Assembly: GCF_036186745.1 (NCBI RefSeq)
Contig: NZ_CP108086.1
Span: forward strand, 7,502,001 to 7,566,000
Source of the DNA: Microbispora hainanensis
GTDB lineage: Bacteria; Actinomycetota; Actinomycetes; Streptosporangiales; Streptosporangiaceae
DNA length: 64,000 nt
Reading direction: 5' to 3'
Shown: piece by piece, positions 1-64,000 of the stretch
Layout: each line of letters starts with the position of its first letter
How positions within the stretch are numbered: the stretch's first letter is position 1
Made by a program: the position numbers and the translations under genes
The notes under the pieces: generated by a model
What the model saw: the letters and a program-made list of their open reading frames with translations, nothing else
The model's database searches: none
What the model was told of the DNA's origin: nothing

Positions 1-1
1 T

Positions 2-2236
2 GAGCTGACGCTCAAGGAGCTCGCCGAGATCCTCGACGGCGTCGAGGGCCCGTACATCCTCAGCGACCTGCGTTACGGCGAAGGACCGCTGTTCGTCCGC
101 TACGGCGGGTTCGCCGAGCGCCACTGCCTCGACGAGAACGGCGAGCGGGTCCTCGCGATCGAGAACGCCGACGGCGACCTCGTCCCCGACGTGCGTGGTC
201 CCGCGTTCGCCCTGCCCTCCTGGGTGACCCTGCCCGTGTTCCTCGAACCCCACCTGGCCGCGCGCAACGCGGTGACGCTCGAAGGCGTGCCGTACGCGGT
301 GGACGGCGTGCTGCACTTCTCCAACGGCGGCGGCGTCTACCTGGGGCACTACAGGCGCACCGGCGAGAAGGTGGTGCTCAAGGAGGCCCGCCCGCACGCC
401 GGGCTGGACGTCGAGGGACGCGACGCCGTCACCCGCCTGCGGCACGAGGCCGCGATCATGGAGCGCCTGGCCGGCCTCGACGTCGTCCCGGCGCTGCGCG
501 ATTACTTCACCGTCGGCGAGCACCACTTCCTGGTGCAGGAGTACGTCGACGGCACCTCGCTCAGCCAGCTCATCGCCCAGAAGCACCCCCTCACGCGCGC
601 CGACCGCACCCCCGTCATGGACGCGGACTACGCCGGGTGGGCCATCGGGATGCTCGCCAAGGTGCGGGCGGCGGTCTCGGCGCTGCACGAGCGCGGCGTG
701 GTGTTCGGCGACCTGCACCCCTTCAACGTCCTGGTGGACGGCGACCGCGTGGTCCTGATCGACTTCGAGGTCTCCTCCCCCGTCGAGGAGCGCAGGCGAC
801 CGACGCTCGCCAATCCCGGCTTCGTGCCGCCGCGCGAGCTGGCCGGCGTCGCAGCCGACGAGTACGCGCTGGCCTGCCTGCACCTGGGCGTGTTCGCCCC
901 GATGACCACCATGCTGCTGCAGCTCCACCGGCCCAAGGCCGCCCAGCTCGGCCGGCTGATCGTCGAGACGTTCCCGGTGCCGCCCGCGCTGATCGAGGGG
1001 GCCGTACGGACGATCCTCGGGCAGGATCCGCCCGCGCCGGAGCCGAGCCGGCTCCCCCGGCGGGCCCGGCTCACCCAGGGCTGGCCCGCCCTGCGGGAGG
1101 CGCTGGCGAAGGCGATCCTCGCCTCGGCGACGCCGGAACGCGACGACCGCCTGTTCCCCGGCGACATCGTCCAGTTCGAGCCCGGCGGTGGGGTGAGCCT
1201 CGCCAACGGCGCGGCGGGCGTCCTGTACGCGCTCGCGGCGACCGGGGCGGGACGCTTCCCCGAGCACGAGGAGTGGCTGCTCAGGCAGGCCGCCGAACCC
1301 GGCATCGGGCCCGGCTTCTACAACGGGCTGCACGGGGTGGCGTACGCGCTGGAGGCGCTCGGCCGCCGCGAGGACGCGCTCGACGTGGCGGAACGGTGCG
1401 CACGAGAGCCGGGGGAACAACGGCTGGACCTGAGTCTCTACCGCGGCCTGTCCGGCATCGGCCTCACCCTGATGCACCTGCACGACGCGACCGGCGAGCC
1501 GGAGTTGCGCGAGCGGGCCGCGCGCGTCGTGGCGCTGGTGGCCGACCGGCTCGGCGGCCCGGACGACGTGCCCGAGATCAGCGGCGGCAAGCACCCGCAC
1601 GCGGGGCTGATGTACGGCTCGTCGGGGCCTGCCCTGATGTTCCTGCACGCCTACGAGCGCACCGGCGACCCCGGCCTGCTCGACCTCGCGGCCACCGCGC
1701 TGCGGCAGGACCTGCGCCGGTGCGTCGGCCGCGAGGACGGTCAGCTTCAGGTGCAGCAGGGCTGGCGGACCAACCCCTACCTCGACGAGGGGTCGGCCGG
1801 CATCGGCGTGGTGCTGGACCGCTACCTCGCCCACCGGCACGACGAGACCTTCGCCGAGTCGCTGGCCGCCATCCGGCCGGTCACGACACTGCCCTACTAC
1901 ATCCAGCCGGGGCTGTTCGCGGGCCGGGCCGGCATGATCGCCTGCCTGTCGTCCGGCTCGCGCCCCGACCCCGAGGCCGCCGCGGCGCAGATCGCCCGGC
2001 TGGCCTGGCACGAGCTTCCCTACCAGGGCGGGCTGGCCTTCCCCGGAGCCCAGTTGCTCCGGCTGTCCATGGATCTCGCCACCGGGAGCGCCGGCGTGCT
2101 GCTCGCGCTCGGCACCGCGCTGCACGACGAGCCGGTCCATCTCCCGTTCCTCGAACCCCCCGGACGGTCCCGGGCGCAGGGGCCCCTGCGCACCGCCGCC
2201 GGGTCGAACGTCCCGACCAGCCTCGAAAGGAGGTGA
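2..2236 (+). CDS. ramC: Class III lanthipeptide synthetase LanKC (RamC/AmfT-like), 5'-truncated
   Basis: The reading frame is open from the first complete codon, so the gene begins before the window; 744 residues are visible, while RamC-type enzymes are about 850-930. The visible part starts inside the N-terminal lyase region (GPYILSDLRYGEGPLFVRYGGF). Next comes the kinase: glycine loop SNGGGVYLGHYRRTG with the ATP lysine in VVLKEARPHAG, catalytic loop FGDLHPFNVLV and metal site LIDFE. The C-terminal LanC-like domain has repeated G-x-x-G motifs (LYRGLSGIG, MYGSSGPAL, DEGSAGIG) but none of the Cys-Cys-His zinc ligands of class I/II cyclases, as expected for class III. The family phosphorylates Ser/Thr of the precursor, eliminates phosphate and cyclises onto Cys to form lanthionine or labionin. 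The stop codon lies inside the Shine-Dalgarno of the first precursor gene, so the two are probably coupled. An internal ATG at 191 is not the start. Confidence 0.95.
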   Translation, partial: ELTLKELAEILDGVEGPYILSDLRYGEGPLFVRYGGFAERHCLDENGERVLAIENADGDLVPDVRGPAFALPSWVTLPVFLEPHLAARNAVTLEGVPYAVDGVLHFSNGGGVYLGHYRRTGEKVVLKEARPHAGLDVEGRDAVTRLRHEAAIMERLAGLDVVPALRDYFTVGEHHFLVQEYVDGTSLSQLIAQKHPLTRADRTPVMDADYAGWAIGMLAKVRAAVSALHERGVVFGDLHPFNVLVDGDRVVLIDFEVSSPVEERRRPTLANPGFVPPRELAGVAADEYALACLHLGVFAPMTTMLLQLHRPKAAQLGRLIVETFPVPPALIEGAVRTILGQDPPAPEPSRLPRRARLTQGWPALREALAKAILASATPERDDRLFPGDIVQFEPGGGVSLANGAAGVLYALAATGAGRFPEHEEWLLRQAAEPGIGPGFYNGLHGVAYALEALGRREDALDVAERCAREPGEQRLDLSLYRGLSGIGLTLMHLHDATGEPELRERAARVVALVADRLGGPDDVPEISGGKHPHAGLMYGSSGPALMFLHAYERTGDPGLLDLAATALRQDLRRCVGREDGQLQVQQGWRTNPYLDEGSAGIGVVLDRYLAHRHDETFAESLAAIRPVTTLPYYIQPGLFAGRAGMIACLSSGSRPDPEAAAAQIARLAWHELPYQGGLAFPGAQLLRLSMDLATGSAGVLLALGTALHDEPVHLPFLEPPGRSRAQGPLRTAAGSNVPTSLERR

Positions 2237-2244
2237 AACGCGCA

Positions 2245-2382
2245 ATGGCGCTCCTCGACCTGCAGACCCTCGAGGCCCCCGGCGGTTACGGCGGTGGCCA
2301 CGGCGGCGGCGGCAGCAACCTGAGCCTCCTGGCCTGCACCCCGCACGAGAACAGCAGCCTCAGCCTGCTCTGCGGCTGGTAA
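2245..2382 (+). CDS. ramS1: SapB/AmfS-like class III lanthipeptide precursor, copy 1
   Basis: A 45-residue peptide. The leader begins MALLDLQTLEAP, matching the LLDLQ recognition helix of RamS/AmfS precursors. A Gly/His-rich linker follows (GGYGGGHGGGG) and then a core with two class III ring motifs: SNLSLLAC (Ser24, Ser27, Cys31; SxxSxxxC) and SSLSLLC (Ser37, Ser40, Cys43; SxxSxxC), ending GW. The expected product is a two-ring, surface-active morphogenetic peptide like SapB, modified by the adjacent synthetase. Ring type (lanthionine or labionin) cannot be read from DNA. The Shine-Dalgarno AAGGAGGTGA (2227-2236) overlaps the synthetase stop. It differs from copy 2 only in the leader (T/N, A/I, Y/H); the cores are identical. 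Confidence 0.93.
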   Translation: MALLDLQTLEAPGGYGGGHGGGGSNLSLLACTPHENSSLSLLCGW

Positions 2383-2606
2383 CACGCTGACGACCTTCCG
2401 GTGAACACGAACGTCAGCCCCATCCCCGGCTGACGAAACCCATACAAGGAGATGTTCCAGATGGCGCTTCTCGACCTGCAGAACCTCGAGATCCCCGGCG
2501 GCCACGGCGGTGGCCACGGCGGCGGCGGCAGCAACCTGAGCCTCCTGGCCTGCACCCCGCACGAGAACAGCAGCCTCAGCCTGCTCTGCGGCTGGTAACA
2601 CGCTGA
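2288..2606 (+). repeat. Tandem duplication of the lanthipeptide precursor gene
   Basis: Positions 2288-2390 and 2504-2606 appear identical over 103 bp (offset 216). This covers the linker, the core, the stop and eight bases past it. Sequences upstream of the two start codons differ, including the ribosome-binding sites. The sharp boundary suggests recent duplication or gene conversion limited to the core-encoding half. Confidence 0.9.
2461..2598 (+). CDS. ramS2: SapB/AmfS-like class III lanthipeptide precursor, copy 2
   Basis: A second 45-residue precursor, starting 216 bp after the first, with its own AAGGAG (2446-2451, 9 nt from ATG). The leader is MALLDLQNLEIP, then GGHGGGHGGGG, then a core identical to copy 1 (two SxxS...C motifs, C-terminal GW). 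In known ram/amf systems the exported peptide coats emerging aerial hyphae and lowers surface tension. The identical cores suggest a gene-dosage role or recent homogenisation, not a two-component product. About 120 bp separate its stop from the first exporter gene. Confidence 0.93.
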   Translation: MALLDLQNLEIPGGHGGGHGGGGSNLSLLACTPHENSSLSLLCGW

Positions 2607-2720
2607 GGGAGTCCTGGGCGGTCGTCGCGGCCGCCCAGGCTTCCGCGTTTACGGCCCCGGCCGGTCGGCCGCGGGAGCCCCTCCCGTCCTGTCCGGCCTT
2701 TCACCCCTTTGGAGGATCCG

Positions 2721-4589
2721 GTGAGCTCTCGTCCGGCGGACCTGCTGATCGCGCGGGCCGTACGGCGCGGCGGCCCGTGGCTCGCCGTGCTCGCGGCGAC
2801 GGCGCTGCTGGGCGCGGCGGCCGACCTGCTGCTCCCGGCGGCGCTCGGCCGCGCCGTCGACGTCGTGGTACGGATCCAGTCGCGAACGGGGGCGGGGCCA
2901 GGAGCGGAGACCGGGGCGGGATCGGGAGCGGGGGCCGGCGTGGGGGCGGGAGCGGGGGGTGAGGCCGCGTTCGGGCTCACCGGCCCGCTCGCGACCGCCG
3001 TGCTGCTGATCGCGCTGGTCGTCGCGTGCGACGCGCTGGGCGTGCTCGCGGCCGGGGTGAGCGGGGCGCGGGCCGCCCGGTGGCTGCGCTCCCGGGTGGT
3101 GGCTCACACCCTGTCCGTCGGCGCCGGCATGACCCGGCACCTCGCGCCGGGCGAGATCGTCACCCGCGCCGGGGTGAACGTGGAGGAGGCCGGGCGGACC
3201 CCCGAGGCGGTGGTCACCGCGGCCACGCTCGTCGTTCCCGCGGCCGGCAGCGTCGTCGCCCTCGCGCTGATCGACCCGTGGCTCGCCGTCACGCTGGTGG
3301 CCGGCCTGCTCCTGATCGTCGCCGTGCTCCGCGCGTTCATGCGCAGGACCACGGCGGCCTCCGGCGGCTACCAGCAGGCCCAGGGAGAGATCGCGGGCAT
3401 GCTGGTGGGCGCGCTCGCCGGGGCCCGCACCATCACCGCCGCCGGAACCGAGGACCGGGAGGCGGCGCGTGTGCTCGCCCCGCTCCCCCGCCTGCGCGCC
3501 CACGGCCTGGCGCTGTGGCGGCTGCAGGCGCGGGCCGGTGTCCAGGCCGCCGTCGTCGTCCCGCTTCTGGAGATCGCCGTGCTCGCCGCCGGCGGGCTGC
3601 GCCTGTCGGCAGGCGGCCTCACCGTCGGGGAACTGCTCGCCGCCGCGCGCTACGTCGTGCTCGGGGCGGGTCTGGGGTCGGCGCTCGGCTACGCGGCACG
3701 CATCGCCCGCGCCCGGTCGGCCGCCCAGCGCCTGGAGGAGCTGTTCGCCGTGCCGCCCCCGGCGTACGGGGACCGGCCGCTGCCGCCGGGCCCGGGCACG
3801 CTGGAACTGCGTGACGTGACCGTACGGGCCGACGGCACACGGCTGCTGAGCGGTGTCAGCCTGGTCGTGCCGGGCGGCACGTGCACGGCGGTGGTGGGCC
3901 GCTCGGGCTCGGGCAAGTCGTCGCTGGCCGCCGTCGCGGGCCGGCTCGTCGATCCCGAACGCGGCGCGGTCCTGCTCGACGGCGTGCCCCTGCGCGAGAT
4001 CGGCCGCGAGCCGCTGCGCCGCGCCGTCGGATACGCGTTCGAGCGGCCCGCGCTGTTCGGCGAGACGCTGGCCGAGGCCGTCGCCTTCGGCCTCCCCCCG
4101 GGGGACGGCACCGCGCACAGTACGGCGCGCAGCAGGGACAAGGCGCGCACCGAGAACGCGACGCGCAGCAGGGACACGGCGTGCGCCGAGGACGCGGCGC
4201 GGGCGGCCGCCGTCGCCGCCTGCGCCGACGTCTTCATCCGGCGGCTGCCGCACGGGTACGCCACCCCGGTCGCCGAGGCGCCGATGTCCGGGGGCGAGGT
4301 CCAGCGGATCGGCCTGGCCCGCGCGTTCGCCCAGGCCGGCCGGCTGCTGATCCTGGACGACGCCATGTCGAGCCTCGACACGGTGACCGAGCGGCAGGTC
4401 GGGCGGGCGCTCACCGGGAGCCTGTCCGGCCGCACCCGGCTGGTGGTGGCCCATCGCGTGACGACGGCGGCCCAGGCCGACCAGGTCGTGTGGCTGGAGG
4501 ACGGACGGGTCCGCGCGACCGGCACGCACGAGCGACTGTGGCACGACCCCGGCTACCGCGCGGTCTTCCGCGCCGAGGACGCCTCGTGA
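2721..4589 (+). CDS. ramA: ABC exporter subunit, RamA-like (TMD-NBD half transporter)
   Basis: A 622-residue half-transporter, presumably pairing with the next gene product to export the modified lanthipeptide. An N-terminal transmembrane domain (about residues 1-300) is followed by an ATPase with Walker A GRSGSGKSS, signature MSGGEVQR and Walker B LLILDDAMSSLD. The residue after the Walker B Asp is Asp rather than Glu, so this site may be the degenerate one of a heterodimer. Two low-complexity insertions stand out: a Gly/Ala run after the first membrane helix (DNA 2880-2960), and a duplicated Arg/Ser/Ala segment between Q-loop and signature (DNA about 4122-4200). I chose the GTG at 2721 because GGAGGA (2711-2716) precedes it; an in-frame TTG at 2709 overlaps that site. 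Its end overlaps the next start by 4 bp. Confidence 0.88.
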   Translation: MSSRPADLLIARAVRRGGPWLAVLAATALLGAAADLLLPAALGRAVDVVVRIQSRTGAGPGAETGAGSGAGAGVGAGAGGEAAFGLTGPLATAVLLIALVVACDALGVLAAGVSGARAARWLRSRVVAHTLSVGAGMTRHLAPGEIVTRAGVNVEEAGRTPEAVVTAATLVVPAAGSVVALALIDPWLAVTLVAGLLLIVAVLRAFMRRTTAASGGYQQAQGEIAGMLVGALAGARTITAAGTEDREAARVLAPLPRLRAHGLALWRLQARAGVQAAVVVPLLEIAVLAAGGLRLSAGGLTVGELLAAARYVVLGAGLGSALGYAARIARARSAAQRLEELFAVPPPAYGDRPLPPGPGTLELRDVTVRADGTRLLSGVSLVVPGGTCTAVVGRSGSGKSSLAAVAGRLVDPERGAVLLDGVPLREIGREPLRRAVGYAFERPALFGETLAEAVAFGLPPGDGTAHSTARSRDKARTENATRSRDTACAEDAARAAAVAACADVFIRRLPHGYATPVAEAPMSGGEVQRIGLARAFAQAGRLLILDDAMSSLDTVTERQVGRALTGSLSGRTRLVVAHRVTTAAQADQVVWLEDGRVRATGTHERLWHDPGYRAVFRAEDAS

Positions 4590-6511
4590 AGCGCCGCGCA
4601 CCCGGCGGGGCCGACGCGCGGCGTCACGACACCCACGCCCCGGCCCCCGCTGCCCCTGCCGCACGGACCACACCCACCGGACCCACCGGACCTGCCGCAC
4701 CAGCCACCCACAACGAGGCGGGCGGCGCCCTCGATGGCGCGGAGGCGCGGCGGGTGCTCACGCGGGCGCTGTTGCGCGCGCCCTCCCGGCTGGTGTGGCT
4801 GGCCTGCTGGTCGGTGGCGGAGACCCTGCCCGCGCTGACCGGCGGGTATGCGATCGCGCGGGCCGTGGACGACGGCTTCGCCGCGGGGCGGCCCGGCACC
4901 GGCCTGATCTGGCTGGGCGTGCTCGCCGCCGCGTGGGGGGTGGCCGCGCTGGCGGCCCGGCAGGTGCTGCTGCTCATCGCGGGGATCGTCGAGCCGTTCC
5001 GCGATGACCTGCTGGAACGCGTGGTGACCGGGGCGCTGCGGGCCGGGCGGGGCGGCGACAGCGCGGCCGTCGCCCGGATGAACCACCAGGTCGAGCTGGC
5101 CAGGGACGCCTTCGGCGCGATCATCACGGTGGTCAGGACCTTCGTGTTCACGCTGGCCGGGGTGGCGGTGGGGCTGACGACCCTGGCCGCCGAGGTCGTG
5201 CCGCTGGTGCTGGCTCCGGTGGCCCTGGGGCTCGGCCTGTTCCTCGTCTCCCTGCCCGCCCTGGCCCGGCGTCAGCGCGAGTTCATCGTCGCCGACGAGC
5301 GTACGGCCGCCGCGGTGGCCGCGATGGCGGGCGGCCTGCGGGACGTGACCGCCTGCGGCGGCGAGGCGCGCGTCGCGGCGAGCGTCGGGCGGGAGATCTC
5401 CCGGCAGGCGGGGGCCGCACGGGCGCTGGCCCGGGTGACGGCGTCGCGGACGCTGTCGCTGGCGGTGGGCGGGTGGCTGCCGGTGGTGCTCCTGCTGGCG
5501 GGCGCGCCCTGGCTGGTGCGCCAGGGGGTGACCGGAGGGGTGATCCTCGGCGCGCTGACCTACGTGATGCAGTCGCTCTCCCCCGCGCTCGGCGGCCTGG
5601 TCCAGGGCCTCGGGGTGAGCGGGATCCGCCTGGCCGTCACACTGGAGCGAATCCTGCACGCGCCCGGCCCGCCCGTGCCGCACGGCGACCGGGAGCCCGG
5701 CGGGGTCCGGCTGGAGCTGCGCGGCGTGCGCTTCGCCTACGGCGAGCCGGGGCACAAGGCCCCCGAGCCGGTGATCGACGGGCTGGACCTCGACGTGCCC
5801 GAGGGCGACCACCTGGCCGTCGTCGGCCCGAGCGGCATCGGCAAGTCCACGCTGGCCGCGCTCGTCGCCGGCCTGCTGACCCCGGACGACGGCGAGGTCC
5901 TCGTCGGAGGTGTCCCGGCCACACAGGTCAGTCCGGCCGCCCGCGCGCTGATCCCCCAGGAGGCGTACGTCTTCCCCGGCACCCTGGCGGAGAACCTGAC
6001 GTACCTCGCGCCGGGCACGCCTCCCGATCGGGTGGACGAGGCGGTGGCGGCGTTCGGGCTGACGGAGCTCGCGCGGCGCACCGGAGGCGGCCCGCTCGAC
6101 CCGGCCGAGCTGTCCGCGGGCGAACGGCAGCTCGTCGCGCTGGCGAGGACCTACCTGTCCCCCGCCCGTCTGGTCGTGCTCGACGAGGCGACCTGTCATC
6201 TCGATCCGGCGGCGGAGGCGCGGGCGGAGGCGGCCTTCGCGGCGCGGCCGGGAACGGTGATCGTCGTGGCGCACCGGATCTCCTCGGCCCTGCGGGCCCG
6301 GCGGGTGCTCGTCATGGACGGCACGCGCGTCCGGCTCGGCACGCACGAGGAGATGGTGGCCTCATCCCCGCTGTACGCCGGCCTGGTGGGCCACTGGGAG
6401 GGCCCGGGGAGGCTACCGGCGGGGGCGGTAGCGCAGGATGCCGAGATCCCGGCCGGGCGCGGGCCACAGCCAGCCGCACTCGGAGGCGATCTGGATCGCC
6501 TCGACGCGTGA
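4586..6511 (+). CDS. ramB: ABC exporter subunit, RamB-like (TMD-NBD half transporter)
   Basis: A 641-residue half-transporter starting with GTG inside the GTGA overlap with ramA. An unusual N-terminal extension of about 50 residues rich in Ala/Pro/Thr precedes the membrane domain. The ATPase has Walker A GPSGIGKST, signature LSAGERQL and a canonical Walker B LVVLDEATCHLD, complementing the Asp-containing site of RamA. The last ~33 residues, after the usual NBD end at YAGLVGHWEG, are encoded opposite the 3' end of the convergent regulator gene and look like a non-conserved overprinted tail. Probable role: export of the SapB-like peptides. Confidence 0.88.
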   Translation: MKRRAPGGADARRHDTHAPAPAAPAARTTPTGPTGPAAPATHNEAGGALDGAEARRVLTRALLRAPSRLVWLACWSVAETLPALTGGYAIARAVDDGFAAGRPGTGLIWLGVLAAAWGVAALAARQVLLLIAGIVEPFRDDLLERVVTGALRAGRGGDSAAVARMNHQVELARDAFGAIITVVRTFVFTLAGVAVGLTTLAAEVVPLVLAPVALGLGLFLVSLPALARRQREFIVADERTAAAVAAMAGGLRDVTACGGEARVAASVGREISRQAGAARALARVTASRTLSLAVGGWLPVVLLLAGAPWLVRQGVTGGVILGALTYVMQSLSPALGGLVQGLGVSGIRLAVTLERILHAPGPPVPHGDREPGGVRLELRGVRFAYGEPGHKAPEPVIDGLDLDVPEGDHLAVVGPSGIGKSTLAALVAGLLTPDDGEVLVGGVPATQVSPAARALIPQEAYVFPGTLAENLTYLAPGTPPDRVDEAVAAFGLTELARRTGGGPLDPAELSAGERQLVALARTYLSPARLVVLDEATCHLDPAAEARAEAAFAARPGTVIVVAHRISSALRARRVLVMDGTRVRLGTHEEMVASSPLYAGLVGHWEGPGRLPAGAVAQDAEIPAGRGPQPAALGGDLDRLDA

Positions 6512-7069
6512 GCGGGCGCCGACCTTGGTGATGATGCGGGACAGGTAGTTGCGGACCGTGCCCCGCGACAGCGACAGGCGGTCGGCGATCTCTCCCACGG
6601 TGGCGCCGCCGGCCGCGCTCTCCAGGACGTCGAGCTCGCGGGCGGTCAGCGGGTTGCTGTCGGCGTCGAGCGCGGCCACCGCGAGCTCGGGGTCGATGAC
6701 CCGTTCCCCCTTCGACACGCGGCGGATGCAGTCCACGAGGTGGCCCGGCGAGGCGTCCTTCACGACGAAGCCGCGCACGCCGGCGTCCAGCGCCTTGCGC
6801 AGCGCCATGGGCGTCCCGAGCCCGGTGAGGACGACGGTCTTGCAGGAGGGCAACCGGCGGTGCAGTTCGGCCGCCGCGGTGATGCCGTCGACACCGGGCA
6901 TCCCGATGTCGAGCACCGCGACGTCGGGGCGCCGCAGGCAGCCGAGCCTGACGATGTCCTCGCCCTTGTCCGCCTCGGCCACCACCTCGAGGTCGTCCTC
7001 GCTCGACAGCAGAGCGACCAGCGCCTTGCGGATGAGGTGCATGTCCTCGGCGAGCATCAGTCGGATCAA
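6413..7069 (-). CDS. ramR: NarL/LuxR-type response regulator, RamR-like
   Basis: A 218-residue regulator. The receiver domain has acidic residues E8/D9, phospho-acceptor Asp54 in VAVLDIGMPG, Thr82 and Lys104. The C-terminal LuxR helix-turn-helix reads LTARELDVLESAAGG...RLSLSRGTVRNYLSRI (about 141-180). In Streptomyces, RamR activates ramCSAB to trigger aerial growth; linkage here argues for the same job. No histidine kinase is adjacent, as in the Streptomyces ram locus. Unlike the classic co-directional arrangement, this gene is convergent and its coding region overlaps ramB by 99 bp. A 6-4-6 inverted repeat lies 23 bp upstream. Confidence 0.88.
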   Translation of the reverse strand: MIRLMLAEDMHLIRKALVALLSSEDDLEVVAEADKGEDIVRLGCLRRPDVAVLDIGMPGVDGITAAAELHRRLPSCKTVVLTGLGTPMALRKALDAGVRGFVVKDASPGHLVDCIRRVSKGERVIDPELAVAALDADSNPLTARELDVLESAAGGATVGEIADRLSLSRGTVRNYLSRIITKVGARSRVEAIQIASECGWLWPAPGRDLGILRYRPRR

Positions 7070-7091
7070 ACCAGACCCCCCTACACGCGAT

Positions 7092-7107
7092 GCGAGCGGA
7101 CGCTCGC
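7092..7107. promoter_or_regulatory. Inverted repeat upstream of ramR
   Basis: GCGAGC-GGAC-GCTCGC is a perfect 6-bp inverted repeat with a 4-bp spacer, 22 bp before the ramR ATG. It could be an operator or a small 5'-UTR hairpin. No family-specific consensus was matched. Confidence 0.35.
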
Positions 7108-7212
7108 CGTTGGTGACCGCGGCGCCCCACTCACTATGAGGGTTCCGCGCGCACGCCGGGACCTCTCTACCCGAACTGTCACCTTTAATCAGGAAGCGCG
7201 TCAGAGAACAAC

Positions 7213-7248
7213 CGACGCCCGGCCCCCTTCACGGGGAACCGGGCGTCG
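7213..7248. terminator. Hairpin terminator downstream of the secreted Ig-like gene
   Basis: CGACGCCCGG (7213-7222) pairs perfectly with CCGGGCGTCG (7239-7248), and an inner CCCC/GGGG pair extends the stem around TTCAC. It starts 13 bp past the stop of the minus-strand gene ending at 7261 and may also insulate ramR. Confidence 0.7.
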
Positions 7249-7260
7249 CGGTCGGGGTTT

Positions 7261-8226
7261 CTAGTGGCGCACGACCTTCACGTAGTCGGTCGCCTGGGAA
7301 CCCTTGAGCCCGTGGCCGCCGTCGAACCGCACCGCCCAGGTGCCGGAGCGGAAGGCCCGGACCTTGGTGGCGAAGTCGCCGTCACCGGCGGTCTTGACGG
7401 AGTTGACGTACTGCCACTTGTGGGAGCCGGAGGGCTGGAAGTAGACCTTCACGGTCTGCGAGCCCAGCCAGTGCCAGCTGTTCCAGTAGTTGTTGCTGTC
7501 GGAGCAGAAGCGGGCGCCGCCACGGCGGCCGGTGAAGTCGTTCCACCCGTAGTACCAGTCACCCCAGCACTGCGCGACCTGCAGCGTGCCCTTGAGGGTG
7601 AGCGAGCGGCCCTTGCGGACCGGCTCGGGCGTGGCGTCGAAGCCGGCGATGCGGGTCGCCTTCGGACCCGTCGGGCGCGGCGCGTGCGACACCTTGCGCT
7701 TCACCGTGAAGCTGCGGTCGGTGGTGTACTTCTTGCCGTCGAGGCCGACGGCCACGACGTGCACCTTGTAGGTGCCGGCGCGGTCGTTCCAGTCGAAGCT
7801 CCACGTCCGCGAGGTGTGGTCGAGCTTCGGACCGTTGTGACCGCTCTTCTGCTTGCCGAACCAGTGGTTGCCGCCGTGGCCGCCGTGACCGACCCCGGGA
7901 CCCCACAGGTCGATGTCCACGCTCTGGACGTCCTTGGTCGTGACCCGGGCGGTGACCTGGGCGGACCGGCCCTTGCTCACCACGACCACGTTCGGGCTGA
8001 CGTCGACCGACAGGATGCGCGGGTCGGGCTTGTACGGCTTGTGGAAGTCGGGCTGGTGGGAGTCCGGCTTGTGCGGCTTGTTGAAGGTGTGCCCAGCGGA
8101 GGGGCTCGGCGTGGGCGTCGACGTGGGCGCGACAGTGTCCGCGTACGCGGGCGCAGTCGCGAGCGCCGTGGCGCCCATGGCGACCGCTACCAGGGTGGTA
8201 GCAGCTCGTTTCACCATGAGGGTCAT
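7261..8226 (-). CDS. Secreted Ig-like domain protein, unknown function
   Basis: A 321-residue exported protein. The signal peptide is clear (KRAATTLVAVAMGATALATAPAYA, cleavage after AYA). A Pro/Thr/Ser linker and a His/Lys/Pro repeat region (KPHKPDSHQPDFHKPYKPD) follow. Then come two Ig-like beta domains, the second containing a Trp/Tyr/Asn-rich stretch (WGDWYYGWNDF) and two cysteines. A second in-frame ATG at 8217 (MVKRAATT) has the better-spaced GAGG and may be the true start. The similar secreted gene just upstream on the same strand suggests a small family. Specific function unknown. Confidence 0.85.
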   Translation of the reverse strand: MTLMVKRAATTLVAVAMGATALATAPAYADTVAPTSTPTPSPSAGHTFNKPHKPDSHQPDFHKPYKPDPRILSVDVSPNVVVVSKGRSAQVTARVTTKDVQSVDIDLWGPGVGHGGHGGNHWFGKQKSGHNGPKLDHTSRTWSFDWNDRAGTYKVHVVAVGLDGKKYTTDRSFTVKRKVSHAPRPTGPKATRIAGFDATPEPVRKGRSLTLKGTLQVAQCWGDWYYGWNDFTGRRGGARFCSDSNNYWNSWHWLGSQTVKVYFQPSGSHKWQYVNSVKTAGDGDFATKVRAFRSGTWAVRFDGGHGLKGSQATDYVKVVRH

Positions 8227-8385
8227 TCCTCTCCCCGTTCAGGAACGCACCCCCGGTTTGGGGTACGCCACCTGTCATAGACGTCAAAAGAGAGAGAAAA
8301 GTTGCCGCACATCTTCGGAAAAGTGATTACAAAATCATAACGTCCCTTACGTCTTCTTTATACTTTTTGTGATACGTGAGGCTGG
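8227..8385 (-). promoter_or_regulatory. AT-rich upstream region of the secreted Ig-like gene
   Basis: About 8281-8380 is strikingly AT-rich for this genome (runs such as AAAGAGAGAGAAAAG and TTCTTTATACTTTTTG). It lies directly upstream of the secreted gene starting at 8226 and after the stop of the next one. It probably holds the promoter and perhaps a binding site for an AT-preferring nucleoid protein. No single -35/-10 pair could be fixed with confidence. Confidence 0.4.
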
Positions 8386-9297
8386 TCACGCCTCTCGTTG
8401 TGCGCTGGTCTCGGCGGCGTACCGGGGTGTGCCCGCGTACTCGGCACGCCAGGAGCCCTCGCCGTCCGCACGGACCTTCGCGTTGAACCAGCCGTCCTCG
8501 CGGGTGACCGCCTCCCCGACGGTCTTCCAGCGGGACGACCCTTCGGGGCGGAACCGGATCGTGACCCGCTGCCCGGCGAAGGGCCGGTAGTCCACCTTCC
8601 CGCCGGGGCCCACCCGCAGCAGCGTCCCGGTGACGCGCACGCTGTTCCCCTCACGGGCCACCTTGAGCCCCTCGATCTGGGTCTCCCTGCGCAGGTTGAA
8701 GCCCGCGTGGGCCACGGCCCGTTCGCCCCGCGCGTTCACCGCGGTCGCGGTGACCGTCCAAGGGCCGTGCGGATACCACCGCGACAGGGCCTTGTCGGGG
8801 AGGAACCGCCAGGTCTCCCACTCCCCGGACGACATCCGCCGGACCGGCCGGCCGTCGCGCGACGCGCCCGTCATCCTGGGCACCACGGCGGACGCCAGCG
8901 CGCCCAGGCCCGGCAGGGGCACGCCTGCGGGCACACCGACCGGCACGGCACCGGGCACGGCGCCGCCCGGGGGGACCATCGGGTCCGGGGAGGCGGACGG
9001 CACCGGAACGGCGTCGCCTGACGGCGGCGAGGGCGTGACGTCCGGCTCGGGCTCCTCACCCGGCTCGTCGCCATCCGCGGGGGCGCGGCCAGGCTCCAGG
9101 ACGACGGAGACGCGGTCCGCGCCGCGTGCGACCACGTCGACGACCAGCCGCACCGACCCGCTCGGGCCGACCACGGGGTCGGACGGGCGCACCACGATCG
9201 AGCGGATGGCCAGGTCGCCGGAGGCGGGGGCCGGCGCGGCGGCCGCCGCCGTCGTCGCGGTCGAAAGGACCAGCGTCGCGAGCAGAGGTCTCATCAT
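8386..9297 (-). CDS. Secreted Ig-like domain protein, unknown function (paralogue of neighbour)
   Basis: A 303-residue protein starting MMRPLLATLVLSTATTAAAAAPAPASG, a signal peptide. Residues about 30-75 resemble an Ig-like strand pattern (RSIVVRPSDPVVGPSGSVRLVVDV). A long Pro/Gly/Val-rich linker follows, then a C-terminal pair of beta-sandwich segments (VTATAVNARGERAV; VRVTGTLLRVGPGGKVDYRPFAGQRV; WRAEYAGTPRYAAETS). It resembles the downstream secreted gene in layout (signal, linker, two Ig-like units). The start was chosen at the first ATG of the signal peptide; the frame stays open further upstream through repetitive DNA, which is not coding-like. Confidence 0.78.
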   Translation of the reverse strand: MMRPLLATLVLSTATTAAAAAPAPASGDLAIRSIVVRPSDPVVGPSGSVRLVVDVVARGADRVSVVLEPGRAPADGDEPGEEPEPDVTPSPPSGDAVPVPSASPDPMVPPGGAVPGAVPVGVPAGVPLPGLGALASAVVPRMTGASRDGRPVRRMSSGEWETWRFLPDKALSRWYPHGPWTVTATAVNARGERAVAHAGFNLRRETQIEGLKVAREGNSVRVTGTLLRVGPGGKVDYRPFAGQRVTIRFRPEGSSRWKTVGEAVTREDGWFNAKVRADGEGSWRAEYAGTPRYAAETSAQREA

Positions 9298-9349
9298 GCC
9301 CCGTGACCGTACGCACGCCCGCGGGCCGTCCCGCCCCCGACACACTCCC

Positions 9350-9530
9350 GGCCCGGTAAAAAATCGGCCCGGTGAAAAACCGGCACGGTGAAAAACCGGC
9401 ACGGTCAGCCTGCCCGGAGACCGGCCCCGGAGACCGGCCCGGAAGATCGGCCCGGAAGATCGGCCCGGAAGACCGGCCCCGAAGACCGGCACGGCCCATC
9501 CGGCACGCTGCATCCGGCCCGGCGAGACTC
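9350..9530. repeat. Degenerate short tandem repeats in a 384-bp intergenic region
   Basis: Between the ligase stop (9682) and the secreted-protein start (9297) lie three ~16-bp units GGCNCGGTGAAAAANC, followed by about six to eight ~13-bp units GGCCCGGAAGATC and variants. The units share the GGCNCGG core, so the two arrays look related by slippage. No gene is apparent in 9298-9681. Confidence 0.8.
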
Positions 9531-9681
9531 TGGTGCGCCGGCGATCGGCACCGCGACCTCCGCGCCGTACAGGTCCGGCCCGGTGACGATCCCGCACGGC
9601 GAGGCCCCGGCGCTGTGCGGGCTCGGCCCCGCATGGCCGCGGTGTCGCGCGGATCCGGCCCGGCGGGAGCCCGCCGCGTGG

Positions 9682-11523
9682 TCAGCCGGTCGTGTACAGC
9701 TCCTCGATCACCTCGGCATACCGGGCGTGGACGACCCGGCGCTTGAGCTTGAGGCTGGGGGTGAGCTCCGCGGTCTCGGCCGTCCACTCGACGGGCAGCA
9801 GCCGCCACCGCTTGACCTGCTGCACCCGGGCGAGCTTGCGGTTGGCCGCCTCGACCGCCGCCTCGATCTCCTTGAGCACGTCCGGATGCGCGGCCAGGTC
9901 GGCCAGGGAGTCGAAGGCGATGCCCCGCGCCCGCGCCCACTCGGGGGCCACCTCGCCGTCCAGGGTGAGGATCGCCACGGGATAGGGCCTGCGGTCGCCG
10001 TACGCGAGGGCCTGGCCGATGAGCGGGTGCTCCTTCAGGTGGCCCTCGATGGCGGCCGGGGAGACGTTCTCCCCGCCGGAGGTGATGAACAGCTCCTTCT
10101 TCCGGTCGACGATGCGGACGAAGCCGTCCTCGTCGATCGACCCCACGTCGCCGGTGTGCAGCCAGCCGTCGTCGTCGAGGAGCTCGGCGGTCGCCTCCGG
10201 CAGGCCGAGGTAGCCCCGGGTGTTGAGCGGGCTGCGGGTGAGGATCTCGCCGTCCTCGGCGATCCGCACCTCCACGCCCGGCTCGGCCCGGCCCACCGTG
10301 CCGAGTTTGAAGACCTCGGGCGTGTTGCCAGTGAAGGCTCCGGTCGTCTCGGTCATGCCGTACACGTCGATGACCTTGAGGCCGAGGCCGGCGAAGAACC
10401 GCTGCACCTCTTCCGGCATCGGCGCGGCGGCGGTCGCGCACCAGCGGGCCTGGTCGAGCCCGATCAGGCTGCGGACGATCGACAGCAGCGCCGCGTCGGC
10501 CTGCTCGTACGCCTCGCGCACCTCGGGCGTGACCGTGTGGCCGTGCTGCTGCCCCTCGACGTACGCGAGCCCGGCGGCCATCGCGGCCCGCACGTTCTCC
10601 TGCTGCTCGGGCGGCTGGGTGGCGAGCAGGGCCTGCAGCCGGGCCATCATCTTCTCCCAGACGCGGGGGACGCCGAAGAACAGCACCGGGTGCACCTGGC
10701 CGAGCGTGGCGCCGAGGTTGGCCAGGTCCGTGCAGAAGTGGACGTGGTTGACCTTGACCAGCGGCAGATAGAGGCTCAGCACCCGCTCGGCGATGTGGGC
10801 GTAGGTGAGGTAGGAGATCTGCGTGCTGCGCATGGGCAGGTCGATCATGCGCTGGGTCGCGACGAGCTCGAACAGCACGTTCGTGTGCGTCAGCGGGACG
10901 CCCTTGGGGTTGCCGGTCGTCCCCGAGGTGTAGAGGACGGTCAGCGTGTCCTCCGGGGTCACCGCCTGCCAGCGGGCGTCCACCGCGGCCGGGTCGGCGG
11001 CCAGTGCATCGGCGCCGAGCTCCAGGAACGCCTCCCAGCTCAGGAAGCGCTCGTCGCCCTCGGGGGCGCCCTCCAACAGGATGATCTTCGTGAGCGCGGG
11101 CAGCTCGCCGAGCACCGGCTCCCAGCGGGCCAGGTCGGCCGGGCCGCCGAGCACCGCGATCCGCGCCCCGACGTCGCGGGCGACGTACGCGACCTGCTCG
11201 GGGGCGAAGGTCGCGTAGATCGAGCAGGGGACGCCGCCCGCGTGGACGGCCCCGAGGTCGGCGAGCACGTGCTCGCTGCGGTTGACCAGCATCAGCGCGA
11301 CGGAGTCGCCCGGCCGCAGGCCCAGCGCGGTGTAGCCGGCGGCGATCCGCAGCACCCTTTCGCGCGCCTCGGCGTAGGTCAGGGTCGTCCAGCCGTCGCC
11401 GGTGGGATCGGAGTAGGCGGGCGCGTCCGGATGCTCCTGCGCGGCCCACCTGAGCTGCTCGCATACCGTCCTGCCGGCGATCTCCTGCTCGATCGCGGCC
11501 CGCTCCTCAAGTACGCCGGACAT
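9682..11523 (-). CDS. Long-chain fatty-acid-CoA ligase (FadD15-type AMP-binding enzyme)
   Basis: A 613-residue ANL-superfamily enzyme that activates a fatty acid as acyl-AMP and transfers it to CoA. The P-loop is YTSGTTGNPKGVPLTH, the adenylate-binding motif DVYGMTETTGAF, and the hinge aspartate region WLHTGDVGSIDEDGFVRIVDRKKE leads into GGENVSP. Length and the long insert match the actinobacterial FadD15/long-chain subgroup. I chose the ATG at 11523 because GGGAGG lies 5-10 bp upstream; longer in-frame starts add an unconserved leader. It is transcribed alone, divergently from the POT transporter. Substrate chain length cannot be read from sequence. Confidence 0.9.
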   Translation of the reverse strand: MSGVLEERAAIEQEIAGRTVCEQLRWAAQEHPDAPAYSDPTGDGWTTLTYAEARERVLRIAAGYTALGLRPGDSVALMLVNRSEHVLADLGAVHAGGVPCSIYATFAPEQVAYVARDVGARIAVLGGPADLARWEPVLGELPALTKIILLEGAPEGDERFLSWEAFLELGADALAADPAAVDARWQAVTPEDTLTVLYTSGTTGNPKGVPLTHTNVLFELVATQRMIDLPMRSTQISYLTYAHIAERVLSLYLPLVKVNHVHFCTDLANLGATLGQVHPVLFFGVPRVWEKMMARLQALLATQPPEQQENVRAAMAAGLAYVEGQQHGHTVTPEVREAYEQADAALLSIVRSLIGLDQARWCATAAAPMPEEVQRFFAGLGLKVIDVYGMTETTGAFTGNTPEVFKLGTVGRAEPGVEVRIAEDGEILTRSPLNTRGYLGLPEATAELLDDDGWLHTGDVGSIDEDGFVRIVDRKKELFITSGGENVSPAAIEGHLKEHPLIGQALAYGDRRPYPVAILTLDGEVAPEWARARGIAFDSLADLAAHPDVLKEIEAAVEAANRKLARVQQVKRWRLLPVEWTAETAELTPSLKLKRRVVHARYAEVIEELYTTG

Positions 11524-11642
11524 CGCGCCTCCCAACGGGTATTCCGCACGCGTGGCATGCATCGCACCACACGGGATCACCGTGGACAAGACCCCGGCGA
11601 GGAGTAGAGCGACGGCCTGTGCTATAGGCGGCCCTCACAATC

Positions 11643-11672
11643 GGACAAATAGCACATAAAGGCAGGTAAGGT
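11643..11672 (+). promoter_or_regulatory. Candidate promoter of the POT transporter
   Basis: GGACAA (11643-11648), 18 bp, TAAGGT (11667-11672) is a plausible vegetative -35/-10 pair, 30 bp before the ATG at 11703. Confidence 0.35.
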
Positions 11673-11702
11673 ACACAAGACGGAGTGTGATCGGGGGTTC
11701 AC

Positions 11703-13208
11703 ATGGCATCCGGTAGATCGGGTCCGCCGGCCGTCGAGCGGACGTTCTTCGGCCATCCGCGGGGGCTGGCCACGCTGTTCGGCACCGAGATGTGGGAGCG
11801 GTTCAGCTACTACGGCATGCGCGCCATCCTCGTGCTGTTCCTGACCGCGCCCGTCACGCGCGGCGGCATGGGCCTGCCGGAGACGACCGCCGTCGGCATC
11901 TACGGCGTCTACATCGCCTCGGTCTACCTCCTCGCCATCGCGGGCGGCTGGCTCGGCGACCGGCTGCTCGGAGCCCGCAGGACCGTGCTGTGCGGCGCCC
12001 TGGTCATCATGGGCGGCCACGTCAGCATGGCGATGCCCATGGGCGGCGGGTTCGTCTGGCTCGGCCTCGTGCTGATCGCGCTGGGCAGCGGGCTGCTCAA
12101 GCCGAACATGTCGGCGCTGGTGGGCGAGCTCTACCGGCACGAGGACGACGCCCGGCGCGACTCCGGCTACACGATCTTCTACATGGGCATCAACCTGGGC
12201 GCCTTCATCGGCATCATGGTCGTGCCCTGGCTGCAGACGGGCGACCGCTGGCACCTCGCCTTCGGCGCGGCCGCCCTCGGCATGGCCTTCGGCCTGGCGC
12301 AGTACGTCCGGGGCCGGGCCACGCTCCGCGGCGCCGGCGAGGAGCCGGACCACCGCATGACACCGGACGAGGAGCGCCGCTTCAAGGTCGTGGCCAGCGT
12401 CGCGCTCGCCGCCGGCGCGGGCGCGCTGACCCTGTGGGCGCTCAGCGGCACGCTCACCGTGGACCGGTTCGCCGTCGTGCTCACGGTCGTCACGGCGGCC
12501 GTGCCGGTCGCGTACTTCGTCTTCCTGTTCTCCTCGCGCGAGGTCACCGCGGAGGAGCGGAAGGGCCTGTTCGCGTACGTGTGGCTGTTCCTGGCCGCCG
12601 CGATCTTCTGGCTCGTCTACGACCAGGCCGGCAGCGCCCTGCTGCTGTTCGCCAAGAACGACACCGACCTGGACGTGCTCGGCTTCACGATCCCGCCGGG
12701 CTGGGTGGGCAACATCAACTCGCTGGTGATCATCCTCGTCGCCCCCCTCTTCGCGGAGATGTTCCTCAAGGCGGGCACCCGGATCAGCACGCCGCTCAAG
12801 TTCGCGGTCGGCCTGGTGCTCGTCGGGGTGAGCTTCGTCGTCATGTCGGTCGCGTCCGGCATCGCCTCCGGCGGGGTGAAGGTCTCGGTCATGTGGCTGC
12901 TGTCGGTCTACCTCATCCAGACCGTCGGCGAGCTGTTCCTCAGCCCGGCCGGGCTGTCGGTCACCAACAAGCTCGCCCCCCGGGCGTTCGAGAACCAGCT
13001 CATGGGCCTGTGGTTCCTCTCCATGGCCCTCGGCGACTCCGTCGGCGGCCAGGCCTACCGGCTGACCAAGGTCGTGCCGATGCCGATGTACTACCTCACC
13101 CTCGCGCTCGCCGCGATCGCGGCGGGGCTCGTCATGCTGCTGTTCGTCCGCAGGCTCCGCATGCTGATGGCCGAGCACCACGTGCCGCCCGTGCCCACAC
13201 CGAGCTGA
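11703..13208 (+). CDS. Proton-dependent oligopeptide transporter (POT/PTR family)
   Basis: A 501-residue inner-membrane symporter for di/tripeptides. It shows the POT hallmarks: GTEMWERFSYYGMRAILVLFL near the N-terminus (ExxERFxYYG proton-coupling motif), the second signature GGWLGDRLLGARRTVL, and 12-14 hydrophobic segments. FYMGINLGAFIG and LSPAGLSVTNKLAPRAF are also typical. GGGGG precedes the ATG. Its last codons (P-T-P-S-stop) are the first unit of a tandem array. The next gene converges on it. Confidence 0.92.
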   Translation: MASGRSGPPAVERTFFGHPRGLATLFGTEMWERFSYYGMRAILVLFLTAPVTRGGMGLPETTAVGIYGVYIASVYLLAIAGGWLGDRLLGARRTVLCGALVIMGGHVSMAMPMGGGFVWLGLVLIALGSGLLKPNMSALVGELYRHEDDARRDSGYTIFYMGINLGAFIGIMVVPWLQTGDRWHLAFGAAALGMAFGLAQYVRGRATLRGAGEEPDHRMTPDEERRFKVVASVALAAGAGALTLWALSGTLTVDRFAVVLTVVTAAVPVAYFVFLFSSREVTAEERKGLFAYVWLFLAAAIFWLVYDQAGSALLLFAKNDTDLDVLGFTIPPGWVGNINSLVIILVAPLFAEMFLKAGTRISTPLKFAVGLVLVGVSFVVMSVASGIASGGVKVSVMWLLSVYLIQTVGELFLSPAGLSVTNKLAPRAFENQLMGLWFLSMALGDSVGGQAYRLTKVVPMPMYYLTLALAAIAAGLVMLLFVRRLRMLMAEHHVPPVPTPS

Positions 13209-13244
13209 CACCCACACCGAGCTGACACCCACGCCGAGCTGACG
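13194..13244 (+). repeat. Three 17-bp repeats spanning the POT stop codon
   Basis: Units at 13194, 13211 and 13228 read CCCACACCGAGCTGACA, the same again, then CCCACGCCGAGCTGACG. The first holds the final codons and stop of the transporter gene, so TGA recurs at 13206, 13223 and 13240, one in each reading phase. A fourth degenerate copy may follow. Confidence 0.9.
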
Positions 13245-13271
13245 CCCGCACCGCCCGTGCCGGGCTGAGGG

Positions 13272-14753
13272 TCACAGGGCCGGCATGAGCGGCTCGCGCG
13301 GGCGATAGCGGGCGGGGTCGCGGGCGATGCGGCGCACCGCCTCCTCCATCACCGCCGGCGGCTGGGTGAACGGCAGCCGCAGGTAGCGCTCCAGCGTCCC
13401 GTCCACGCCGAACCACGGGCCCGGAGCCAGCCGTACGCCACGGGCGGCGGCGGCCTCGGCGACCGAGCTCGCCACCGGCCCGTCGAGCCGCACCCACAGC
13501 GAGCCGCCACCGCGCGGCGTGGTGAACGCCCAGCCGGGCAGCTCCTCCCGCAGCACCGCGGCGAGCGCCGCACACGACGCGCCGAGCCCACGGCGGCGCT
13601 CGGCGCGCGCCTCCTCGATCCGCTCGAACAGGCACGCGACGACGAGCTGCTCGAAGACCGCGCCCGCGATGTCCACGGCGGCCCGCAGCACGGCCAGGCG
13701 GCGGACGGTCGCGGCGCTCGCCCGGATCCAGCCGACCCGCAGGCCGCCCCACCAGAGCTTGGAGGCCGAGCCCACGCTGATCACCCGGCCGTCGGTGTCG
13801 AACGCGGCCAGCGGCGCCGCACGCGCCGTCTCGTCCAGCACGATCTCGGCCCAGCTCTCGTCGGCGATCAGCGTCACGCCGTGCCGTCGTGCCGCCTCCA
13901 CCAGCTCGGCGCGGGCGGCGTCGGCCATCAGGTGGCCGGTCGGGTTCTGGAAGTCGGGGATGACGTAGGCCAGCCGGGCCGCCGTCTGCCGCATCGCACA
14001 GGTCACAAGATCGAGGTGCCAGCCGTCCTCCTGCACGCCGACCGGCACCAGGCGGGCTCCCCGCATCCGTGCCGCGTCGATCGCGTGCGGATAGGTCGGC
14101 GACTCGACCAGCACCGGGTCGCCCCTCTCGGCGAACGCCGCCATCAGCAGGTGGATGGCCTGCTGGGCCCCGGCCGTGACGAGGACCTGCTCGGGCCGGG
14201 TGGGCACGCCACGCTCGCCGTACCTGCGGGCGATCGCCTCGCGGAGCGGCGCGAGCCCGGCCGGGTGGTAGCCCATGCCCAGCGCGTACCGGTGGTAGGC
14301 CCGGCCCGCCTCCTCGATGGCCTCGCCGAGCAGGGCGCTCGCCGGGGGCGCGGCCGCGTGCAGCGGCAGCAGCCCGTCGTCGTCGGACGCCAGCCACGGG
14401 TTGTCGGTGCCGAGCGCGCCCGCGTCGGGCAGGGTCGCCCGGCTGCCGGATCCCTGCCTGCTCTCCAGATAGCCCTGCTCGCGCAGCCGATCGTACGCCG
14501 CGGTCACGGTGGTGCGGCTGACGCCGAGGGCCTCGGCCAGGTGCCGCTCGGCCGGCAGGCGCACCCCAACGGCGAGCCTCCCATCGAGGACCAGGCCGCG
14601 TACGGCGTCCGCGAGCGCCCGGTAGTAGGGCCGGGTCTCCTGCGCGTCTCCCGCGCCCTTCCCCGCCCTCGCTCCCGCGCCCCTTCCCGCGGCTTCTCCT
14701 GTGGTGCCGAGCACGAGCCGGGCGAGCTGCAGAGCGCTGAGGTACCGATCCAT
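13272..14753 (-). CDS. MocR-family (GntR/aminotransferase fusion) regulator, YczR-like
   Basis: A 493-residue protein. The N-terminal winged helix (HLAEALGVSRTTVTAAYDRLREQGYLESRQGSG, about residues 75-110) is fused to a class I aminotransferase-like domain with PLP-binding SVGSASKLWWGGLRVGWI. It is divergently paired with a YczE-like membrane protein, an arrangement known for YczR/YczE in Firmicutes and Actinobacteria; the usual role is PLP-responsive control of the neighbour. An Ala/Gly/Arg-rich linker (GAGARAGKGAGDAQET) precedes the DNA-binding domain. The ATG at 14753 is taken because the frame upstream enters the operator region. Confidence 0.88.
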   Translation of the reverse strand: MDRYLSALQLARLVLGTTGEAAGRGAGARAGKGAGDAQETRPYYRALADAVRGLVLDGRLAVGVRLPAERHLAEALGVSRTTVTAAYDRLREQGYLESRQGSGSRATLPDAGALGTDNPWLASDDDGLLPLHAAAPPASALLGEAIEEAGRAYHRYALGMGYHPAGLAPLREAIARRYGERGVPTRPEQVLVTAGAQQAIHLLMAAFAERGDPVLVESPTYPHAIDAARMRGARLVPVGVQEDGWHLDLVTCAMRQTAARLAYVIPDFQNPTGHLMADAARAELVEAARRHGVTLIADESWAEIVLDETARAAPLAAFDTDGRVISVGSASKLWWGGLRVGWIRASAATVRRLAVLRAAVDIAGAVFEQLVVACLFERIEEARAERRRGLGASCAALAAVLREELPGWAFTTPRGGGSLWVRLDGPVASSVAEAAAARGVRLAPGPWFGVDGTLERYLRLPFTQPPAVMEEAVRRIARDPARYRPREPLMPAL

Positions 14754-14756
14754 GCA

Positions 14757-14777
14757 GGCCAATTTCTCTGATTGGCC
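14757..14777. promoter_or_regulatory. Palindromic operator between mocR-like gene and yczE-like gene
   Basis: GGCCAAT (14757-14763) and ATTGGCC (14771-14777) form a perfect 7-bp inverted repeat with 7 bp between, in a 64-bp divergent region. Placement 3 bp from the MocR start suits autoregulation as well as control of the divergent gene. Confidence 0.6.
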
Positions 14778-14817
14778 CTTTCCTCGCAACCCCACCAGCC
14801 TGCACGATAGGCCGACT

Positions 14818-15456
14818 ATGACCGAACTGTCCCTCCCCCGCCCCCGTTCGCTCCCGCTGCGGCTCATCCGCCTCTATGCCGGCCTGGCGCTGTACGGCGC
14901 CGGGATCGCCCTGCTCGTCAGGTCCGGCCTGGGCCTCGACCCCTGGGAGGTCTTCCACCAGGGCCTGTCGGTGCGCACCGGGTGGTCGATCGGCCTGTGG
15001 ATCAACCTGGTGGGCGCGCTGGTGCTGCTGCTGTGGATCCCCCTCAAGCAGCGGCCCGGTCTCGGCACGATCAGCAACGTCCTGGTGGTCGGCACCAGCG
15101 CCGACGGGGTGATGGCGTTGGTGCCCGCGCCCGCGGCCTGGCCGGTCCAGTGGGCCTTCCTGCTGGGCGGCGTCGTCGCCATCGCCGCCGCCTCCGGGCT
15201 CTACATCCACGCGGGCTTCGGCCCGGGGCCGCGCGACGGCCTGATGACGGGCCTCAACCGGCTCGGCCTGTCGATCCGGCTGGCCCGCACGATCGTCGAG
15301 ATCAGCGTGCTCGCCATCGGCTGGCTGCTCGGCGGCACCGTCGGGGTCGGCACGGTGGTGTTCGCGGTCACGATCGGCCCGGTGACGCAGGTTTTCATGA
15401 AGCTGTGGGCCCCCGCCGGGGACACCGCCCGGCCACCTGGCACGAAGCCGTCCTGA
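14818..15456 (+). CDS. YczE/YitT-like integral membrane protein
   Basis: A 212-residue protein with about five hydrophobic helices. It carries the YczE-type motifs LYGAGIALLVRSGLGLDPWEVFHQGLS near the start and GFGPGPRDGLMTGL mid-protein. YczE homologues are uncharacterised or linked to secondary-metabolite (bacillaene) regulation in Bacillus, and recurrently pair with MocR regulators, as here. Start ATG at 14818 fits the family N-terminus (short polar stretch then helix). It is probably controlled by the divergent regulator. Transport substrate unknown. Confidence 0.82.
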   Translation: MTELSLPRPRSLPLRLIRLYAGLALYGAGIALLVRSGLGLDPWEVFHQGLSVRTGWSIGLWINLVGALVLLLWIPLKQRPGLGTISNVLVVGTSADGVMALVPAPAAWPVQWAFLLGGVVAIAAASGLYIHAGFGPGPRDGLMTGLNRLGLSIRLARTIVEISVLAIGWLLGGTVGVGTVVFAVTIGPVTQVFMKLWAPAGDTARPPGTKPS

Positions 15457-15530
15457 CGCGGCCAGCGCGGGCCCGTGACGGCCGCGGCTCGCGGATGAGC
15501 GGACGGCCCGCGCCCGGTAGCGTGACGGGC

Positions 15531-17303
15531 ATGCGGATCGAGGATTACGCCCTCGTTGGCGACATGCAGTCGGCCGCCCTCGTCGGCCGGGACGGCTCGA
15601 TCGACTGGCTGTGCCTGCCACGGTTCGACTCCCCCTCCTGTTTCACCCGGCTGCTCGGCGACGAGTCCAACGGCTTCTGGCGGCTGGCCGCCGCGGGACA
15701 GGAGCAGGCCACCCGCCGCGCGTACGTCGAGGACACGCTCATCCTGGAGACCGTCTGGGAGACGCCCACGGGCGCGGCCAAGGTGATCGACTTCATGCCG
15801 CCCCGGCACGCCAACCCCGATCTCGTACGGATCGTGGAGGGCCTGTCGGGCACCGTGGAGATGACGACCGAGATCCGCATCCGCTTCGACTACGGCCGCA
15901 TCGTCCCCTGGGTGCGCCGCAGCAACGGGCACCTGCACGCCATCGGCGGCCCCGACTCGGTCTGGATCCACTCCGGAGTCCCGCTGCACGGCGGCGACTA
16001 CCGGCACCAGGCGAGGTTCACGGTCGCCGCCGGCGAGCGGGTGCCGTTCGTGTTCACCTGGCATCCCTCCCACGAGCCGGAGCCGGAGCGGATCGACCCG
16101 ATGGAGCAGCTCGCCGAGACCAGGCTCATGTGGCAGGAGTGGGTCTCCCGCTGCGGTTACCAGGGCCCCTGGCGCGACGCCGTGGTCCGCTCGCTGATCA
16201 CGCTCAAGGCGCTGACCTACAGCCCGACCGGCGGCATCGTCGCCGCCCCGACCACGTCACTGCCGGAGCACCTGGGCGGGGTGCGCAACTGGGACTACCG
16301 CTTCTGCTGGCTGCGCGACGCCTCCATGACGCTCGACGCGCTGACCGGCGCCGGATACGTCGAGGAGGCCGCCGCCTGGCGTTCCTGGCTGCTGCGCGCC
16401 ATCGCCGGCCGTCCCGAGGACGTCCAGGTCCTGTACGGCGTGGCCGGCGAACGCCGCCTGCCGGAGATGACGCTCGACTGGCTGTCCGGCTACGAGAACT
16501 CCACGCCCGTGCGGATCGGCAACGGCGCGGCGACCCAGCTCCAGCTCGACATCTACGGGGAGGTCGTCGACGCCCTCTATCAGGCGCGCAAGCAGGGCAT
16601 GCCGCCGGACAACCACGCGTGGGCCCTGGTCACCAAGGTCATGGAGTTCTTCGAGCACAACTGGGACCAGCCCGACGAGGGACTGTGGGAGGTGCGCGGA
16701 CCCCGCCGCCACTTCGTCCACTCCAAGGTCATGGCCTGGGTCGCGGCCGACCGCATGGTCCGCGTCATCGAGGAGCTGGGCCGGCGCGGCGACGTGGAGC
16801 GCTGGCGCGCCATGCGCGACCGCATCCACGCCGAGGTCTGCGACAAGGGCTACGACCCCGAGCGCAACACCTTCACCCAGTCCTACGGCTCACGCGAGCT
16901 CGACGCCGCACTCCTGCAGATCCCCATCGTCGGCTTCCTGCCCCCCGACGACCCCCGCGTCATCGGCACCGTCGAGGCCATCGAACGCGAGCTCATGACC
17001 GACGGCTTCGTCCTGCGCTATCCCCTCGCCGAAGACAACCCCGTCGACGGCCTCCCCGGCGGCGAAGGCGCCTTCCTCGCCTGCAGCTTCTGGCTCGCCG
17101 AAGCCCGCGCCATGATCGGCCGCCACGACGACGCCGTCGAGCTCTTCCAGCGCCTCATCGCCCTCACCAACGACGTCGGCCTCCTCGCCGAGGAATACGA
17201 CCCCAAGACCGGCCGCCAGCTCGGCAACTTCCCCCAGGCCTTCAGCCACATCCATCTGATCCGTACGGCGCGGGCGCTGACCCGCTACACCGAGCGGCGG
17301 TAG
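15531..17303 (+). CDS. Glycoside hydrolase family 15 protein (trehalase / glucoamylase-like)
   Basis: A 590-residue (alpha/alpha)6-barrel enzyme with the N-terminal beta domain typical of the actinobacterial trehalase branch of GH15. Motifs are IEDYALVGDMQSAALVGRDGSIDWLCLP at the start, VRNWDYRFCWLRDASMTLDAL (about 252-271), a general acid Glu in DEGLWEVRG (near residue 387) and a general base Glu in GLLAEEYDP (near 560). It has no signal peptide, so cytoplasmic. The mycobacterial relative hydrolyses trehalose; glucan hydrolysis is an alternative. The start is the ATG before RIEDYALVG. Its last 19 bp overlap the convergent acetyltransferase gene. Confidence 0.9.
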   Translation: MRIEDYALVGDMQSAALVGRDGSIDWLCLPRFDSPSCFTRLLGDESNGFWRLAAAGQEQATRRAYVEDTLILETVWETPTGAAKVIDFMPPRHANPDLVRIVEGLSGTVEMTTEIRIRFDYGRIVPWVRRSNGHLHAIGGPDSVWIHSGVPLHGGDYRHQARFTVAAGERVPFVFTWHPSHEPEPERIDPMEQLAETRLMWQEWVSRCGYQGPWRDAVVRSLITLKALTYSPTGGIVAAPTTSLPEHLGGVRNWDYRFCWLRDASMTLDALTGAGYVEEAAAWRSWLLRAIAGRPEDVQVLYGVAGERRLPEMTLDWLSGYENSTPVRIGNGAATQLQLDIYGEVVDALYQARKQGMPPDNHAWALVTKVMEFFEHNWDQPDEGLWEVRGPRRHFVHSKVMAWVAADRMVRVIEELGRRGDVERWRAMRDRIHAEVCDKGYDPERNTFTQSYGSRELDAALLQIPIVGFLPPDDPRVIGTVEAIERELMTDGFVLRYPLAEDNPVDGLPGGEGAFLACSFWLAEARAMIGRHDDAVELFQRLIALTNDVGLLAEEYDPKTGRQLGNFPQAFSHIHLIRTARALTRYTERR

Positions 17304-17698
17304 GCGAGGCTCCGGGCGCACTCCCGGAACCCGAGCGACCGATACAGCCGCACGGGCACCGGATAGGCGTCGTCACCACGCGGGCTCACCACCGCCTGCC
17401 GCGCGCCCGCCCGCCGCGCCGCGTCCAGCGCGGCCAGGCAGGCGGCCCGTGCGAGGCCGCGCCGGCGGTGGCCCGGCGCGGTGCCGGCCGGCTCGATGCG
17501 GGCGGCCCGGTTGGCCTCGTCCAGCCAGACCAGGCAGAACGCCGCGGCGCTCCCGTCCGGCGCCTCGGCGATCCAGTCCAGGTCCGGCCGATAGGGCCAG
17601 GCCCGCCGGACCGCGTGGTAGCTCTCCTCGGTCACCCGCGACGGGTGGAACGCCGCCCGGTGCGCGGCGGCGCGTCGCGGGACGTCGGCGTCGCCCAC
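17285..17698 (-). CDS. GNAT-family N-acetyltransferase
   Basis: At least 137 residues with the acetyl-CoA pyrophosphate loop as APGHRRRGLARAACLAAL and the C-terminal beta-bulge region RLYRSLGFRECARSLAYRR. The substrate is unknown. The GTG at 17698 is the best unambiguous start. However, the frame continues upstream with a plausible first strand (GYRLRAVGDADVP), so the true start may overlap the end of the preceding same-strand gene. It overlaps the GH15 gene by 19 bp at its 3' end. Confidence 0.75.
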   Translation of the reverse strand: MGDADVPRRAAAHRAAFHPSRVTEESYHAVRRAWPYRPDLDWIAEAPDGSAAAFCLVWLDEANRAARIEPAGTAPGHRRRGLARAACLAALDAARRAGARQAVVSPRGDDAYPVPVRLYRSLGFRECARSLAYRRSV

Positions 17699-17723
17699 CG
17701 CGCGCAGGCGATATCCGGCGCGG

Positions 17724-18629
17724 CTACTGCCGTCCGGCGATGCGGGCGAGGAGCCGGGCGAACTCCGGCGGCGGCGCGACGACCAGCCGGGTCTGCCCGT
17801 CGTGGCTGATGAGGTCGGCCTGGATGCGGGTCAGCTTGCCCCGGCGCCACCAGTACACGTGGGGGCTCAGCCCGTCGGCCCGGCCGGCGTGCTCGCGGTG
17901 GGCGAAGATGCGCAGGCGCTCGATCGCGCGGACGACCCCGATGCCGGCCACGGGATGCACGGCCACCATGCCCCGGTGCGGCAGCACGGCGAGCATGCCG
18001 TCCTCGGGCACGTCCATGTACGCCGTCAGGCGGCGCAGGTGGGCCGCGGCGCTGGGCGCGGTCAGCAGCGACACCTCGGTGCCGGCGAGGTCGAGCCGCG
18101 ACACGGTGGGCCGCTCGTCGGTCAGGGCGTTGCCGACGGCCACGTCGAGCGCCTCGGCCGGCGGGATGGGCCAGCAGAACGCCTCCTCCGGCCGCACCGG
18201 ACGGGCGCCGATGGTCAGCACCTCGATCAGGTCGGCGCTGAGGTGGCGGCCGATGATCCGGGAGGGGTCGGGGAAGGCCGGGTCGTCGGCGGCGTGGACG
18301 CGCGTGCGCAGCAGCGGCCTGATGGGCGTGAGGTTGCAGGCGTCGAACGGCTCGCCCGACACGGCGTGCGCGAGGTGCTCGGAGACCAGCATGGGCCAGT
18401 CCTCGCGGGCACGGCGACCGGCCTCGCGGCGCAGGCCGACGAGGTTCACCGTCCGCTCACGCTCGGGCGAGGTCAGCCTCAGCGACGCCCCGTCGGCCGC
18501 GAACGTGCAGGTATAGCCCATGGTCTCGGCGACCAGGGCCAGCAGGGAGTCGAGATCGACGTCCTCGACGGCTCTCGGGGCGGGATGGTCCGGCCGTGTC
18601 CGGCTGAGCAGTCGCCGCAAGAGTCCCAA
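17724..18629 (-). CDS. Conserved hypothetical protein
   Basis: A 301-residue soluble protein without signal peptide or membrane helix. Features: a basic start (MGLLRRLLSRTR), an alpha/beta pattern (MGYTCTFAADGASLRLTSPERERTVNLVGLRREAGRR), then LSADLIEVLTIGARPVRPEEA and YMDVPEDGMLAVLPHRGMVAVHPV. The overall look recalls DUF1444-type proteins, but I cannot assign it. It sits between LD-carboxypeptidase and GNAT genes on the same strand and may be co-transcribed with the latter. Confidence 0.7.
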   Translation of the reverse strand: MGLLRRLLSRTRPDHPAPRAVEDVDLDSLLALVAETMGYTCTFAADGASLRLTSPERERTVNLVGLRREAGRRAREDWPMLVSEHLAHAVSGEPFDACNLTPIRPLLRTRVHAADDPAFPDPSRIIGRHLSADLIEVLTIGARPVRPEEAFCWPIPPAEALDVAVGNALTDERPTVSRLDLAGTEVSLLTAPSAAAHLRRLTAYMDVPEDGMLAVLPHRGMVAVHPVAGIGVVRAIERLRIFAHREHAGRADGLSPHVYWWRRGKLTRIQADLISHDGQTRLVVAPPPEFARLLARIAGRQ

Positions 18630-18673
18630 CGCACCATCCCTTCACCACCGCCCGGATGCCTCCGGGGCGGGTC

Positions 18674-19636
18674 TCAGGTTGCCGCGTCCGAGTCGCGGAA
18701 CATGCCCGAGAGAGAATACGATTCGGTCACAATAGCCACATTCGACTCCAACCACACACTCATCTGTGGTGTGCCATGGCCCACAGTCAGTCCCGCGAGC
18801 ACCGGCACACCAAGCGGGGCCAGGCGTTCGGCCAGCATGGGAAGGGGGTCGCCACACTCCACCCACGATCCCAGCACGATTCCCGCCGCGCCGTCGAGAC
18901 ACCCGGCCTGCAGTAGTTGCGTCACCATGCGGTCGATCCGGTACGGCTCCTCGGTGACGTCCTCCAGCAGCACGACGCGCCCCCGCGCGCGCATCGCGTA
19001 CGGCGTGCCGCACAGGGCGGCCAGCAGAGCGAGGTTACCTCCCGTGAGCCTGCCCTCGGCCCGGCCCGGCACGATCACCCGGTCGCCCGTGATCGGCGCG
19101 GGCGTGCCGCCCTCGAACAGCGCCTCCCGCAAGTAGGCGAGGCTGGCCGGCTCGGGCCCCTCCGGGTCGCCGATCAGCGCGGTCGCCGGCATCGGCCCGA
19201 ACAGCGTCGCCAGGCCGAGCCGGTCGGCGAAGGCCCGGTGGAGCGCGGTGATGTCGCTCGACCCGAGCAGGATCTTCGGCCCGGCCGCCGCCATCGCGTC
19301 CCAGTCGAGCAGCCCGAGCAGCCGGGTGGCGCCGTAGCCGCCCCTGGCGCAGATGACCGCCGCCACCCCGGGATCGCACCACGCGTCCTGGAGGTCGGCC
19401 GCCCGCGCGGCGTCCGGCCCGGCCAGGTAGCCCTCCCGCGCGAGGATCGACGCCCCGTGCACGACCCGCAGACCGAGCCCGGTCAGGACGTCGGTGCCGC
19501 GTTCGAGCCGTTCGGGATCGACGGGACCCGAGGGCGCGACCAGCGCGACGGTGTCACCGGGCCGCAGCCGCCGCGGCGGTCTCGGGACCGTTATCGAGGC
19601 GTCACCGCCCGCCCCGCCCGGGAAGCGCTCGCTCAC
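18674..19636 (-). CDS. LD-carboxypeptidase (peptidase family S66)
   Basis: A 320-residue cytoplasmic serine peptidase of the LdcA/MccF family, cleaving the terminal D-Ala from muropeptide tetrapeptides during wall recycling (MccF members cleave microcin C-like conjugates). Motifs: LRPGDTVALVAPSGPV, the nucleophile elbow LLGSSDITALH, catalytic Glu in VLLEDVTEEPYRIDRM, and His in AGLTVGHGTPQMSVWL. The GTG start at 19636 lies within a palindrome shared with the divergent sulfotransferase promoter, only 31 bp from that gene's ATG. Confidence 0.88.
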   Translation of the reverse strand: MSERFPGGAGGDASITVPRPPRRLRPGDTVALVAPSGPVDPERLERGTDVLTGLGLRVVHGASILAREGYLAGPDAARAADLQDAWCDPGVAAVICARGGYGATRLLGLLDWDAMAAAGPKILLGSSDITALHRAFADRLGLATLFGPMPATALIGDPEGPEPASLAYLREALFEGGTPAPITGDRVIVPGRAEGRLTGGNLALLAALCGTPYAMRARGRVVLLEDVTEEPYRIDRMVTQLLQAGCLDGAAGIVLGSWVECGDPLPMLAERLAPLGVPVLAGLTVGHGTPQMSVWLESNVAIVTESYSLSGMFRDSDAAT

Positions 19637-19649
19637 CCTTCAAAGGGTG
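19634..19649. promoter_or_regulatory. Perfect palindrome over the LD-carboxypeptidase start
   Basis: CACCCTT-CA-AAGGGTG occupies half of the 31-bp gap between two divergent start codons and includes the GTG of the minus-strand gene. It is suitable as a shared operator or a leaderless-mRNA 5' hairpin. Confidence 0.45.
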
Positions 19650-19667
19650 TCAGACTTAGCGGTATCT

Positions 19668-20546
19668 ATGCGACCTCCGACGCACATCCTCGTGGTCAAC
19701 GGTGTCAAGGTCCGCCGTCCGGTGTTCGTTGTCGCGGCTCCGCACTCCGGCGCGGACCTGCTGGGCCGTGCCCTCAAGCGCTCGCCCGGCTTCCACGTGA
19801 CCATGGGCAGGGGCCCGGTGGCCCGGGTCGTCTACGCCTTCGCCAGGAGGCCGTCGATCGCCCGCAGCGGCGGCGCCCCGCAGGTGCTGCGCGACGTGCT
19901 CGCCGAAGCGTGGCAGGTGGTCCCGTCGGCGTGCGCGGAGTGCACGGCCTCCTGCCGGGAGGCGGGCGGCATCGTCGGCGCCGGGCCCTGCGTCGGGCCG
20001 GGCTCGCTGTCCCGGTTCGGCGACGCCAGCCCCGACCTGCTCTACAGCGCGCCGGTGCTGCTGCAGGCGTTCCCCGACGCCCGGCTCATCCAGATCATCC
20101 GCGACGGCCGTGACGTCGTCGCCGACATGCTCGCCGACCCCGCCTGCATGACCTGGGTCAAGCCCCACATGCTGAGCGAGGACGCCGAGTTTCCCAATCC
20201 GTTCCTCGGCGTGCGCTCGGCCGAGCACCGGGGGCGCTGGGCCGCGATGCCACCCGCGGGCAAGTGCGCCCTGCGCTGGCGCAGCGCCGTACGGCTGAGC
20301 GCCGCGCTGCGCCACGACCTGCCCGCCGAGCACCTGCTCACCCTGCGGTACGAGGACATGGTGGCCTCGCCGGGAGACGCGATCGAGGCGGTGTCGTCCT
20401 TCCTGGAGGCCAAGATCTCCACGATCGCGCTGTACGGCGCGACGATCCCCCGGCCGGGAAGCTGGCGCAGGCGGCTGTCGGCGGACGACGCCGAGCTGGT
20501 GGAGAAGGTGGCCAGGGAGGAGCTCGCCCGCCTCGGCTACCGCTGA
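19668..20546 (+). CDS. Sulfotransferase family protein
   Basis: A 292-residue PAPS-dependent sulfotransferase-like protein. The 5'-phosphosulfate loop reads RRPVFVVAAPHSGADLLGRALKRSP (family PRSGTT degenerates to PHSGAD) and the 3'-phosphate motif is RLIQIIRDGRDVVADML. An unusual Cys cluster, CAECTASC, lies at about residues 84-91. Substrate unknown (glycolipid, wall glycan or metabolite). No Shine-Dalgarno precedes the ATG, and TAGCGGT sits 6-12 bp upstream, so the mRNA may be leaderless. Confidence 0.8.
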   Translation: MRPPTHILVVNGVKVRRPVFVVAAPHSGADLLGRALKRSPGFHVTMGRGPVARVVYAFARRPSIARSGGAPQVLRDVLAEAWQVVPSACAECTASCREAGGIVGAGPCVGPGSLSRFGDASPDLLYSAPVLLQAFPDARLIQIIRDGRDVVADMLADPACMTWVKPHMLSEDAEFPNPFLGVRSAEHRGRWAAMPPAGKCALRWRSAVRLSAALRHDLPAEHLLTLRYEDMVASPGDAIEAVSSFLEAKISTIALYGATIPRPGSWRRRLSADDAELVEKVAREELARLGYR

Positions 20547-20600
20547 GCCGGCGAACGAGCAGCCCGTCGGTGGGCGGCCGGCATGACCGGTCGTCTCCCC

Positions 20601-20692
20601 GCCGTCATCTCCAGGCCGTCATCCCCCAGGCCGCCGTTTTCCGGCTGTCGTCTCCGGGCCGTCATCCCCCGGCCGCCGTCTCCAGGCCGTCG
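20601..20692. repeat. Degenerate 14-15 bp tandem repeats
   Basis: Roughly seven units of CCGTCATCCCCCAGG type (variants CCGTCATCTCCAGG, CTGTCGTCTCCGGG, CCGCCGTCTCCAGG) fill the gap between the convergent sulfotransferase and ABC exporter genes. Confidence 0.75.
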
Positions 20693-20704
20693 CAGGGCCT
20701 GGCC

Positions 20705-22591
20705 TCAGGATGCGCTCTGGCCGGAGGCGGTGAACTGGGTGCGGTAGAGCTCGGCGTAGGCGCCGCCCCGCTCCAGCAGCTCCTCGTGCCGGCCGCGCTC
20801 GACGACCCGGCCGTCCTCGATCACGAGGATCGTGTCGGCCTCGCGGATCGTCGACAGCCGGTGGGCGATCACCAGAGACGTCCTGCCGTGCAGCGCGGTC
20901 TTCAGCGCCTGCTGCACCGCCGCCTCGGACTCCGAGTCGAGATGGGCGGTCGCCTCGTCCAGCACCACCACCCGCGGCGCCTTCAGCAGCAGCCGGGCCA
21001 GGGCGATGCGCTGCTTCTCCCCGCCCGAGAGCCGGTAGCCGCGGTCGCCGACGACCGTCTCCAGCTCCTCCGGCAGGTTCTTGACCAGGTCGGCGATCTG
21101 GGCCGCACGCAGGGCGTCCCAGATCTCCTCGTCGGTCGCCTCCGGCCGGGCGTAGCGGAGGTTGTTGCCGATCGTGTCGTGGAACAGGTGAGCGTCCTGC
21201 ATGACCACGCCCACCGTGTCCCTGATGCTGTCGAGGGTGGCGTCGCGGACATCCACGCCGTTGATCCGCACGGCCCCCTCGTCCACGTCGTACAGCCGGG
21301 ACACAAGCGAGGTGATGGTCGTCTTGCCCGCGCCCGAGTGCCCGACGAGGGCCACCAGCTCGCCGGGGTGCGCGGTGAACGACACGCCCTTGAGCACCTC
21401 CTGCGAGGGCCCGGTGTCCGGGCGGGCCACCGACTCCAGCGACGCCAGCGAGACATCGGAAGCGGACGGGTAGCGGAAGCGGACATCGTCGAACTCGATC
21501 GTGACCGGCCCCTCGGGGATCGGCCGCGCGTCCGGCTTCTCGGCGACCATCGGCTTCAGGTCGAGCACCTCGAAGACACGGTCGAAGCTCACCAGGGCGG
21601 TCATCACGTCCACGTGGACGTTCGACAGGCTGGTCAGCGGGCCGTACAGGCGCATGAGCAGGGACGACTGGGCGACCAGGGTGCCGAGCGCGAACGCCCC
21701 GCCGATCGCCAGCGCGCCCCCGAGACCGTAGACGAGCGCGGTCGCCAGCGCGGCGACCAGGCCGAGCGCGATGCGGAACACCGCGCCGTACATGGCGACG
21801 GTCACGCCCACGTCGCGGACCCGGCCCGCGCGCTCGGCGAAGTGGGCCGCCTCGTCGTCCGGCCTGCCGTACAGCTTCGCGACCATGGCCCCGGCCACGT
21901 TGAACCGCTCGGTCATCACCGAGCTCATCTCGGCGTCGAGCTGCATCTGCTCGCGGGTCAGCGCGGACATCCGGCGGCCGACCCACTTGGCCGGGAAGAT
22001 GAAGATCGGCAGCAGGACCAGCGCGACCAGCGTGACCTGCCACGACAGCACGAGCATGGTGCCGAGCACCATGACCAGGCTGATGACGTTCGACACCACC
22101 GACGACAGCGTGCTGGTGAGGGCCCGCTGCGCCCCGATGACGTCGGTGTTCAGCCGGGAGACCAGCGCGCCGGTCTGGGCGCGCATGAAGAACGCGACCG
22201 GCATGCGCTGCACGTGGTCGAAGACCTCGGTGCGCAGGTTGTAGATCAGGCCCTCGCCGATGCGCGCGGAATACCACCGCTGCACCAGGCCGAGCCCGGC
22301 GTCCAGGACCGCGAGCCCCCCGATCGCCACGGCGAGCCACACCACGACGTCGACCCGCTTCGGAGTGATGCCGTGATCGATGATCGCCTTCATCAGCAGC
22401 GGGTTGGCGACCACGATGACCGCGTCGACCACGACCAGTGCGAGGAACCCGGCGATCTGGGCGCGGAACGGCCGGGCGTAACCGGCGATGCGCCGGACGG
22501 TTCCCGGCGCGATCCGCTCCTTCGTCACGGAGTTATCTCGCCGTAACGAGCGCATAACCTGTAGGCCGTAGCCGCCGTTCATCATCGCCAT
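20705..22591 (-). CDS. ABC transporter, fused permease/ATPase (MsbA/MDR type)
   Basis: A 628-residue half-transporter with about six membrane helices, then an ATPase with Walker A LVGHSGAGKTT, signature LSGGEKQRIALARLLL, Walker B RVVVLDEAT and H-loop LVIAHRLST. The type exports lipids or drugs as a homodimer or heterodimer; there is no partner gene next door, so a homodimer is likely. An extra segment (SLASLESVARPDTGPSQE) is inserted at the NBD start. The ATG at 22591 gives MAMMNGGYG; the nearby ATG at 22585 is equally possible. Confidence 0.88.
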   Translation of the reverse strand: MAMMNGGYGLQVMRSLRRDNSVTKERIAPGTVRRIAGYARPFRAQIAGFLALVVVDAVIVVANPLLMKAIIDHGITPKRVDVVVWLAVAIGGLAVLDAGLGLVQRWYSARIGEGLIYNLRTEVFDHVQRMPVAFFMRAQTGALVSRLNTDVIGAQRALTSTLSSVVSNVISLVMVLGTMLVLSWQVTLVALVLLPIFIFPAKWVGRRMSALTREQMQLDAEMSSVMTERFNVAGAMVAKLYGRPDDEAAHFAERAGRVRDVGVTVAMYGAVFRIALGLVAALATALVYGLGGALAIGGAFALGTLVAQSSLLMRLYGPLTSLSNVHVDVMTALVSFDRVFEVLDLKPMVAEKPDARPIPEGPVTIEFDDVRFRYPSASDVSLASLESVARPDTGPSQEVLKGVSFTAHPGELVALVGHSGAGKTTITSLVSRLYDVDEGAVRINGVDVRDATLDSIRDTVGVVMQDAHLFHDTIGNNLRYARPEATDEEIWDALRAAQIADLVKNLPEELETVVGDRGYRLSGGEKQRIALARLLLKAPRVVVLDEATAHLDSESEAAVQQALKTALHGRTSLVIAHRLSTIREADTILVIEDGRVVERGRHEELLERGGAYAELYRTQFTASGQSAS

Positions 22592-22694
22592 ATGCCGTAC
22601 ATCCTCCCAGCCCTGCAGCGGCGGGAGGATACCCCCGATTCCCCCGTCAGCTCGAAGCGAACAGCACGTACCGGTTCGCCCCGGACACAGACCC

Positions 22695-22833
22695 TAGTTC
22701 GTTTCGAACAGATGCGCGCAGCCCGCTTCGGACCGCATCCTTCGGCCTGCCCCGAGCAGTGCCGCGCGGTCCGCCCCGAGCAGCGGCCTTCGACTCGGCC
22801 CGAGCAGCGTCCTTCAGTTCCTTCCGAACAGTG
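22695..22833. repeat. Degenerate ~24-bp repeats at the enoyl-CoA hydratase 3' end
   Basis: Units such as CCTTCGGCCTGCCCCGAGCAG, CCTTCGACTCGGCCCGAGCAG and CCTTCAGTTCCTTCCGAACAG succeed each other in the gap. The last contains the stop codon and last codons (LFGRN) of the minus-strand hydratase, so the array looks like decayed copies of the gene end. Confidence 0.7.
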
Positions 22834-23668
22834 CCCGGATGCGCGCCACCTGCTCGATCCGCTCGGCGGCGGCCTGCTCCTCCAGCGTGCGTCCCGGCGC
22901 GGCCTGCAGCAGCCTCTTGGTGGCGGTCGCGGCGGCGCGGTCGGTCGCCAGCAGGGCGGCGGCCAGGTCCTGTACGGCCTGGGCCAGCTCGGACGTGGGC
23001 ACCGCGATCTCGGCCAGGCCGAGCCGTACGGCCTCGGCGGCCCCCACGGTGCGCGCGGTCAGGCACATCTCGATGGCCCGCGGCACCCCCACGATGTCGG
23101 CCAGGGGCTTGGTCCCGGTCAGGTCGGGAACCAGCCCCAGCGCGGGCTCCTTCATGCAGAACTTCACGTCGTCCGTGACGACACGCAGGTCGCACGCGAG
23201 TGCGAGCTGGAAACCCGCCCCGATCGCATGCCCCTGCACGGCCGCGATCGACACGATCTCCGGCCTGCGCAGCCACAGAAAACCCTTCTGTGCCTCCGCG
23301 ATCAGCTGCTCGAACTCGGAGTCGCCGAGCACCGCGGCGCTCGCGAACGATTCCTGCCCGGGAACCCCCTCGGGTGTGAACATGCGCAGGTCGATTCCGG
23401 CTGAGAAGGACGGCCCCTCGCCTCTGACCACGACCACTCTCACCTGCTCCGGAAGGGTCTCCCCTATCCGGGCCAGGGCCGACCATGTCGCGAACGTCTG
23501 CGCGTTGCGCTTGTCCGGCCGGTCCAAAGTGACGGTCGCGATCTCGCCGTCCACCTCGAAGCGCAGTCCGACCTCGGCCGGCGCGGCCGCCGAGATCGTC
23601 GACACATCGGAGCCTTCGCCCGTCCCAAGGGCGTGCTCCAGATTCCCCCCCATTGCCGCTTCCGCCAT
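22814..23668 (-). CDS. Enoyl-CoA hydratase/isomerase (crotonase) family protein
   Basis: A 284-residue crotonase-fold protein. The oxyanion-hole segments are GEGPSFSAGIDLRMF (about 90-104) and AAVQGHAIGAGFQLALACDLRVVTDD (about 145-170). The two usual catalytic Glu positions are not clearly conserved (FCMKEPALGLVPDLTG keeps one Glu), so the exact reaction (hydration, isomerisation, dehalogenation) is open. The ATG at 23668 has GGAG upstream with good spacing; a GTG at 23605 matches the compact family start and is the alternative. Confidence 0.85.
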   Translation of the reverse strand: MAEAAMGGNLEHALGTGEGSDVSTISAAAPAEVGLRFEVDGEIATVTLDRPDKRNAQTFATWSALARIGETLPEQVRVVVVRGEGPSFSAGIDLRMFTPEGVPGQESFASAAVLGDSEFEQLIAEAQKGFLWLRRPEIVSIAAVQGHAIGAGFQLALACDLRVVTDDVKFCMKEPALGLVPDLTGTKPLADIVGVPRAIEMCLTARTVGAAEAVRLGLAEIAVPTSELAQAVQDLAAALLATDRAAATATKRLLQAAPGRTLEEQAAAERIEQVARIRALFGRN

Positions 23669-23808
23669 GCCCTGCTCCTGCGTCCGGTGCGGAGCGACGT
23701 CGCCTCGCACGGCCGGTCCGGTGCGGCGCACCGTCCGTGCCGGACGTCCGCCCTCCTGTTCATCCCGCGGTCGCGCCCGAGCTTACCGAATATCGTTCTG
23801 GCGAGTCG

Positions 23809-23855
23809 GACGCGACCGCTCCTCCAGCAGGAACGAGCGGCTGCGGTCGCGCGTC
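23809..23855. terminator. Hairpin downstream of the small HTH gene
   Basis: GACGCGACCGC (23809-23819) pairs with GCGGTCGCGCGTC (23843-23855) with a 2-base bulge. It begins 14 bp past the stop of the minus-strand HTH gene, consistent with an intrinsic terminator without a U-tract. Confidence 0.55.
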
Positions 23856-23868
23856 TTGAGGTGGATCT

Positions 23869-24084
23869 CTAGCGCTTGGACTTGCCCCGGGTCGCGCCGC
23901 CGCGTCCGCGCAGAGTCACCCCGGACTCGCTGAGGATGCGGTGGATGAACCCGTACGACCGGCCGGTGGAAGCAGCCAGAGCGCGGATGCTCTCACCCGC
24001 GGAATAGCGCTTCTTAAGATCAGCGGCCAGCTTTTCCCGGTCGGCCCCGGTCACCCGGGTGCCCTTCTTCAGAGTCTCGGCCAC
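23869..24084 (-). CDS. Small conserved actinobacterial helix-turn-helix protein
   Basis: A 71-residue basic protein: MAETLKKGTRVTG, then a helix-turn-helix (LAADLKKRYSAGESIRALAASTGRSYGFIHRILSESG, about 20-56) and a basic Gly-rich tail (RGRGGATRGKSKR). Near-identical small HTH proteins are widespread in Streptomyces and relatives, usually single-copy and of undefined role. It probably binds DNA, and the tail may add non-specific contacts. It is transcribed alone with its own hairpin downstream. Confidence 0.85.
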   Translation of the reverse strand: MAETLKKGTRVTGADREKLAADLKKRYSAGESIRALAASTGRSYGFIHRILSESGVTLRGRGGATRGKSKR

Positions 24085-24199
24085 GAGTACCTCCTGTAGT
24101 GCCAGACTTCCGCAGCGTTACTTCAGCCCATGATCAGTCATTTCGGCGGGATCGGCTACCTACTCCGCGGGAAAAGATCCCTACCCGCTCAAATTAAGA

Positions 24200-25798
<1,599 letters not shown>

Positions 25799-25945
25799 GA
25801 TTAAGGGGACACTCCCGTAGGTGATGAGGTCGGGATCGGCACCGGGAGCGATCAATCGGGAGTGCGCATGGGCTCAAGTGTAGTGCCGCCCCGTCCACCA
25901 TCGCCTGCGCCGAAACCCCGCCCGCGCCCCTTCGTCGCGCGGCCG

Positions 25946-26770
25946 TCAGGGGTCGAGCAGGCGGATCCGTACGGCGCGGAACAGCGCGGGGGCACCCTCC
26001 AGAACCGGCATCCGGGGGTCGGGCACGGTGAGGAAGGGGCCTGACTCCAGGGCGAACAGCGGTGCGAGACGGCGGTCGCGCCTGATCTCGTCGATCGAGC
26101 GCCGGTCTCCGCCGAGCACGACTGCCTCCAGGTCGTCGAGCCTCGGCAGCAGCACCCGGGCGGCCACGTCGGCGGCGGCCCGCAGCGCTTCGGACGACTG
26201 CTTGTCCCTGCGCCGGGCGAAGCGCTGCTGCGACCACCCGCCCGCCGCGCTGCGCCCGTGGACCTGACGCGAGCCGACCTTGCCCGTGACGAGGCGGGCG
26301 CCGATGAAGACGCCTGCGGCGTGCCCGCCGAGCCGGGCCAGCAGCACGCCGACGGTCCGTTCCCGGCACACGTGGGACACCAGCGCCGCCGCGGCCGGGG
26401 GAAGCCGGAACCCGTCGTCGCCCCCGCCCTCGCGTCCGTGCCCGCCTTCGCCCCCACGGTCGCCATCGCCTGCGTCGCCGTCGCCCCCGTCGCCCCCGTC
26501 GCCGTCCTCCTCGGGCCCGCCGTCGCTCTGGCCCCCGCGGTCGCTGCTGCCCGCGCCGTGGCGGTCGCCCACGCGAGAGGGGCGCAGCGGCGGGAACGGC
26601 ACCTGACACTCGGCGACCGCGCCGTCGGCGGCGTCGATGCGGACCACGTCAGGCAGGACGACGGCCTCGATCGGGCCGTGCCGCTCGGCGAAGCGCGCGA
26701 TCCATCCGGCGAGCCGCTCGGGGACGACCGAGATCCATCTGCCGCCTCCCGCGGCGGGCCCTGCCGTCAT
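25946..26770 (-). CDS. acVLRF1-like peptidyl-tRNA hydrolase (ribosome rescue)
   Basis: A 274-residue protein with the VLRF1 catalytic signature GGWSQQRFARRRDKQ (about 177-191, Gln181 as candidate catalytic residue), as in the actinobacterial branch of the Vms1/ANKZF1 release-factor family. Such factors cleave peptidyl-tRNA on stalled or split large subunits. Between the first segment and the catalytic domain sits an Asp/Gly-rich low-complexity insert (about 67-120). The downstream same-strand neighbour is an ABC-F ATPase, consistent with a translation quality-control pair. A 12-bp palindrome, GGCTGATCAGCC, directly precedes the ATG. Confidence 0.8.
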   Translation of the reverse strand: MTAGPAAGGGRWISVVPERLAGWIARFAERHGPIEAVVLPDVVRIDAADGAVAECQVPFPPLRPSRVGDRHGAGSSDRGGQSDGGPEEDGDGGDGGDGDAGDGDRGGEGGHGREGGGDDGFRLPPAAAALVSHVCRERTVGVLLARLGGHAAGVFIGARLVTGKVGSRQVHGRSAAGGWSQQRFARRRDKQSSEALRAAADVAARVLLPRLDDLEAVVLGGDRRSIDEIRRDRRLAPLFALESGPFLTVPDPRMPVLEGAPALFRAVRIRLLDP

Positions 26771-26782
26771 GGCTGATCAGCC
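26771..26782. promoter_or_regulatory. Palindrome immediately upstream of the acVLRF1-like start
   Basis: GGCTGATCAGCC is a perfect 12-bp palindrome abutting the ATG. It may be an operator or an RNA hairpin occluding initiation. No Shine-Dalgarno is visible. Confidence 0.3.
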
Positions 26783-26887
26783 TAGCCGTGCACCCTGTGT
26801 AGGGTTCCGCCCAACTGACGGGGAAATGTCGGTGAACTTCGTCCCGGGATCGGCATCGCCGGGCGATTTCTGTCCCACAATTCAATC

Positions 26888-28381
26888 GTGTCGCTCCCCG
26901 TCTCATCGGCGGCGCCGCTCGCCGCGACCCCGCAACGTGTCCCGGCGCCCGGCGCGGCCCCGGCGACCCCGTTCCCTCCCGGCGACGGACGGGAACGTTC
27001 CCCGGCGGACACCGTGATGGACGCCTCTACGGCCACTGGTTGGGAGCCCGGCCCGGCGAACATCGTGCGCGGCCACGACCCGGCGAACATCGTGCGCGAG
27101 CCCAGCCCGGCCGGCACTGTGCGGGAGTACGGCCCGGCGAACATGGGGCTGGAGCACGGCCCGGCCGACATCGTGTGGGAACACGACCCGGCGACCATGA
27201 GGCGCAGGTACACACCAGCCCCCGCCGAGCCGTACGACCAGCGCGCGTACGCGCCCTCGGCTTCCGGCGTCCCCGGCCCTGCCGCCCCGTTCTTCCTTCC
27301 CGTGGTCGATCTCGACACCGGTGGCGCCGTGGCCGTCGAGGTGGTCACCGAGGACGCGTCCGCCGCAGGCCCGGGCATGGGGACCACGGTGAACGGCCTG
27401 CTGGCCGCCGCCCGCGAGGAGGCCCTGCTGCCGCTGGTCCTGCCGATCTCCGCCGCCGCCGTGGCCGGTGGTTCGGCCGGCCTCGCGCCGCTGCACGAGG
27501 CGATGCGCGTGTCCAACCGGCGTCCCCGCGAGGTCATCCTCGTGATCGAGGGCGACACCGCATATGTGCAGCGCACCGCCCTGCTGTCCGGGATCGACGG
27601 ACTGCGCGCGGTGGGCTACCTCATCGCGTTCGGCGGGATCGGCACCGCCCCGCTGCCGCTCGACCTGCTCGCCGACGCCTCGCCGTACATGATCGCGCTG
27701 TCTCCCGGCGTGGTGGCACGCGGGCCGCGCGATCCCCGGCACGGCGCGCTCGCGGAGTCGCTGGTCCGGCTCGCGCGCGGCGTCGGCGCGCACGTGCTCG
27801 CCCCGGGCCTGCGGGACGAGACGCAACTGGCGGCGGTGCGCGGCTGGGGGATCCGGCTCGCGCAGGGTCCCCTGCTCGCGCCGTCCGGCTGGCGGCCCTC
27901 CCACGGGTTCAACCGCGTCCACGTGCCGCTGCCGGTGCCGGAGGCGGCCCCCGCCACCGCGTCGCTCGGCCCTCGGGTGCAGGAGCTCCTGCTTCCCGCG
28001 GTGACACTGCCGGCCGAGTCGACGGCCGAGGAGGTGGTCGCCGTGCTGAGCGCCGAGCCCTCGATCACCAGCGTGATCCTGGTGGACGAATACGAGCGCC
28101 CGCTGGGCAGCATCGACCGCAGCCGCTTCCTGCTCTTCATGGCCGGGGCGTACGGCCACGCGCTGCACGCGAAGAAGCCGGCCGGCCGCCTGGCGGACGC
28201 GGCCAAGATCGTGGCGAAGACGACCCCGGTGATCGCGGCCATGCAGGTGGCTGGCCGGGACAACGCCCGCGTGTACGACGACCTGGTGGTGGTCGACGAG
28301 GTCGGCAGGTGCCTGGGCGTGGTGCGGGTCGGCGACCTGCTGCGGCACGCCGCCGACCTCCAGGAACAGCAGGCCCGCTGA
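26888..28381 (+). CDS. Degenerate EAL domain protein with C-terminal CBS-like pair
   Basis: A 497-residue soluble protein. Residues about 53-106 are a run of degenerate decapeptides (GPANIVREHD type). Residues about 130-350 follow the EAL (c-di-GMP phosphodiesterase) layout, with VDLDTGGAVAVEVVTED in place of the EAL motif and YLIAFGGIGTAPLPLDLLADASPYMIALSPG in place of the DDFGTG metal-site region, so catalytic residues are lost. The C-terminus (AEEVVAVLSAEPSITSVILVDEYERPLGSI ... DDLVVVDEVGRCLGVVRVGDLL) looks like two CBS-type halves. It is likely a nucleotide-sensing effector, not an enzyme. The GTG at 26888 lacks a clear ribosome site; an internal ATG at 27017 is possible. Confidence 0.7.
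   Translation: MSLPVSSAAPLAATPQRVPAPGAAPATPFPPGDGRERSPADTVMDASTATGWEPGPANIVRGHDPANIVREPSPAGTVREYGPANMGLEHGPADIVWEHDPATMRRRYTPAPAEPYDQRAYAPSASGVPGPAAPFFLPVVDLDTGGAVAVEVVTEDASAAGPGMGTTVNGLLAAAREEALLPLVLPISAAAVAGGSAGLAPLHEAMRVSNRRPREVILVIEGDTAYVQRTALLSGIDGLRAVGYLIAFGGIGTAPLPLDLLADASPYMIALSPGVVARGPRDPRHGALAESLVRLARGVGAHVLAPGLRDETQLAAVRGWGIRLAQGPLLAPSGWRPSHGFNRVHVPLPVPEAAPATASLGPRVQELLLPAVTLPAESTAEEVVAVLSAEPSITSVILVDEYERPLGSIDRSRFLLFMAGAYGHALHAKKPAGRLADAAKIVAKTTPVIAAMQVAGRDNARVYDDLVVVDEVGRCLGVVRVGDLLRHAADLQEQQAR
27044..27205 (+). repeat. 30-bp coding repeats in the EAL-like gene
   Basis: About five in-frame degenerate copies of a 30-bp unit around CCGGCGAACATCGTGCGCG encode the decapeptide run. 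Unit length is a multiple of three, unlike the arrays found beyond stop codons. Confidence 0.75.
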
Positions 28382-28536
28382 GCCCGCACGCGATCGGCCG
28401 CACGAGCACCGTCGAGGGCGCGTCCGGCCCTTTCCGCCGGCCCCCTACGGCGGCGTGACCGCGTGCGCCGGGCCCGGCCGAAAGCGCCGTGTCACCGCTC
28501 GCACCGGCCCGAGCCGCGGGGTGCGGCCCGCCGTGG

Positions 28537-29142
28537 TCAGAGCCAGCCCTGCGCCTGGGCCTTCTGGACGGCCTCGATCCGGTTGCGCGCGCCGGTCTTC
28601 TGGATGGCCGCCGACAGGTAGTTGCGCACCGTGCCCTCCGACAGGTGCAGCCGCAGCGCGATGTCGTTGATCGTCGAGCCGTCCGCGGCGGCGGACAGCA
28701 CGTCGCGCTCGCGCGGCGACAGGGGGTTCGGCCCGGCGCTGAGCGCGGCGGCGGCCAGCCCCGGATCGATCACGCGCTCGCCCCGCAGCACCCGCCTGAT
28801 CGCGGCGGCCAGTTCGCTCGCGGGGCTGTCCTTCACCAGGAAGGCCACCGCCCCGGCCTCCATCGCGCGGCGCAGGTAGCCGGGCCTGCCGAAAGTCGTG
28901 AGGATCACCACCCGGCATCCGGGGACCCGGCGGCGCAGCTGCTCGGCGGCGGAGATCCCGTCCCTGCCGGGCATCTCGATGTCGAGCAGCGCGATGTCCG
29001 GCCTGGTCGCCTCGGCGACGGCGATCACCTCCTCGCCGTCCGCAGCCTCTCCGACCACCTCGATGTCGGGCTCCAGGCCGAGCAAGGAGGCGAGCGCTCC
29101 CCGCACCATGCTCTGGTCCTCCGCCAGCACGACCCTGATCAC
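28537..29142 (-). CDS. NarL/LuxR-type response regulator (DesR-like)
   Basis: A 201-residue regulator: receiver with Asp54 in IALLDIEMPGRDG, Thr82/Thr83 in VVILTTFG and Lys104 in FLVKDSP; LuxR helix-turn-helix LSPRERDVLSAAADGSTINDIALRLHLSEGTVRNYLS. Its start overlaps the stop of the upstream kinase gene (ATGA), so they are co-translated partners. Together with the ABC transporter genes upstream on the same strand this forms an ABC plus two-component module, often used for sensing and exporting membrane- or wall-active compounds. Confidence 0.92.
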   Translation of the reverse strand: MIRVVLAEDQSMVRGALASLLGLEPDIEVVGEAADGEEVIAVAEATRPDIALLDIEMPGRDGISAAEQLRRRVPGCRVVILTTFGRPGYLRRAMEAGAVAFLVKDSPASELAAAIRRVLRGERVIDPGLAAAALSAGPNPLSPRERDVLSAAADGSTINDIALRLHLSEGTVRNYLSAAIQKTGARNRIEAVQKAQAQGWL

Positions 29143-30305
29143 TGGCCCAACCTATCCGCGATCATCTCCGGCGTGCGGTCCAGGGGCGGCGGAACCGCGA
29201 TCCGCACCCTGAACTCCCGCTTGCCGCCTTCGACCTCCAGGCTCCCGCCCGCCGCGCGCACCCGCTCGCCGAGCCCCGTGAGGCCGTTGCCCGGTTCGTA
29301 CGCGCCGCCGCCGTTGTCGGCGATCTCCAGCACCGCGCCCTCCACGTCGTACGACACGTCGATCTCGCAGCGGGTGGCCCGGGAATGCCGTACGACGTTG
29401 GTGGTGGCCTCGCGTACGGCCCAGGCGAACAGGCCGTCGAGGTCTTCGGGCAGCGGGGTGCCGCGGGTGCGCACCGTGAGGGCGACGCCGGTGACGCCCA
29501 GCGAGGACCTGGCGCCGTCGATCTCCTCCGACAGGCGGCGCCGGCGATATCCGCTGACGGCCTCGCGCACCTGGGCCAGCGCCTGCCGCGCCACCGACTC
29601 GATGTCCGCCACCTCCCCGGGGGCCTTCGGCGAGCCCTGCTCACCCAGGCGGCGGGCCAGCTCGCTCTTGAGGACGATGAGCGAGAGGCTGTGTCCCAGC
29701 AGGTCGTGCAGGTCGCGGGCGATCCGCAGCCGCTCCTCCGTGGCGGCCAGCCTGGCGACCTCGCTCTGCGCCTGTCGGAGCTGGACGACGAGGACGCGGG
29801 TGTTGCGGACGCTCACGAACAGCACGCCGAGCGTGATGATCTGCAGCACGAGCGCCCACACCGTGCCGTCGTCGGCACCGATGATCTTGCCCTCCACGAC
29901 GACGAGCCCGGCCATGGCCGCGATCCCCAGCAGGGCGCGAGTGGGCGGCAGGCCCATCGCGAAGACGACCACCATGTAGATCGGCAGGGTCAGCCAGGAA
30001 GGGCTCCGGAAGATCAACGGGAAGACGACCGCCATCACCGTCGCGACGCCGAGCATGGGAAACATCCACCGGGGTTGATGGTCGAAATCGCGCGGTCCCA
30101 GCACGACCGACAGGTAGACGGCCACGAAGACCGCGAGCGCGCCCATCCACCAGACCGCCCGCGCGCCGCTCACCGTGCCGTCGGCCACCTCGGACACCGG
30201 GTAGAAGAGGTAGATCAGACCGAGCGACATGCCCATCAGTCGCCGCAGGCGGGAGGGACGCTCGTCGATCCCGCCGAAGGTGAACACGTTGGCCAGCCGG
30301 CTCAT
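29139..30305 (-). CDS. Sensor histidine kinase, DesK/HPK7 type
   Basis: A 388-residue membrane kinase with about five N-terminal helices (residues 25-165), a short coiled coil, a HisKA_3 box with His200 in RIARDLHDLLGHSLSLIVLKSEL, N-box VREATTNVVRHS (about 292-303) and G-box EIADNGGGAYEPGNGLTGLGERV. It probably phosphorylates the response regulator encoded 4 bp downstream. There is no large extracellular sensor domain, so the stimulus is probably sensed in the membrane or through the ABC transporter. A 224-bp repeat-filled gap separates it from the permease gene upstream. Confidence 0.92.
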   Translation of the reverse strand: MSRLANVFTFGGIDERPSRLRRLMGMSLGLIYLFYPVSEVADGTVSGARAVWWMGALAVFVAVYLSVVLGPRDFDHQPRWMFPMLGVATVMAVVFPLIFRSPSWLTLPIYMVVVFAMGLPPTRALLGIAAMAGLVVVEGKIIGADDGTVWALVLQIITLGVLFVSVRNTRVLVVQLRQAQSEVARLAATEERLRIARDLHDLLGHSLSLIVLKSELARRLGEQGSPKAPGEVADIESVARQALAQVREAVSGYRRRRLSEEIDGARSSLGVTGVALTVRTRGTPLPEDLDGLFAWAVREATTNVVRHSRATRCEIDVSYDVEGAVLEIADNGGGAYEPGNGLTGLGERVRAAGGSLEVEGGKREFRVRIAVPPPLDRTPEMIADRLGQ

Positions 30306-30360
30306 CCGCTGTCCCTCCGAACCATGGTGGAGTCGGGCGCGTACTTCCCCGCCGTTCCTG

Positions 30361-30549
30361 CCAGGCGCGCACCGTTCCTGTCAGGCGCACTTTCCTGCCA
30401 GGCGCGCGCCGTGGCGCTGCTTCGATCAAGCGCGCGCCGTGGCGCTGCTTCGATCAGACGCGCACCGTGGCACTGCTTTTCAGGCGCGCACCGTGGCACT
30501 GCTTTCAGGCGCGCACCGTGGCACTGCTTTCAGGCGCGCACCGTGGCAC
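30361..30549. repeat. 25-28 bp tandem repeats built on the permease gene 3' end
   Basis: At least five units of TCAGGCGCGCACCGTGGCACTGCTT type (starts 30505, 30480, 30454, 30426, 30398), with two degenerate ones beyond, follow the gene end at 30530-30549. In coding orientation each unit carries the permease's terminal A-T-V-R-A-stop codons. The array fills most of the permease-kinase intergenic region. Confidence 0.9.
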
Positions 30550-31267
30550 GACGGTAGGCGAATATCGCCAGCGCCACCAAGGCCACCCCCCAGGCGAGGA
30601 TGCCGGCCGCGTCGGCCGCGTGCGGGGCCTCGCCCGCCGCGATCTGCCATCCGATGCTCGCGTAGTCGTACGACGGGGTCACGTGGGCGATGCTCTTCAT
30701 GACCGCGGGCATCAGGCTCTCGGGGAACCAGAGCCCGCCGAGCAGGGCGAGGGCGAACATGCCGATCATCGCGACGGGCTGCGCGGTGTCGGGGGGCAGC
30801 AGGGATCCGATCGTCAGGCCCAGCGCCGCGAACGGGATCGTGCCGATCCACATCGCCAGGATCAGCCCGACCCACTGCCCCGGCGGCAGCGAGACGTCCT
30901 GGGTGAGCACCGCGGCCAGGCCGACCAGCAGCAGCGCCGGCAGCACGAGCAGCATCGAGGAGATCAGCTTCGTCAGGATGATCGCCCGGCCCGGCAGCGG
31001 AGTGATCTGGAGCTGCCGCAGCCAGCCGCTGTGCCGCTCCTGCGACCAGGGCACGGCCGTCGACATGATGGCCGAGGCCAGCGCGCCGTACGCGGCCATC
31101 GAGATCATCAGCAGGACGCTGCCGCGCAGTCCGGTCGACTGATCGGTCTCCGCTCCCCAGAGGTTGGAATAGAGGAGGTAGAACCCGACGGGGAAGGCGA
31201 CCACGAAGATGATGTAGCGCTTGTTGCGCATCATCCGCAGCATCTCGACCTTGATGTAGTGCCGCAT
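30530..31267 (-). CDS. ABC-2 type transporter permease
   Basis: A 245-residue integral membrane protein with six hydrophobic helices (RYIIFVVAFPVGFYLLYS, LLMISMAAYGALASAIM, IILTKLISSMLLVLPALLLVGLAAV, LILAMWIGTIPFAALGLTIGSLL, PVAMIGMFALALLGGLWFPESLMP, GILAWGVALVALAIFAYR). PWSQERHSGWLRQLQITPLPGRAI is the characteristic cytoplasmic coupling segment. It is the partner of the ATPase two bases upstream. Likely an exporter linked to the downstream DesK/DesR pair; substrate unknown. Confidence 0.9.
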   Translation of the reverse strand: MRHYIKVEMLRMMRNKRYIIFVVAFPVGFYLLYSNLWGAETDQSTGLRGSVLLMISMAAYGALASAIMSTAVPWSQERHSGWLRQLQITPLPGRAIILTKLISSMLLVLPALLLVGLAAVLTQDVSLPPGQWVGLILAMWIGTIPFAALGLTIGSLLPPDTAQPVAMIGMFALALLGGLWFPESLMPAVMKSIAHVTPSYDYASIGWQIAAGEAPHAADAAGILAWGVALVALAIFAYRRATVRA

Positions 31268-31269
31268 GA

Positions 31270-32154
31270 TCAGGCCTCCTTGGTGAGGGCGAGGAAGGCG
31301 TCCTCCAGGTCGGCCCCGTGGAGCTGGAGGTCGCGGATGTCGAGGGTGGTCTTGCGATAGAGGGCGTCGACGGTGGCGTCGAGATCGGTGGTCCGCAGCG
31401 TGACCCGGCCGCTCTGGAGCTCCACGCCGGTCGTCCCGGGCAGGGCTTCGAGCCCGGCCACCGGCTGGTCGCCCAGCAGGAAGCTCACCGCCTGACCGGC
31501 GACCCCGGCCTTGATCTCGGCGGCGCTGCCGTCGGCGACGACCCGGCCGCGGGCGATCACGACGACCCGGTCGGCGTTCTCGTCGGCCTCTTCCAGGTAG
31601 TGGGTGGCGAACAGGATCGTCCGGCCCCCGGCGGCGTACGCCCGCATGTTGTCCCAGAACGTGCGGCGCGACTCGACGTCCATGGCCGCAGTGGGCTCGT
31701 CCAGCAGCAGCAGCCTCGGGCCGCCCGCGATGGCCAGCGCGAACCGCACCCGCTGGGTCTGGCCGCCGGACAGCCGGTCGGCCCGCCGCCGGGCGAGCTC
31801 GGTGAGGTCGGCGAGCCGGAGGATCTCCTCCAGCGGCAGCGGACGGGGGTAGAGCCGCCGGACGAAGTCCACGGTCTCGGCCACGGTCAGCTCGGGGATC
31901 AGCGTGCCCTCCTGGAGCATCGCGCCGAGCTCCCCGTCGGCGACCGCCGTCTCCGGCGGCACGCCGAAGACCCGGATCTCGCCGGAGCTGGGCCGCAACA
32001 GGCCCAGCAGCATGTTGATCGAGGTGGACTTCCCGGCCCCGTTCGGCCCGAGGAGGGCGACCGTGGCTCCGGCCGGGATCTCCAGGTCGAGGCCGTCGAC
32101 CGCGAGCACGTCCCCGTATCTCTTGGTGACGTCGGTGAAGGCGATTGCGTTCAT
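31270..32154 (-). CDS. ABC transporter ATP-binding protein (DrrA/CcmA type)
   Basis: A 294-residue ATPase: Walker A LLGPNGAGKSTSINMLLGLL, signature LSGGQTQRVRFALAIAGG, Walker B LLLLDEPTAAMD, H-loop LFATHYLEEAD, and the C-terminal domain typical of drug/lipid exporters. It is the first gene of a four-gene module (ATPase, permease, kinase, regulator), with the permease starting 2 bp after its stop. The ATG at 32154 is followed by the family start NAIAFTDVTKRYGD. Confidence 0.92.
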   Translation of the reverse strand: MNAIAFTDVTKRYGDVLAVDGLDLEIPAGATVALLGPNGAGKSTSINMLLGLLRPSSGEIRVFGVPPETAVADGELGAMLQEGTLIPELTVAETVDFVRRLYPRPLPLEEILRLADLTELARRRADRLSGGQTQRVRFALAIAGGPRLLLLDEPTAAMDVESRRTFWDNMRAYAAGGRTILFATHYLEEADENADRVVVIARGRVVADGSAAEIKAGVAGQAVSFLLGDQPVAGLEALPGTTGVELQSGRVTLRTTDLDATVDALYRKTTLDIRDLQLHGADLEDAFLALTKEA

Positions 32155-32230
32155 GCCTTCACGGTAGGGATCAGGCGGGTGCGATCATCAGTGCCGCGTC
32201 TCCGGCCTTCGCGATGACATTTGTCACCCG

Positions 32231-32261
32231 CCTCCCTCCCCCGCACGAAAGGGGAGGGAGG
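32231..32261. terminator. Strong hairpin terminator after the DUF1579-like gene
   Basis: CCTCCCTCCCC (32231-32241) pairs perfectly over 11 bp with GGGGAGGGAGG (32251-32261), loop CGCACGAAA. It lies 17 bp past the stop of the minus-strand gene ending at 32278 and just upstream of the ABC module promoter. Confidence 0.75.
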
Positions 32262-32277
32262 AGAACACAGGGGGGCG

Positions 32278-32844
32278 TCAGGCCACTCGTCTCAGGTCCA
32301 TCTGGAAGTTCTGCCGCCAGGTGGCGCCGCCGTCGAGGGTGTACTCACCGACCTCGTGCCAGGTCCTGCCGGTGAAGCGCAGGGTGTAGCGGATGGTGGG
32401 CCCACCGGTCTGGAGGCTCCACTGGAAGAAGCGGTCGCCGACCACGGGCACGGACTCGGTGATGTGTCCCTGGGAGAACGCCTCCCACCGATACTGCCCG
32501 GTCTCGTCGCTGTAGCTGACGACCGCGAGCGCGGTGTCCACGATCCTGCGCGGGTCGGCCTTGTCCCGCCCCTGGCCCTCCACCGTGAGCACCTGGCCGC
32601 CCGCCTTGTAGGCCACCTTCTCCGTCTGGAGGAACTCCTGTCGTCCGGAGGCGGTGTCGACCCATCCCGAGCCGGCCCAGTGCCCGACCATGAAGTCGAG
32701 CCTGCGGATCGCGTCGAGTTGCGTCGCGGGGACGTCCGACGTCCCCGCGCTGGTCGCCGAGCGCTCCGCCGCGACGGCGGGTGCGCCCGCCGCGAGGGTG
32801 AGCGCGCAGATCAACGGCACCAGCAGACGTGATAATCGCATCAT
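32278..32844 (-). CDS. Secreted DUF1579-like protein
   Basis: A 188-residue protein with a signal peptide (RLSRLLVPLICALTLAAGAPAVAA). After it comes the DUF1579 pattern: LDFMVGHWAGSGWVDTASGRQEF, QVLTVEGQGRD, YSDETGQYRWEAFSQG and a final beta strand TWHEVGEYTLDGGATWRQNFQMDLRR. DUF1579 proteins are lipocalin-like barrels of unknown ligand. It lies downstream of hisG on the same strand, with short repeats between. Two adjacent ATGs (32844, 32841) are possible. Confidence 0.8.
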   Translation of the reverse strand: MMRLSRLLVPLICALTLAAGAPAVAAERSATSAGTSDVPATQLDAIRRLDFMVGHWAGSGWVDTASGRQEFLQTEKVAYKAGGQVLTVEGQGRDKADPRRIVDTALAVVSYSDETGQYRWEAFSQGHITESVPVVGDRFFQWSLQTGGPTIRYTLRFTGRTWHEVGEYTLDGGATWRQNFQMDLRRVA

Positions 32845-32899
32845 GACGTGATCTTGACACAGGGCGCGCCACGGCGACAGCGCCTCGGAACCGCCTGGA

Positions 32900-32947
32900 T
32901 CGGAGGCGGCAGGGTTCAGAGGCGGCAGGGTTCAGAGGCGGCAGGCG
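32900..32947. repeat. 16-bp repeats spanning the hisG stop codon
   Basis: Units at 32932, 32916 and 32900 (TCAGAGGCGGCAGG, then TCAGAGGCGGCAGGGT, then TCGGAGGCGGCAGGGT) repeat the gene end. Coding orientation reads CTGCCGCCTCTGA in the first two; the third has CGA in place of TGA. Confidence 0.85.
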
Positions 32948-33777
32948 AAGATCGCGGTGACCAGGATCGCCTTGGCTCCGATGTCCCAGAGCTGGTCCAT
33001 CACCTGCTGGTGGCCCTTGCGCGGGACCATCGCCCGTACGGCCACCCAGCCCTCGCGGTGGAGCGGGGAGACGGTCGGCCCCTCCATGCCCGGGGTGATC
33101 GCGATGGCCTCGTCGATGCGCTCGGCCCGGATGTCGTAGTCGATCATCACGAAGTCGCGGGCCACGATCACGCCCTGCAGGCGCCGGATGAGCTGCTGGA
33201 AGCCGTTGGACTCGGGGGCCCCGGCCCGCTTGATCAAGATGGCCTCGGAGTGCGCGATCGGCTCGCCGAACACCTCGAGGCCGACGTTGCGCAGCGTCGT
33301 GCCGGTCTCCACCACGTCGGCGACCGCGTCGGCGACGCCGAGCCTGATCGCCGTCTCGACCGCGCCGTCGAGCTTGATGACCCGGGCGTCCACGCCCTGG
33401 TCGGCGAGGTGTTTGCCGAGCAGTCCGGCGTACGAGGTGGCGATGCGCAGACCGGACAGGTCGGCCACGCCGGAGTAGGCGCCCGGCGTGGCGGCGAAGC
33501 GGAACGTCGACCCGCCGAACCCGAGCGGCATGACCTCCTCGGCGGGGGCGCCGGAGTCGAACAGCATGTCGCGCCCGGTGATGCCGGCGTCGAGGGTGCC
33601 CTCGCCGACGTAGACGGCGATGTCGCGCGGACGGAGGAAGAACAGCTCGCAGGAGTTCTCGGAGTCGACGACCACGAGCTCCTTGCTGTCCCTGCGCTGG
33701 CGGTAGCCGGCCTCCTTCAGCATGGTCTGGGCGGCCTCGGAGAGCGCGCCCTTGTTCGGTACGGCGATGCGCAGCAT
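32932..33777 (-). CDS. hisG: ATP phosphoribosyltransferase
   Basis: A 281-residue long-form HisG, condensing ATP with PRPP in the first step of histidine synthesis. Features: MLRIAVPNKGALSEAAQTML at the start, the PRPP loop in DAVADVVETGTTLRNVGLEV (about 148-167), and the C-terminal ACT-like regulatory domain (EGPTVSPLHREGWVAVRAMVPRKGHQQVMDQLWDIGAKAILVTAIFACRL) for histidine feedback inhibition. It sits 62 bp after hisE, the enzyme for the next step, on the same strand. Confidence 0.97.
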   Translation of the reverse strand: MLRIAVPNKGALSEAAQTMLKEAGYRQRRDSKELVVVDSENSCELFFLRPRDIAVYVGEGTLDAGITGRDMLFDSGAPAEEVMPLGFGGSTFRFAATPGAYSGVADLSGLRIATSYAGLLGKHLADQGVDARVIKLDGAVETAIRLGVADAVADVVETGTTLRNVGLEVFGEPIAHSEAILIKRAGAPESNGFQQLIRRLQGVIVARDFVMIDYDIRAERIDEAIAITPGMEGPTVSPLHREGWVAVRAMVPRKGHQQVMDQLWDIGAKAILVTAIFACRL

Positions 33778-33839
33778 GAGTGGGAGATCCTTTCGAGCGG
33801 AAACGAGGTCGATGGTCTGATCCGGGGCCGCCGTGGCGG

Positions 33840-34103
33840 CTACAGATGCTTGTAGACCTCGTCGAGCCCGATTCCGCGCGCCAGCATCAGGACCTGCACG
33901 TGGTAGAGCAGCTGTGAGATCTCCTCGGCCGCCCGGTCCGCCGACTCGTGCTCGGCCGCCATCCAGCTCTCCGCGGCCTCTTCGACGACCTTCTTGCCGA
34001 TGGCATGGACGCCGGCGTCCAGGGCGGCCACGGTGCCCGACCCCGCGGGCCGGGTGCGCGCCTTCTCTGCCAGCTCGGCGTACAGCTCTTCGAAGGTCTT
34101 CAT
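33840..34103 (-). CDS. hisE: Phosphoribosyl-ATP diphosphatase
   Basis: An 87-residue single-domain HisE (MazG-like all-alpha), hydrolysing PR-ATP to PR-AMP in histidine synthesis. Motifs: [34 protein letters not shown] with the metal-binding EExxE, and [24 protein letters not shown] with the second acidic pair. It is first in a hisE-hisG pair; the other his genes are elsewhere. Confidence 0.96.
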
Positions 34104-34233
34104 GGTCTCTCTCGCGTCGTGGGCGTGCGCCTTCAGGGTATCGGCCCCAGGGTAGTCGCGGGGGCGGGGCCGCCGCGCCCCGCGTCCACCCTGCGAGATC
34201 GATCCTGTCGCCCGGACGGCTACGGCATCGGGC

Positions 34234-35199
34234 TCAGCCGAGGATCTTCCTGGCCAGCCTGAGCTGGTCGAGCGCCTGCTGCGACTCGCCGCCCTCGTGG
34301 CCGTTGAACGGCCAGACCGTGATGTCCTTGGGCCCGGCGTAGTGGTTGTAGGCCGCGAACACCGTCGACGCCGGGGTGACGCCGTCGCGCAGGGCGACGG
34401 AGAACCGGGCGGGCGTGGTGGCCCGCGCGGCGAAGTGCAGGCCGTCGAAGTAGTCGAGGGTCGCGAAGATGTCCTCGACCCGCGTCCGGTGGATCCCGCA
34501 GAACCGGCCCAGCTCGGCGTACGGCTCCTCGTCGGTGATCTCGACGGCGCGCCGGATGTCGCACATGAACGGCACGTTGACGAACGCGTAGGCGAGGCCG
34601 GGCACGAGCGCGGCGGCGGCCAGCGCCATGCCGCCGCCCTGGCTGCCGCCGGTCACCACGACCCGCCCGGCGTCCACCAGGGGGTGCGACCTGGCCGCCT
34701 CGACCGCGCGTACGACGTCGGTGTAGAGCCGCCGGTAGTAGTAGTCGTCGCGGTCGAACACGCCCTGGGTGAGCTTGCCGGGGATCTGCGCCCCGTTGCC
34801 GCCCACCGGGTCGGGCGTGTCGCCCGAGCGCCAGGTGCCGCCCTGGCCGCGCGTGTCCATCACGAAGGTCGCGTATCCGGCGGCCGGCCACAGCAGCCAG
34901 TCGTGCGGCCGGCCGCGGCCGCCGCCGTACCCGATGTACTCCACCACGCACGGCAGCGGGCCCGACGCGCCCGCGGGAGCGATGAACCATCCCTTGATCG
35001 GGTGCCCGCCGAATCCCGCGAACGTCACGTCGGCCACGTCGAGCAGCGCGAGGTCGGCCTCGTACGGCTCGAAGACGGCGTTCAGGTCGTGCGCGCGGGC
35101 CTCGGCCAGCGTGCGGTCCCAGAAGGCGTCGAAATCGGCGGGCTCCCGGCGCTCGGGCAGGTAGGCGCGCAACTGGTCAAGAGGCATGTCGACGAACAT
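34234..35199 (-). CDS. Acetylxylan esterase / cephalosporin-C deacetylase-like (CE7)
   Basis: A 321-residue cytoplasmic alpha/beta hydrolase of the AXE1 family. Signatures: [16 protein letters not shown] at the start, RGQGGTW, the nucleophile elbow [12 protein letters not shown], and the catalytic His in FNGHEGGES. Such enzymes deacetylate short xylo-oligosaccharides after uptake, which fits the divergent sugar ABC importer operon. The ATG at 35199 is chosen because GGGAGC precedes it; a longer frame upstream is unconserved. Confidence 0.92.
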
Positions 35200-35390
35200 G
35201 GGGGCTCCCGTGGGGTGGTGGGCCTGGCTCGTGTACGCCGCAAGGTTACACAAGTGCACCGTTTCAGACTTCTGACCCGGTTAAGGGTCGTTCGCCGGAA
35301 TCCATGTAACCCCTGTCAACCGTCTGAGCTGCGGATTCATGATTCGTACGGTGCGATGTCCGAATCGTCGGGATGAAACACCCTCTTGAA

Positions 35391-35406
35391 ACTAATCCGG
35401 TTTAGT
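35391..35406. promoter_or_regulatory. LacI-type operator candidate upstream of the sugar importer
   Basis: ACTAATCCGGTTTAGT is a near-perfect 16-bp palindrome (two central mismatches) around a CCGG core, like LacI-family operators with a central CpG. TTGAAA just before it may be a -35. It lies in the 331-bp divergent region between the esterase and the solute-binding protein. No regulator gene is adjacent. Confidence 0.55.
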
Positions 35407-35530
35407 GCTGGACTCTGCACGAATTCGAAGCGTGGGCGGTGCGCCGCACAGGCACGGCCTCGCGGCGGGCCGCCTCTCGGGGGGGCACGACATGTCAGTC
35501 GATCACTTTCCGTAGAGATCGGAGACGTCC

Positions 35531-36787
35531 ATGCGACGAACGACGGCGGCCACCTGCGCCGCCCTGATCACCGCCCTCGGCGCGGGCTGCGCGACCAGCG
35601 GCACCTCGGAGACCGAGCAGGCCGACGCGAACACCCCCGCCGCCATCACGTGGTGGTCCACCGGCGGCGACGACGAGAGCGCGGCCTTCCAGAAGGCGGC
35701 CGACCTGTACACGAAGTCGCACCCCGATGTAACGATCAAGGTGCAGACGCTGGCCTGGGACGACGCGTACGCCAAGCTGCTGGCGGCCTCGACCAGCCGC
35801 AGCGGGCCCGACATCATCTCCGGCGGCATGACCTGGACCATCCAGTTCGGCCTGCGCGGCGGGATGGTCGACCTGCGCAAGTACGGCATCGAACAGCTCC
35901 AGGCCCAGGCGCAGCCCGCCCAGTGGAAGTCGGCCGTCTCCCCCGACGGCACCATCTATGGCATCCCGCTCGACATGTCCACCGTGGCGCTCTACTACCG
36001 GACCGACCTGTTCGAGAAGGCCGGGATCAAGGAGCCGCCCAAGACCTGGGAGGAGCTCACCGCCGACATCGAGAAACTCAAGAAGTCCGGGGTGAAGACG
36101 CCGTTCAGCATCGACTGGGGCAACCTCGACTGGATCGGCTACTTCAACTTCCTCTACCAGGCGGGCGGCGCCTTCTACACGCCGGACTGCAAGCCGTCGC
36201 TCGACACCCCGCAGGCCGAGCAGGCGCTGTCGTACTGGATCGACCTGCACCGCAAGTACGGCGCGCCGACCGACACGGTGACGACCTCGGACGCGCTCGA
36301 CCAGGGCATCGCGATGGTCTACGGCGGCAACTGGAACGCCCTCGGCATCGACACCAGCAAGCCCGCGATGAAGGGCAAATGGGCGATCGCCCCGCTGCCG
36401 GCCGGCCCGGCGGCGCCCACGACCTTCATCGGCGGCCGGGCGGTCGGGGTCACGTCGTACAGTACGCACATCCAGCAGGCGGCGGACTTCGTCAAGTTCC
36501 TCTACACCGACGAGGCCGTCGACGCGGTGACGGCGGAGTCGAAGGCCCGCAACGTCTCCTACATCCCGCCCCGCCCCGACAAGATCGCCGAATCGCCGTT
36601 CACGCCCGAGCACGCGGCGGTGTTCGCGGAGATCATCAAGACCGGCGCGGCCGCGCCCGGATGTCCCGGCTGGGACGAGAGCGCGTCCGACGTCGCCAAG
36701 CAGCTCCAGGCCGCGATCCTCGGCAAGGCCGACGTGAAGACGGCGCTGGCCGAGGCCGCCAAGGTCATGGAGCGCAACGCCGGATAG
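35531..36787 (+). CDS. Sugar ABC transporter solute-binding lipoprotein
   Basis: A 418-residue family 1 extracellular binding protein. A short signal with lipobox LGAGC anchors it to the membrane; the body shows AAITWWSTGGDDESAAFQKAADLYTKSHPDVTIKVQT and the mid-protein GIPLDMSTVALYYRTDLFEKAGI typical of oligosaccharide binders. The esterase divergent to it suggests xylo- or other acetylated oligosaccharides, an inference. It is followed by two permease genes; no ATPase gene is local, so a shared MsiK-type ATPase is probably used. Confidence 0.93.
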   Translation: MRRTTAATCAALITALGAGCATSGTSETEQADANTPAAITWWSTGGDDESAAFQKAADLYTKSHPDVTIKVQTLAWDDAYAKLLAASTSRSGPDIISGGMTWTIQFGLRGGMVDLRKYGIEQLQAQAQPAQWKSAVSPDGTIYGIPLDMSTVALYYRTDLFEKAGIKEPPKTWEELTADIEKLKKSGVKTPFSIDWGNLDWIGYFNFLYQAGGAFYTPDCKPSLDTPQAEQALSYWIDLHRKYGAPTDTVTTSDALDQGIAMVYGGNWNALGIDTSKPAMKGKWAIAPLPAGPAAPTTFIGGRAVGVTSYSTHIQQAADFVKFLYTDEAVDAVTAESKARNVSYIPPRPDKIAESPFTPEHAAVFAEIIKTGAAAPGCPGWDESASDVAKQLQAAILGKADVKTALAEAAKVMERNAG

Positions 36788-36856
36788 CCGCGACGGCCGT
36801 GGTCCGCCGGTGACGCCTGACCCCTCACCGGCCGCGGCCTCCGTCCTCCGCACCCG

Positions 36857-36893
36857 CCCGGGCCGGTGCCGCCCGACCCCGCACCGGCCCGGG
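36857..36893 (+). terminator. Intercistronic hairpin between binding protein and permease genes
   Basis: CCCGGGCCGGTGC (36857-36869) pairs perfectly over 13 bp with GCACCGGCCCGGG (36881-36893), loop 11 nt. Such hairpins commonly attenuate transcription or stabilise the upstream mRNA so the binding protein is made in excess. Confidence 0.75.
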
Positions 36894-36928
36894 TCCGCCC
36901 ACGGTTTCCCCCCGGATGGAGAAACGAC

Positions 36929-37843
36929 ATGGCAACCCACGCCGCCGCGCCCCCGCAACGGTGGCGCCGCTACGGCACCTCCTATCTGATGCTGCTGCCG
37001 TTCCTCGGCCTGTTCGCCGGCTTCCTGGTCTGGCCGCTGGCCAACTCGCTCTACCTCAGCCTCACGACGTTCGACGGGGTGAACGCCCCGCGGTTCGAGG
37101 GGCTGGAGAACTTCCGGCGCCTGCTGTTCGACGACGACCGGTTCCGGCACGCCCTCGGCAACACCTTCATCTACGTCGTGGCGTCCGTCGGGATCGGCAC
37201 GCTGCTGTCGCTCGGCCTCGCACTGGCCTTCAGCGGGTCGAGCTGGCCGCACCGCATCATGCGGACGATCTTCTTCTTGCCCTCGGTGACGTCGTCGATC
37301 GCGCTCATGCTGCTCTGGAAGTGGATCTTCAACCCGGGTGACTTCGGCCTGGCCAACACCGTCGTCACCTGGTTCGGCGGCAGGGCCGTCGAATGGCTCG
37401 CCACGCCCGGGCTCACGATCCCCGTCCTCGTGCTCATGTCGGTGTGGGGCGGGATGGGCTACGGCATGGTCCTGTACGTCGCCGGGCTCAACACGATCCC
37501 GCAGGAGTACTACGAGGCGGCCCGCATCGACGGCGCCGGCGCCTGGCAGCAGTTCCGCCGGGTGACGCTGCCGCTGCTGCGCCCGGTCACCACGTATGTG
37601 GTCGTGACCGGGCTCATCGGGGCCTTCCAGGTCTTTGAAGCCGTCTACATCGTGTTCCGGGGCACCAACAACATCGGCGGCGTGCTCGACTCGGGCCTGA
37701 TGATCGTGCCCTACCTCTACGACCAGGGCTTCACGCACTTCAAGCTCGGCTACGCCTCGGCCATCGCCTGGGTGCTCTTCCTGATCATCTTCGCCCTCAG
37801 CATGGTCAACCTCCGCATCGGCCGCGCCCTCAAGGAGCTGTGA
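36929..37843 (+). CDS. Sugar ABC transporter permease (MalF/UgpA type)
   Basis: A 304-residue permease with six helices, starting SYLMLLPFLGLFAGFLVWPLANSLYLSLTTFDG. The EAA loop is EYYEAARIDGAGAWQQFRRVTLPLL, which contacts the ATPase. Its stop shares one base with the next ATG (TGATG). It pairs with the next permease. GGAG lies before the ATG at 36929; an earlier in-frame ATG gives an unconserved Pro-rich leader. Confidence 0.94.
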   Translation: MATHAAAPPQRWRRYGTSYLMLLPFLGLFAGFLVWPLANSLYLSLTTFDGVNAPRFEGLENFRRLLFDDDRFRHALGNTFIYVVASVGIGTLLSLGLALAFSGSSWPHRIMRTIFFLPSVTSSIALMLLWKWIFNPGDFGLANTVVTWFGGRAVEWLATPGLTIPVLVLMSVWGGMGYGMVLYVAGLNTIPQEYYEAARIDGAGAWQQFRRVTLPLLRPVTTYVVVTGLIGAFQVFEAVYIVFRGTNNIGGVLDSGLMIVPYLYDQGFTHFKLGYASAIAWVLFLIIFALSMVNLRIGRALKEL

Positions 37844-38802
37844 TGGCCGTCGCCCCCACGACCACGCCGATCGTCGCCGGCCCGGCCGCCGCACCCCGGC
37901 GGGCGCCCGCCGGGAGGTCGCGCACCACCTGGCGCGGCCACCTGCTGCGCCTGCCGTTCTACCTGCTGTCGCTCACCATGATCGCGCCGTTCTACTGGAT
38001 GCTGATCACGGTGTTCAAGCCGGTGACCGAGATCGACAAACAGCCGCCGTCGTTCGTGCCCGAGCACCCCACGCTGAACAACTTCTACGACCCCGGCTAC
38101 TCCCCCACCCAGGTCAACCCGGGCCACCTGCAGGGCATCTTCCAGCGGTTCCAGGTGGACTTCGGATTCGGCCGCTTCATGTTCAACAGCCTGGTGATCA
38201 CTGTCACGATCACCGTCGTGTCGCTGCTGATCGCCTCGCTGGCGGCGTACGTGATCACCAAGCACCGGGTGCCGGGACGGCGGCTGATCTTCCTGCTGAT
38301 CGTCGCCTCGATGATGGTGCCCTGGCAGACCACCCTGGTGCCCAACTACGTCATCATGCGCAACCTGGGCTGGCTGGACACCTACCAGGGCTACATCATC
38401 CCGGCGCTGGCCAAGGCGTTCGTGCTGTTCTTCCTGGTGCAGTTCCTCCACTCGATCCCGGACGAGCTCATCCAGGCCGCCCGGGTCGACGGCGCCGGGG
38501 AGTGGCGCATCTGGTGGCAGGTCGTGCTGCCGCTGCTGCGCCCGGCCCTCGCCGCGATGTCGATCTTCATCGTGCTCGCGGAGTGGAACAACTTCCTCTG
38601 GCCGCTGATCATCGTGCAGAGCGACGAGATGGCCAACATCCCGGTCGCGCTCGCCCGCTTGAACTCCTATTTCACCGGCGCGCAGAACCAGGGGGCGATC
38701 ATGGCGGGCGGCCTGCTCGCCTCCCTGCCGTCGATCGCCTTCTTCCTCGCCTTCCAGCGCTACTTCACCCGCGGGATCGTGCTGAGCGGCCTGAAGGGCT
38801 GA
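37843..38802 (+). CDS. Sugar ABC transporter permease (MalG/UgpE type)
   Basis: A 319-residue permease: first helix FYLLSLTMIAPFYWMLITVFKP, a large loop, then the MalG-type helices and EAA loop ELIQAARVDGAGEWRIWWQVVLPLLRP. It ends LPSIAFFLAFQRYFTRGIVLSGLKG, a typical MalG C-terminus. It overlaps the preceding gene by one base and the convergent hydrolase frame by 38 bp. Confidence 0.94.
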   Translation: MAVAPTTTPIVAGPAAAPRRAPAGRSRTTWRGHLLRLPFYLLSLTMIAPFYWMLITVFKPVTEIDKQPPSFVPEHPTLNNFYDPGYSPTQVNPGHLQGIFQRFQVDFGFGRFMFNSLVITVTITVVSLLIASLAAYVITKHRVPGRRLIFLLIVASMMVPWQTTLVPNYVIMRNLGWLDTYQGYIIPALAKAFVLFFLVQFLHSIPDELIQAARVDGAGEWRIWWQVVLPLLRPALAAMSIFIVLAEWNNFLWPLIIVQSDEMANIPVALARLNSYFTGAQNQGAIMAGGLLASLPSIAFFLAFQRYFTRGIVLSGLKG

Positions 38803-40125
38803 ACGGCTCACGCACCCGGGGAGGCGCGTCCCCCGCCACGGCGTGGGCGACCTCCTCCAGGTGCGTCAGCCGGGGGTGATGCCCCGCGTCCGGGATCACC
38901 GTCACCTCGGCCCGCGGGAGCCGCTCGGCCAGCGCCCGGGCGGAGACCCGGCCGAGATACCAGCGGGCCGGGAGCCGGGGTACGGACGCCGAGCGCGCCT
39001 GGAGGAAGAACGGGGCCACCAGCGTGAGCCGTTCCGCCGCGTCCGGATGGGCGGCCGCGGCCTCCACCGCCGCCGCGGCACCGATCGAGTGACCGACGAG
39101 GTGACGCGCGCCGGTCTTGGTGACGAGAGCGGCGAGCCAGGACGGCCAGTCGTCGCGGTCTCCCTCGCTCATCCCCAGGCACGGCAGGTCGGCCGCGCGG
39201 GCTTCGCCCAGAGCCGTGACGACCGGCGCCCAGGTGTCGGCGTTGACCGGCAGGCCCGGCAGCACCACCGTGGGCGCGCCAGGCTCGCCGAGCTCGAACG
39301 TCCGCGCGTTCCCCGGCACCGCGGGGAGACCTCCCCGCCAGAGGTCGCGCAGGGTCGACGCGAGCCCGAGATACTGGCCGGCCTCGCCCGTGACGCTGTC
39401 GCCGATCACGCTGGCCGGATTGACGACCGACCAGGGAACGCCCAGCCGCTCCGCCTCGAACCGGTAGACGGCGTCCGCCTCCACCTTGGACGCCTCGTAC
39501 GCGCCCAGGGCCCGGTAGGTCTCCCGCCGCCGCTCCTCGCTCCAGGGACGGGGGTCCTGCCCGCCCACGCGATAGCCGGAGACGTGGACGAGGCGGCGCA
39601 GCCGCGGCAGCCGAGCCGCGAAGACGACGACCGAGCGGACGCTGTCGACGTTGGCACGGCGGGCCTCGTCCGCCTGCATGCCGAACCGGTAGGCGCCGGC
39701 GCAGTTGTAGACCTCGGTGACGTCGTCAAGCTCCCTGCCGGCAGCAACGGCTGGGTGAGATCGACCCGGAGGTCGGCCGGGGCCTCGTCATGCCCGTGCT
39801 CGGCCGGCCAGCGGGCGAGCCGCCCGAAGGACGCGCGGCGCCGGTTCGCCGTGCTCACACGGACTCCGGCATGACCGAGCGCGAGGACCAGGTGGCGTCC
39901 GACGAAGCCGGTCGCGCCCAGGACCAGCGCGTGCCGGTCCCCGGGCGACGGCACCTCAGCGCGCCCTGCCCGGGCCGCCTCGCCGTCCGAGGCTGCACGG
40001 TCTGTCGGGGCCGCGCGATCTTCCGGCGATAGGCGGTCGTCCGGCGATAGGCGGTCGTCCGGGGATGGGCGGTCGTCGTGGAAGGCCCGCCGTGGGCCGG
40101 TCTCGGCTCCGCCGGTTCCGATCAT
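38765..40125 (-). pseudogene. NAD-dependent epimerase / alpha-beta hydrolase fusion, frameshifted
   Basis: Two overlapping frames together make one protein. The first (from ATG 40125) has an Arg/Asp/Pro repeat leader and the Rossmann start HALVLGATGFVGRHLVLAL, running to ADLRVDLTQP. The sense then continues in another frame: AVAAGRELDDVTEVYNCAGAYRFGMQADEARRANV, the SDR SxxxY/K region LVHVSGYRVGG...YEASKVEAD, then an alpha/beta hydrolase with GHSIGAAAAVEAA and catalytic His in DAGHHPRLTH. The switch lies near 39745-39765, a one-base indel. Either the gene is broken or the assembly has an error there. Function unknown; the SDR-hydrolase fusion is itself unusual. The 3' end overlaps the permease gene. 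Confidence 0.75.
40022..40078. repeat. 18-bp coding repeats in the SDR leader
   Basis: Three copies of roughly CGGCGATAGGCGGTCGTC encode repeated S-P-D-D-R-L hexapeptides in the N-terminal leader of the epimerase-like frame. Confidence 0.7.
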
Positions 40126-40135
40126 GGGAGAAGAC

Positions 40136-40147
40136 TAGACCGGTCTA
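40136..40147. promoter_or_regulatory. TetR-type operator candidate
   Basis: TAGACCGGTCTA is a perfect 12-bp palindrome 11 bp upstream of the ATG of the frameshifted epimerase/hydrolase gene. The TAGAC/GTCTA arms are common in TetR-family operators. No tetR gene is next to it. Confidence 0.55.
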
Positions 40148-40225
40148 CATAGTTTGTGTCAACACCGCCCCCATACGCCACCGGGCCGCCCATAGGGACG
40201 GCCCGGTGGAGGTGCGGTGTTCAGT

Positions 40226-40361
40226 TCAGCATCGTGATGAGGTCAGCATCGTGATGAGGTCAGCATCGTGATGAGGTCAGCATCGTGATGAGGTCAGCAT
40301 CGTGATGAGGTCAGCATCGTGATGAGGTCAGCATCGTGATGAGGTCAGCATCGTGATGAGG
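40226..40361. repeat. Eight perfect 17-bp tandem repeats after the DEAD-box helicase stop
   Basis: Eight consecutive identical units of TCAGCATCGTGATGAGG (starts 40226, 40243, ... 40345). Each contains the small inverted repeat CATC-GT-GATG. The array ends two bases before the helicase stop codon, whose context (GTTCAGC) resembles the unit start. There are no spacers, so it is not a CRISPR. Confidence 0.97.
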
Positions 40362-40363
40362 GT

Positions 40364-42040
40364 TCAGCGGCCGGTGAAGCGGCCACCGCGGCCCCGGCGT
40401 CCGCCACGGCCGGCGTCGCCGCCATAGCCCCCGCGTCCGCCCTGGCCGCCGCCGTAACCGCCGTAGCCTCCGCGTCCGCCCTGACCGCTCTGGCCGCCCT
40501 GGCCGCCGTAACCCCCTTGGCCGCCCTGACCGCCGTACGCGCCCTGACCGCTGTAGCCGGACTGGGCGTGCCCGGACTGGGCGTGCCCGGACTGGCCGCC
40601 GTGTCCACCCGTACGGCCACGGTGGTGGCCGCCGCGCGACTCGCTGCGGCCGTCGGCCCAGCCATCGCCGGTGCGGGGACCGCGAGACCGCTCGCCCTGG
40701 TCGGACCGCCTGCGCCGCCCGTCCCCGTCACCCGGGCGGTCGGCGCCGCGAAAACGGTCGCCGCCGTGCCGCCGCCGGCCGGGCCCCCGGTCGTCCCGCG
40801 CGGGCCGCAGCGGCCTGCGCACGTCGGGCTCCCACACCGGAACGGCCTCGCCGCTCGGCCGCCGGGCCCCGGCGATCTCGGCCAGAATCGGGTCACCCGG
40901 CGTCACACGGTGACGGGACGGGGTCACCCCCGCCTTGCGGGTCATCGACTCGGCGGCGCGGCGCTCGCTCGGCAGGACCAGCGTCAGCACCACGCCGCGC
41001 TCGCCCGCGCGGGCCGTACGGCCGCCGCGGTGCAGGTAGCTCTTGTGATCGGCCGGCGGGTCGACGTGCAGCACGAGGCTCACGTCGTCCACGTGGATGC
41101 CGCGGGCGGCGACGTCGGTGCACACGAGCACCCCGATCGTGCCCTCGCGGAACCCGTCGAGGATGCGGGTGCGCTGGTTCTGCCGCTTGCCGCCGTGCAG
41201 GCCGCCCGCGCGGACGCCCGACCGGGCGAGCTGCTTCACGACGCGGTCCACGCCGTGCTGGGTGCGGACGAACAGGATCGTACGGCCGTCCCGGTTGGCG
41301 ATCTCCGCCGTCACGTCCACCTTGTCGTCACGGTGCACCTGGAGCAGGTGGTGCTCCATCGTCTCCACCGAGGAGGTGGCCGGGTCGAGGGAGTGGACCA
41401 CGGGGTCGGTCAGGAAGCGCGTGACCAGCGTGTCCACGTCGCCGTCGAGCGTCGCGGAGAACAGCAGGCGCTGCCCGTCGGCGGGCGTGCGCGCGAGCAG
41501 CGCGCTGACCACGGGCAGGAACCCGAGGTCGCACATGTGGTCGGCCTCGTCGAGCACGGTGACCTGGACGTCGTCCAGCGTGCACTCGCCCTGCTCGATG
41601 AGGTCGGTGAGGCGGCCGGGCGTGGCGACGACGACGTCGACCCCACGGCGCAGATCGTCGATCTGGCGGCCCATGGACATGCCGCCGACGACCGTGCGGG
41701 TGCGCAGCGACAGCCCGCGGCCGAGCGGTTCGAGGGTGTCGGCCACCTGCAGGGCCAGTTCGCGGGTGGGCACCAGGACGAGGGCCCGGGGGTGGCCGGG
41801 GCGGGCCTTCTCCCCCGCGATCCTGGCCAGGGTCGGCAGGCCGAAGGCGAGCGTCTTGCCGGAGCCGGTCTGGCCCCGGCCGAGGACGTCGTAGCCGGCG
41901 AGGATGTCGGGAATGGCCGCCCGCTGGATCGGGAACGGCTCGGTGATGCCCTGCCGGGCCAGCCCCGCCACGAGCGGCTTGGGCAGACCCAGCAGTGCGA
42001 ACTCGGCGCGGGTCTCGGTGCCCTCACCGAGGTCAAGCAT
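40364..42040 (-). CDS. DEAD-box RNA helicase with C-terminal RGG/Gly-rich tail
   Basis: A 558-residue RhlE/DeaD-type helicase. The order of motifs is Q-motif (LGLPKPLVAGLARQGITEPFPIQRAAIP), I GRGQTGSGKT, Ia PTRELALQ, Ib TPGR, II DEAD, III SAT, then RecA2 with TDVAARGIHVDDV and HRGGRTARAGERG. After about residue 430 there is a long Arg/Gly/Ser/Gln/Tyr-rich tail (GQGGYGGQGGQSGQGG type), expected to bind RNA non-specifically and to be disordered. Likely roles are mRNA unwinding and ribosome assembly, especially in the cold. The ATG at 42040 was chosen as the family start; the upstream extension is unconserved. Confidence 0.93.
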   Translation of the reverse strand: MLDLGEGTETRAEFALLGLPKPLVAGLARQGITEPFPIQRAAIPDILAGYDVLGRGQTGSGKTLAFGLPTLARIAGEKARPGHPRALVLVPTRELALQVADTLEPLGRGLSLRTRTVVGGMSMGRQIDDLRRGVDVVVATPGRLTDLIEQGECTLDDVQVTVLDEADHMCDLGFLPVVSALLARTPADGQRLLFSATLDGDVDTLVTRFLTDPVVHSLDPATSSVETMEHHLLQVHRDDKVDVTAEIANRDGRTILFVRTQHGVDRVVKQLARSGVRAGGLHGGKRQNQRTRILDGFREGTIGVLVCTDVAARGIHVDDVSLVLHVDPPADHKSYLHRGGRTARAGERGVVLTLVLPSERRAAESMTRKAGVTPSRHRVTPGDPILAEIAGARRPSGEAVPVWEPDVRRPLRPARDDRGPGRRRHGGDRFRGADRPGDGDGRRRRSDQGERSRGPRTGDGWADGRSESRGGHHRGRTGGHGGQSGHAQSGHAQSGYSGQGAYGGQGGQGGYGGQGGQSGQGGRGGYGGYGGGQGGRGGYGGDAGRGGRRGRGGRFTGR

Positions 42041-42694
42041 GGTCACGAAATCGTGCCTTTCGTAGAAAGAACGTGCCGGAACACGTGGGCGCGTCACTTC
42101 TGCGAAAGGACGAGCCGGTACACGTACGGCAAGCGAGCCGTACCAATCGGGGCGCCGGAGGCCGGAAGATGTCGTGGCCCGCGCCCGGGTGATGCCGTGA
42201 GCGCGTCCCGCAGAAGTGGAGACCGCCGGGTGGCGGCATCCCACGGACGCCCGACACTCACGTCGCACAAAGCAAAGCGAATAACAACTCTACGGCATTC
42301 CCGCGCCGCGGCGGCGATTCCGCGGCCGGACGAAGGCCGGGGCGCGCCGCGTCATGGACGCAGTGTCGACGCAGTGTCAGGGCCAACAGCGTCACGGGCA
42401 CCGTGTCGAGGCGCCCTGTCAGGACGCCGTGTCGCAGGCGCCGCGGCATGGGCCGCACCGCGCCTCACCGCGAGCGCCGCGTTATGGGCACAGCGTCACA
42501 GGCACCGCATCCCACCGCACCGCCGCGTCACTTCGCGGGCACCGCGCCGCGCCGCGCCGGGCGGCACCGCACAGCGCCGCACCGTGAGCGTCGCATCGCC
42601 GGCACCGCACCGCACCCCACCGCCGCGTCACATCGCCGGCACCGCTTCGCGAGCGCCGGGTCTGAACCCCGTGGGAGCCGACCGGCGGAACGCC
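42041..42694. other. Gene-free region with dispersed GC-rich repeats
   Basis: No convincing gene lies in this ~650 bp. 42041-42300 would be the helicase promoter and leader. 42350-42660 is filled with degenerate GGCACCGC / CGCGTCAC units; for example ACCGCCGCGTCAC-N2-CGC-N-GGCACCGC occurs near 42519 and again near 42621. Open frames here lack coding character. Confidence 0.7.
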
Positions 42695-42723
42695 TGTGTC
42701 CGGGGCGCGCGGCCCCGGACACA
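42695..42723. terminator. Terminator of the suf operon
   Basis: TGTGTCCGGGGC (42695-42706) pairs perfectly over 12 bp with GCCCCGGACACA (42712-42723), loop GCGCG. It sits 33 bp past the sufT stop on the minus strand. Confidence 0.8.
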
Positions 42724-42755
42724 CGGGTGACAGGACCGGATCAGGTCCGGGCCGG

Positions 42756-43145
42756 TCAGACGTTGAAACCGAGCATGCGAAGCTGGTCGCGGCCCTCGTC
42801 GGTGATCTTGTCGGGGCCCCACGGCGGCAGCCAGACCCAGTTGATGACCACGTTGGAGACCAGGTCGGCGAGCGCCGAGTTGGCCTGGTCCTCGATCACG
42901 TCGGTCAGCGGGCAGGCGGCGCTGGTCAGCGTCATGTCGATGGTGGCGATGGGACGCTCACCCTCGCCGGCCGGGTCGAGATTGACGCCGTAGACGAGGC
43001 CGAGGTCCACCACGTTGATCCCCAGTTCGGGGTCCACCACGTCCTTCAGCGCCTCGAGCACGTCGTCGAGGGAGGTCTCCCCGTCGTAGTCGCCGGTCGG
43101 CGTCTCGGTCACGGTGCCCGTCGGGGTCTCGGTCGGCTTGCTCAC
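42756..43145 (-). CDS. sufT: SufT/MIP18-family metal-sulfur cluster assembly factor
   Basis: A 129-residue DUF59 (PaaD/MIP18) protein: LDDVLEALKDVVDPELGINVVDLGLVYGV, then TLTSAACPLTDVIEDQANSAL with the conserved Cys, and a C-terminal INWVWLPPWGPDKITDEGRDQLRMLGF. The N-terminal ~25 residues are a repeated Thr/Pro tail (TETPTGTVTETPTG). In Actinobacteria SufT closes the suf operon and helps cluster delivery to apoproteins. It lies 67 bp after sufU. Confidence 0.92.
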   Translation of the reverse strand: MSKPTETPTGTVTETPTGDYDGETSLDDVLEALKDVVDPELGINVVDLGLVYGVNLDPAGEGERPIATIDMTLTSAACPLTDVIEDQANSALADLVSNVVINWVWLPPWGPDKITDEGRDQLRMLGFNV

Positions 43146-43212
43146 GTCGTCTCCTCACCTCGCGGCGCCCGCGGCGCGGCGCCGTACTTCCCAACGCGGC
43201 CGGGGCGGCCGG

Positions 43213-43650
43213 TCATCCCTGGCTCCTCATCAGCGCGTCCTTGTAGGCCATCCAGGCCAGCAGCGCGCACTTGACGCGGGCGGGGAACTTCGCCACACCG
43301 GCGAACGCCACCGCGTCGCCCAGCACGTCCTCGTCGGGCTCCACCTGGCCCCTGCCCTGCATGAGCCGGGTGAACTCCTCGACCACCGACAGCGACTCCT
43401 CCACCGTGGAGCCGGTCGCGAGCTCGTGCAGCACCGAGGCCGCGGCCTGGCTGATGGAGCAGCCCTGGCCGTCATAGGACACGTCGAGCACCTTGCCGCC
43501 GTCGGCCACCTTCACCCGCAGCGTCACCTCGTCGCCGCAGGTCGGGTTGACGTGGTGCACCTCCGCGTCGTACGGGTCGCGCAGGCCCCGCCCCTGGGGA
43601 TGCTTGTAGTGCTCCAGGATCAGCTCCTGGTACATGGATTCACCGATCAT
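43213..43650 (-). CDS. sufU: SufU-type Fe-S assembly protein / sulfurtransferase
   Basis: A 145-residue SufU: MYQELILEHYKHPQGRGLRDPYDAEVHHVNPTCGDEVTLRV with the first zinc-ligand Cys and Asp, SYDGQGCSISQAAASVLHEL with the second Cys, and FPARVKCALLAWMAYKDAL with the third. SufU takes persulfide sulfur from SufS by zinc-ligand exchange and passes it to SufBCD. It starts 3 bp after the sufS stop. Confidence 0.95.
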   Translation of the reverse strand: MIGESMYQELILEHYKHPQGRGLRDPYDAEVHHVNPTCGDEVTLRVKVADGGKVLDVSYDGQGCSISQAAASVLHELATGSTVEESLSVVEEFTRLMQGRGQVEPDEDVLGDAVAFAGVAKFPARVKCALLAWMAYKDALMRSQG

Positions 43651-43653
43651 GGC

Positions 43654-44916
43654 TCAGCCGAACACCTTCTGCACGTGGTGGAGGCCGCGGACCAGTGCGT
43701 CGATCTCGGCCGTCGTGTTGTACAGGTAGAAAGACGCCCGCGTGGTCGCCGGAATTCCGAACCTGAGATGCAACGGCCGGGCGCAGTGGTGGCCTACCCG
43801 CACCGCGATCCCGTACACGTCGTCGAGGATCTGCCCGACGTCGTGCGGGTGGATGCCCTCCAGGGTGAACGAGATCGTGCCGCCGCGCGCGATGGGCGTG
43901 CGCGGGCCGATGATCCTCAGCCCCGGAACCTCCGGCAGCGCCTCCAGCGCGTACGCGACCAGGGCCTTCTCGTGCGCCTTGATCTCGTCCATGCCGACCG
44001 CGGTCAGGTAGTCGACCGCGGCGCCGAGGCCGATCGCCTCGACGATGGGCGGCGTCCCGGCCTCGAACTTGTGCGGCACCGGCGCGTACGTCGAGTGGTC
44101 CATCCAGACCGCCTCGATCATCTCGCCGCCGCCGAGGAACGGCGGCATGGCGTCGAGCAGCTCGCGCCGGCCCCACAGCACGCCGATGCCGGACGGCCCG
44201 ACCATCTTGTGGCCGGTGAACGCGACGAAGTCGACGCCCAGCTCGGTCACGTCCACGGGCTGGTGGGGCACCGACTGCGACGCGTCGAGCATCATCAGCG
44301 CGCCGACCTCGCGCGCGCGGGCCAGGATCGGCGAGACCGAATTGACCGTGCCGAGCACGTTCGACTGGTGCGTGATCGAGACGATCTTCGTGCGCTCGGT
44401 GACCAGCTCGTCCAGGCCCTCGATGTCGAGGCGGCCCTCGTCGGTCACCGGGAACCAGCGCAGCGTCGCGCCGGTCCGCTGCGCGAGCAGCTGCCACGGC
44501 ACGATGTTGGAGTGGTGCTCCATCTCCGAGATGACGATCTCGTCGCCGGGGCCGATCCGGAACCGCTCGTCCTCGCCGACGGGGTTGCCGAAGGCGTACG
44601 CCACGAGGTTGAGGGCCTCGGAGGCGTTCTTGGTGAAGACGATCTCGTCACGCGACGGGGCCTTGACGAACGCGGCGATCTTGTCACGCGCGGCCTCGTA
44701 CGCCTCGGTCGACTCGCTGCCCAGCACGTGCAGCGCCCGGCCGACGTTGCCGTAGTGCCAGGTCAGGTGGTCGCGCATGGTCTCGACCACCTGAGTCGGC
44801 TTCTGCGAGGAGTTGCCGGAGTCGAGGTAGACCAGCGACCTGCCTCCGGGAAGTTCGCGGCCGAGGACCGGGAAGTCCTTCCTGATCCTCTCCACGTCGA
44901 AGCCGGGCGCACTCAT
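43654..44916 (-). CDS. sufS: Cysteine desulfurase SufS
   Basis: A 420-residue group II cysteine desulfurase. The PLP lysine is in FVAFTGHKMVGPSGIGVLWG, the PLP-contacting His in EMEHHSNIVPWQ, and the active-site Cys in AVRVGHHCARPLH. It supplies sulfur for cluster building with SufU. Its ATG shares one base with the sufC stop (TGATG). Confidence 0.96.
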   Translation of the reverse strand: MSAPGFDVERIRKDFPVLGRELPGGRSLVYLDSGNSSQKPTQVVETMRDHLTWHYGNVGRALHVLGSESTEAYEAARDKIAAFVKAPSRDEIVFTKNASEALNLVAYAFGNPVGEDERFRIGPGDEIVISEMEHHSNIVPWQLLAQRTGATLRWFPVTDEGRLDIEGLDELVTERTKIVSITHQSNVLGTVNSVSPILARAREVGALMMLDASQSVPHQPVDVTELGVDFVAFTGHKMVGPSGIGVLWGRRELLDAMPPFLGGGEMIEAVWMDHSTYAPVPHKFEAGTPPIVEAIGLGAAVDYLTAVGMDEIKAHEKALVAYALEALPEVPGLRIIGPRTPIARGGTISFTLEGIHPHDVGQILDDVYGIAVRVGHHCARPLHLRFGIPATTRASFYLYNTTAEIDALVRGLHHVQKVFG

Positions 44917-45725
44917 CAGGCGGACGCCTTCGAGGTCGTGTCAGCCTTTCGCGCGTCCCGCACGTATGCCTCGTAGCCCTCGTTCTCCAGCTTGTCGGCG
45001 AGCTCGGGTCCGCCCTCCTCCACCACGCGCCCGCCGGCGAAGACGTGGACGAAGTCCGGCTTCACGTAGCGCAGGATGCGGGTGTAGTGGGTGATCAGCA
45101 GCACGCCGGTGTCGCCGGAGCCACGGCTGTGCTCCCCTGGGGACGACCCCAGACCCCGGAAACGGTTGATGCCCTCGGACACGACGCGCAGGGCGTCGAC
45201 GTCGAGGCCGGAGTCGGTCTCGTCGAGCACCGCGATCTTCGGCTTGAGCAGCTCGAGCTGGAGGATCTCGTGGCGCTTCTTCTCGCCGCCGGAGAAGCCC
45301 TCGTTGGTGTTGCGCTGGGCGAAGGCCGGGTCGATGGACAGCGCGTCCATGCCCGCCTTCAGCTCCTTGGCGAACTCGCGCAGCTTGGGCGCCTCGCCGC
45401 GGACCGCGGTGATCGCCGAGCGCAGGAAGTTCGACACGCTGACGCCGGGCACCTCGACGGGGTACTGCATGGCGAGGAACAGGCCGGCGCGGGCGCGCTC
45501 GTCCACCGACATCGCCAGCAGGTCCTCGCCGTCGAGCAGCACGGAACCGGAGGTGACGGTGTACTTGGGGTGCCCCGCGATGGCGTACGCCAGCGTGGAC
45601 TTGCCCGAGCCGTTCGGGCCCATGATGGCGTGCGTCTCGCCGCTGCGGACCGTCAGGTCGACGCCGCGCAGGATCTCCTTGTCGCCCACGGCGACGTGCA
45701 GGTCACGAATCTCAAGGGTGGACAC
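44916..45725 (-). CDS. sufC: SufC, ABC-type ATPase of the SufBCD scaffold, with in-frame insert
   Basis: A 269-residue ATPase: Walker A MGPNGSGKSTLAYAI, signature GFSGGEKKRHEILQLELL, Walker B IAVLDETDSGLD, H-loop LLITHYTRILRYVKPDFVHVF. It powers the SufBC2D scaffold. Between NRFR and GDTGVLLITH lies about a dozen extra residues (GLGSSPGEHSRGS) absent from the SufC proteins I know; the DNA there is palindromic. The insert is just before the last core strand, on the surface, so activity is probably kept. It starts 6 bp after the Rieske gene. Confidence 0.95.
   Translation of the reverse strand: MSTLEIRDLHVAVGDKEILRGVDLTVRSGETHAIMGPNGSGKSTLAYAIAGHPKYTVTSGSVLLDGEDLLAMSVDERARAGLFLAMQYPVEVPGVSVSNFLRSAITAVRGEAPKLREFAKELKAGMDALSIDPAFAQRNTNEGFSGGEKKRHEILQLELLKPKIAVLDETDSGLDVDALRVVSEGINRFRGLGSSPGEHSRGSGDTGVLLITHYTRILRYVKPDFVHVFAGGRVVEEGGPELADKLENEGYEAYVRDARKADTTSKASA
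45117..45158. repeat. Palindromic in-frame insertion within sufC
   Basis: The extra ~39 bp contain the perfect palindrome CTGGGG-ACGA-CCCCAG (45137-45152) and an adjacent GAGCC...GGCTC-like hairpin (45116-45134). Length divisible by three keeps the frame. It resembles mobile palindromic mini-elements that insert into coding regions. Confidence 0.55.
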
Positions 45726-45731
45726 TTGTAT

Positions 45732-46061
45732 TTACTCCTTCGAGAGCGAGACGTACACGTCGTCGCCTTCGATCTTGACTCGGTAGACGTTGACGGGCCT
45801 GGTCGCCGGCGGCCCGGTGGGCTTGCCGGTGCGCAGGTCGAAGCAGGAGCCGTGCAGCCAGCACTCCAGCGTGTGGTCGTAGACCTCGCCCTCGCTGAGG
45901 CGGACCTCGGCGTGGGAGCACACGTCGTGCAGGGCGAAGACCTCGCCGCCGGTGCGCACCAGCGCGACCGGCGTCTCCCCGACCTCCAGGCCGAGGACGC
46001 CGCCGTCCGGGATGTCTCCGACCTGGCAGACCTTCTCCCAGTGGGCGGTGTCGGCGCTCAT
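45732..46061 (-). CDS. Rieske-type [2Fe-2S] ferredoxin of the suf operon
   Basis: A 109-residue non-heme Rieske protein: first ligand pair CSHAEV (Cys, His), second pair CWLHGSCFDL (Cys, His), preceded by WEKVCQVGDIPDGGVLGLEV. It is a standard member of actinobacterial suf operons between sufD and sufC, probably an electron donor or cluster carrier in assembly. Its ATG overlaps the sufD stop by 4 bp. Confidence 0.95.
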   Translation of the reverse strand: MSADTAHWEKVCQVGDIPDGGVLGLEVGETPVALVRTGGEVFALHDVCSHAEVRLSEGEVYDHTLECWLHGSCFDLRTGKPTGPPATRPVNVYRVKIEGDDVYVSLSKE

Positions 46062-47182
46062 CGGGCCAGCTCCGCCTCGACCGCCGACAGGACGCGCTCG
46101 CGGATCTCCGGCACCTCGATCTTCTCCAGCAGCTGGGCGAAGAAGCCGTGGATGACCAGGCGGCGGGCCTCGTCGAACGGGATGCCGCGGGCCTGCAGGT
46201 AGAAGATGTGCTCGTCGTCGAGGCGGCCGGAGGCGGACGCGTGGCCCGCTCCCGCGACCTCGCCGGTGAGGATCTCCAGGTTCGGCACCGAGTCGGCGCG
46301 GGCGCCGTCGGTGAGGATGAGGTTGCGGTTCAGCTCGTAGGTGTCGGTGCCCTCGGCCTCGGCCCTGATGATCACGTCGCCGATCCAGACCGCGTGGGCG
46401 TCCTCACCCTGCAGCGCGCCCTTGTAGGTCACGTTGCTGCGGCAGTTGGGCACGCTGTGGTCCACCAGCAGGCGGTGCTCCAGGTGCTGGCCCGCGTCCA
46501 CGAAGTAGAGGCCGGTCAGGTCGGCGTCGCCGCCCGGGGCGGTGTACGACACCGAGGGCGACAGCCGTACGAGGTCGCCGCCGAGGGTGACCACGAACGA
46601 GCGGAACGTCGCGTCCTTGCCGAGCCTGGCGTGGTGGTGGGAGACGTGCACGGCGTCGTCGTCCCAGTCCTGCAGGCTGACGACCTTGAGCGTCGCGCCC
46701 TCGGCCACGTCGAACTCGACGTTGTCGGCGTAGACGGCGCTGCCGCGGTGGTCGAGCACCAGCACGGCCTCGGCCAGCGGCTCCACCGACACGAGGATGT
46801 GCCCGTACGCCGCGGCGCCCGCCCCGGACCCCCGCAGGGTGATCACGGTGGGCGCGGAGGCGGCCGTCATCTTCGGCACCGTGACGACGGTGGCCTTCTC
46901 GAACGACGAGTAGGCCTGCGCGCTGACCCGGTCGGACGGCGTGTACGCCTTGCCGAGCCGGGCGTCGTCGCGGCCCACGGTCTCGACGCGCACCTCGGGC
47001 GCGGCCTCGACGTCCACCACGACGCCGCCGGTGACGGCGGCCGTGCCGTTGTGCAGCCCCTTCAGCCGCGACAGCGGCGTGAAGCGCCACTCCTCCTCGC
47101 GGCCCGTCGGCACCGGGAAGTCGGCCACGTCGTACGACGACTTCTCGTGCAGCGTCGACAGCGGCTTGGTCTCCAGGCCCAT
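46058..47182 (-). CDS. sufD: SufD, Fe-S scaffold subunit
   Basis: A 374-residue beta-helix protein, related to SufB. The N-terminus DVADFPVPTGREEEWRFTPLSRL is the SufD hallmark. The C-terminal HASASGRLDDEHIFYLQARGIPFDEARRLVIHGFFAQLLEKI contains the His used at the SufB-SufD interface. It assembles with SufB and SufC2. The start codon shares one base with the sufB stop. Confidence 0.96.
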   Translation of the reverse strand: MGLETKPLSTLHEKSSYDVADFPVPTGREEEWRFTPLSRLKGLHNGTAAVTGGVVVDVEAAPEVRVETVGRDDARLGKAYTPSDRVSAQAYSSFEKATVVTVPKMTAASAPTVITLRGSGAGAAAYGHILVSVEPLAEAVLVLDHRGSAVYADNVEFDVAEGATLKVVSLQDWDDDAVHVSHHHARLGKDATFRSFVVTLGGDLVRLSPSVSYTAPGGDADLTGLYFVDAGQHLEHRLLVDHSVPNCRSNVTYKGALQGEDAHAVWIGDVIIRAEAEGTDTYELNRNLILTDGARADSVPNLEILTGEVAGAGHASASGRLDDEHIFYLQARGIPFDEARRLVIHGFFAQLLEKIEVPEIRERVLSAVEAELAR

Positions 47183-48594
47183 CAGCCGACCGCTCCTTCC
47201 ATCTGCAGCTCGATCAGGCGGTTGAGCTCAAGGGCGTACTCCATGGGCAGCTCACGGGCGATCGGCTCGACGAAGCCGCGCACGATCATCGCCATCGCCT
47301 CGTCCTCGCCGAGACCGCGGCTCATCAGGTAGAAGAGCTGGTCCTCCGACACCTTGGAGACCGTGGCCTCGTGGCCCATCGACACGTCGTCCTCGCGGAC
47401 GTCCACGTACGGGTAGGTGTCGGACCGGCTGATCTGGTCGACCAGCAGCGCGTCGCACTTGACGGTCGAGGCCGAGCCGGCCGCGCCCTCCTCGATCTGC
47501 ACCAGGCCCCGGTAGGAGGTGCGGCCACCGCCGCGCGCCACCGACTTGGAGATGATCGTCGAGGACGTCTTGGGCGCGAGGTGCACCATCTTGGCGCCCG
47601 CGTCCTGGTGCTGGCCCTCGCCGGCGAAGGCGACCGACAGCGTCTCGCCCTTGGCGTGCTCGCCCATCAGGTAGACGGCCGGGTACTTCATCGTGACCTT
47701 GGAGCCGATGTTGCCGTCGATCCACTCCATGGTCGCGCCCTCGTACGCCACGGCGCGCTTGGTGACCAGGTTGTAGACGTTGTTCGACCAGTTCTGGATG
47801 GTCGTGTAGCGACAGCGGGCGCCCTTCTTCACGACGATCTCGACGACCGCCGAGTGGAGCGAGTCGGACGAGTAGATCGGCGCGGTGCAACCCTCGACGT
47901 AGTGGACGTAGGAGTTCTCGTCCACGACGATCAGGGTCCGCTCGAACTGGCCCATGTTCTCGGTGTTGATCCGGAAGTAGGCCTGCAGCGGGATCTCCAC
48001 GCTCACGTTCGGCGGCACGTAGATGAACGAGCCGCCCGACCACACGGCGGTGTTGAGCGCGGCGAACTTGTTGTCGCCCACCGGGATCACCGTGCCGAAG
48101 TACTCCTTGAAGAGCTCCTCGTGCTCGCGCAGGCCGGTGTCGGTGTCGACGAAGATGACGCCCTTCTCCTCGAGGTCCTCACGGATCTTGTGATAGACGA
48201 CCTCGGACTCGTACTGGGCGGCGACACCGGCGATGAGGCGCTGCTTCTCCGCCTCCGGGATGCCGAGCTTGTCGTAGGTGTTCTTGATGTCCGGGGGCAG
48301 CTCGTCCCAGGACGCGGCCTGCTTCTCCGTCGAGCGGACGAAGTACTTGATGTTGTCGAAGTCGATGCCCGTGAGGTCGGAGCCCCAGGTCGGCAGCGGC
48401 TTCTTCTCGAACAGCCGAAGGCCCTTGAGGCGCAGGTCGAGCATCCACTCCGGCTCGTTCTTGAGCGCGGAGATGTTGCGGACGACCTCTTCGGACAGCC
48501 CACGGCGGGCCGTGGCCCCCGCCACGTCCGTGTCGGCCCAGCCGAACTTGTAATTCCCGAGGCCTTCCAGCTCCGGGCGGTCGGTGACAGTCAC
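47182..48594 (-). CDS. sufB: SufB, Fe-S scaffold subunit (intein-free)
   Basis: A 470-residue scaffold core. Typical stretches: [35 protein letters not shown]-like [34 protein letters not shown] and [35 protein letters not shown]. It is uninterrupted, unlike the intein-containing mycobacterial SufB. The GTG at 48594 was chosen because AAGGAG lies 8 nt upstream and the codon overlaps the sufR stop by 4 bp, so translation is coupled to the regulator. Confidence 0.96.
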
Positions 48595-49433
48595 CTTCCG
48601 GACTCCTTGCTCGTCGATGTGCTCGATAGATGTGCGGCCGGCAGCTCGGCGGCCGATAAACCGGCGGTCGGCGAATCGGCGGCCGCCGGATCGGAACGCG
48701 CGTGCCGTGCGGCCAGCGCGTGTGAACTCACGTGGGTGGTGCAGACCCCGTCGCCGTTGGCGATCGTGGCCAGGCGCTGCACCGGCGTGCCCAGCAGCCG
48801 GGCGAACGCCTCGGTCTCCGCCTCGCACAGCTGCGGGAACTGCGCCGCGACGTGCGCCACCGGGCAGTGGTGCTGGCACAGTTGCTCGCCGCCCTTGCCC
48901 GTCGCGGACGCCGACGCCGCGTAGCCCTCGGCCGACAGCGCCTCGGCCAGCACGCGGACCCGCTGCTCGGCCGGGACCTCGCGCATCAGCGCCTCAAGCC
49001 GGCCGACCAGCCCGGACACCTGCGCCCGCGCGAACTCCGACACCGCCTCGCCGCCGAGCCGCTCGGCCAGGAAGCGCAGCGCGCTGCCGGCGAGGTCGTC
49101 GTAGGCGTGGACGAAGGCGCTGCGGCCCGCGTCGGTGATCGCGAACATCTTCGCCGGCCTGCCGCGCCCCCGCTGGCCGCGCGGGCGTGCCGTACGAGGC
49201 TCTATCATGCCCTCGGCCAGCAGCGCGTCGAGATGGCGGCGCACCGCGGCCGGAGTAAGCCCGAGCCGCTCGCCGAGCGCCGCCGCCGTCACCGGGCCGT
49301 GCTCCAGGATGAGCCGCGCCACCCGGGCACGGGTGCCGCGCTCGGCGGTGATGTCCATGTGCACGGGGGACGCCGGAACAGGCCGCGTCACCACGGCCTT
49401 CTCGGCGTTCTGCTTCCCCTGCACGTTTTTCAC
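48591..49433 (-). CDS. sufR: SufR, Fe-S-dependent repressor of the suf operon
   Basis: A 280-residue DeoR/ArsR-type winged-helix regulator: [45 protein letters not shown], then a C-terminal Cys cluster [18 protein letters not shown] that should bind a [4Fe-4S] cluster, and a Ser/Ala-rich tail. Mycobacterial SufR represses the suf operon when cluster-loaded. I chose the GTG at 49433 (VKNVQGKQN), which matches Streptomyces-type N-termini as I recall them and lies within the SufR palindrome; no Shine-Dalgarno is present, so the message may be leaderless. An ATG at 49358 is the alternative. Confidence 0.92.
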
Positions 49434-49444
49434 AACATCAGTGT
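49430..49444 (-). promoter_or_regulatory. SufR operator overlapping the sufR start codon
   Basis: On the minus strand the sequence is ACACT-GATGT-TGTGA, an exact match to the ACACT-N5-TGTGA palindrome reported for mycobacterial SufR. The TGTGA half contains the proposed GTG start, so bound SufR would block transcription start or early elongation. Confidence 0.8.
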
Positions 49445-49505
49445 GCCGTAATTCCTTCCCCGGCGACAAACCCAAGGAGAGGTCGCCGGGGATGCAATTT
49501 CTCAC

Positions 49506-49524
49506 GCAGGTAAGCCTTACCTAA
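49506..49524. promoter_or_regulatory. IdeR/DmdR-type iron box upstream of sufR
   Basis: The minus strand reads TTAGGTAAGGCTTACCTGC, 19 bp close to the actinobacterial iron box TTAGGTTAGSCTAACCTAA (about four mismatches). It lies 73 bp upstream of sufR in the 256-bp gap to the divergent ABC ATPase gene, so it could control either side. Confidence 0.75.
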
Positions 49525-49689
49525 CCTGCGACGACGTGAGTTTTCCGCATCCTTTACCCGCCCGGGCTGGAATGGCGGCACTCGCCGACGAGAGCGCGCT
49601 CCCCGCTCCCTAGACTCGATGCCGTCGACGACCGACCAGGGCCGCCCGCATCCGGCCGGCGCGGCGGTCGGTCCTGCGAGGGGAGGCCG

Positions 49690-50652
49690 GTGGGAGTGCC
49701 GGGGGTTGACAGCACGTTCGAGAGCACGGCCGGCCGCACGGGCGGCGCCGCGCCGGCGGTGGAGATCGACGGGCTGGTCAAGCGCTACGGAAGCACCACG
49801 GCCGTCGACGGGCTGACCCTCACCTGCGCGCGGGGCGCCGTCACGGCGATCCTCGGGCCGAACGGCGCGGGCAAGACCTCGACGATCGAGATCTGCGAGG
49901 GCTTCCGGCGGCCGGACGGCGGGACCGTGCGCGTGCTCGGCCTGGACCCGGCCGACGCCGCGCTGAAGCCGCGCCTGGGGATCATGCCGCAGAGCGGAGG
50001 GGTGCCTCCCGCCGCCCGCGCGGGCGAGTGGCTGCGCGTGGTCTCCCGGTTCTACGCCCACCCGCTCGACCCCGGCTCCCTGCTCGATCTGCTCGGCCTG
50101 GCCGACCACGCGCGTACGCCGTACCGGCGGCTGTCGGGCGGCCAGCAGCAGCGCCTGTCGCTTGCCGCCGCGGTGATCGGGCGGCCGGAGCTGGTCTTCC
50201 TCGACGAACCGACCGCCGGTCTCGACCCGCAGGCCCGGCACGCCTGCTGGGACCTGGTCGCCGCGCTGCGCGCCTCCGGGGTGTCGGTGGTGCTGACGAC
50301 CCACCAGATGGACGAGGCCGAGAAACTCTCCGACCACATCGTGGTCATCGACCACGGCCGGGTGGTGGCCGCGGGCACCCCCGAGTCGCTGACCGGCGCC
50401 GAGCGGCAGCTCAGGTTCCGCGCCCGCCCCGGGCTCGACCTGGAGGAGCTGCTGGCCGCGCTGCCGCCGGGCAGCGCCGCCAAGGAGTCGCCCTCGGGGC
50501 ACTACATCATCGAGGGGCAGGTCGGCCCGCAGCTGCTCGCCACCGTCACGGCCTGGTGCGCCACCGAGGGCGTCACCACAGAGGACCTGCGCATCGAGCG
50601 GCGCACTCTGGAGGACGTCTTCCTCGAACTGACCGGCAGGGAGCTGCGGTGA
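49690..50652 (+). CDS. ABC transporter ATP-binding protein (Rv1458c-like)
   Basis: A 320-residue ATPase: Walker A ILGPNGAGKTSTIEICEGF, signature LSGGQQQRLSLAAAVIG, Walker B LVFLDEPTAGLD, H-loop LTTHQMDEAEKL. It is divergent from sufR and followed by a permease (GTGA overlap), then, further on, ctaA. The same order occurs in Mycobacterium (Rv1456c-Rv1458c beside sufR). A role in cytochrome/heme-linked or redox physiology is suggested by context only; the substrate is unknown. The GTG at 49690 has GGGGAGG before it. Confidence 0.9.
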   Translation: MGVPGVDSTFESTAGRTGGAAPAVEIDGLVKRYGSTTAVDGLTLTCARGAVTAILGPNGAGKTSTIEICEGFRRPDGGTVRVLGLDPADAALKPRLGIMPQSGGVPPAARAGEWLRVVSRFYAHPLDPGSLLDLLGLADHARTPYRRLSGGQQQRLSLAAAVIGRPELVFLDEPTAGLDPQARHACWDLVAALRASGVSVVLTTHQMDEAEKLSDHIVVIDHGRVVAAGTPESLTGAERQLRFRARPGLDLEELLAALPPGSAAKESPSGHYIIEGQVGPQLLATVTAWCATEGVTTEDLRIERRTLEDVFLELTGRELR

Positions 50653-51425
50653 GCACGATCGCCACACTGGACCTCACGCCGCGGCCCGGGGCCGCGCCGC
50701 TGCACCGGATGGTCCTCGCCCAGGCGGGCGCGGAGATCCGGGCCATGCTGCGCAACGGCGAGCAGCTCCTGCTCACGATGATCATCCCGATCCTGCTGCT
50801 CGTCGGGTTCTCCACGGCCCCGCTGGTGGACGTCGGCGACGGCGCCCGCGTCGACTTCGTCGCCCCCGGCATCCTCGCGCTCGCGGTCATGTCGACCGCG
50901 TTCACCGGGCAGGCCATCGCCACCGGCTTCGAACGCAGGTACGGCGTGCTCAAGCGCCTCGGCGCGACCCCGCTGTCCAGGGCCGGGCTGCTGCTGGCCA
51001 AGACCGTCGCGGTCGTCGCCGTCGAGGTGCTGCAGGTCGTGGTGATCGCCGCGGTTGCGCTGGCGCTCGGCTGGTCCCCGCACGGCGACCCGCTGTGGGC
51101 CGTGCCGCTCCTCCTGCTGGGCACGGCGGCCTTCAGCGGCCTCGGCCTGCTCATGGCCGGCACGCTGCGGGCGGAGGCCACCCTGGCCGGGGCCAACCTC
51201 GTCTACCTGGTGCTGCTCGGGCTCGGCGGCGTGCTGTTCCCGCTGGACCGGTTCCCTGCGGGGGTGCAGCACGTGCTGGGGCTGCTGCCGATCAGCGCGC
51301 TCACCTCCGGCCTGCGCACCGTCCTGAGCGCCGGCGGCGGCTTCCCCGGCGGCGCGCTCCTCGTGCTGCTGTGCTGGACGGTGGCCGCGCTCGCCCTCGC
51401 CGCCCGCACCTTCCGCTGGGAATGA
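50649..51425 (+). CDS. ABC-2 type transporter permease (Rv1457c-like)
   Basis: A 258-residue six-helix permease, GTG start overlapping the ATPase stop. Helices include LLLTMIIPILLLVGFSTAPL, PGILALAVMSTAFTGQAIATGF, LLLAKTVAVVAVEVLQVVVIAAVALALGW and LAGANLVYLVLLGLGGVLFPL. GFERRYGVLKRLGATPLSRAGLLLAK is the coupling loop. Its last codons (R-W-E-stop) are repeated beyond the stop. Confidence 0.9.
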   Translation: MSTIATLDLTPRPGAAPLHRMVLAQAGAEIRAMLRNGEQLLLTMIIPILLLVGFSTAPLVDVGDGARVDFVAPGILALAVMSTAFTGQAIATGFERRYGVLKRLGATPLSRAGLLLAKTVAVVAVEVLQVVVIAAVALALGWSPHGDPLWAVPLLLLGTAAFSGLGLLMAGTLRAEATLAGANLVYLVLLGLGGVLFPLDRFPAGVQHVLGLLPISALTSGLRTVLSAGGGFPGGALLVLLCWTVAALALAARTFRWE

Positions 51426-51500
51426 CACGGGCACCGGCAATGACACGGGCCGCTGGGAGAGTGACACCGGACTGCTTGAGTGACACCGGTCGCGTGGCGT
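51416..51500 (+). repeat. Degenerate 18-21 bp repeats spanning the permease stop codon
   Basis: Four units begin AATGACACGGGCACCGGC, AATGACACGGGCCGC, AGTGACACCGGACTGCTTG and AGTGACACCGGTCGC. CGCTGGGA, which precedes the true stop, also recurs before the third. TGA falls at 51423, 51441, 51462 and 51481. Confidence 0.75.
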
Positions 51501-51593
51501 GACGACGCCGGGGCCCTCACCTGCGACCTGACAGCCTGCGCATATGATTGCGGGCGTTTGTTGTGATCAATGCCTTTATGTGGGGTTGCCGGC

Positions 51594-52505
51594 ATGACCG
51601 CTGAGTCCCTTCCGGGAGCCGAGCCGTATCGCATGAGGCCGTCGCCGATCAGGGCGCTGCGGGCCGCCTCGGACGCGATACCGCCGTCGGGACTGGTGCT
51701 GCTGGGCATCCTGTCGGTCCAGGTGGGCGCCGGGCTGGCCAAGAACCTCTTCGCGGAGCTGTCCCCTTCGGCCGTGGTCTTCCTGCGCATCGCCACCAGC
51801 GCCGTCATGCTGCTGGCCGTCGCCCGGCCCAAGGTGCGCGGGCTGTCGCGGCGCGACCTCGCCGTCGGCGTCGCGTTCGGGCTCAGCCTCGGCCTGATGA
51901 ACCTGTCGTTCTACGAGGCACTCGCCCGGATGCCGATCGGGATCGCGGTGGCCATCGAGTTCATCGGCCCGCTCACCCTGGCCGTGGTGTCCTCCCGCCG
52001 CCGGCTCGATCTGCTGTGGGTGGGACTGGCCGCCGCGGGCGTGATCCTGCTCGCCCCCTGGGGGGACGCGGGCACCGCGAGCTGGGTGGGGATCGGCTTC
52101 GCCGCGCTGGCGGGCACGTGCTGGGCCGCCTACATCGTGCTCTCCGCGGCCACCGGCGCCCGCTTCCCCGGCGCGAGCGGGCTGTCGTTCGCCATGATCG
52201 TGTCCACGATCGTCGTCGCGCCCATCGGGATCGGCTCAGGCGGGAGCGAGCTGCTGCGGCCCGAGCTTCTGCTGCTCGGCGCGGGGGTGGGCCTGCTCTC
52301 CTCGTTCATCCCCTACTCGCTGGAGCTGGAGGCCCTGCGCCGGATGCCCAAGCGGGTCTTCGGCATCCTGATGAGCCTGGAGCCCGCCGCAGCCGCGCTC
52401 GTCGGCCTGCTCGTCCTGCACGAGGTGCTCCAGGTGCGCGAGTGGGCGGCCATCGGCTGCGTGGTCATCGCCTCCATCGGCGCCACCCGCGCCGGGGACG
52501 GCTGA
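51594..52505 (+). CDS. EamA/DMT-family transporter (RhtA-like)
   Basis: About 303 residues with ten hydrophobic helices in two EamA repeats (LSPSAVVFLRIATSAVMLLAVARPKVRGL; FLRI and GLMNLSFYEALARMPIGIAVAIEFIGPL are typical of RhtA/YdcZ-like threonine/homoserine or metabolite exporters). In-frame starts at 51570, 51594 and 51633 are all possible; none has a strong Shine-Dalgarno. It converges on a GntR regulator across a repeat array. Substrate unknown. Confidence 0.85.
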   Translation: MTAESLPGAEPYRMRPSPIRALRAASDAIPPSGLVLLGILSVQVGAGLAKNLFAELSPSAVVFLRIATSAVMLLAVARPKVRGLSRRDLAVGVAFGLSLGLMNLSFYEALARMPIGIAVAIEFIGPLTLAVVSSRRRLDLLWVGLAAAGVILLAPWGDAGTASWVGIGFAALAGTCWAAYIVLSAATGARFPGASGLSFAMIVSTIVVAPIGIGSGGSELLRPELLLLGAGVGLLSSFIPYSLELEALRRMPKRVFGILMSLEPAAAALVGLLVLHEVLQVREWAAIGCVVIASIGATRAGDG

Positions 52506-52510
52506 GCCGC

Positions 52511-52561
52511 ACCGTTCAGGCCGTCGTACCGTTCAGGCCGTCGTACCGTTCAGGCCGGGGG
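52511..52561. repeat. Three 17-bp repeats spanning the GntR stop codon
   Basis: ACCGTTCAGGCCGTCGT at 52511 and 52528, then ACCGTTCAGGCCGGGGG at 52545, which contains the gene's stop (TCA at 52550-52552). In coding orientation GGCCTGAACGGT recurs every 17 bp, placing TGA in all three frames. Confidence 0.9.
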
Positions 52562-53257
52562 CGGGTCGGCCGACCAGATCGCGCGCACGTGCTGCAGGTG
52601 GTGGTTCATCAGGCGCTCGGCAGCCTCGGCGTCACCGCGTACGACGGCGTCGAGAAGGTCGAGGTGCTCGCGCGCCGAGGACGCCAGCATCCGCGCGTCG
52701 GGCAGCCCGCGCAGCCCGTAGAGCCGGGCCCGGGCACGCAGGTCCCTGACCGTCTCGACCAGCCGGGCGTTGCCCGACAGGGCCAGCAGCGACAGGTGGA
52801 ACCGCTGGTCTGCGGCCACATAGGCGAGCAGGTCGCCCCTTCCGGCGGCCGAGACGATCTCCTCGGCGATCGGGCGCAGCGTCTCGGCCCGCTCGCTTAG
52901 GGACTCCCCGGCGAGCCGGGCCACCGTGGGCACCTCGATCAGCCGCCTGATCTCGATGATCTCGTCGAGGTCGCGCTCGGACACCTCGGCGACCCGGAAG
53001 CCCTTGTTGCGCAGGGCCTCGAACAGACCCTCCTTGGCGAGGTCGAGCATCGCCTCCCGCACCGGCGTGGCCGAGACACCGAACCTGGCCGCCAGCGCGG
53101 GGGCCGAGTAGACGACACCGGGCCGCATCTCCCCCGCCACCAGCGCGTCCCGCAGCGCCTGCGCCACCTGCTCGCGCAGGTTCTGCCGTGTTCCGGCGCC
53201 CGGCGCGCCGAGGTCGTCACGCTCGCGACTCGCCGGTCCGTTCCACACCCCGCCCAT
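52550..53257 (-). CDS. GntR-family regulator, FadR/FCD subfamily
   Basis: A 235-residue regulator: winged helix LREQVAQALRDALVAGEMRPGVVYSAPALAARFGVSATPVREAMLDLAKEGLFEAL, then an FCD ligand domain with metal-type motifs (RRLIEVPTVARLAG; ADQRFHLSLLALSGN; SAREHLDLLDAVVRGDAEAAERLMNHHLQHV). FCD regulators usually sense carboxylic acids. No obvious target operon is adjacent; it is convergent with the DMT exporter and divergent from ctaA. The ATG at 53257 is preferred over longer unconserved starts. Confidence 0.88.
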   Translation of the reverse strand: MGGVWNGPASRERDDLGAPGAGTRQNLREQVAQALRDALVAGEMRPGVVYSAPALAARFGVSATPVREAMLDLAKEGLFEALRNKGFRVAEVSERDLDEIIEIRRLIEVPTVARLAGESLSERAETLRPIAEEIVSAAGRGDLLAYVAADQRFHLSLLALSGNARLVETVRDLRARARLYGLRGLPDARMLASSAREHLDLLDAVVRGDAEAAERLMNHHLQHVRAIWSADPPPA

Positions 53258-53421
53258 CGACCGGCCACCGCCCTCCTCGGTCGCGTACGGCCGATCGTAC
53301 CGGCCCCTGCCGGGGGAAACGATCACGGGCCGACCGGGAGGACCGGGGACGGCGCGGCCCCAGGCGGACCCGCCGGACGGCGCGCGGGCCGGAGAAGGGA
53401 CCACCGACAGGGCCGCCTACG

Positions 53422-54429
53422 ATGAACTCCGTGAATCCCACGACTGACCGGATCCGCGGCTCGCTGCTCGCCCTTTATCGCTCGGTGCGGTTTCCCACGA
53501 ACGAGTCGATGCGGCGGTGGGCCCTGGCGGCGATCGTGGTCAACGTCGGCATCACCGTCACCGGCGCCGCCGTCCGCGTCACCGGCTCCGGCCTCGGCTG
53601 CCCGACCTGGCCGCGCTGCACGCCGGACAGCTTCGTGCCGGCGAAGATCGACTCGCACGCGCCGATCAACATGGCGATCGAGTTCGGCAACCGCCTGCTG
53701 TCGTTCCTCGTGCTCGCGGTCGCGGCCGCGTGTGTGATCGCCGCCTGGCAGCTGTCGAGGGGGGAACACGGCCGTCCGGTCCTGCTGCGGCTCGCGCTGG
53801 TGCAGCCGGCCGGCGTCCTCGTCCAGGCCCTGTGGGGCGGGCTCGTGGTCCACACGATGCTCAACCCGGTGACCGTCAGCGTCCACTTCCTGCTGTCCAT
53901 CGGCATGATCGCCGCCGCCGTCGTGCTGTTCGCGCGGGCGGGCGAGGGCGACGCCCCGGCCAAGCGGGTGGTCCACAGGGACATCCGCACGCTCTCGTAC
54001 GCGCTGAGCGCGGCCGCCTTCGTGCTGCTGCTGGCCGGAGTGGTGGTGACCGGCACCGGGCCGCACTCCGGAGACGAGGCGGCCTCCCGCTTCGGCTTCG
54101 ACATCCAGGACGTGGTGCGGCTGCACACCGACATCGCCTACGTCGTCGTCGGGCTGACGTTCGCCCTGCTGTTCGCCCTGCACGTCTCCGGCTCCCCCGC
54201 CCGCGCCCGGCGCGCCGCGCTCGTGCTGCTCGGCGTGGAGCTGTCCCAGGGCGTGATCGGGTATGTGCAGTATTTCCTCGCCGTCCCCGCGGCCCTGGTG
54301 CTCCTGCACGTGCTGGGCGCCACGCTCGTGTGGGTCTGCACGCTGCGCGTCGTTTTCCTCATGCGGACCCGGGGTCCCGCCCCCGCACCCGCCCACCGGC
54401 AGCCGGAGCTCCACACCGCGGGAGTCTGA
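53422..54429 (+). CDS. ctaA: Heme A synthase (COX15/CtaA)
   Basis: A 335-residue eight-helix membrane enzyme converting heme O to heme A for cytochrome aa3 oxidase. Conserved features: GAAVRVTGSGLGCPTWPRC with the extracytoplasmic Cys pair, INMAIEFGNRLLSF with the conserved Glu, and heme-ligating His in VSVHFLLSIGMI, VRLHTDIAYV and VLLHVLGATLVW. Location beside the suf/ABC cluster matches other Actinobacteria. The ATG at 53422 gives the family N-terminus. A SanA/YdcF gene follows 3 bp later. Confidence 0.94.
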   Translation: MNSVNPTTDRIRGSLLALYRSVRFPTNESMRRWALAAIVVNVGITVTGAAVRVTGSGLGCPTWPRCTPDSFVPAKIDSHAPINMAIEFGNRLLSFLVLAVAAACVIAAWQLSRGEHGRPVLLRLALVQPAGVLVQALWGGLVVHTMLNPVTVSVHFLLSIGMIAAAVVLFARAGEGDAPAKRVVHRDIRTLSYALSAAAFVLLLAGVVVTGTGPHSGDEAASRFGFDIQDVVRLHTDIAYVVVGLTFALLFALHVSGSPARARRAALVLLGVELSQGVIGYVQYFLAVPAALVLLHVLGATLVWVCTLRVVFLMRTRGPAPAPAHRQPELHTAGV

Positions 54430-54432
54430 GGG

Positions 54433-55131
54433 ATGCGCGTCCCGCACCCCTGGACCTGGTCGCGTACGGCACAGCGCCGGGGCTTCCAGGCCCTGGCCGC
54501 CCTGAGCGTGCTGCCGCTGCTGCCGATGACCTGGGCCTGGCTGGCGAGCTCCGCCCACCGGGTGACGGCGGAGCCGGGCGCAGGCTGGGTCGCCGAGGTG
54601 CCCGCGATGCCGGCCGCGCTCGTGCTGGGCGCGGGCGTCGTGAACGGCAAACCCAGCCCGATGCTGGCCGCCCGGCTCGGCATCGCGGCCGAGCTGTACC
54701 GCACCGGCAAGGTGCGGGCCCTGCTGCTGTCCGGCGACAACAGCCGCAAGGACTACGACGAGCCCTCGGTCATGCGTGACTACCTGATCGCGCACGGCGT
54801 CCCGGCCCAGAAGATCGTGCTCGACTACGCCGGGTTCGACACGTGGGACTCCTGCGTACGGGCCAAGGAGATTTTCGACGCCTCCCGCCTCGTCGTGGTG
54901 ACCCAGGAGTTCCACCTTCCCCGGGCCGTCGCGCTGTGCCGCGCGGCGGGAATCGACGCGTTCGGCGTCGGCGACGACTCCAGCCGCGACTGGCCGGTGG
55001 AGACGGTGGCCTACGCCGTCAGGGAGTTCCCCGCATCCGCCAAGGCCCTGCTGGACAGCCTGGTCCTGCACTCCTCACCGCAGTTCCTCGGCCGCCGCGA
55101 GACCGCGCTCGACCGCGCGCTGACGAGCTGA
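54433..55131 (+). CDS. YdcF/SanA-like DUF218 membrane protein
   Basis: A 232-residue protein with one N-terminal helix (ALAALSVLPLLPMTWAWLA) and an extracytoplasmic DUF218 domain: PAALVLGAGVVNGKPSPMLAARL, LLLSGDNSRKDYDEPSVMRDYLIAHGVP, DYAGFDTWDSCVRAKEIF, VVVTQEFHLPRAVALCRAAGI. SanA homologues affect envelope permeability and vancomycin sensitivity; the reaction is not known. It is probably co-transcribed with ctaA. Confidence 0.9.
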   Translation: MRVPHPWTWSRTAQRRGFQALAALSVLPLLPMTWAWLASSAHRVTAEPGAGWVAEVPAMPAALVLGAGVVNGKPSPMLAARLGIAAELYRTGKVRALLLSGDNSRKDYDEPSVMRDYLIAHGVPAQKIVLDYAGFDTWDSCVRAKEIFDASRLVVVTQEFHLPRAVALCRAAGIDAFGVGDDSSRDWPVETVAYAVREFPASAKALLDSLVLHSSPQFLGRRETALDRALTS

Positions 55132-55398
55132 GCGCACCCCGCCCGGCGCGCGCAGAGTGGCGGACGGTTCACACAGCCGCCAGATCGGGCGGTACGGCGA
55201 TCGGCACGAGGAACAGCGAGGCGGCGGCATGCAAAAGGTTGGGACCGGCGGCGCGGCAGGCGGCATGACGAGCGGGGCGGCGGGCGGGGCGCCGCGGCGA
55301 AACTTTCATCGGGCGAGCCATGCTGAGCTGGGCGGACAGGACGAGTGAAGGCGTGTCCACTGGCCGGTGACGGCTCGGCGCGTTAGGGTCCGGCCACG

Positions 55399-55412
55399 TG
55401 GGAGCGCTCCCA
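55399..55412. promoter_or_regulatory. CebR-type operator (cellulose-utilisation regulator box)
   Basis: TGGGAGCGCTCCCA is the exact 14-bp palindrome bound by CebR, the LacI-family cellobiose/cellotriose-responsive repressor of Streptomyces cellulase genes. The flanking G/C extends the symmetry to GTGGGAGCGCTCCCAC. It lies 180 bp beyond the stop of the LPMO gene, not in its promoter. Confidence 0.8.
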
Positions 55413-55500
55413 CCATCCCCCGAGGGAGGTGAGGCCACACCCACAGTGGCTATCGCACCGCGGGTACGAGCGGATCCTCCTCCGCCCACCCATCGCGCAA

Positions 55501-55534
55501 CGCCCGGGAAGCCGCCGTGACGGCTTCCCGGGCG
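55501..55534. terminator. Bidirectional hairpin terminator before the LPMO 3' end
   Basis: CGCCCGGGAAGCCG (55501-55514) and CGGCTTCCCGGGCG (55521-55534) form a perfect 14-bp stem with loop CCGTGA. It can end transcripts from both sides. Confidence 0.85.
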
Positions 55535-55591
55535 CCTCCCGCTGACTCACTCCGGCGCCGGGCCGTCGAGCCGGGCGCGATCAGGCCCCGC

Positions 55592-56689
55592 TCAGCCGCA
55601 GCTGATGTCGCTGATCGCCGGCGTGGCCGACCCGCTGCCGAGGAACCCGGCCGTGGCCGATGCACCCGGGGCCAGCGAGTTGTTCCACTCCGGAGCGTGG
55701 ATCATCGCGAACGGCCCGCTCTGCATGGACGTGCCGTTCCACGCCTGGGTGATCGTCGCGCCGTTCGACATCTGCCACTGCATGTACCAGCCGTTGAGCG
55801 GTGCCGTGCCGGTGTTCGTGATCGTGGCCTCGCCCTGGAAGCCGCCAGGCCAGGTGTTGGTCAGCTTCACCGTGGCCGTGCAGGCCGGGTTCCCGGCCGT
55901 CGGGGAGGTCGAGGGCGACGGGCTCGGCGACGGGTTCCCGGTGGGCGAGGCGCTCGGCGAGGCGCTCGGCGAGGGGCTCGGCGAGGCGCCGTCGCGGAGG
56001 AAGTTCACATCCGAGCAGCCGTAGAAGGTCTCCTGGCTGTCCGAGCGATACCAGACCGCGTAGATGATGTGCCGGCCGCTCTTGTCGGGCAGCCTGCCGG
56101 AGAAGCGGTAGGCGCCGTTGCTGACCTCGGGCTCGGGGTCGACCGTGAGGAACGGCTGCTCCTCCATGTCGTCCCAGGTGAGCGGCTTGGTCGGGTCCCA
56201 GCCGTCCTTGGTGACGTAGAGCTTGAAGCCGCCGGGGTGCGGCACCCACGCGCCGTAGACGAAGTCGTACATGCTGTTCGCCTTCAGCGTGGTGGTCGGC
56301 CAGTCGGTCCTGGGCGCGTCGTAGGCGGAGTACTTGCTGAAACCGCCGCTGCACAGCTGGCCGTCGGGGATGAAGCCCCGGGTGCGGCCGCCGCCGTCGG
56401 AGCGGAGCACGCCATACCAGTCGTAGAGGGGCTGGGTGCCGCCGGCCGCCACGGCGTCCGCGCAGGCGGGGTTCTTGGGGATGATCTGGCCGCCGGTGAG
56501 GCCGTCGGTGTAACACGCGTACGTGCGGCTCGCGGGGGCCTGGAGGGCGCCGTGCGCCTCGGCCGCGGTCTGCGTCAGGACCGCGACGAGGCCGGCGAGC
56601 ACGGCCGCCACCGCGGCGAGCACGGCGATTTTGCGTCCGGACCTCAGGGACAGCGATCTCCGACGCGGGGATTGCGCTGTGGTGCTCAT
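55592..56689 (-). CDS. Lytic polysaccharide monooxygenase (AA10) with CBM2
   Basis: A 365-residue secreted copper enzyme. The signal peptide ends AEA, so the mature protein begins with His46 (HGALQAPASRTYACY), the N-terminal histidine of the copper brace; the second brace His is His151 in WVPHPGGFKLYVT. The AA10 domain ends near ETFYGCSDVNFLRDG. A Ser/Pro-rich linker then leads to a C-terminal CBM2 (NPACTATVKLTNTWPGGFQGEATITNTG...ISDISCG). It oxidatively cleaves cellulose or chitin; the CBM2 favours cellulose. No CebR box was seen in its promoter (56690-56840), but one lies beyond its 3' end. Confidence 0.96.
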   Translation of the reverse strand: MSTTAQSPRRRSLSLRSGRKIAVLAAVAAVLAGLVAVLTQTAAEAHGALQAPASRTYACYTDGLTGGQIIPKNPACADAVAAGGTQPLYDWYGVLRSDGGGRTRGFIPDGQLCSGGFSKYSAYDAPRTDWPTTTLKANSMYDFVYGAWVPHPGGFKLYVTKDGWDPTKPLTWDDMEEQPFLTVDPEPEVSNGAYRFSGRLPDKSGRHIIYAVWYRSDSQETFYGCSDVNFLRDGASPSPSPSASPSASPTGNPSPSPSPSTSPTAGNPACTATVKLTNTWPGGFQGEATITNTGTAPLNGWYMQWQMSNGATITQAWNGTSMQSGPFAMIHAPEWNNSLAPGASATAGFLGSGSATPAISDISCG

Positions 56690-56911
56690 GGTTGGGGGTT
56701 CTCCTCATGATGGGCGGGCACGCCTTCCGGGGAAGGTCGCGCCGTCAGGGGGCTGTCGTACGAGAAGAACGCATGCGGCATCGCCGCACGCCCTCCTTGA
56801 GCCCACCCATCAAGTGGCCACCGCGCACAGCGATTGAAACACGCGCGGGCCGTCCGGGCCAAGCCGCGCCCGATCTTGCCCGGCCCCGCCCGGCCCCGCC
56901 CGGGCGCGGAG

Positions 56912-58462
56912 TCAGCGCCGGGGGTCGCCGGGCGCAGGGCCCGGGCCACCCTCTTGCGGCCACTGCGGCGGGCCCTGTGGTGGCGGCCCCTGTGGGGGAC
57001 GCTGTGGCGGACGCTGTGGCGGGCCGTACGGAGGCCCCTGTTGCGGACCCGGCGGCGGGCCTTGCGGGCCCGGCGGCTGCCCGGGAGCGCCCGGGAGCCC
57101 GTATCCGGGAGGCGGCCCACCCGGCGGAGGCCCGTACCCCTGCCCGCCCGGTTGCTGCCCGCCCGGCTGAGGACCGCCCGGCTGGGGACCGCCCGGTTGC
57201 GGCCCCGGCCCGTACCAGGGCGGCACGGCCTGGCCGCCACCGGGCCACCGGTTCGCGGTCGGGGCGCCCGGAGCGTACCCCGGCGGGGGCACGCCCCGCG
57301 CGGCGTTCGCCTGGTGGCGCTCCGGCAGCGGGAACGACAGCCGGGCGTACGCCATGAGATCCGCGAGCGACCGCTGCTGGGCGCGGAAGGTCTCCTCGTC
57401 AACCCCGCCCCGAGCCGCGCGGGCGTGCAGCAGCCCGAGCTCGGTGGAGGCGATCTGATAGTCGATCATCGCCCGTGCCCCGGCCCTGCCGCCGTGGGCC
57501 TTGGCCCACGCCCGGGCCTGCCGCCGCCGGCGCAGGGACGACAGCATGAAGATGTCGGCCTGGTTGATCAGCCCGTTGCGCTCGTACGGCGGCAGGTAGT
57601 GCTGGATCAGGCCGACGATCCGCCGTCTGTCCCGGAAGATCACGATGAGCTCGACGACGAGCAGGATCATCAGCAGCAGATAGGCGATGGCGAGCCCGCC
57701 GAGACCGGCGAAGGAGGCGAAGCCGTTCCAGAGGCCGTGCAGCAGCATGGCCCCGATCCACCCGATGACGATGACGACGATCCCCACCGCGCCCCCGCGC
57801 TGCGCGGCGTACGCCACTGCGATGCCGATCAGGGAGGTGAACAGCGGATGGGCGAACGGCGACAGCACGGCCCGCAGCACGAGCGTGGCGGCCAGCCCCT
57901 GCGCGCCGTTCTCCTCCAGCGCGGCCAGGTAGTAGCTGACGTTCTCCGACATGGCGAAGCCGAGCCCGACCATGCTGGCGTAGATGATCCCGTCGGTGGG
58001 CCCGTCCAGCTCCTGCCGCCGGAACCACAGCAGCCCGAGCAGGACCAGCCCCTTGGCCGTCTCCTCCACGGGCGGGGCGCCGAACGTGGCGACGAGGTTG
58101 CGGGCGCTGGTCGTGTCCCCGAGCTGGTGGGCCACGTAGACGAGGTTGAGCGAGTTGAGCACGCCGGCGAGCAGCACGGCGATGCCGGCGCCCCAGGCGA
58201 ACGCGAAGATCAGGTTGTTGCGCGGTTCCGGTTCCATGCGGTCGAGCGCGAGCACGCCCGCGAGCAGCAGCGGCACGGGGGCCACGGCGAGCCCGAGCGC
58301 GATGAAGAACTGGACCGGCTCACCGTTGATGATGTCGAAGGAGAACGACACGAGAGCGCAGATTCCGGCGACGACCAGACCCACGATGAGGCCGATGGAC
58401 GGACGCTCCCTGAGAACGGCGCGGGGGTCGAGGCCTGCCACTGTGTGACTGTAACCGACCAA
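56912..58462 (-). CDS. PrsW-family intramembrane metalloprotease with Pro/Gly/Gln tail
   Basis: A 516-residue protein with eight to nine helices. PrsW motifs are present: LVATFGAPPVEETAKGL (EExxK), YASMVGLGFAMSENVSYYL, SPFAHPLFTSLIGIAV and MLLHGLWNGFASF, which supply the metal-binding Glu and His. After about residue 395 comes a ~120-residue Pro/Gly/Gln-rich repeat tail (GPQPGGPQPGGPQ; QRPPQRPPQGPP), predicted disordered and cytoplasmic. PrsW cleaves anti-sigma factors in Bacillus; targets in Actinobacteria are unknown. It is divergent from the Tat lipoprotein gene. Confidence 0.9.
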   Translation of the reverse strand: MVGYSHTVAGLDPRAVLRERPSIGLIVGLVVAGICALVSFSFDIINGEPVQFFIALGLAVAPVPLLLAGVLALDRMEPEPRNNLIFAFAWGAGIAVLLAGVLNSLNLVYVAHQLGDTTSARNLVATFGAPPVEETAKGLVLLGLLWFRRQELDGPTDGIIYASMVGLGFAMSENVSYYLAALEENGAQGLAATLVLRAVLSPFAHPLFTSLIGIAVAYAAQRGGAVGIVVIVIGWIGAMLLHGLWNGFASFAGLGGLAIAYLLLMILLVVELIVIFRDRRRIVGLIQHYLPPYERNGLINQADIFMLSSLRRRRQARAWAKAHGGRAGARAMIDYQIASTELGLLHARAARGGVDEETFRAQQRSLADLMAYARLSFPLPERHQANAARGVPPPGYAPGAPTANRWPGGGQAVPPWYGPGPQPGGPQPGGPQPGGQQPGGQGYGPPPGGPPPGYGLPGAPGQPPGPQGPPPGPQQGPPYGPPQRPPQRPPQGPPPQGPPQWPQEGGPGPAPGDPRR

Positions 58463-58580
58463 ACCCGCCGAGGTCCTCCTCGGGCCTCAAAAGATCCCCA
58501 TGCAATCCGTGCCGGGGCGGGTATCGGGCAGGCGCGCCGCCGTCCCGAGCACGCGCCGGTTCCGGGCAGAATGGGCGATC

Positions 58581-60131
58581 ATGGATGTCGCACCACCAGA
58601 CGGGCTCGGACGACGCGGTTTCCTCCGCATCGCGTGCGCCGCCGCCGTCGGCTCGGTCGCCGCATGCGCGCCCGGGCCCCGGGAAGGCTCCGCGCCCGCC
58701 TCCCCGTCGCCCTCCTCAGGGTCCCCGTCGCCGTCCAGGAAACCGGTGGCGGAACGGCTGCTGCCCGGCGACCCGGACTGGCGGGTGCGCAGGCGCGGCC
58801 CCGACGAGGCGATCGAGGGCTACGGCGACCGCGCGAGCGTGCTGCCCGGGGAGTCGTTCGGCCTGCACGTCTCCACGACCGAGGGCCGCTATCGGGTGAC
58901 GGCCTACCGGATGGGCTGGTACGGCGGCACGCTCGCCCGCCGGGTGTGGCGTTCCGGCTGGCTGAAGGGGCGCGACCAGGGCCGCGGACGGCTCGTCGGC
59001 GACACCCGCACCGTACGGGCCGGGTGGCGGCGCTCCCTGACCGTGTCCACCGAGGGCTGGCCCGAGGGGGCCTACCTGCTGCGCCTGGACACCGAGCACG
59101 GCCACCAGCGGTACGTGCCGCTGGTCGTGCGCTCGGCCTCCGGGGCCGGCCGTACGGTCCTGGTGCACGCCACCCCCACCTGGCAGGCGTACAACCGGTG
59201 GGGCGGCTACAGCCTCTACTACGGCGAAGACGGCCGCTACGACAGCCGCTCGCTCGCGGTCAGCTTCGACCGGCCCTACGACACCACCGGCATGGAGAAG
59301 TTCCTCATCCACGAGCGGCCGGTGGTGGCGCTGGCCGAACGGCTCGGCCTGCCCCTGGCGTACACGACCGGCGGCGACCTGGAGGCCGGCGACGACGTGC
59401 TCACCGGCGCGGCCGCGGTGATCTTCCTCGGGCACGACGAATACTGGACGCCCGGGGTGCGCCGCACGGTGACCAAGGCCCGCGACGCGGGCGTCAACCT
59501 GGCCTTCCTGGGCGCCAACACCTGCTACCGCCGCGTCCGGCTGGAGGACCACGGCAGGACGGTCGTCTGCTACAAGACCGCGGTGGACCGCGACCCGCTG
59601 GTCCGCACCCGCCCGGCGCTGGCGACGACCGACTTCCGGGCGGCGCCGAAGGCCGATCCCGAGTCGTCGCTCATCGGGGTCTACTACGACGGCTATCCGG
59701 TGGACGCGCCGTTCGTGGTGCACGAGCCCCGCCACTGGATCTTCGCGGGCACCGGTGTGCGCCGCGGCGACGCGTTCCCGCACCTCGTGGGCGTGGAGTA
59801 CGACCGGGTGAACACGGACGTGCCGACGCCGAGGCCGCTGCAGATCCTCGCCCACTCGCCGGTGACCTGCGTGGGGCGGCCCAGTTTCTCCGACGCCGCC
59901 TACTACACGGCCGAGAGCGGGGCCGGGGTGTTCGCCTCGGGCACCATGCGGTGGGCCGAGACGCTCATGGCGCGCACCCGCGACCTGCCGGGGGCGCACG
60001 GGATCGACGCGCGCACACGGGCCTTCGTCACCGCCACGACGACCAACCTGCTGAAGGGCTTCGCCGAGGGACCCGCCGCCGAGAACCTGCCCGCTCCCGA
60101 CGACAACGTACGCAAGACCTACCGCGCCTGA
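58581..60131 (+). CDS. Tat-exported lipoprotein with N,N-dimethylformamidase-like large-subunit domain
   Basis: A 516-residue protein. The N-terminus GRRGFLRIACAAAVGSVAACAPG combines a twin-arginine motif with a lipobox ending in Cys, followed by a Ser/Pro linker. The body resembles the beta-subunit C-terminal domain of N,N-dimethylformamidase: FGLHVSTTEGRYRVTAYRMGWYGG, VLVHATPTWQAYNRWGGYSLYYG, VIFLGHDEYWTPGVRRTVTKARDAGVNLAFLGANTCYRRV. Family members with this domain occur widely in Actinobacteria without known substrate; amide hydrolysis is an inference. The ATG at 58581 immediately precedes the Tat region. Confidence 0.85.
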   Translation: MDVAPPDGLGRRGFLRIACAAAVGSVAACAPGPREGSAPASPSPSSGSPSPSRKPVAERLLPGDPDWRVRRRGPDEAIEGYGDRASVLPGESFGLHVSTTEGRYRVTAYRMGWYGGTLARRVWRSGWLKGRDQGRGRLVGDTRTVRAGWRRSLTVSTEGWPEGAYLLRLDTEHGHQRYVPLVVRSASGAGRTVLVHATPTWQAYNRWGGYSLYYGEDGRYDSRSLAVSFDRPYDTTGMEKFLIHERPVVALAERLGLPLAYTTGGDLEAGDDVLTGAAAVIFLGHDEYWTPGVRRTVTKARDAGVNLAFLGANTCYRRVRLEDHGRTVVCYKTAVDRDPLVRTRPALATTDFRAAPKADPESSLIGVYYDGYPVDAPFVVHEPRHWIFAGTGVRRGDAFPHLVGVEYDRVNTDVPTPRPLQILAHSPVTCVGRPSFSDAAYYTAESGAGVFASGTMRWAETLMARTRDLPGAHGIDARTRAFVTATTTNLLKGFAEGPAAENLPAPDDNVRKTYRA

Positions 60132-60207
60132 CGCTGCGGCCCCCTCACGAACGGACCTCTTCCCCGCCCGCCCGGCGCACGGCGTCGCCGGGCCACAGGC
60201 CTGTCCG

Positions 60208-60256
60208 TTGACGAGTAGATCGATTGGTCGATATAAACCGTAGACCGAACGTTCTA
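60208..60256 (+). promoter_or_regulatory. Promoter with two palindromic operators before the quinone-oxidoreductase locus
   Basis: TTGACG (60208-60213), 18 bp, TATAAA (60232-60237) is a good vegetative promoter. Between the boxes lies ATCGA-TTGG-TCGAT (60219-60232). Just after the -10 lies TAGACCGAACGTTCTA (60241-60256), an imperfect TetR-type palindrome. Such placement implies tight repression, but no regulator gene is adjacent. Confidence 0.6.
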
Positions 60257-60276
60257 TTCACTGCGAAGGAGCCGAA

Positions 60277-60357
60277 GTGCCGCAACGGACCACGGCCGAG
60301 GTCATCGGCCGTTTCAACCACGCATTCGTCCACCACGCCCCCGAGGCCCGGGCCTGA
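60277..60357 (+). pseudogene. Remnant of a SnoaL-like (NTF2-fold) gene, 26 codons
   Basis: GTG at 60277 with GAAGGAG just upstream opens a 26-codon frame (TTAEVIGRFNHAFVHHAPEARA) that resembles the first helix of SnoaL-like proteins, then stops. The stop (TGA 60355-60357) lies 3 bp before the oxidoreductase ATG, so it may still serve as a coupled leader peptide. Similarity is from memory of the family pattern. Confidence 0.45.
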
Positions 60358-60359
60358 CG

Positions 60360-61344
60360 ATGCGCAGCTACCACCTCGACAGCGGCGCCGGGCTCGCGGG
60401 CCTGACGGTCAGAGACCACCCCGACCCGGTCCCCGGCGCCGGTCAGGTCGTCGTCGCCGTACGCGCCGTGTCTCTGAGCTTCCGCGAACTGATGATCGCC
60501 AACGGCGACTACGTCCTGCCGGTGAAGCCGGACGTGGTGCCGATATCCGACGGGGCCGGCGACATCGTGTCGGTCGGGCCCGGGGTCGACTCCCGGCGGA
60601 TCGGCGAACGGGTCGCCGCCACCCTCTTCCCGAGCTGGCAGGACGGCCCTTTCGGCGTCGAGCACCTGCCGCAGCGCGGGGGCTCACTGGACGGCATGCT
60701 CACCGAACGCGCCGTGATCGGCGCGGACGCGTTGGTGCCGGTCCCCCGCCATCTGTCCTACGAGGAGGCGGCGACGCTCCCCTGCGCCGCGGTCACCGCC
60801 TGGAACGCCGTGACCGGCGCGGACGGCCTGCGTCCGGGCCAGACCATGGTGACGCAGGGATCGGGCGGGGTGTCGCTGTTCGCCCTGCAGTTCGCCAAGA
60901 CGCTCGGCGCCCGGGTGATCGCCACAACGAGCAGCCCCGAGAAGGCGCTCCGCCTGCGCGGCCTGGGCGCGGACGAGGTCATCGACTACCGGGCCGTCCC
61001 CGACTGGCCCGCGAGGGTCCGCGAGCTCACCGGCGGACGGGGCGCCGACCGCGTCATCGACGTCGCCGGCCTGCTGGAACAGTCCCTCAAGGCGGTCGCG
61101 ATGGCCGGGCTTCGTCTCCGCCACCTCGCCCCCGCTCGACGCGCGCACGCTCTTCGCCTCCGGCGCGACCGTGCGCTCCGTCGCGGTCGGCAGCCGCGCC
61201 CAGTTCCTCGCCATGAACCGAGCCGTCGAGGTCAACGGCCTGCACCCGGTCATCGACCGCGTGTTCCCCTTCGACCAGGCCCACGACGCCTACCGCTATT
61301 ACGCCTCGGGCAAGGCGTTCGGCAAGGTCGTCATCACCGTCTGA
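60360..61344 (+). pseudogene. Zinc-type/quinone oxidoreductase (MDR family), frameshifted
   Basis: The frame from ATG 60360 encodes a normal medium-chain dehydrogenase: GAGQVVVAVRAVSLSFRELMIANGDY, SDGAGDIVSVGPGV, GERVAATLFPSWQDG, the nucleotide loop TQGSGGVSLFALQFAKTLGARVIATTSS and EVIDYRAVPDWPARVRELTGGRGAD. At the GGG at 61107-61109 the sense jumps frame: GFVSATSPPLDARTLFASGATVRSV...NRAVEVNGLHPVIDRVFPFDQAHDAYRYYASGKAFGKVVITV, stop at 61342-61344. One extra G explains it. Either a natural loss or a homopolymer sequencing error. NADPH-dependent reduction of quinones or enones is the family role. Confidence 0.85.
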
Positions 61345-61529
61345 CCCGGCGCGGACGTCCCGGGCGACGTCGCGGCGCCGCCACACCCACTCCCCTGGCC
61401 CGTACGGCGGACGGCCCGGGGGGCGTACGCGCCGCGGCGTAGCCGCACGTGACGTTCCCCGGGGGACGCCCGCGACACCCTCCGCGCACCAGCGTTGGAC
61501 CTCTCTTCGCAGACGACGAGAGGTGCGAG

Positions 61530-63626
61530 ATGGAGACGTTGCGACGTCTGGCCGGTCTGCCCGCGGGGCGGGTCGGCAAGTGGGCGGTGATCGCCGTCTG
61601 GCTGGCGGTGATCGTCCCCCTCGGCGTGCTGGCCGCGGGGATCGGGCAGGCGCAGGACAACGACGAGACCAGCTGGATGCCGTCGGGGGCCCCGTCGACC
61701 CGGGCCGTGGAACTGACCCGGCGGGAGTTCCCCGCGGCCCGCGACAGCGCCCTGGTGCTCGTCTACGCGCGGCAGGGCGGCCTGGGCGCGGCCGACCGCG
61801 CGGCGGTGCTCGATGACAGAAACCGGCTCCGGGCCCTCGGGGACGTGACCGGGCCGGCGCCCTCGGCGGACGGCGCGGCGCTCACACTGACGGTTCCGGT
61901 GCCGGGCGACGCCATGGAGAGCGGCGAGGCGACGCGGATCGTGGCCCGGGCACGGGAGATCATGCGGGCCGGGCTGCCCGCCGGGCTCACCGCCGCCGCC
62001 ACCGGGCCCGCCGCCTCCCGCGCGGACGCGGCGGACGCCAACGGCCGGGTCGACGGAACGCTCACCCTGGTCACCGTGGCGGTGGTCGCGCTGCTCCTGC
62101 TCGTCACCTACCGCAGCCCGGTGCTGCCGCTCGTCCCTCTCGCCTGCGTCGCGGCGGGCGTGGTGGCCGCGCAGGCCGGGGCCGTCCTGGTCGCCGAAGC
62201 GGGCGTCGTGGTCAACGGCTCGGGCGCGGCGCTGATGATCGTCCTGGTGTTCGGGCTCGGCACCGACTACGCGCTCCTGCTGATCTCCCGATACCGGGAG
62301 GAGCTGGCGGAGCACTCCGACCGGCACCAGGCGATGGCTCTGGCGCTGCGACGCACGGCGCCGTCCGTGGCGGCCTCCGCCGCGACCATGGCCCTCGCCG
62401 CGCTGGCCCTGTTCGCGGCGGACATGAACTCCACCAAAGGGCTCGGCCCGCTCGCGGCGATCGCCGTCGTGGCCGCGCTGCTGGCCATGACCACCCTGCT
62501 GCCCGCGCTCCTCACGGCCCTGGGCCGGGGCGTGTTCTGGCCCGCCGTCCCCCGTCGTGCGGCCCCTGGCGCCCGTACGGCGCACATCTGGCGGTGGACG
62601 GGGCGGCTCGTCTCCGGGCGGCCGCGCCGTGCCTGGGCGGTGGCCGGGCTCACCCTCGCGGCGCTGGCCTGCGGCACGGCCTTCCTGCGGGTGGGCGTCC
62701 TCGACGGCGGCGACAACTTCACCCGCGTTCCGGAGTCGGCGGCCGGGCAGGAGGTCGTGCGGGCTCACTACCCCGGCGGCGCCACCGCGCCCGTCCTCGT
62801 CTACGTTCCCGCGCGGGCCGCCGCGACGGCCGCCGGGCTGGCCCGTACGGCGCCCGGCCTCGCCGCGTCCGGCCCGGCGGAGACGTCCGCTTCCGGCCGC
62901 TGGACGCGGATCACCGCCGTGCTCGCCGACCCTCCGTCGAGCGACCCGGCCCGGCGGTCGGTCGAGGGCCTGCGCGCGCGGCTCGCCCGGGCCGTGCCCG
63001 ACGCACTGGTGGGGGGACAGACGGCGGCGCTGCTCGACCGGGACGCCGCGATGGACCGCGACCTGGCGGTGATCGTGCCGCTCGTGACCGGCGTCGTCAC
63101 CCTCGTCCTCGGCGTCCTGCTCCGCGCGGCCGTCGCGCCCCTGCTGCTGCTCGGCTGCGCCCTGCTCTCGTCCGGCGCCGCTCTCGGCCTGTCCGCGCTG
63201 CTGTTCCACGCTCTCGGGTTCGCCCGCACCGACCAGACCGTGCTCACGCTCGGGTTCCTCTTCCTGGTGGCGCTGGGCGTGGACTACACGATCTTCCTCA
63301 TGGCCCGGGCCAGGCAGGAGGTCCGCGAGCGCGGGCACCGGGACGGCGTCGTCACGGCCCTCGTCGCGACGGGGGGCGTCATCACCGGCGCCGGCGTCGT
63401 GCTCGCCGCGACGTTCCTGGTGCTCACCATCACCCCGGTGGTCCTCAACATCCAGCTCGGTCTGCTGGTCGCGCTCGGCGTGCTCGTGGACGCGTTCGTG
63501 GTGCGCACGGTCCTGGTCCCCGCCCTGGCGCTCGACATCGGCCCGGCGACCTGGTGGCCCGCCCGTCCCGCGCCCGCGCCGCGCCCGTTCGGTCAGCCCT
63601 CGGGGATCGGCAGCCCGCCCTGGTAG
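61530..63626 (+). CDS. MMPL-family (RND) membrane transporter
   Basis: A 698-residue protein with about 11-12 helices in two RND halves. Signatures: WAVIAVWLAVIVPLGVLAAGIGQAQDNDETSWMP after the first helix, VFGLGTDYALLLISRYREEL (helix 4 motif) and its repeat LGVDYTIFLMARARQEV (helix 10), with the proton-relay Asp in each GxDY. Actinobacterial MMPL proteins export lipids, siderophores or polyketides. The ATG at 61530 starts METLRRLAG; a longer upstream frame is unconserved. Its 3' end overlaps the convergent regulator by 34 bp. Confidence 0.92.
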   Translation: METLRRLAGLPAGRVGKWAVIAVWLAVIVPLGVLAAGIGQAQDNDETSWMPSGAPSTRAVELTRREFPAARDSALVLVYARQGGLGAADRAAVLDDRNRLRALGDVTGPAPSADGAALTLTVPVPGDAMESGEATRIVARAREIMRAGLPAGLTAAATGPAASRADAADANGRVDGTLTLVTVAVVALLLLVTYRSPVLPLVPLACVAAGVVAAQAGAVLVAEAGVVVNGSGAALMIVLVFGLGTDYALLLISRYREELAEHSDRHQAMALALRRTAPSVAASAATMALAALALFAADMNSTKGLGPLAAIAVVAALLAMTTLLPALLTALGRGVFWPAVPRRAAPGARTAHIWRWTGRLVSGRPRRAWAVAGLTLAALACGTAFLRVGVLDGGDNFTRVPESAAGQEVVRAHYPGGATAPVLVYVPARAAATAAGLARTAPGLAASGPAETSASGRWTRITAVLADPPSSDPARRSVEGLRARLARAVPDALVGGQTAALLDRDAAMDRDLAVIVPLVTGVVTLVLGVLLRAAVAPLLLLGCALLSSGAALGLSALLFHALGFARTDQTVLTLGFLFLVALGVDYTIFLMARARQEVRERGHRDGVVTALVATGGVITGAGVVLAATFLVLTITPVVLNIQLGLLVALGVLVDAFVVRTVLVPALALDIGPATWWPARPAPAPRPFGQPSGIGSPPW

Positions 63627-64000
63627 GCGAACACGACGAGCTGGGCGCGGTCCCGTGCGCCCAGTTTCGTCATGGCCCGGCCCACGTGGGTGCGTACGGT
63701 GGCGGCGCTGACCACCAGCCGGCCCGCGATCTCGTCGTTGGACAGGCCGGCGGCGACCCACCCCACCACCTCGCGTTCGCGCTCGGTGAGCGCCGACAGC
63801 CGCACTCTGGCCTCGCCGGGCGGGCCCGGCCGGCCGGCGAACCGCGCGATCACCCGGCGGGTGACCGCGGGCGACAGCAGCGACTCTCCCGCGGCCACCA
63901 CCCGCACCGCCCGCAGCATCTCGTCCGGCTCCGCGCTCTTGAGCAGAAAGCCCGACGCGCCTGCCCGGAGCGCGTCGAACACGTGGTCGTCCAGGTCGAA
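63593..64000 (-). CDS. NarL/LuxR-type response regulator, truncated by the window end
   Basis: The visible 135 residues cover the end of the receiver domain (FDLDDHVFDALRAGASGFLLKSAEPDEMLRAVRVVAAG, with the conserved Lys in LLKSAE) and a LuxR helix-turn-helix (LTEREREVVGWVAAGLSNDEIAGRLVVSAATVRTHVGRAMTKL). The frame stays open to the window edge, so the phospho-Asp and start lie beyond. It is convergent with the MMPL gene, overlapping by 34 bp. Target unknown. Confidence 0.92.
   Translation of the reverse strand, partial: FDLDDHVFDALRAGASGFLLKSAEPDEMLRAVRVVAAGESLLSPAVTRRVIARFAGRPGPPGEARVRLSALTEREREVVGWVAAGLSNDEIAGRLVVSAATVRTHVGRAMTKLGARDRAQLVVFAYQGGLPIPEG

Follow-up and report, generated by a model that had tools for sequence, protein, structure and literature searches.

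The window, that is, the whole 64-kb stretch of DNA analysed here, belongs to a genome assembled as one contig of 8.80 Mb, whose nearest named relatives by hisG are Microbispora (95–98% for the closest), which places it in Microbispora or close by. Short tandem arrays lie at the 3′ ends of six of its genes, where the first-pass annotation had placed them, and all six were found again by TRF, in the letters and with the gene calls. They are listed below with a hairpin and two places used for comparison; unless otherwise indicated, the evidence is TRF, the letters, gene calls and Pfam.

9348–9494, no strand assigned: adjoining arrays for comparison, 16 bp × 3.6 and 26 bp × 3.2 (intergenic)
13194–13253, + strand: POT transporter array, 17 bp × 3.5
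20590–20692, no strand assigned: degenerate array for comparison, 14 bp × 7.3, spanning neither stop (convergent intergenic)
30399–30549, − strand: ABC-2 permease array, 25 bp × 5.8
32903–32945, − strand: hisG array, 16 bp × 2.7, 100% identical
40180–40209, − strand: GC-rich inverted repeat, terminator-like, downstream of the helicase array (letters)
40226–40361, − strand: DEAD-box helicase array, 17 bp × 8.0, 100% identical
51413–51500, + strand: ABC permease array, degenerate, 18–20 bp (TRF in part, the rest by eye)
52511–52557, − strand: GntR/FCD array, 17 bp × 2.8, 100% identical

The POT transporter gene (11703–13208) ends with a TGA at 13206–13208, inside its array, which begins in the last codons of the gene and sits in a convergent intergenic region. 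The arrays also cover the stops of an ABC-2 permease gene (30530–31267, − strand; stop 30530–30532), of hisG (32932–33777, − strand; stop 32932–32934), of the ABC-2 permease gene at 50649–51425 (+ strand; stop 51423–51425) and of a GntR/FCD regulator gene (52550–53257, − strand; stop 52550–52552), whose convergent neighbour is an EamA gene with its end at 52505. The helicase gene (40364–42040, − strand) has its stop at 40364–40366, outside its array and separated from it by 2 bp; the earlier statement that the reiterated unit includes the stop codon thus holds for five of the six arrays and fails for the helicase. The inverted repeat at 40180–40209 may act as a terminator, and no run of U is seen in it. 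Beyond the array at 30399–30549 there is a further, more degenerate one at 30352–30412. The array at 51413 is reported by TRF as 51413–51458 (18 bp × 2.5, 71%), and degenerate TGAC-bearing copies were followed by eye to about 51500.

Other arrays of the window lie away from stops. The array at 20590–20692 is 43 and 12 bp from its flanking stops, and those at 9348–9494 are at least 187 bp from the stop bordering their intergenic region. In this last region two different arrays adjoin, the first with a 16-bp unit and the second with a 13/26-bp unit. The C-terminal coding part of the helicase gene (40449–40595) has in-frame repeats of its own, with units of 15, 27 and 45 bp by TRF, which vary among congeners when compared by eye. 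At a score of ≥50, TRF reports 13 arrays in the window that are mainly non-genic; 5 of them span a stop and the other 8 span none, so the six loci singled out earlier are the striking ones.

Each of the six arrays has a consensus unit unlike the others, which rules out a dispersed element; among these loci no unit is shared, unlike repeats of the MIRU, REP or TAACTGA type. A search of the whole genome with the hisG array region (141 bp) returned a single match and no further copies. The arrays consist of head-to-tail copies of a unit of about 10–100 bp at one locus, as VNTRs or minisatellites do. In the POT and GntR arrays every reading frame contains stop triplets, as the first-pass annotation had noted, because any array of at least three copies whose unit is not divisible by three shows the same.

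The survey beyond the window covered six 400-kb blocks of its genome (2.4 Mb, 27% of the chromosome), in which 2090 genes were called by a purpose-made caller trained on this genome, with starts as given by the caller. Arrays were found by TRF, and those with a period below 10 and rows overlapping a better-scoring row were dropped. Arrays less than half non-genic were left out of the tests of stop spanning, and arrays over starts were left out of the neutral (tolerance) model. A second set contained exact duplications with units of 12–60 bp, without low-complexity runs and without those less than 30% non-genic. Relatives were represented by 80 family loci, one neighbourhood each, and all genomes compared belong to the Streptosporangiaceae. 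Among non-spanning TRF arrays bordering a stop in the genome of the window, 129 of 266 units were divisible by three, more than a third, which suggests that the gene calls contain some missed genes or wrong starts.

In the 2.4 Mb, 412 arrays were at least half non-genic. Of these, 85 overlapped a stop, against 45.6 (sd 5.8) under random placement, and 5 overlapped a start, against 56.6; convergent gene pairs enclosed 124 (56.9 expected) and divergent pairs 64 (117.3 expected), all ratios being overstated by about 5% by a null that retained a mean of 393.9 of the 412 placements. None of the 200 shuffles reached 85. The enrichment at stops that the first-pass annotation had set as its test is therefore present, and the contrary outcome, no enrichment over random positions, did not occur. 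Intergenic DNA carried 2.39 arrays per kb between convergent genes, 1.13 between tandem genes and 0.62 between divergent ones. An array over the stop was also found in 31 of the 1476 genes called in the 80 family loci, so the pattern is not confined to the genome of the window. The densities of 17.2 arrays per 100 kb here, 8.7 in Microbispora loci and 8.4 in other family loci allow no real difference to be read, because most relatives are draft assemblies, which possibly collapse repeats, and only one neighbourhood was taken from each.

Unit length depends on position. Of 525 arrays lying entirely within called genes, 491 have a unit length that is a multiple of three, not all of which can be attributed to selection, because the period-three composition of coding DNA also favours such units; for exact in-gene duplications the figure is 158 of 159. 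At stops, the avoidance of multiples of three remarked on earlier is suggested by exact stop-spanning duplications (2 of 28; p 0.001 against one third) and not by TRF arrays in convergent regions, where multiples of three make up 14 of 46 spanning and 23 of 78 non-spanning arrays. Set against convergent non-spanning exact duplications, of which 14 of 54 are multiples of three, the 2 of 28 gives p 0.075. All spanning TRF arrays include 23 multiples of three among 82 (p 0.19 against one third), or 28 among 111 when family loci are added (p 0.04).

The same gene ends were looked for in thirteen congeners; readable ends were compared and copies counted by eye. Copy number varies between close relatives at the same locus, at the level of species. 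At the helicase end, the eight exact copies of the window correspond to one 17-bp unit between stop and hairpin in the nearest relative found (L203); among the seven relatives compared (L203–L209), L204 has a similar single stretch, L208 has a different 14-bp duplication, and the hairpin at 40180–40209 is conserved in all seven. The hisG end, with 16 bp × 2.7 here, is single-copy in G012, G006, G013 and G008, among others; it bears another array in G003 (14 bp × 5) and a 17-bp unit in a Nonomuraea (L162), and TRF flags L162, L170 and L172 among the 80 family loci. The ABC-2 permease end at 30530 has about 3–4 copies in seven congeners (L256–L262), shorter copies in L255, two copies in L264 and one in L263, L265 and L266. 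The POT end carries an array of 22-bp units in L223, one of different units in L224, and none in L227. At the ABC permease end (51425), L239 has at least five copies, L243 a 17-bp unit present twice, and L245 and L246 one copy each; at the GntR end, L239 has four and L240 and L241 have one each. Arrays recur at the same ends in different species for hisG (3 of 80 orthologs), the helicase (4 of 59) and the ABC-2 permease (3 of 32), and the other 12 ortholog groups have 0 or 1 array each. These gene ends show fast, recurrent turnover at the level of species, part of the recurrence perhaps being due to inheritance.

Two further observations were made in these alignments. Between the convergent EamA and GntR ends, G008 (L244/L252) has about 1 kb more than the other congeners, possibly an inserted gene. 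At the ABC-2 permease end of M. rosea (L148, identical there in its letters to L256), TAA is both the working stop and the triplet in the two copies that follow it, and the last copy has TGA. The stop of this gene is TGA in eight other congeners compared, and TAA serves as stop in 98 of the 2090 genes called in the genome of the window. The letters give the impression of a new stop codon carried along the array by its turnover.

We propose that the arrays are locus-specific, VNTR-like minisatellites that pile up at and after stops, where duplication is tolerated, a reading to which we give a probability of about three in four. Whatever 12–30-bp sequence occupies a site would undergo ordinary tandem duplication, and the resulting array would then be lengthened, shortened or replaced by unequal copying. 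Copying errors, either slippage or short-homology recombination, would be the source of the arrays. The length of partial copies was considered as a sign of short-homology slippage and is unusable, since decayed outer copies give an identical signal. Purifying selection would be the filter. A duplication inside a gene would shift the frame unless its unit is a multiple of three, and one over a start would disturb the ribosome site and the promoter; both would be removed. A unit that starts in the last codons and includes the stop would be harmless to the protein, because the first copy is still read and the remainder would stay untranslated. That the arrays are tandem duplications, as first supposed, is supported by the present data. 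The multiples of three inside genes, the density gradient among intergenic regions, the scarcity of arrays over starts, the like copy number at stops and elsewhere and the variation between congeners all agree with the proposal. The pattern is real, and it is probably a product of ordinary repeat turnover passed through natural selection and not a new stop-codon device.

Under the tolerance model, each array was collapsed to one unit and dropped evenly over the tolerated positions of its own intergenic region. Exact duplications, presumably the youngest arrays, span a stop in 23 of 166 cases against 23.6 expected (27.0 or 33.6 with 30 or 60 bp left out ahead of starts). Between convergent genes, which leave no start to protect, 15 of 59 do so against 15.1 expected, and in the family loci 5 of 30 against 4.9. 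With two stricter gene sets, 20 of 173 span a stop where 17.9 are expected, and 18 of 184 where 14.0 are. Thus, exact duplications have no clear excess at stops, stricter gene sets included.

The TRF arrays, among which are degenerate and presumably older ones, disagree with the exact duplications. Among all of them, 82 of 344 span a stop against 54.9, 63.3 and 75.3 expected with 0, 30 and 60 bp excluded before starts; between convergent genes the figures are 46 of 124, with 34.7 expected (z 2.6). In the family loci the count is 28 of 104 against 18.6, 21.1 and 23.7 for the same exclusions, and in family convergent regions 11 of 31 against 10.1. With the stricter gene sets the spanning arrays number 71 of 359 (45.3 expected) and 59 of 373 (32.5 expected), and in convergent regions 35 of 131 (27.7 expected) and 32 of 142 (20.0 expected); these sets raise the excess in part because real short genes that are dropped lengthen the apparent intergenic DNA and so lower the expected number. 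Each array was also moved within its own region and then found again by TRF, with periods above 60 left out (327 arrays kept of 344, about 308–310 found again). In this matched re-placement, 78 of 327 arrays (0.239) span a stop against 0.173, 0.200 and 0.254 expected, and 45 of 119 (0.378) in convergent regions against 0.30–0.32 (sd about 0.033), the expected share being slightly lowered by the original copy of non-spanning arrays, which was left unmutated. The edges of arrays that face a start suggest a short protected zone before starts, and therefore the smaller exclusions may be fairer. Most likely, both sets reflect duplications that arise irrespective of stops, with at most a modest extra retention where a stop is spanned.

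A different origin was raised as one possibility by the first-pass annotation, namely polymerase slippage tied to termination. Gene 3′ ends would then be mutational hotspots, with the duplications provoked by transcriptional or translational termination or by polymerases meeting head-on between convergent genes. The density of arrays between convergent genes agrees with it, yet the same gradient is also predicted by purifying selection on promoters. The recurrence of arrays at the hisG, helicase and ABC-2 permease ends is in its favour as well, although it was counted at ends chosen for bearing arrays, the other 12 groups do not repeat it, and part of it may be inheritance. The two sets of arrays speak in opposite directions: TRF arrays have their stop excess, including that in convergent regions, whereas exact duplications are as frequent at stops as expected, overall and between convergent genes. 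The tie to termination is accordingly not upheld, and we regard a hotspot as unlikely.

The stops carried by the arrays may have some value of their own. In these high-GC bacteria, reiteration out of frame could be weakly favoured, as it places stops in all frames behind a leaky TGA. The scarcity of multiples of three among exact stop-spanning duplications points in this direction, and so do the TRF arrays at stops, 1.2–1.8 times as many as tolerance predicts with no or small start exclusions. The avoidance of multiples of three in these exact duplications goes beyond the prediction of tolerance alone. The 2 of 28 of the exact set is the sole result leaning to out-of-frame stops, and the TRF set disagrees with it. 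An effect of this kind is suggested by the data and we hold it to be improbable.

The stronger form of the idea, put forward in the first-pass annotation, is that stops in several frames act as back-up stops, catching readthrough and frameshifted ribosomes, so that arrays with out-of-frame stops are kept. The rarity of multiples of three in the exact set and the stop excess of the TRF arrays can be read in this way, and the stop triplet is slightly better kept in the extra copies (355 of 396 identical, 0.896) than other positions are (2368 of 2771, 0.855). This comparison used 78 arrays from the genome of the window and the family loci, without arrays having more than 3% indels and copies below 60% identity, and 7.7% of slid-triple draws do as well (fraction 0.077). 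Against the idea, exact duplications have no clear excess at stops, and convergent TRF arrays contain multiples of three in like proportion at stops and elsewhere. The median copy number is not higher at stops, with 2.7 against 2.8 elsewhere (78 and 253 arrays, p 0.97), a result that rules out selection for more copies there. The non-spanning arrays of tandem intergenic regions contain 12.9 sense stop triplets per kb, fewer than the 19.2 per kb found region-wide, and at the POT end of two relatives (L223 and L224) CGA replaces TGA in some extra copies. Back-up stops have gained little or no support from these tests and are quite unlikely to explain the arrays.

It is very unlikely that the arrays act as 3′-UTR or terminator RNA structures, a role also suggested at first: the helicase array does lie between the stop and a conserved terminator-like hairpin, but this hairpin is a separate element, conserved in relatives without the eight-copy array, and, judged by single-nucleotide shuffles, folding is weaker in the arrays than in 3′ intergenic controls that lack arrays (mean z −0.13 and −0.67, p 0.02; 120 of each drawn at random, arrays of 35–150 bp).

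With tolerated duplication as the preferred reading, the arrays may be classed as VNTR-like minisatellites, whose variation is known at the level of species. In the available part of the report on Burkholderia pseudomallei (PMC1853098), VNTRs are mostly intergenic and in-gene units are mostly multiples of three; its Table 1, with 609 arrays, places 85 within 40 bp 3′ of coding sequences and 19 within 40 bp 5′. The comparable count here, overlaps included, is 186 on the 3′ side and 54 on the 5′ side of 412, a similar 3′ bias. The units differ, being mostly 6–9 bp there and mostly 12–30 bp here; that table does not separate arrays containing stops, and the variation described here is between species (PMC1853098). 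Arrays of the archaeal Borgs are described, in the part of the report available, as recent and independent, with almost all units unique; their in-gene units are divisible by three, as are 14–38% of the intergenic ones (PMC9879509). Borg arrays are A-rich, perfect and extrachromosomal, whereas those described here lie on a GC-rich chromosome and many are degenerate (PMC9879509).

The TAACTGA direct repeats of Beggiatoaceae are likewise tandem units with stops in all frames (PMC4679880). According to the excerpt of that report, they consist of one conserved heptamer, mostly oriented to the downstream start, whereas here each locus has its own unit (PMC4679880). The mycobacterial MIRU-VNTR and ETR loci, such as rnc-fpg1, are likewise variable actinobacterial arrays between a stop and the next gene (PMC2734929). 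The rnc-fpg1 array is present in one species complex and absent in the other mycobacteria compared in the available section of that work (PMC2734929); unlike the arrays here, it begins 40 bp after the stop and extends to the start codon, and MIRUs have units of 40–100 bp scattered over 41 places (PMC2734929). In the literature searched by titles and abstract openings, no description of the stop-spanning pattern in Streptosporangiaceae was found among the matches listed.

Tandem duplications point to the places at which a compact genome can accept insertions, and what appeared as a striking rule becomes a measurable filter, for which the last codons and the stop are the first insertion-tolerant place behind every gene. 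The 3′ ends of genes turn over fast enough to accompany a change of stop codon, as at the ABC-2 permease end of L148/L256 with its TAA. Arrays that span stops could serve as strain-typing markers, and the weak out-of-frame bias, if upheld in more genomes, would bear on the value of back-up stops.
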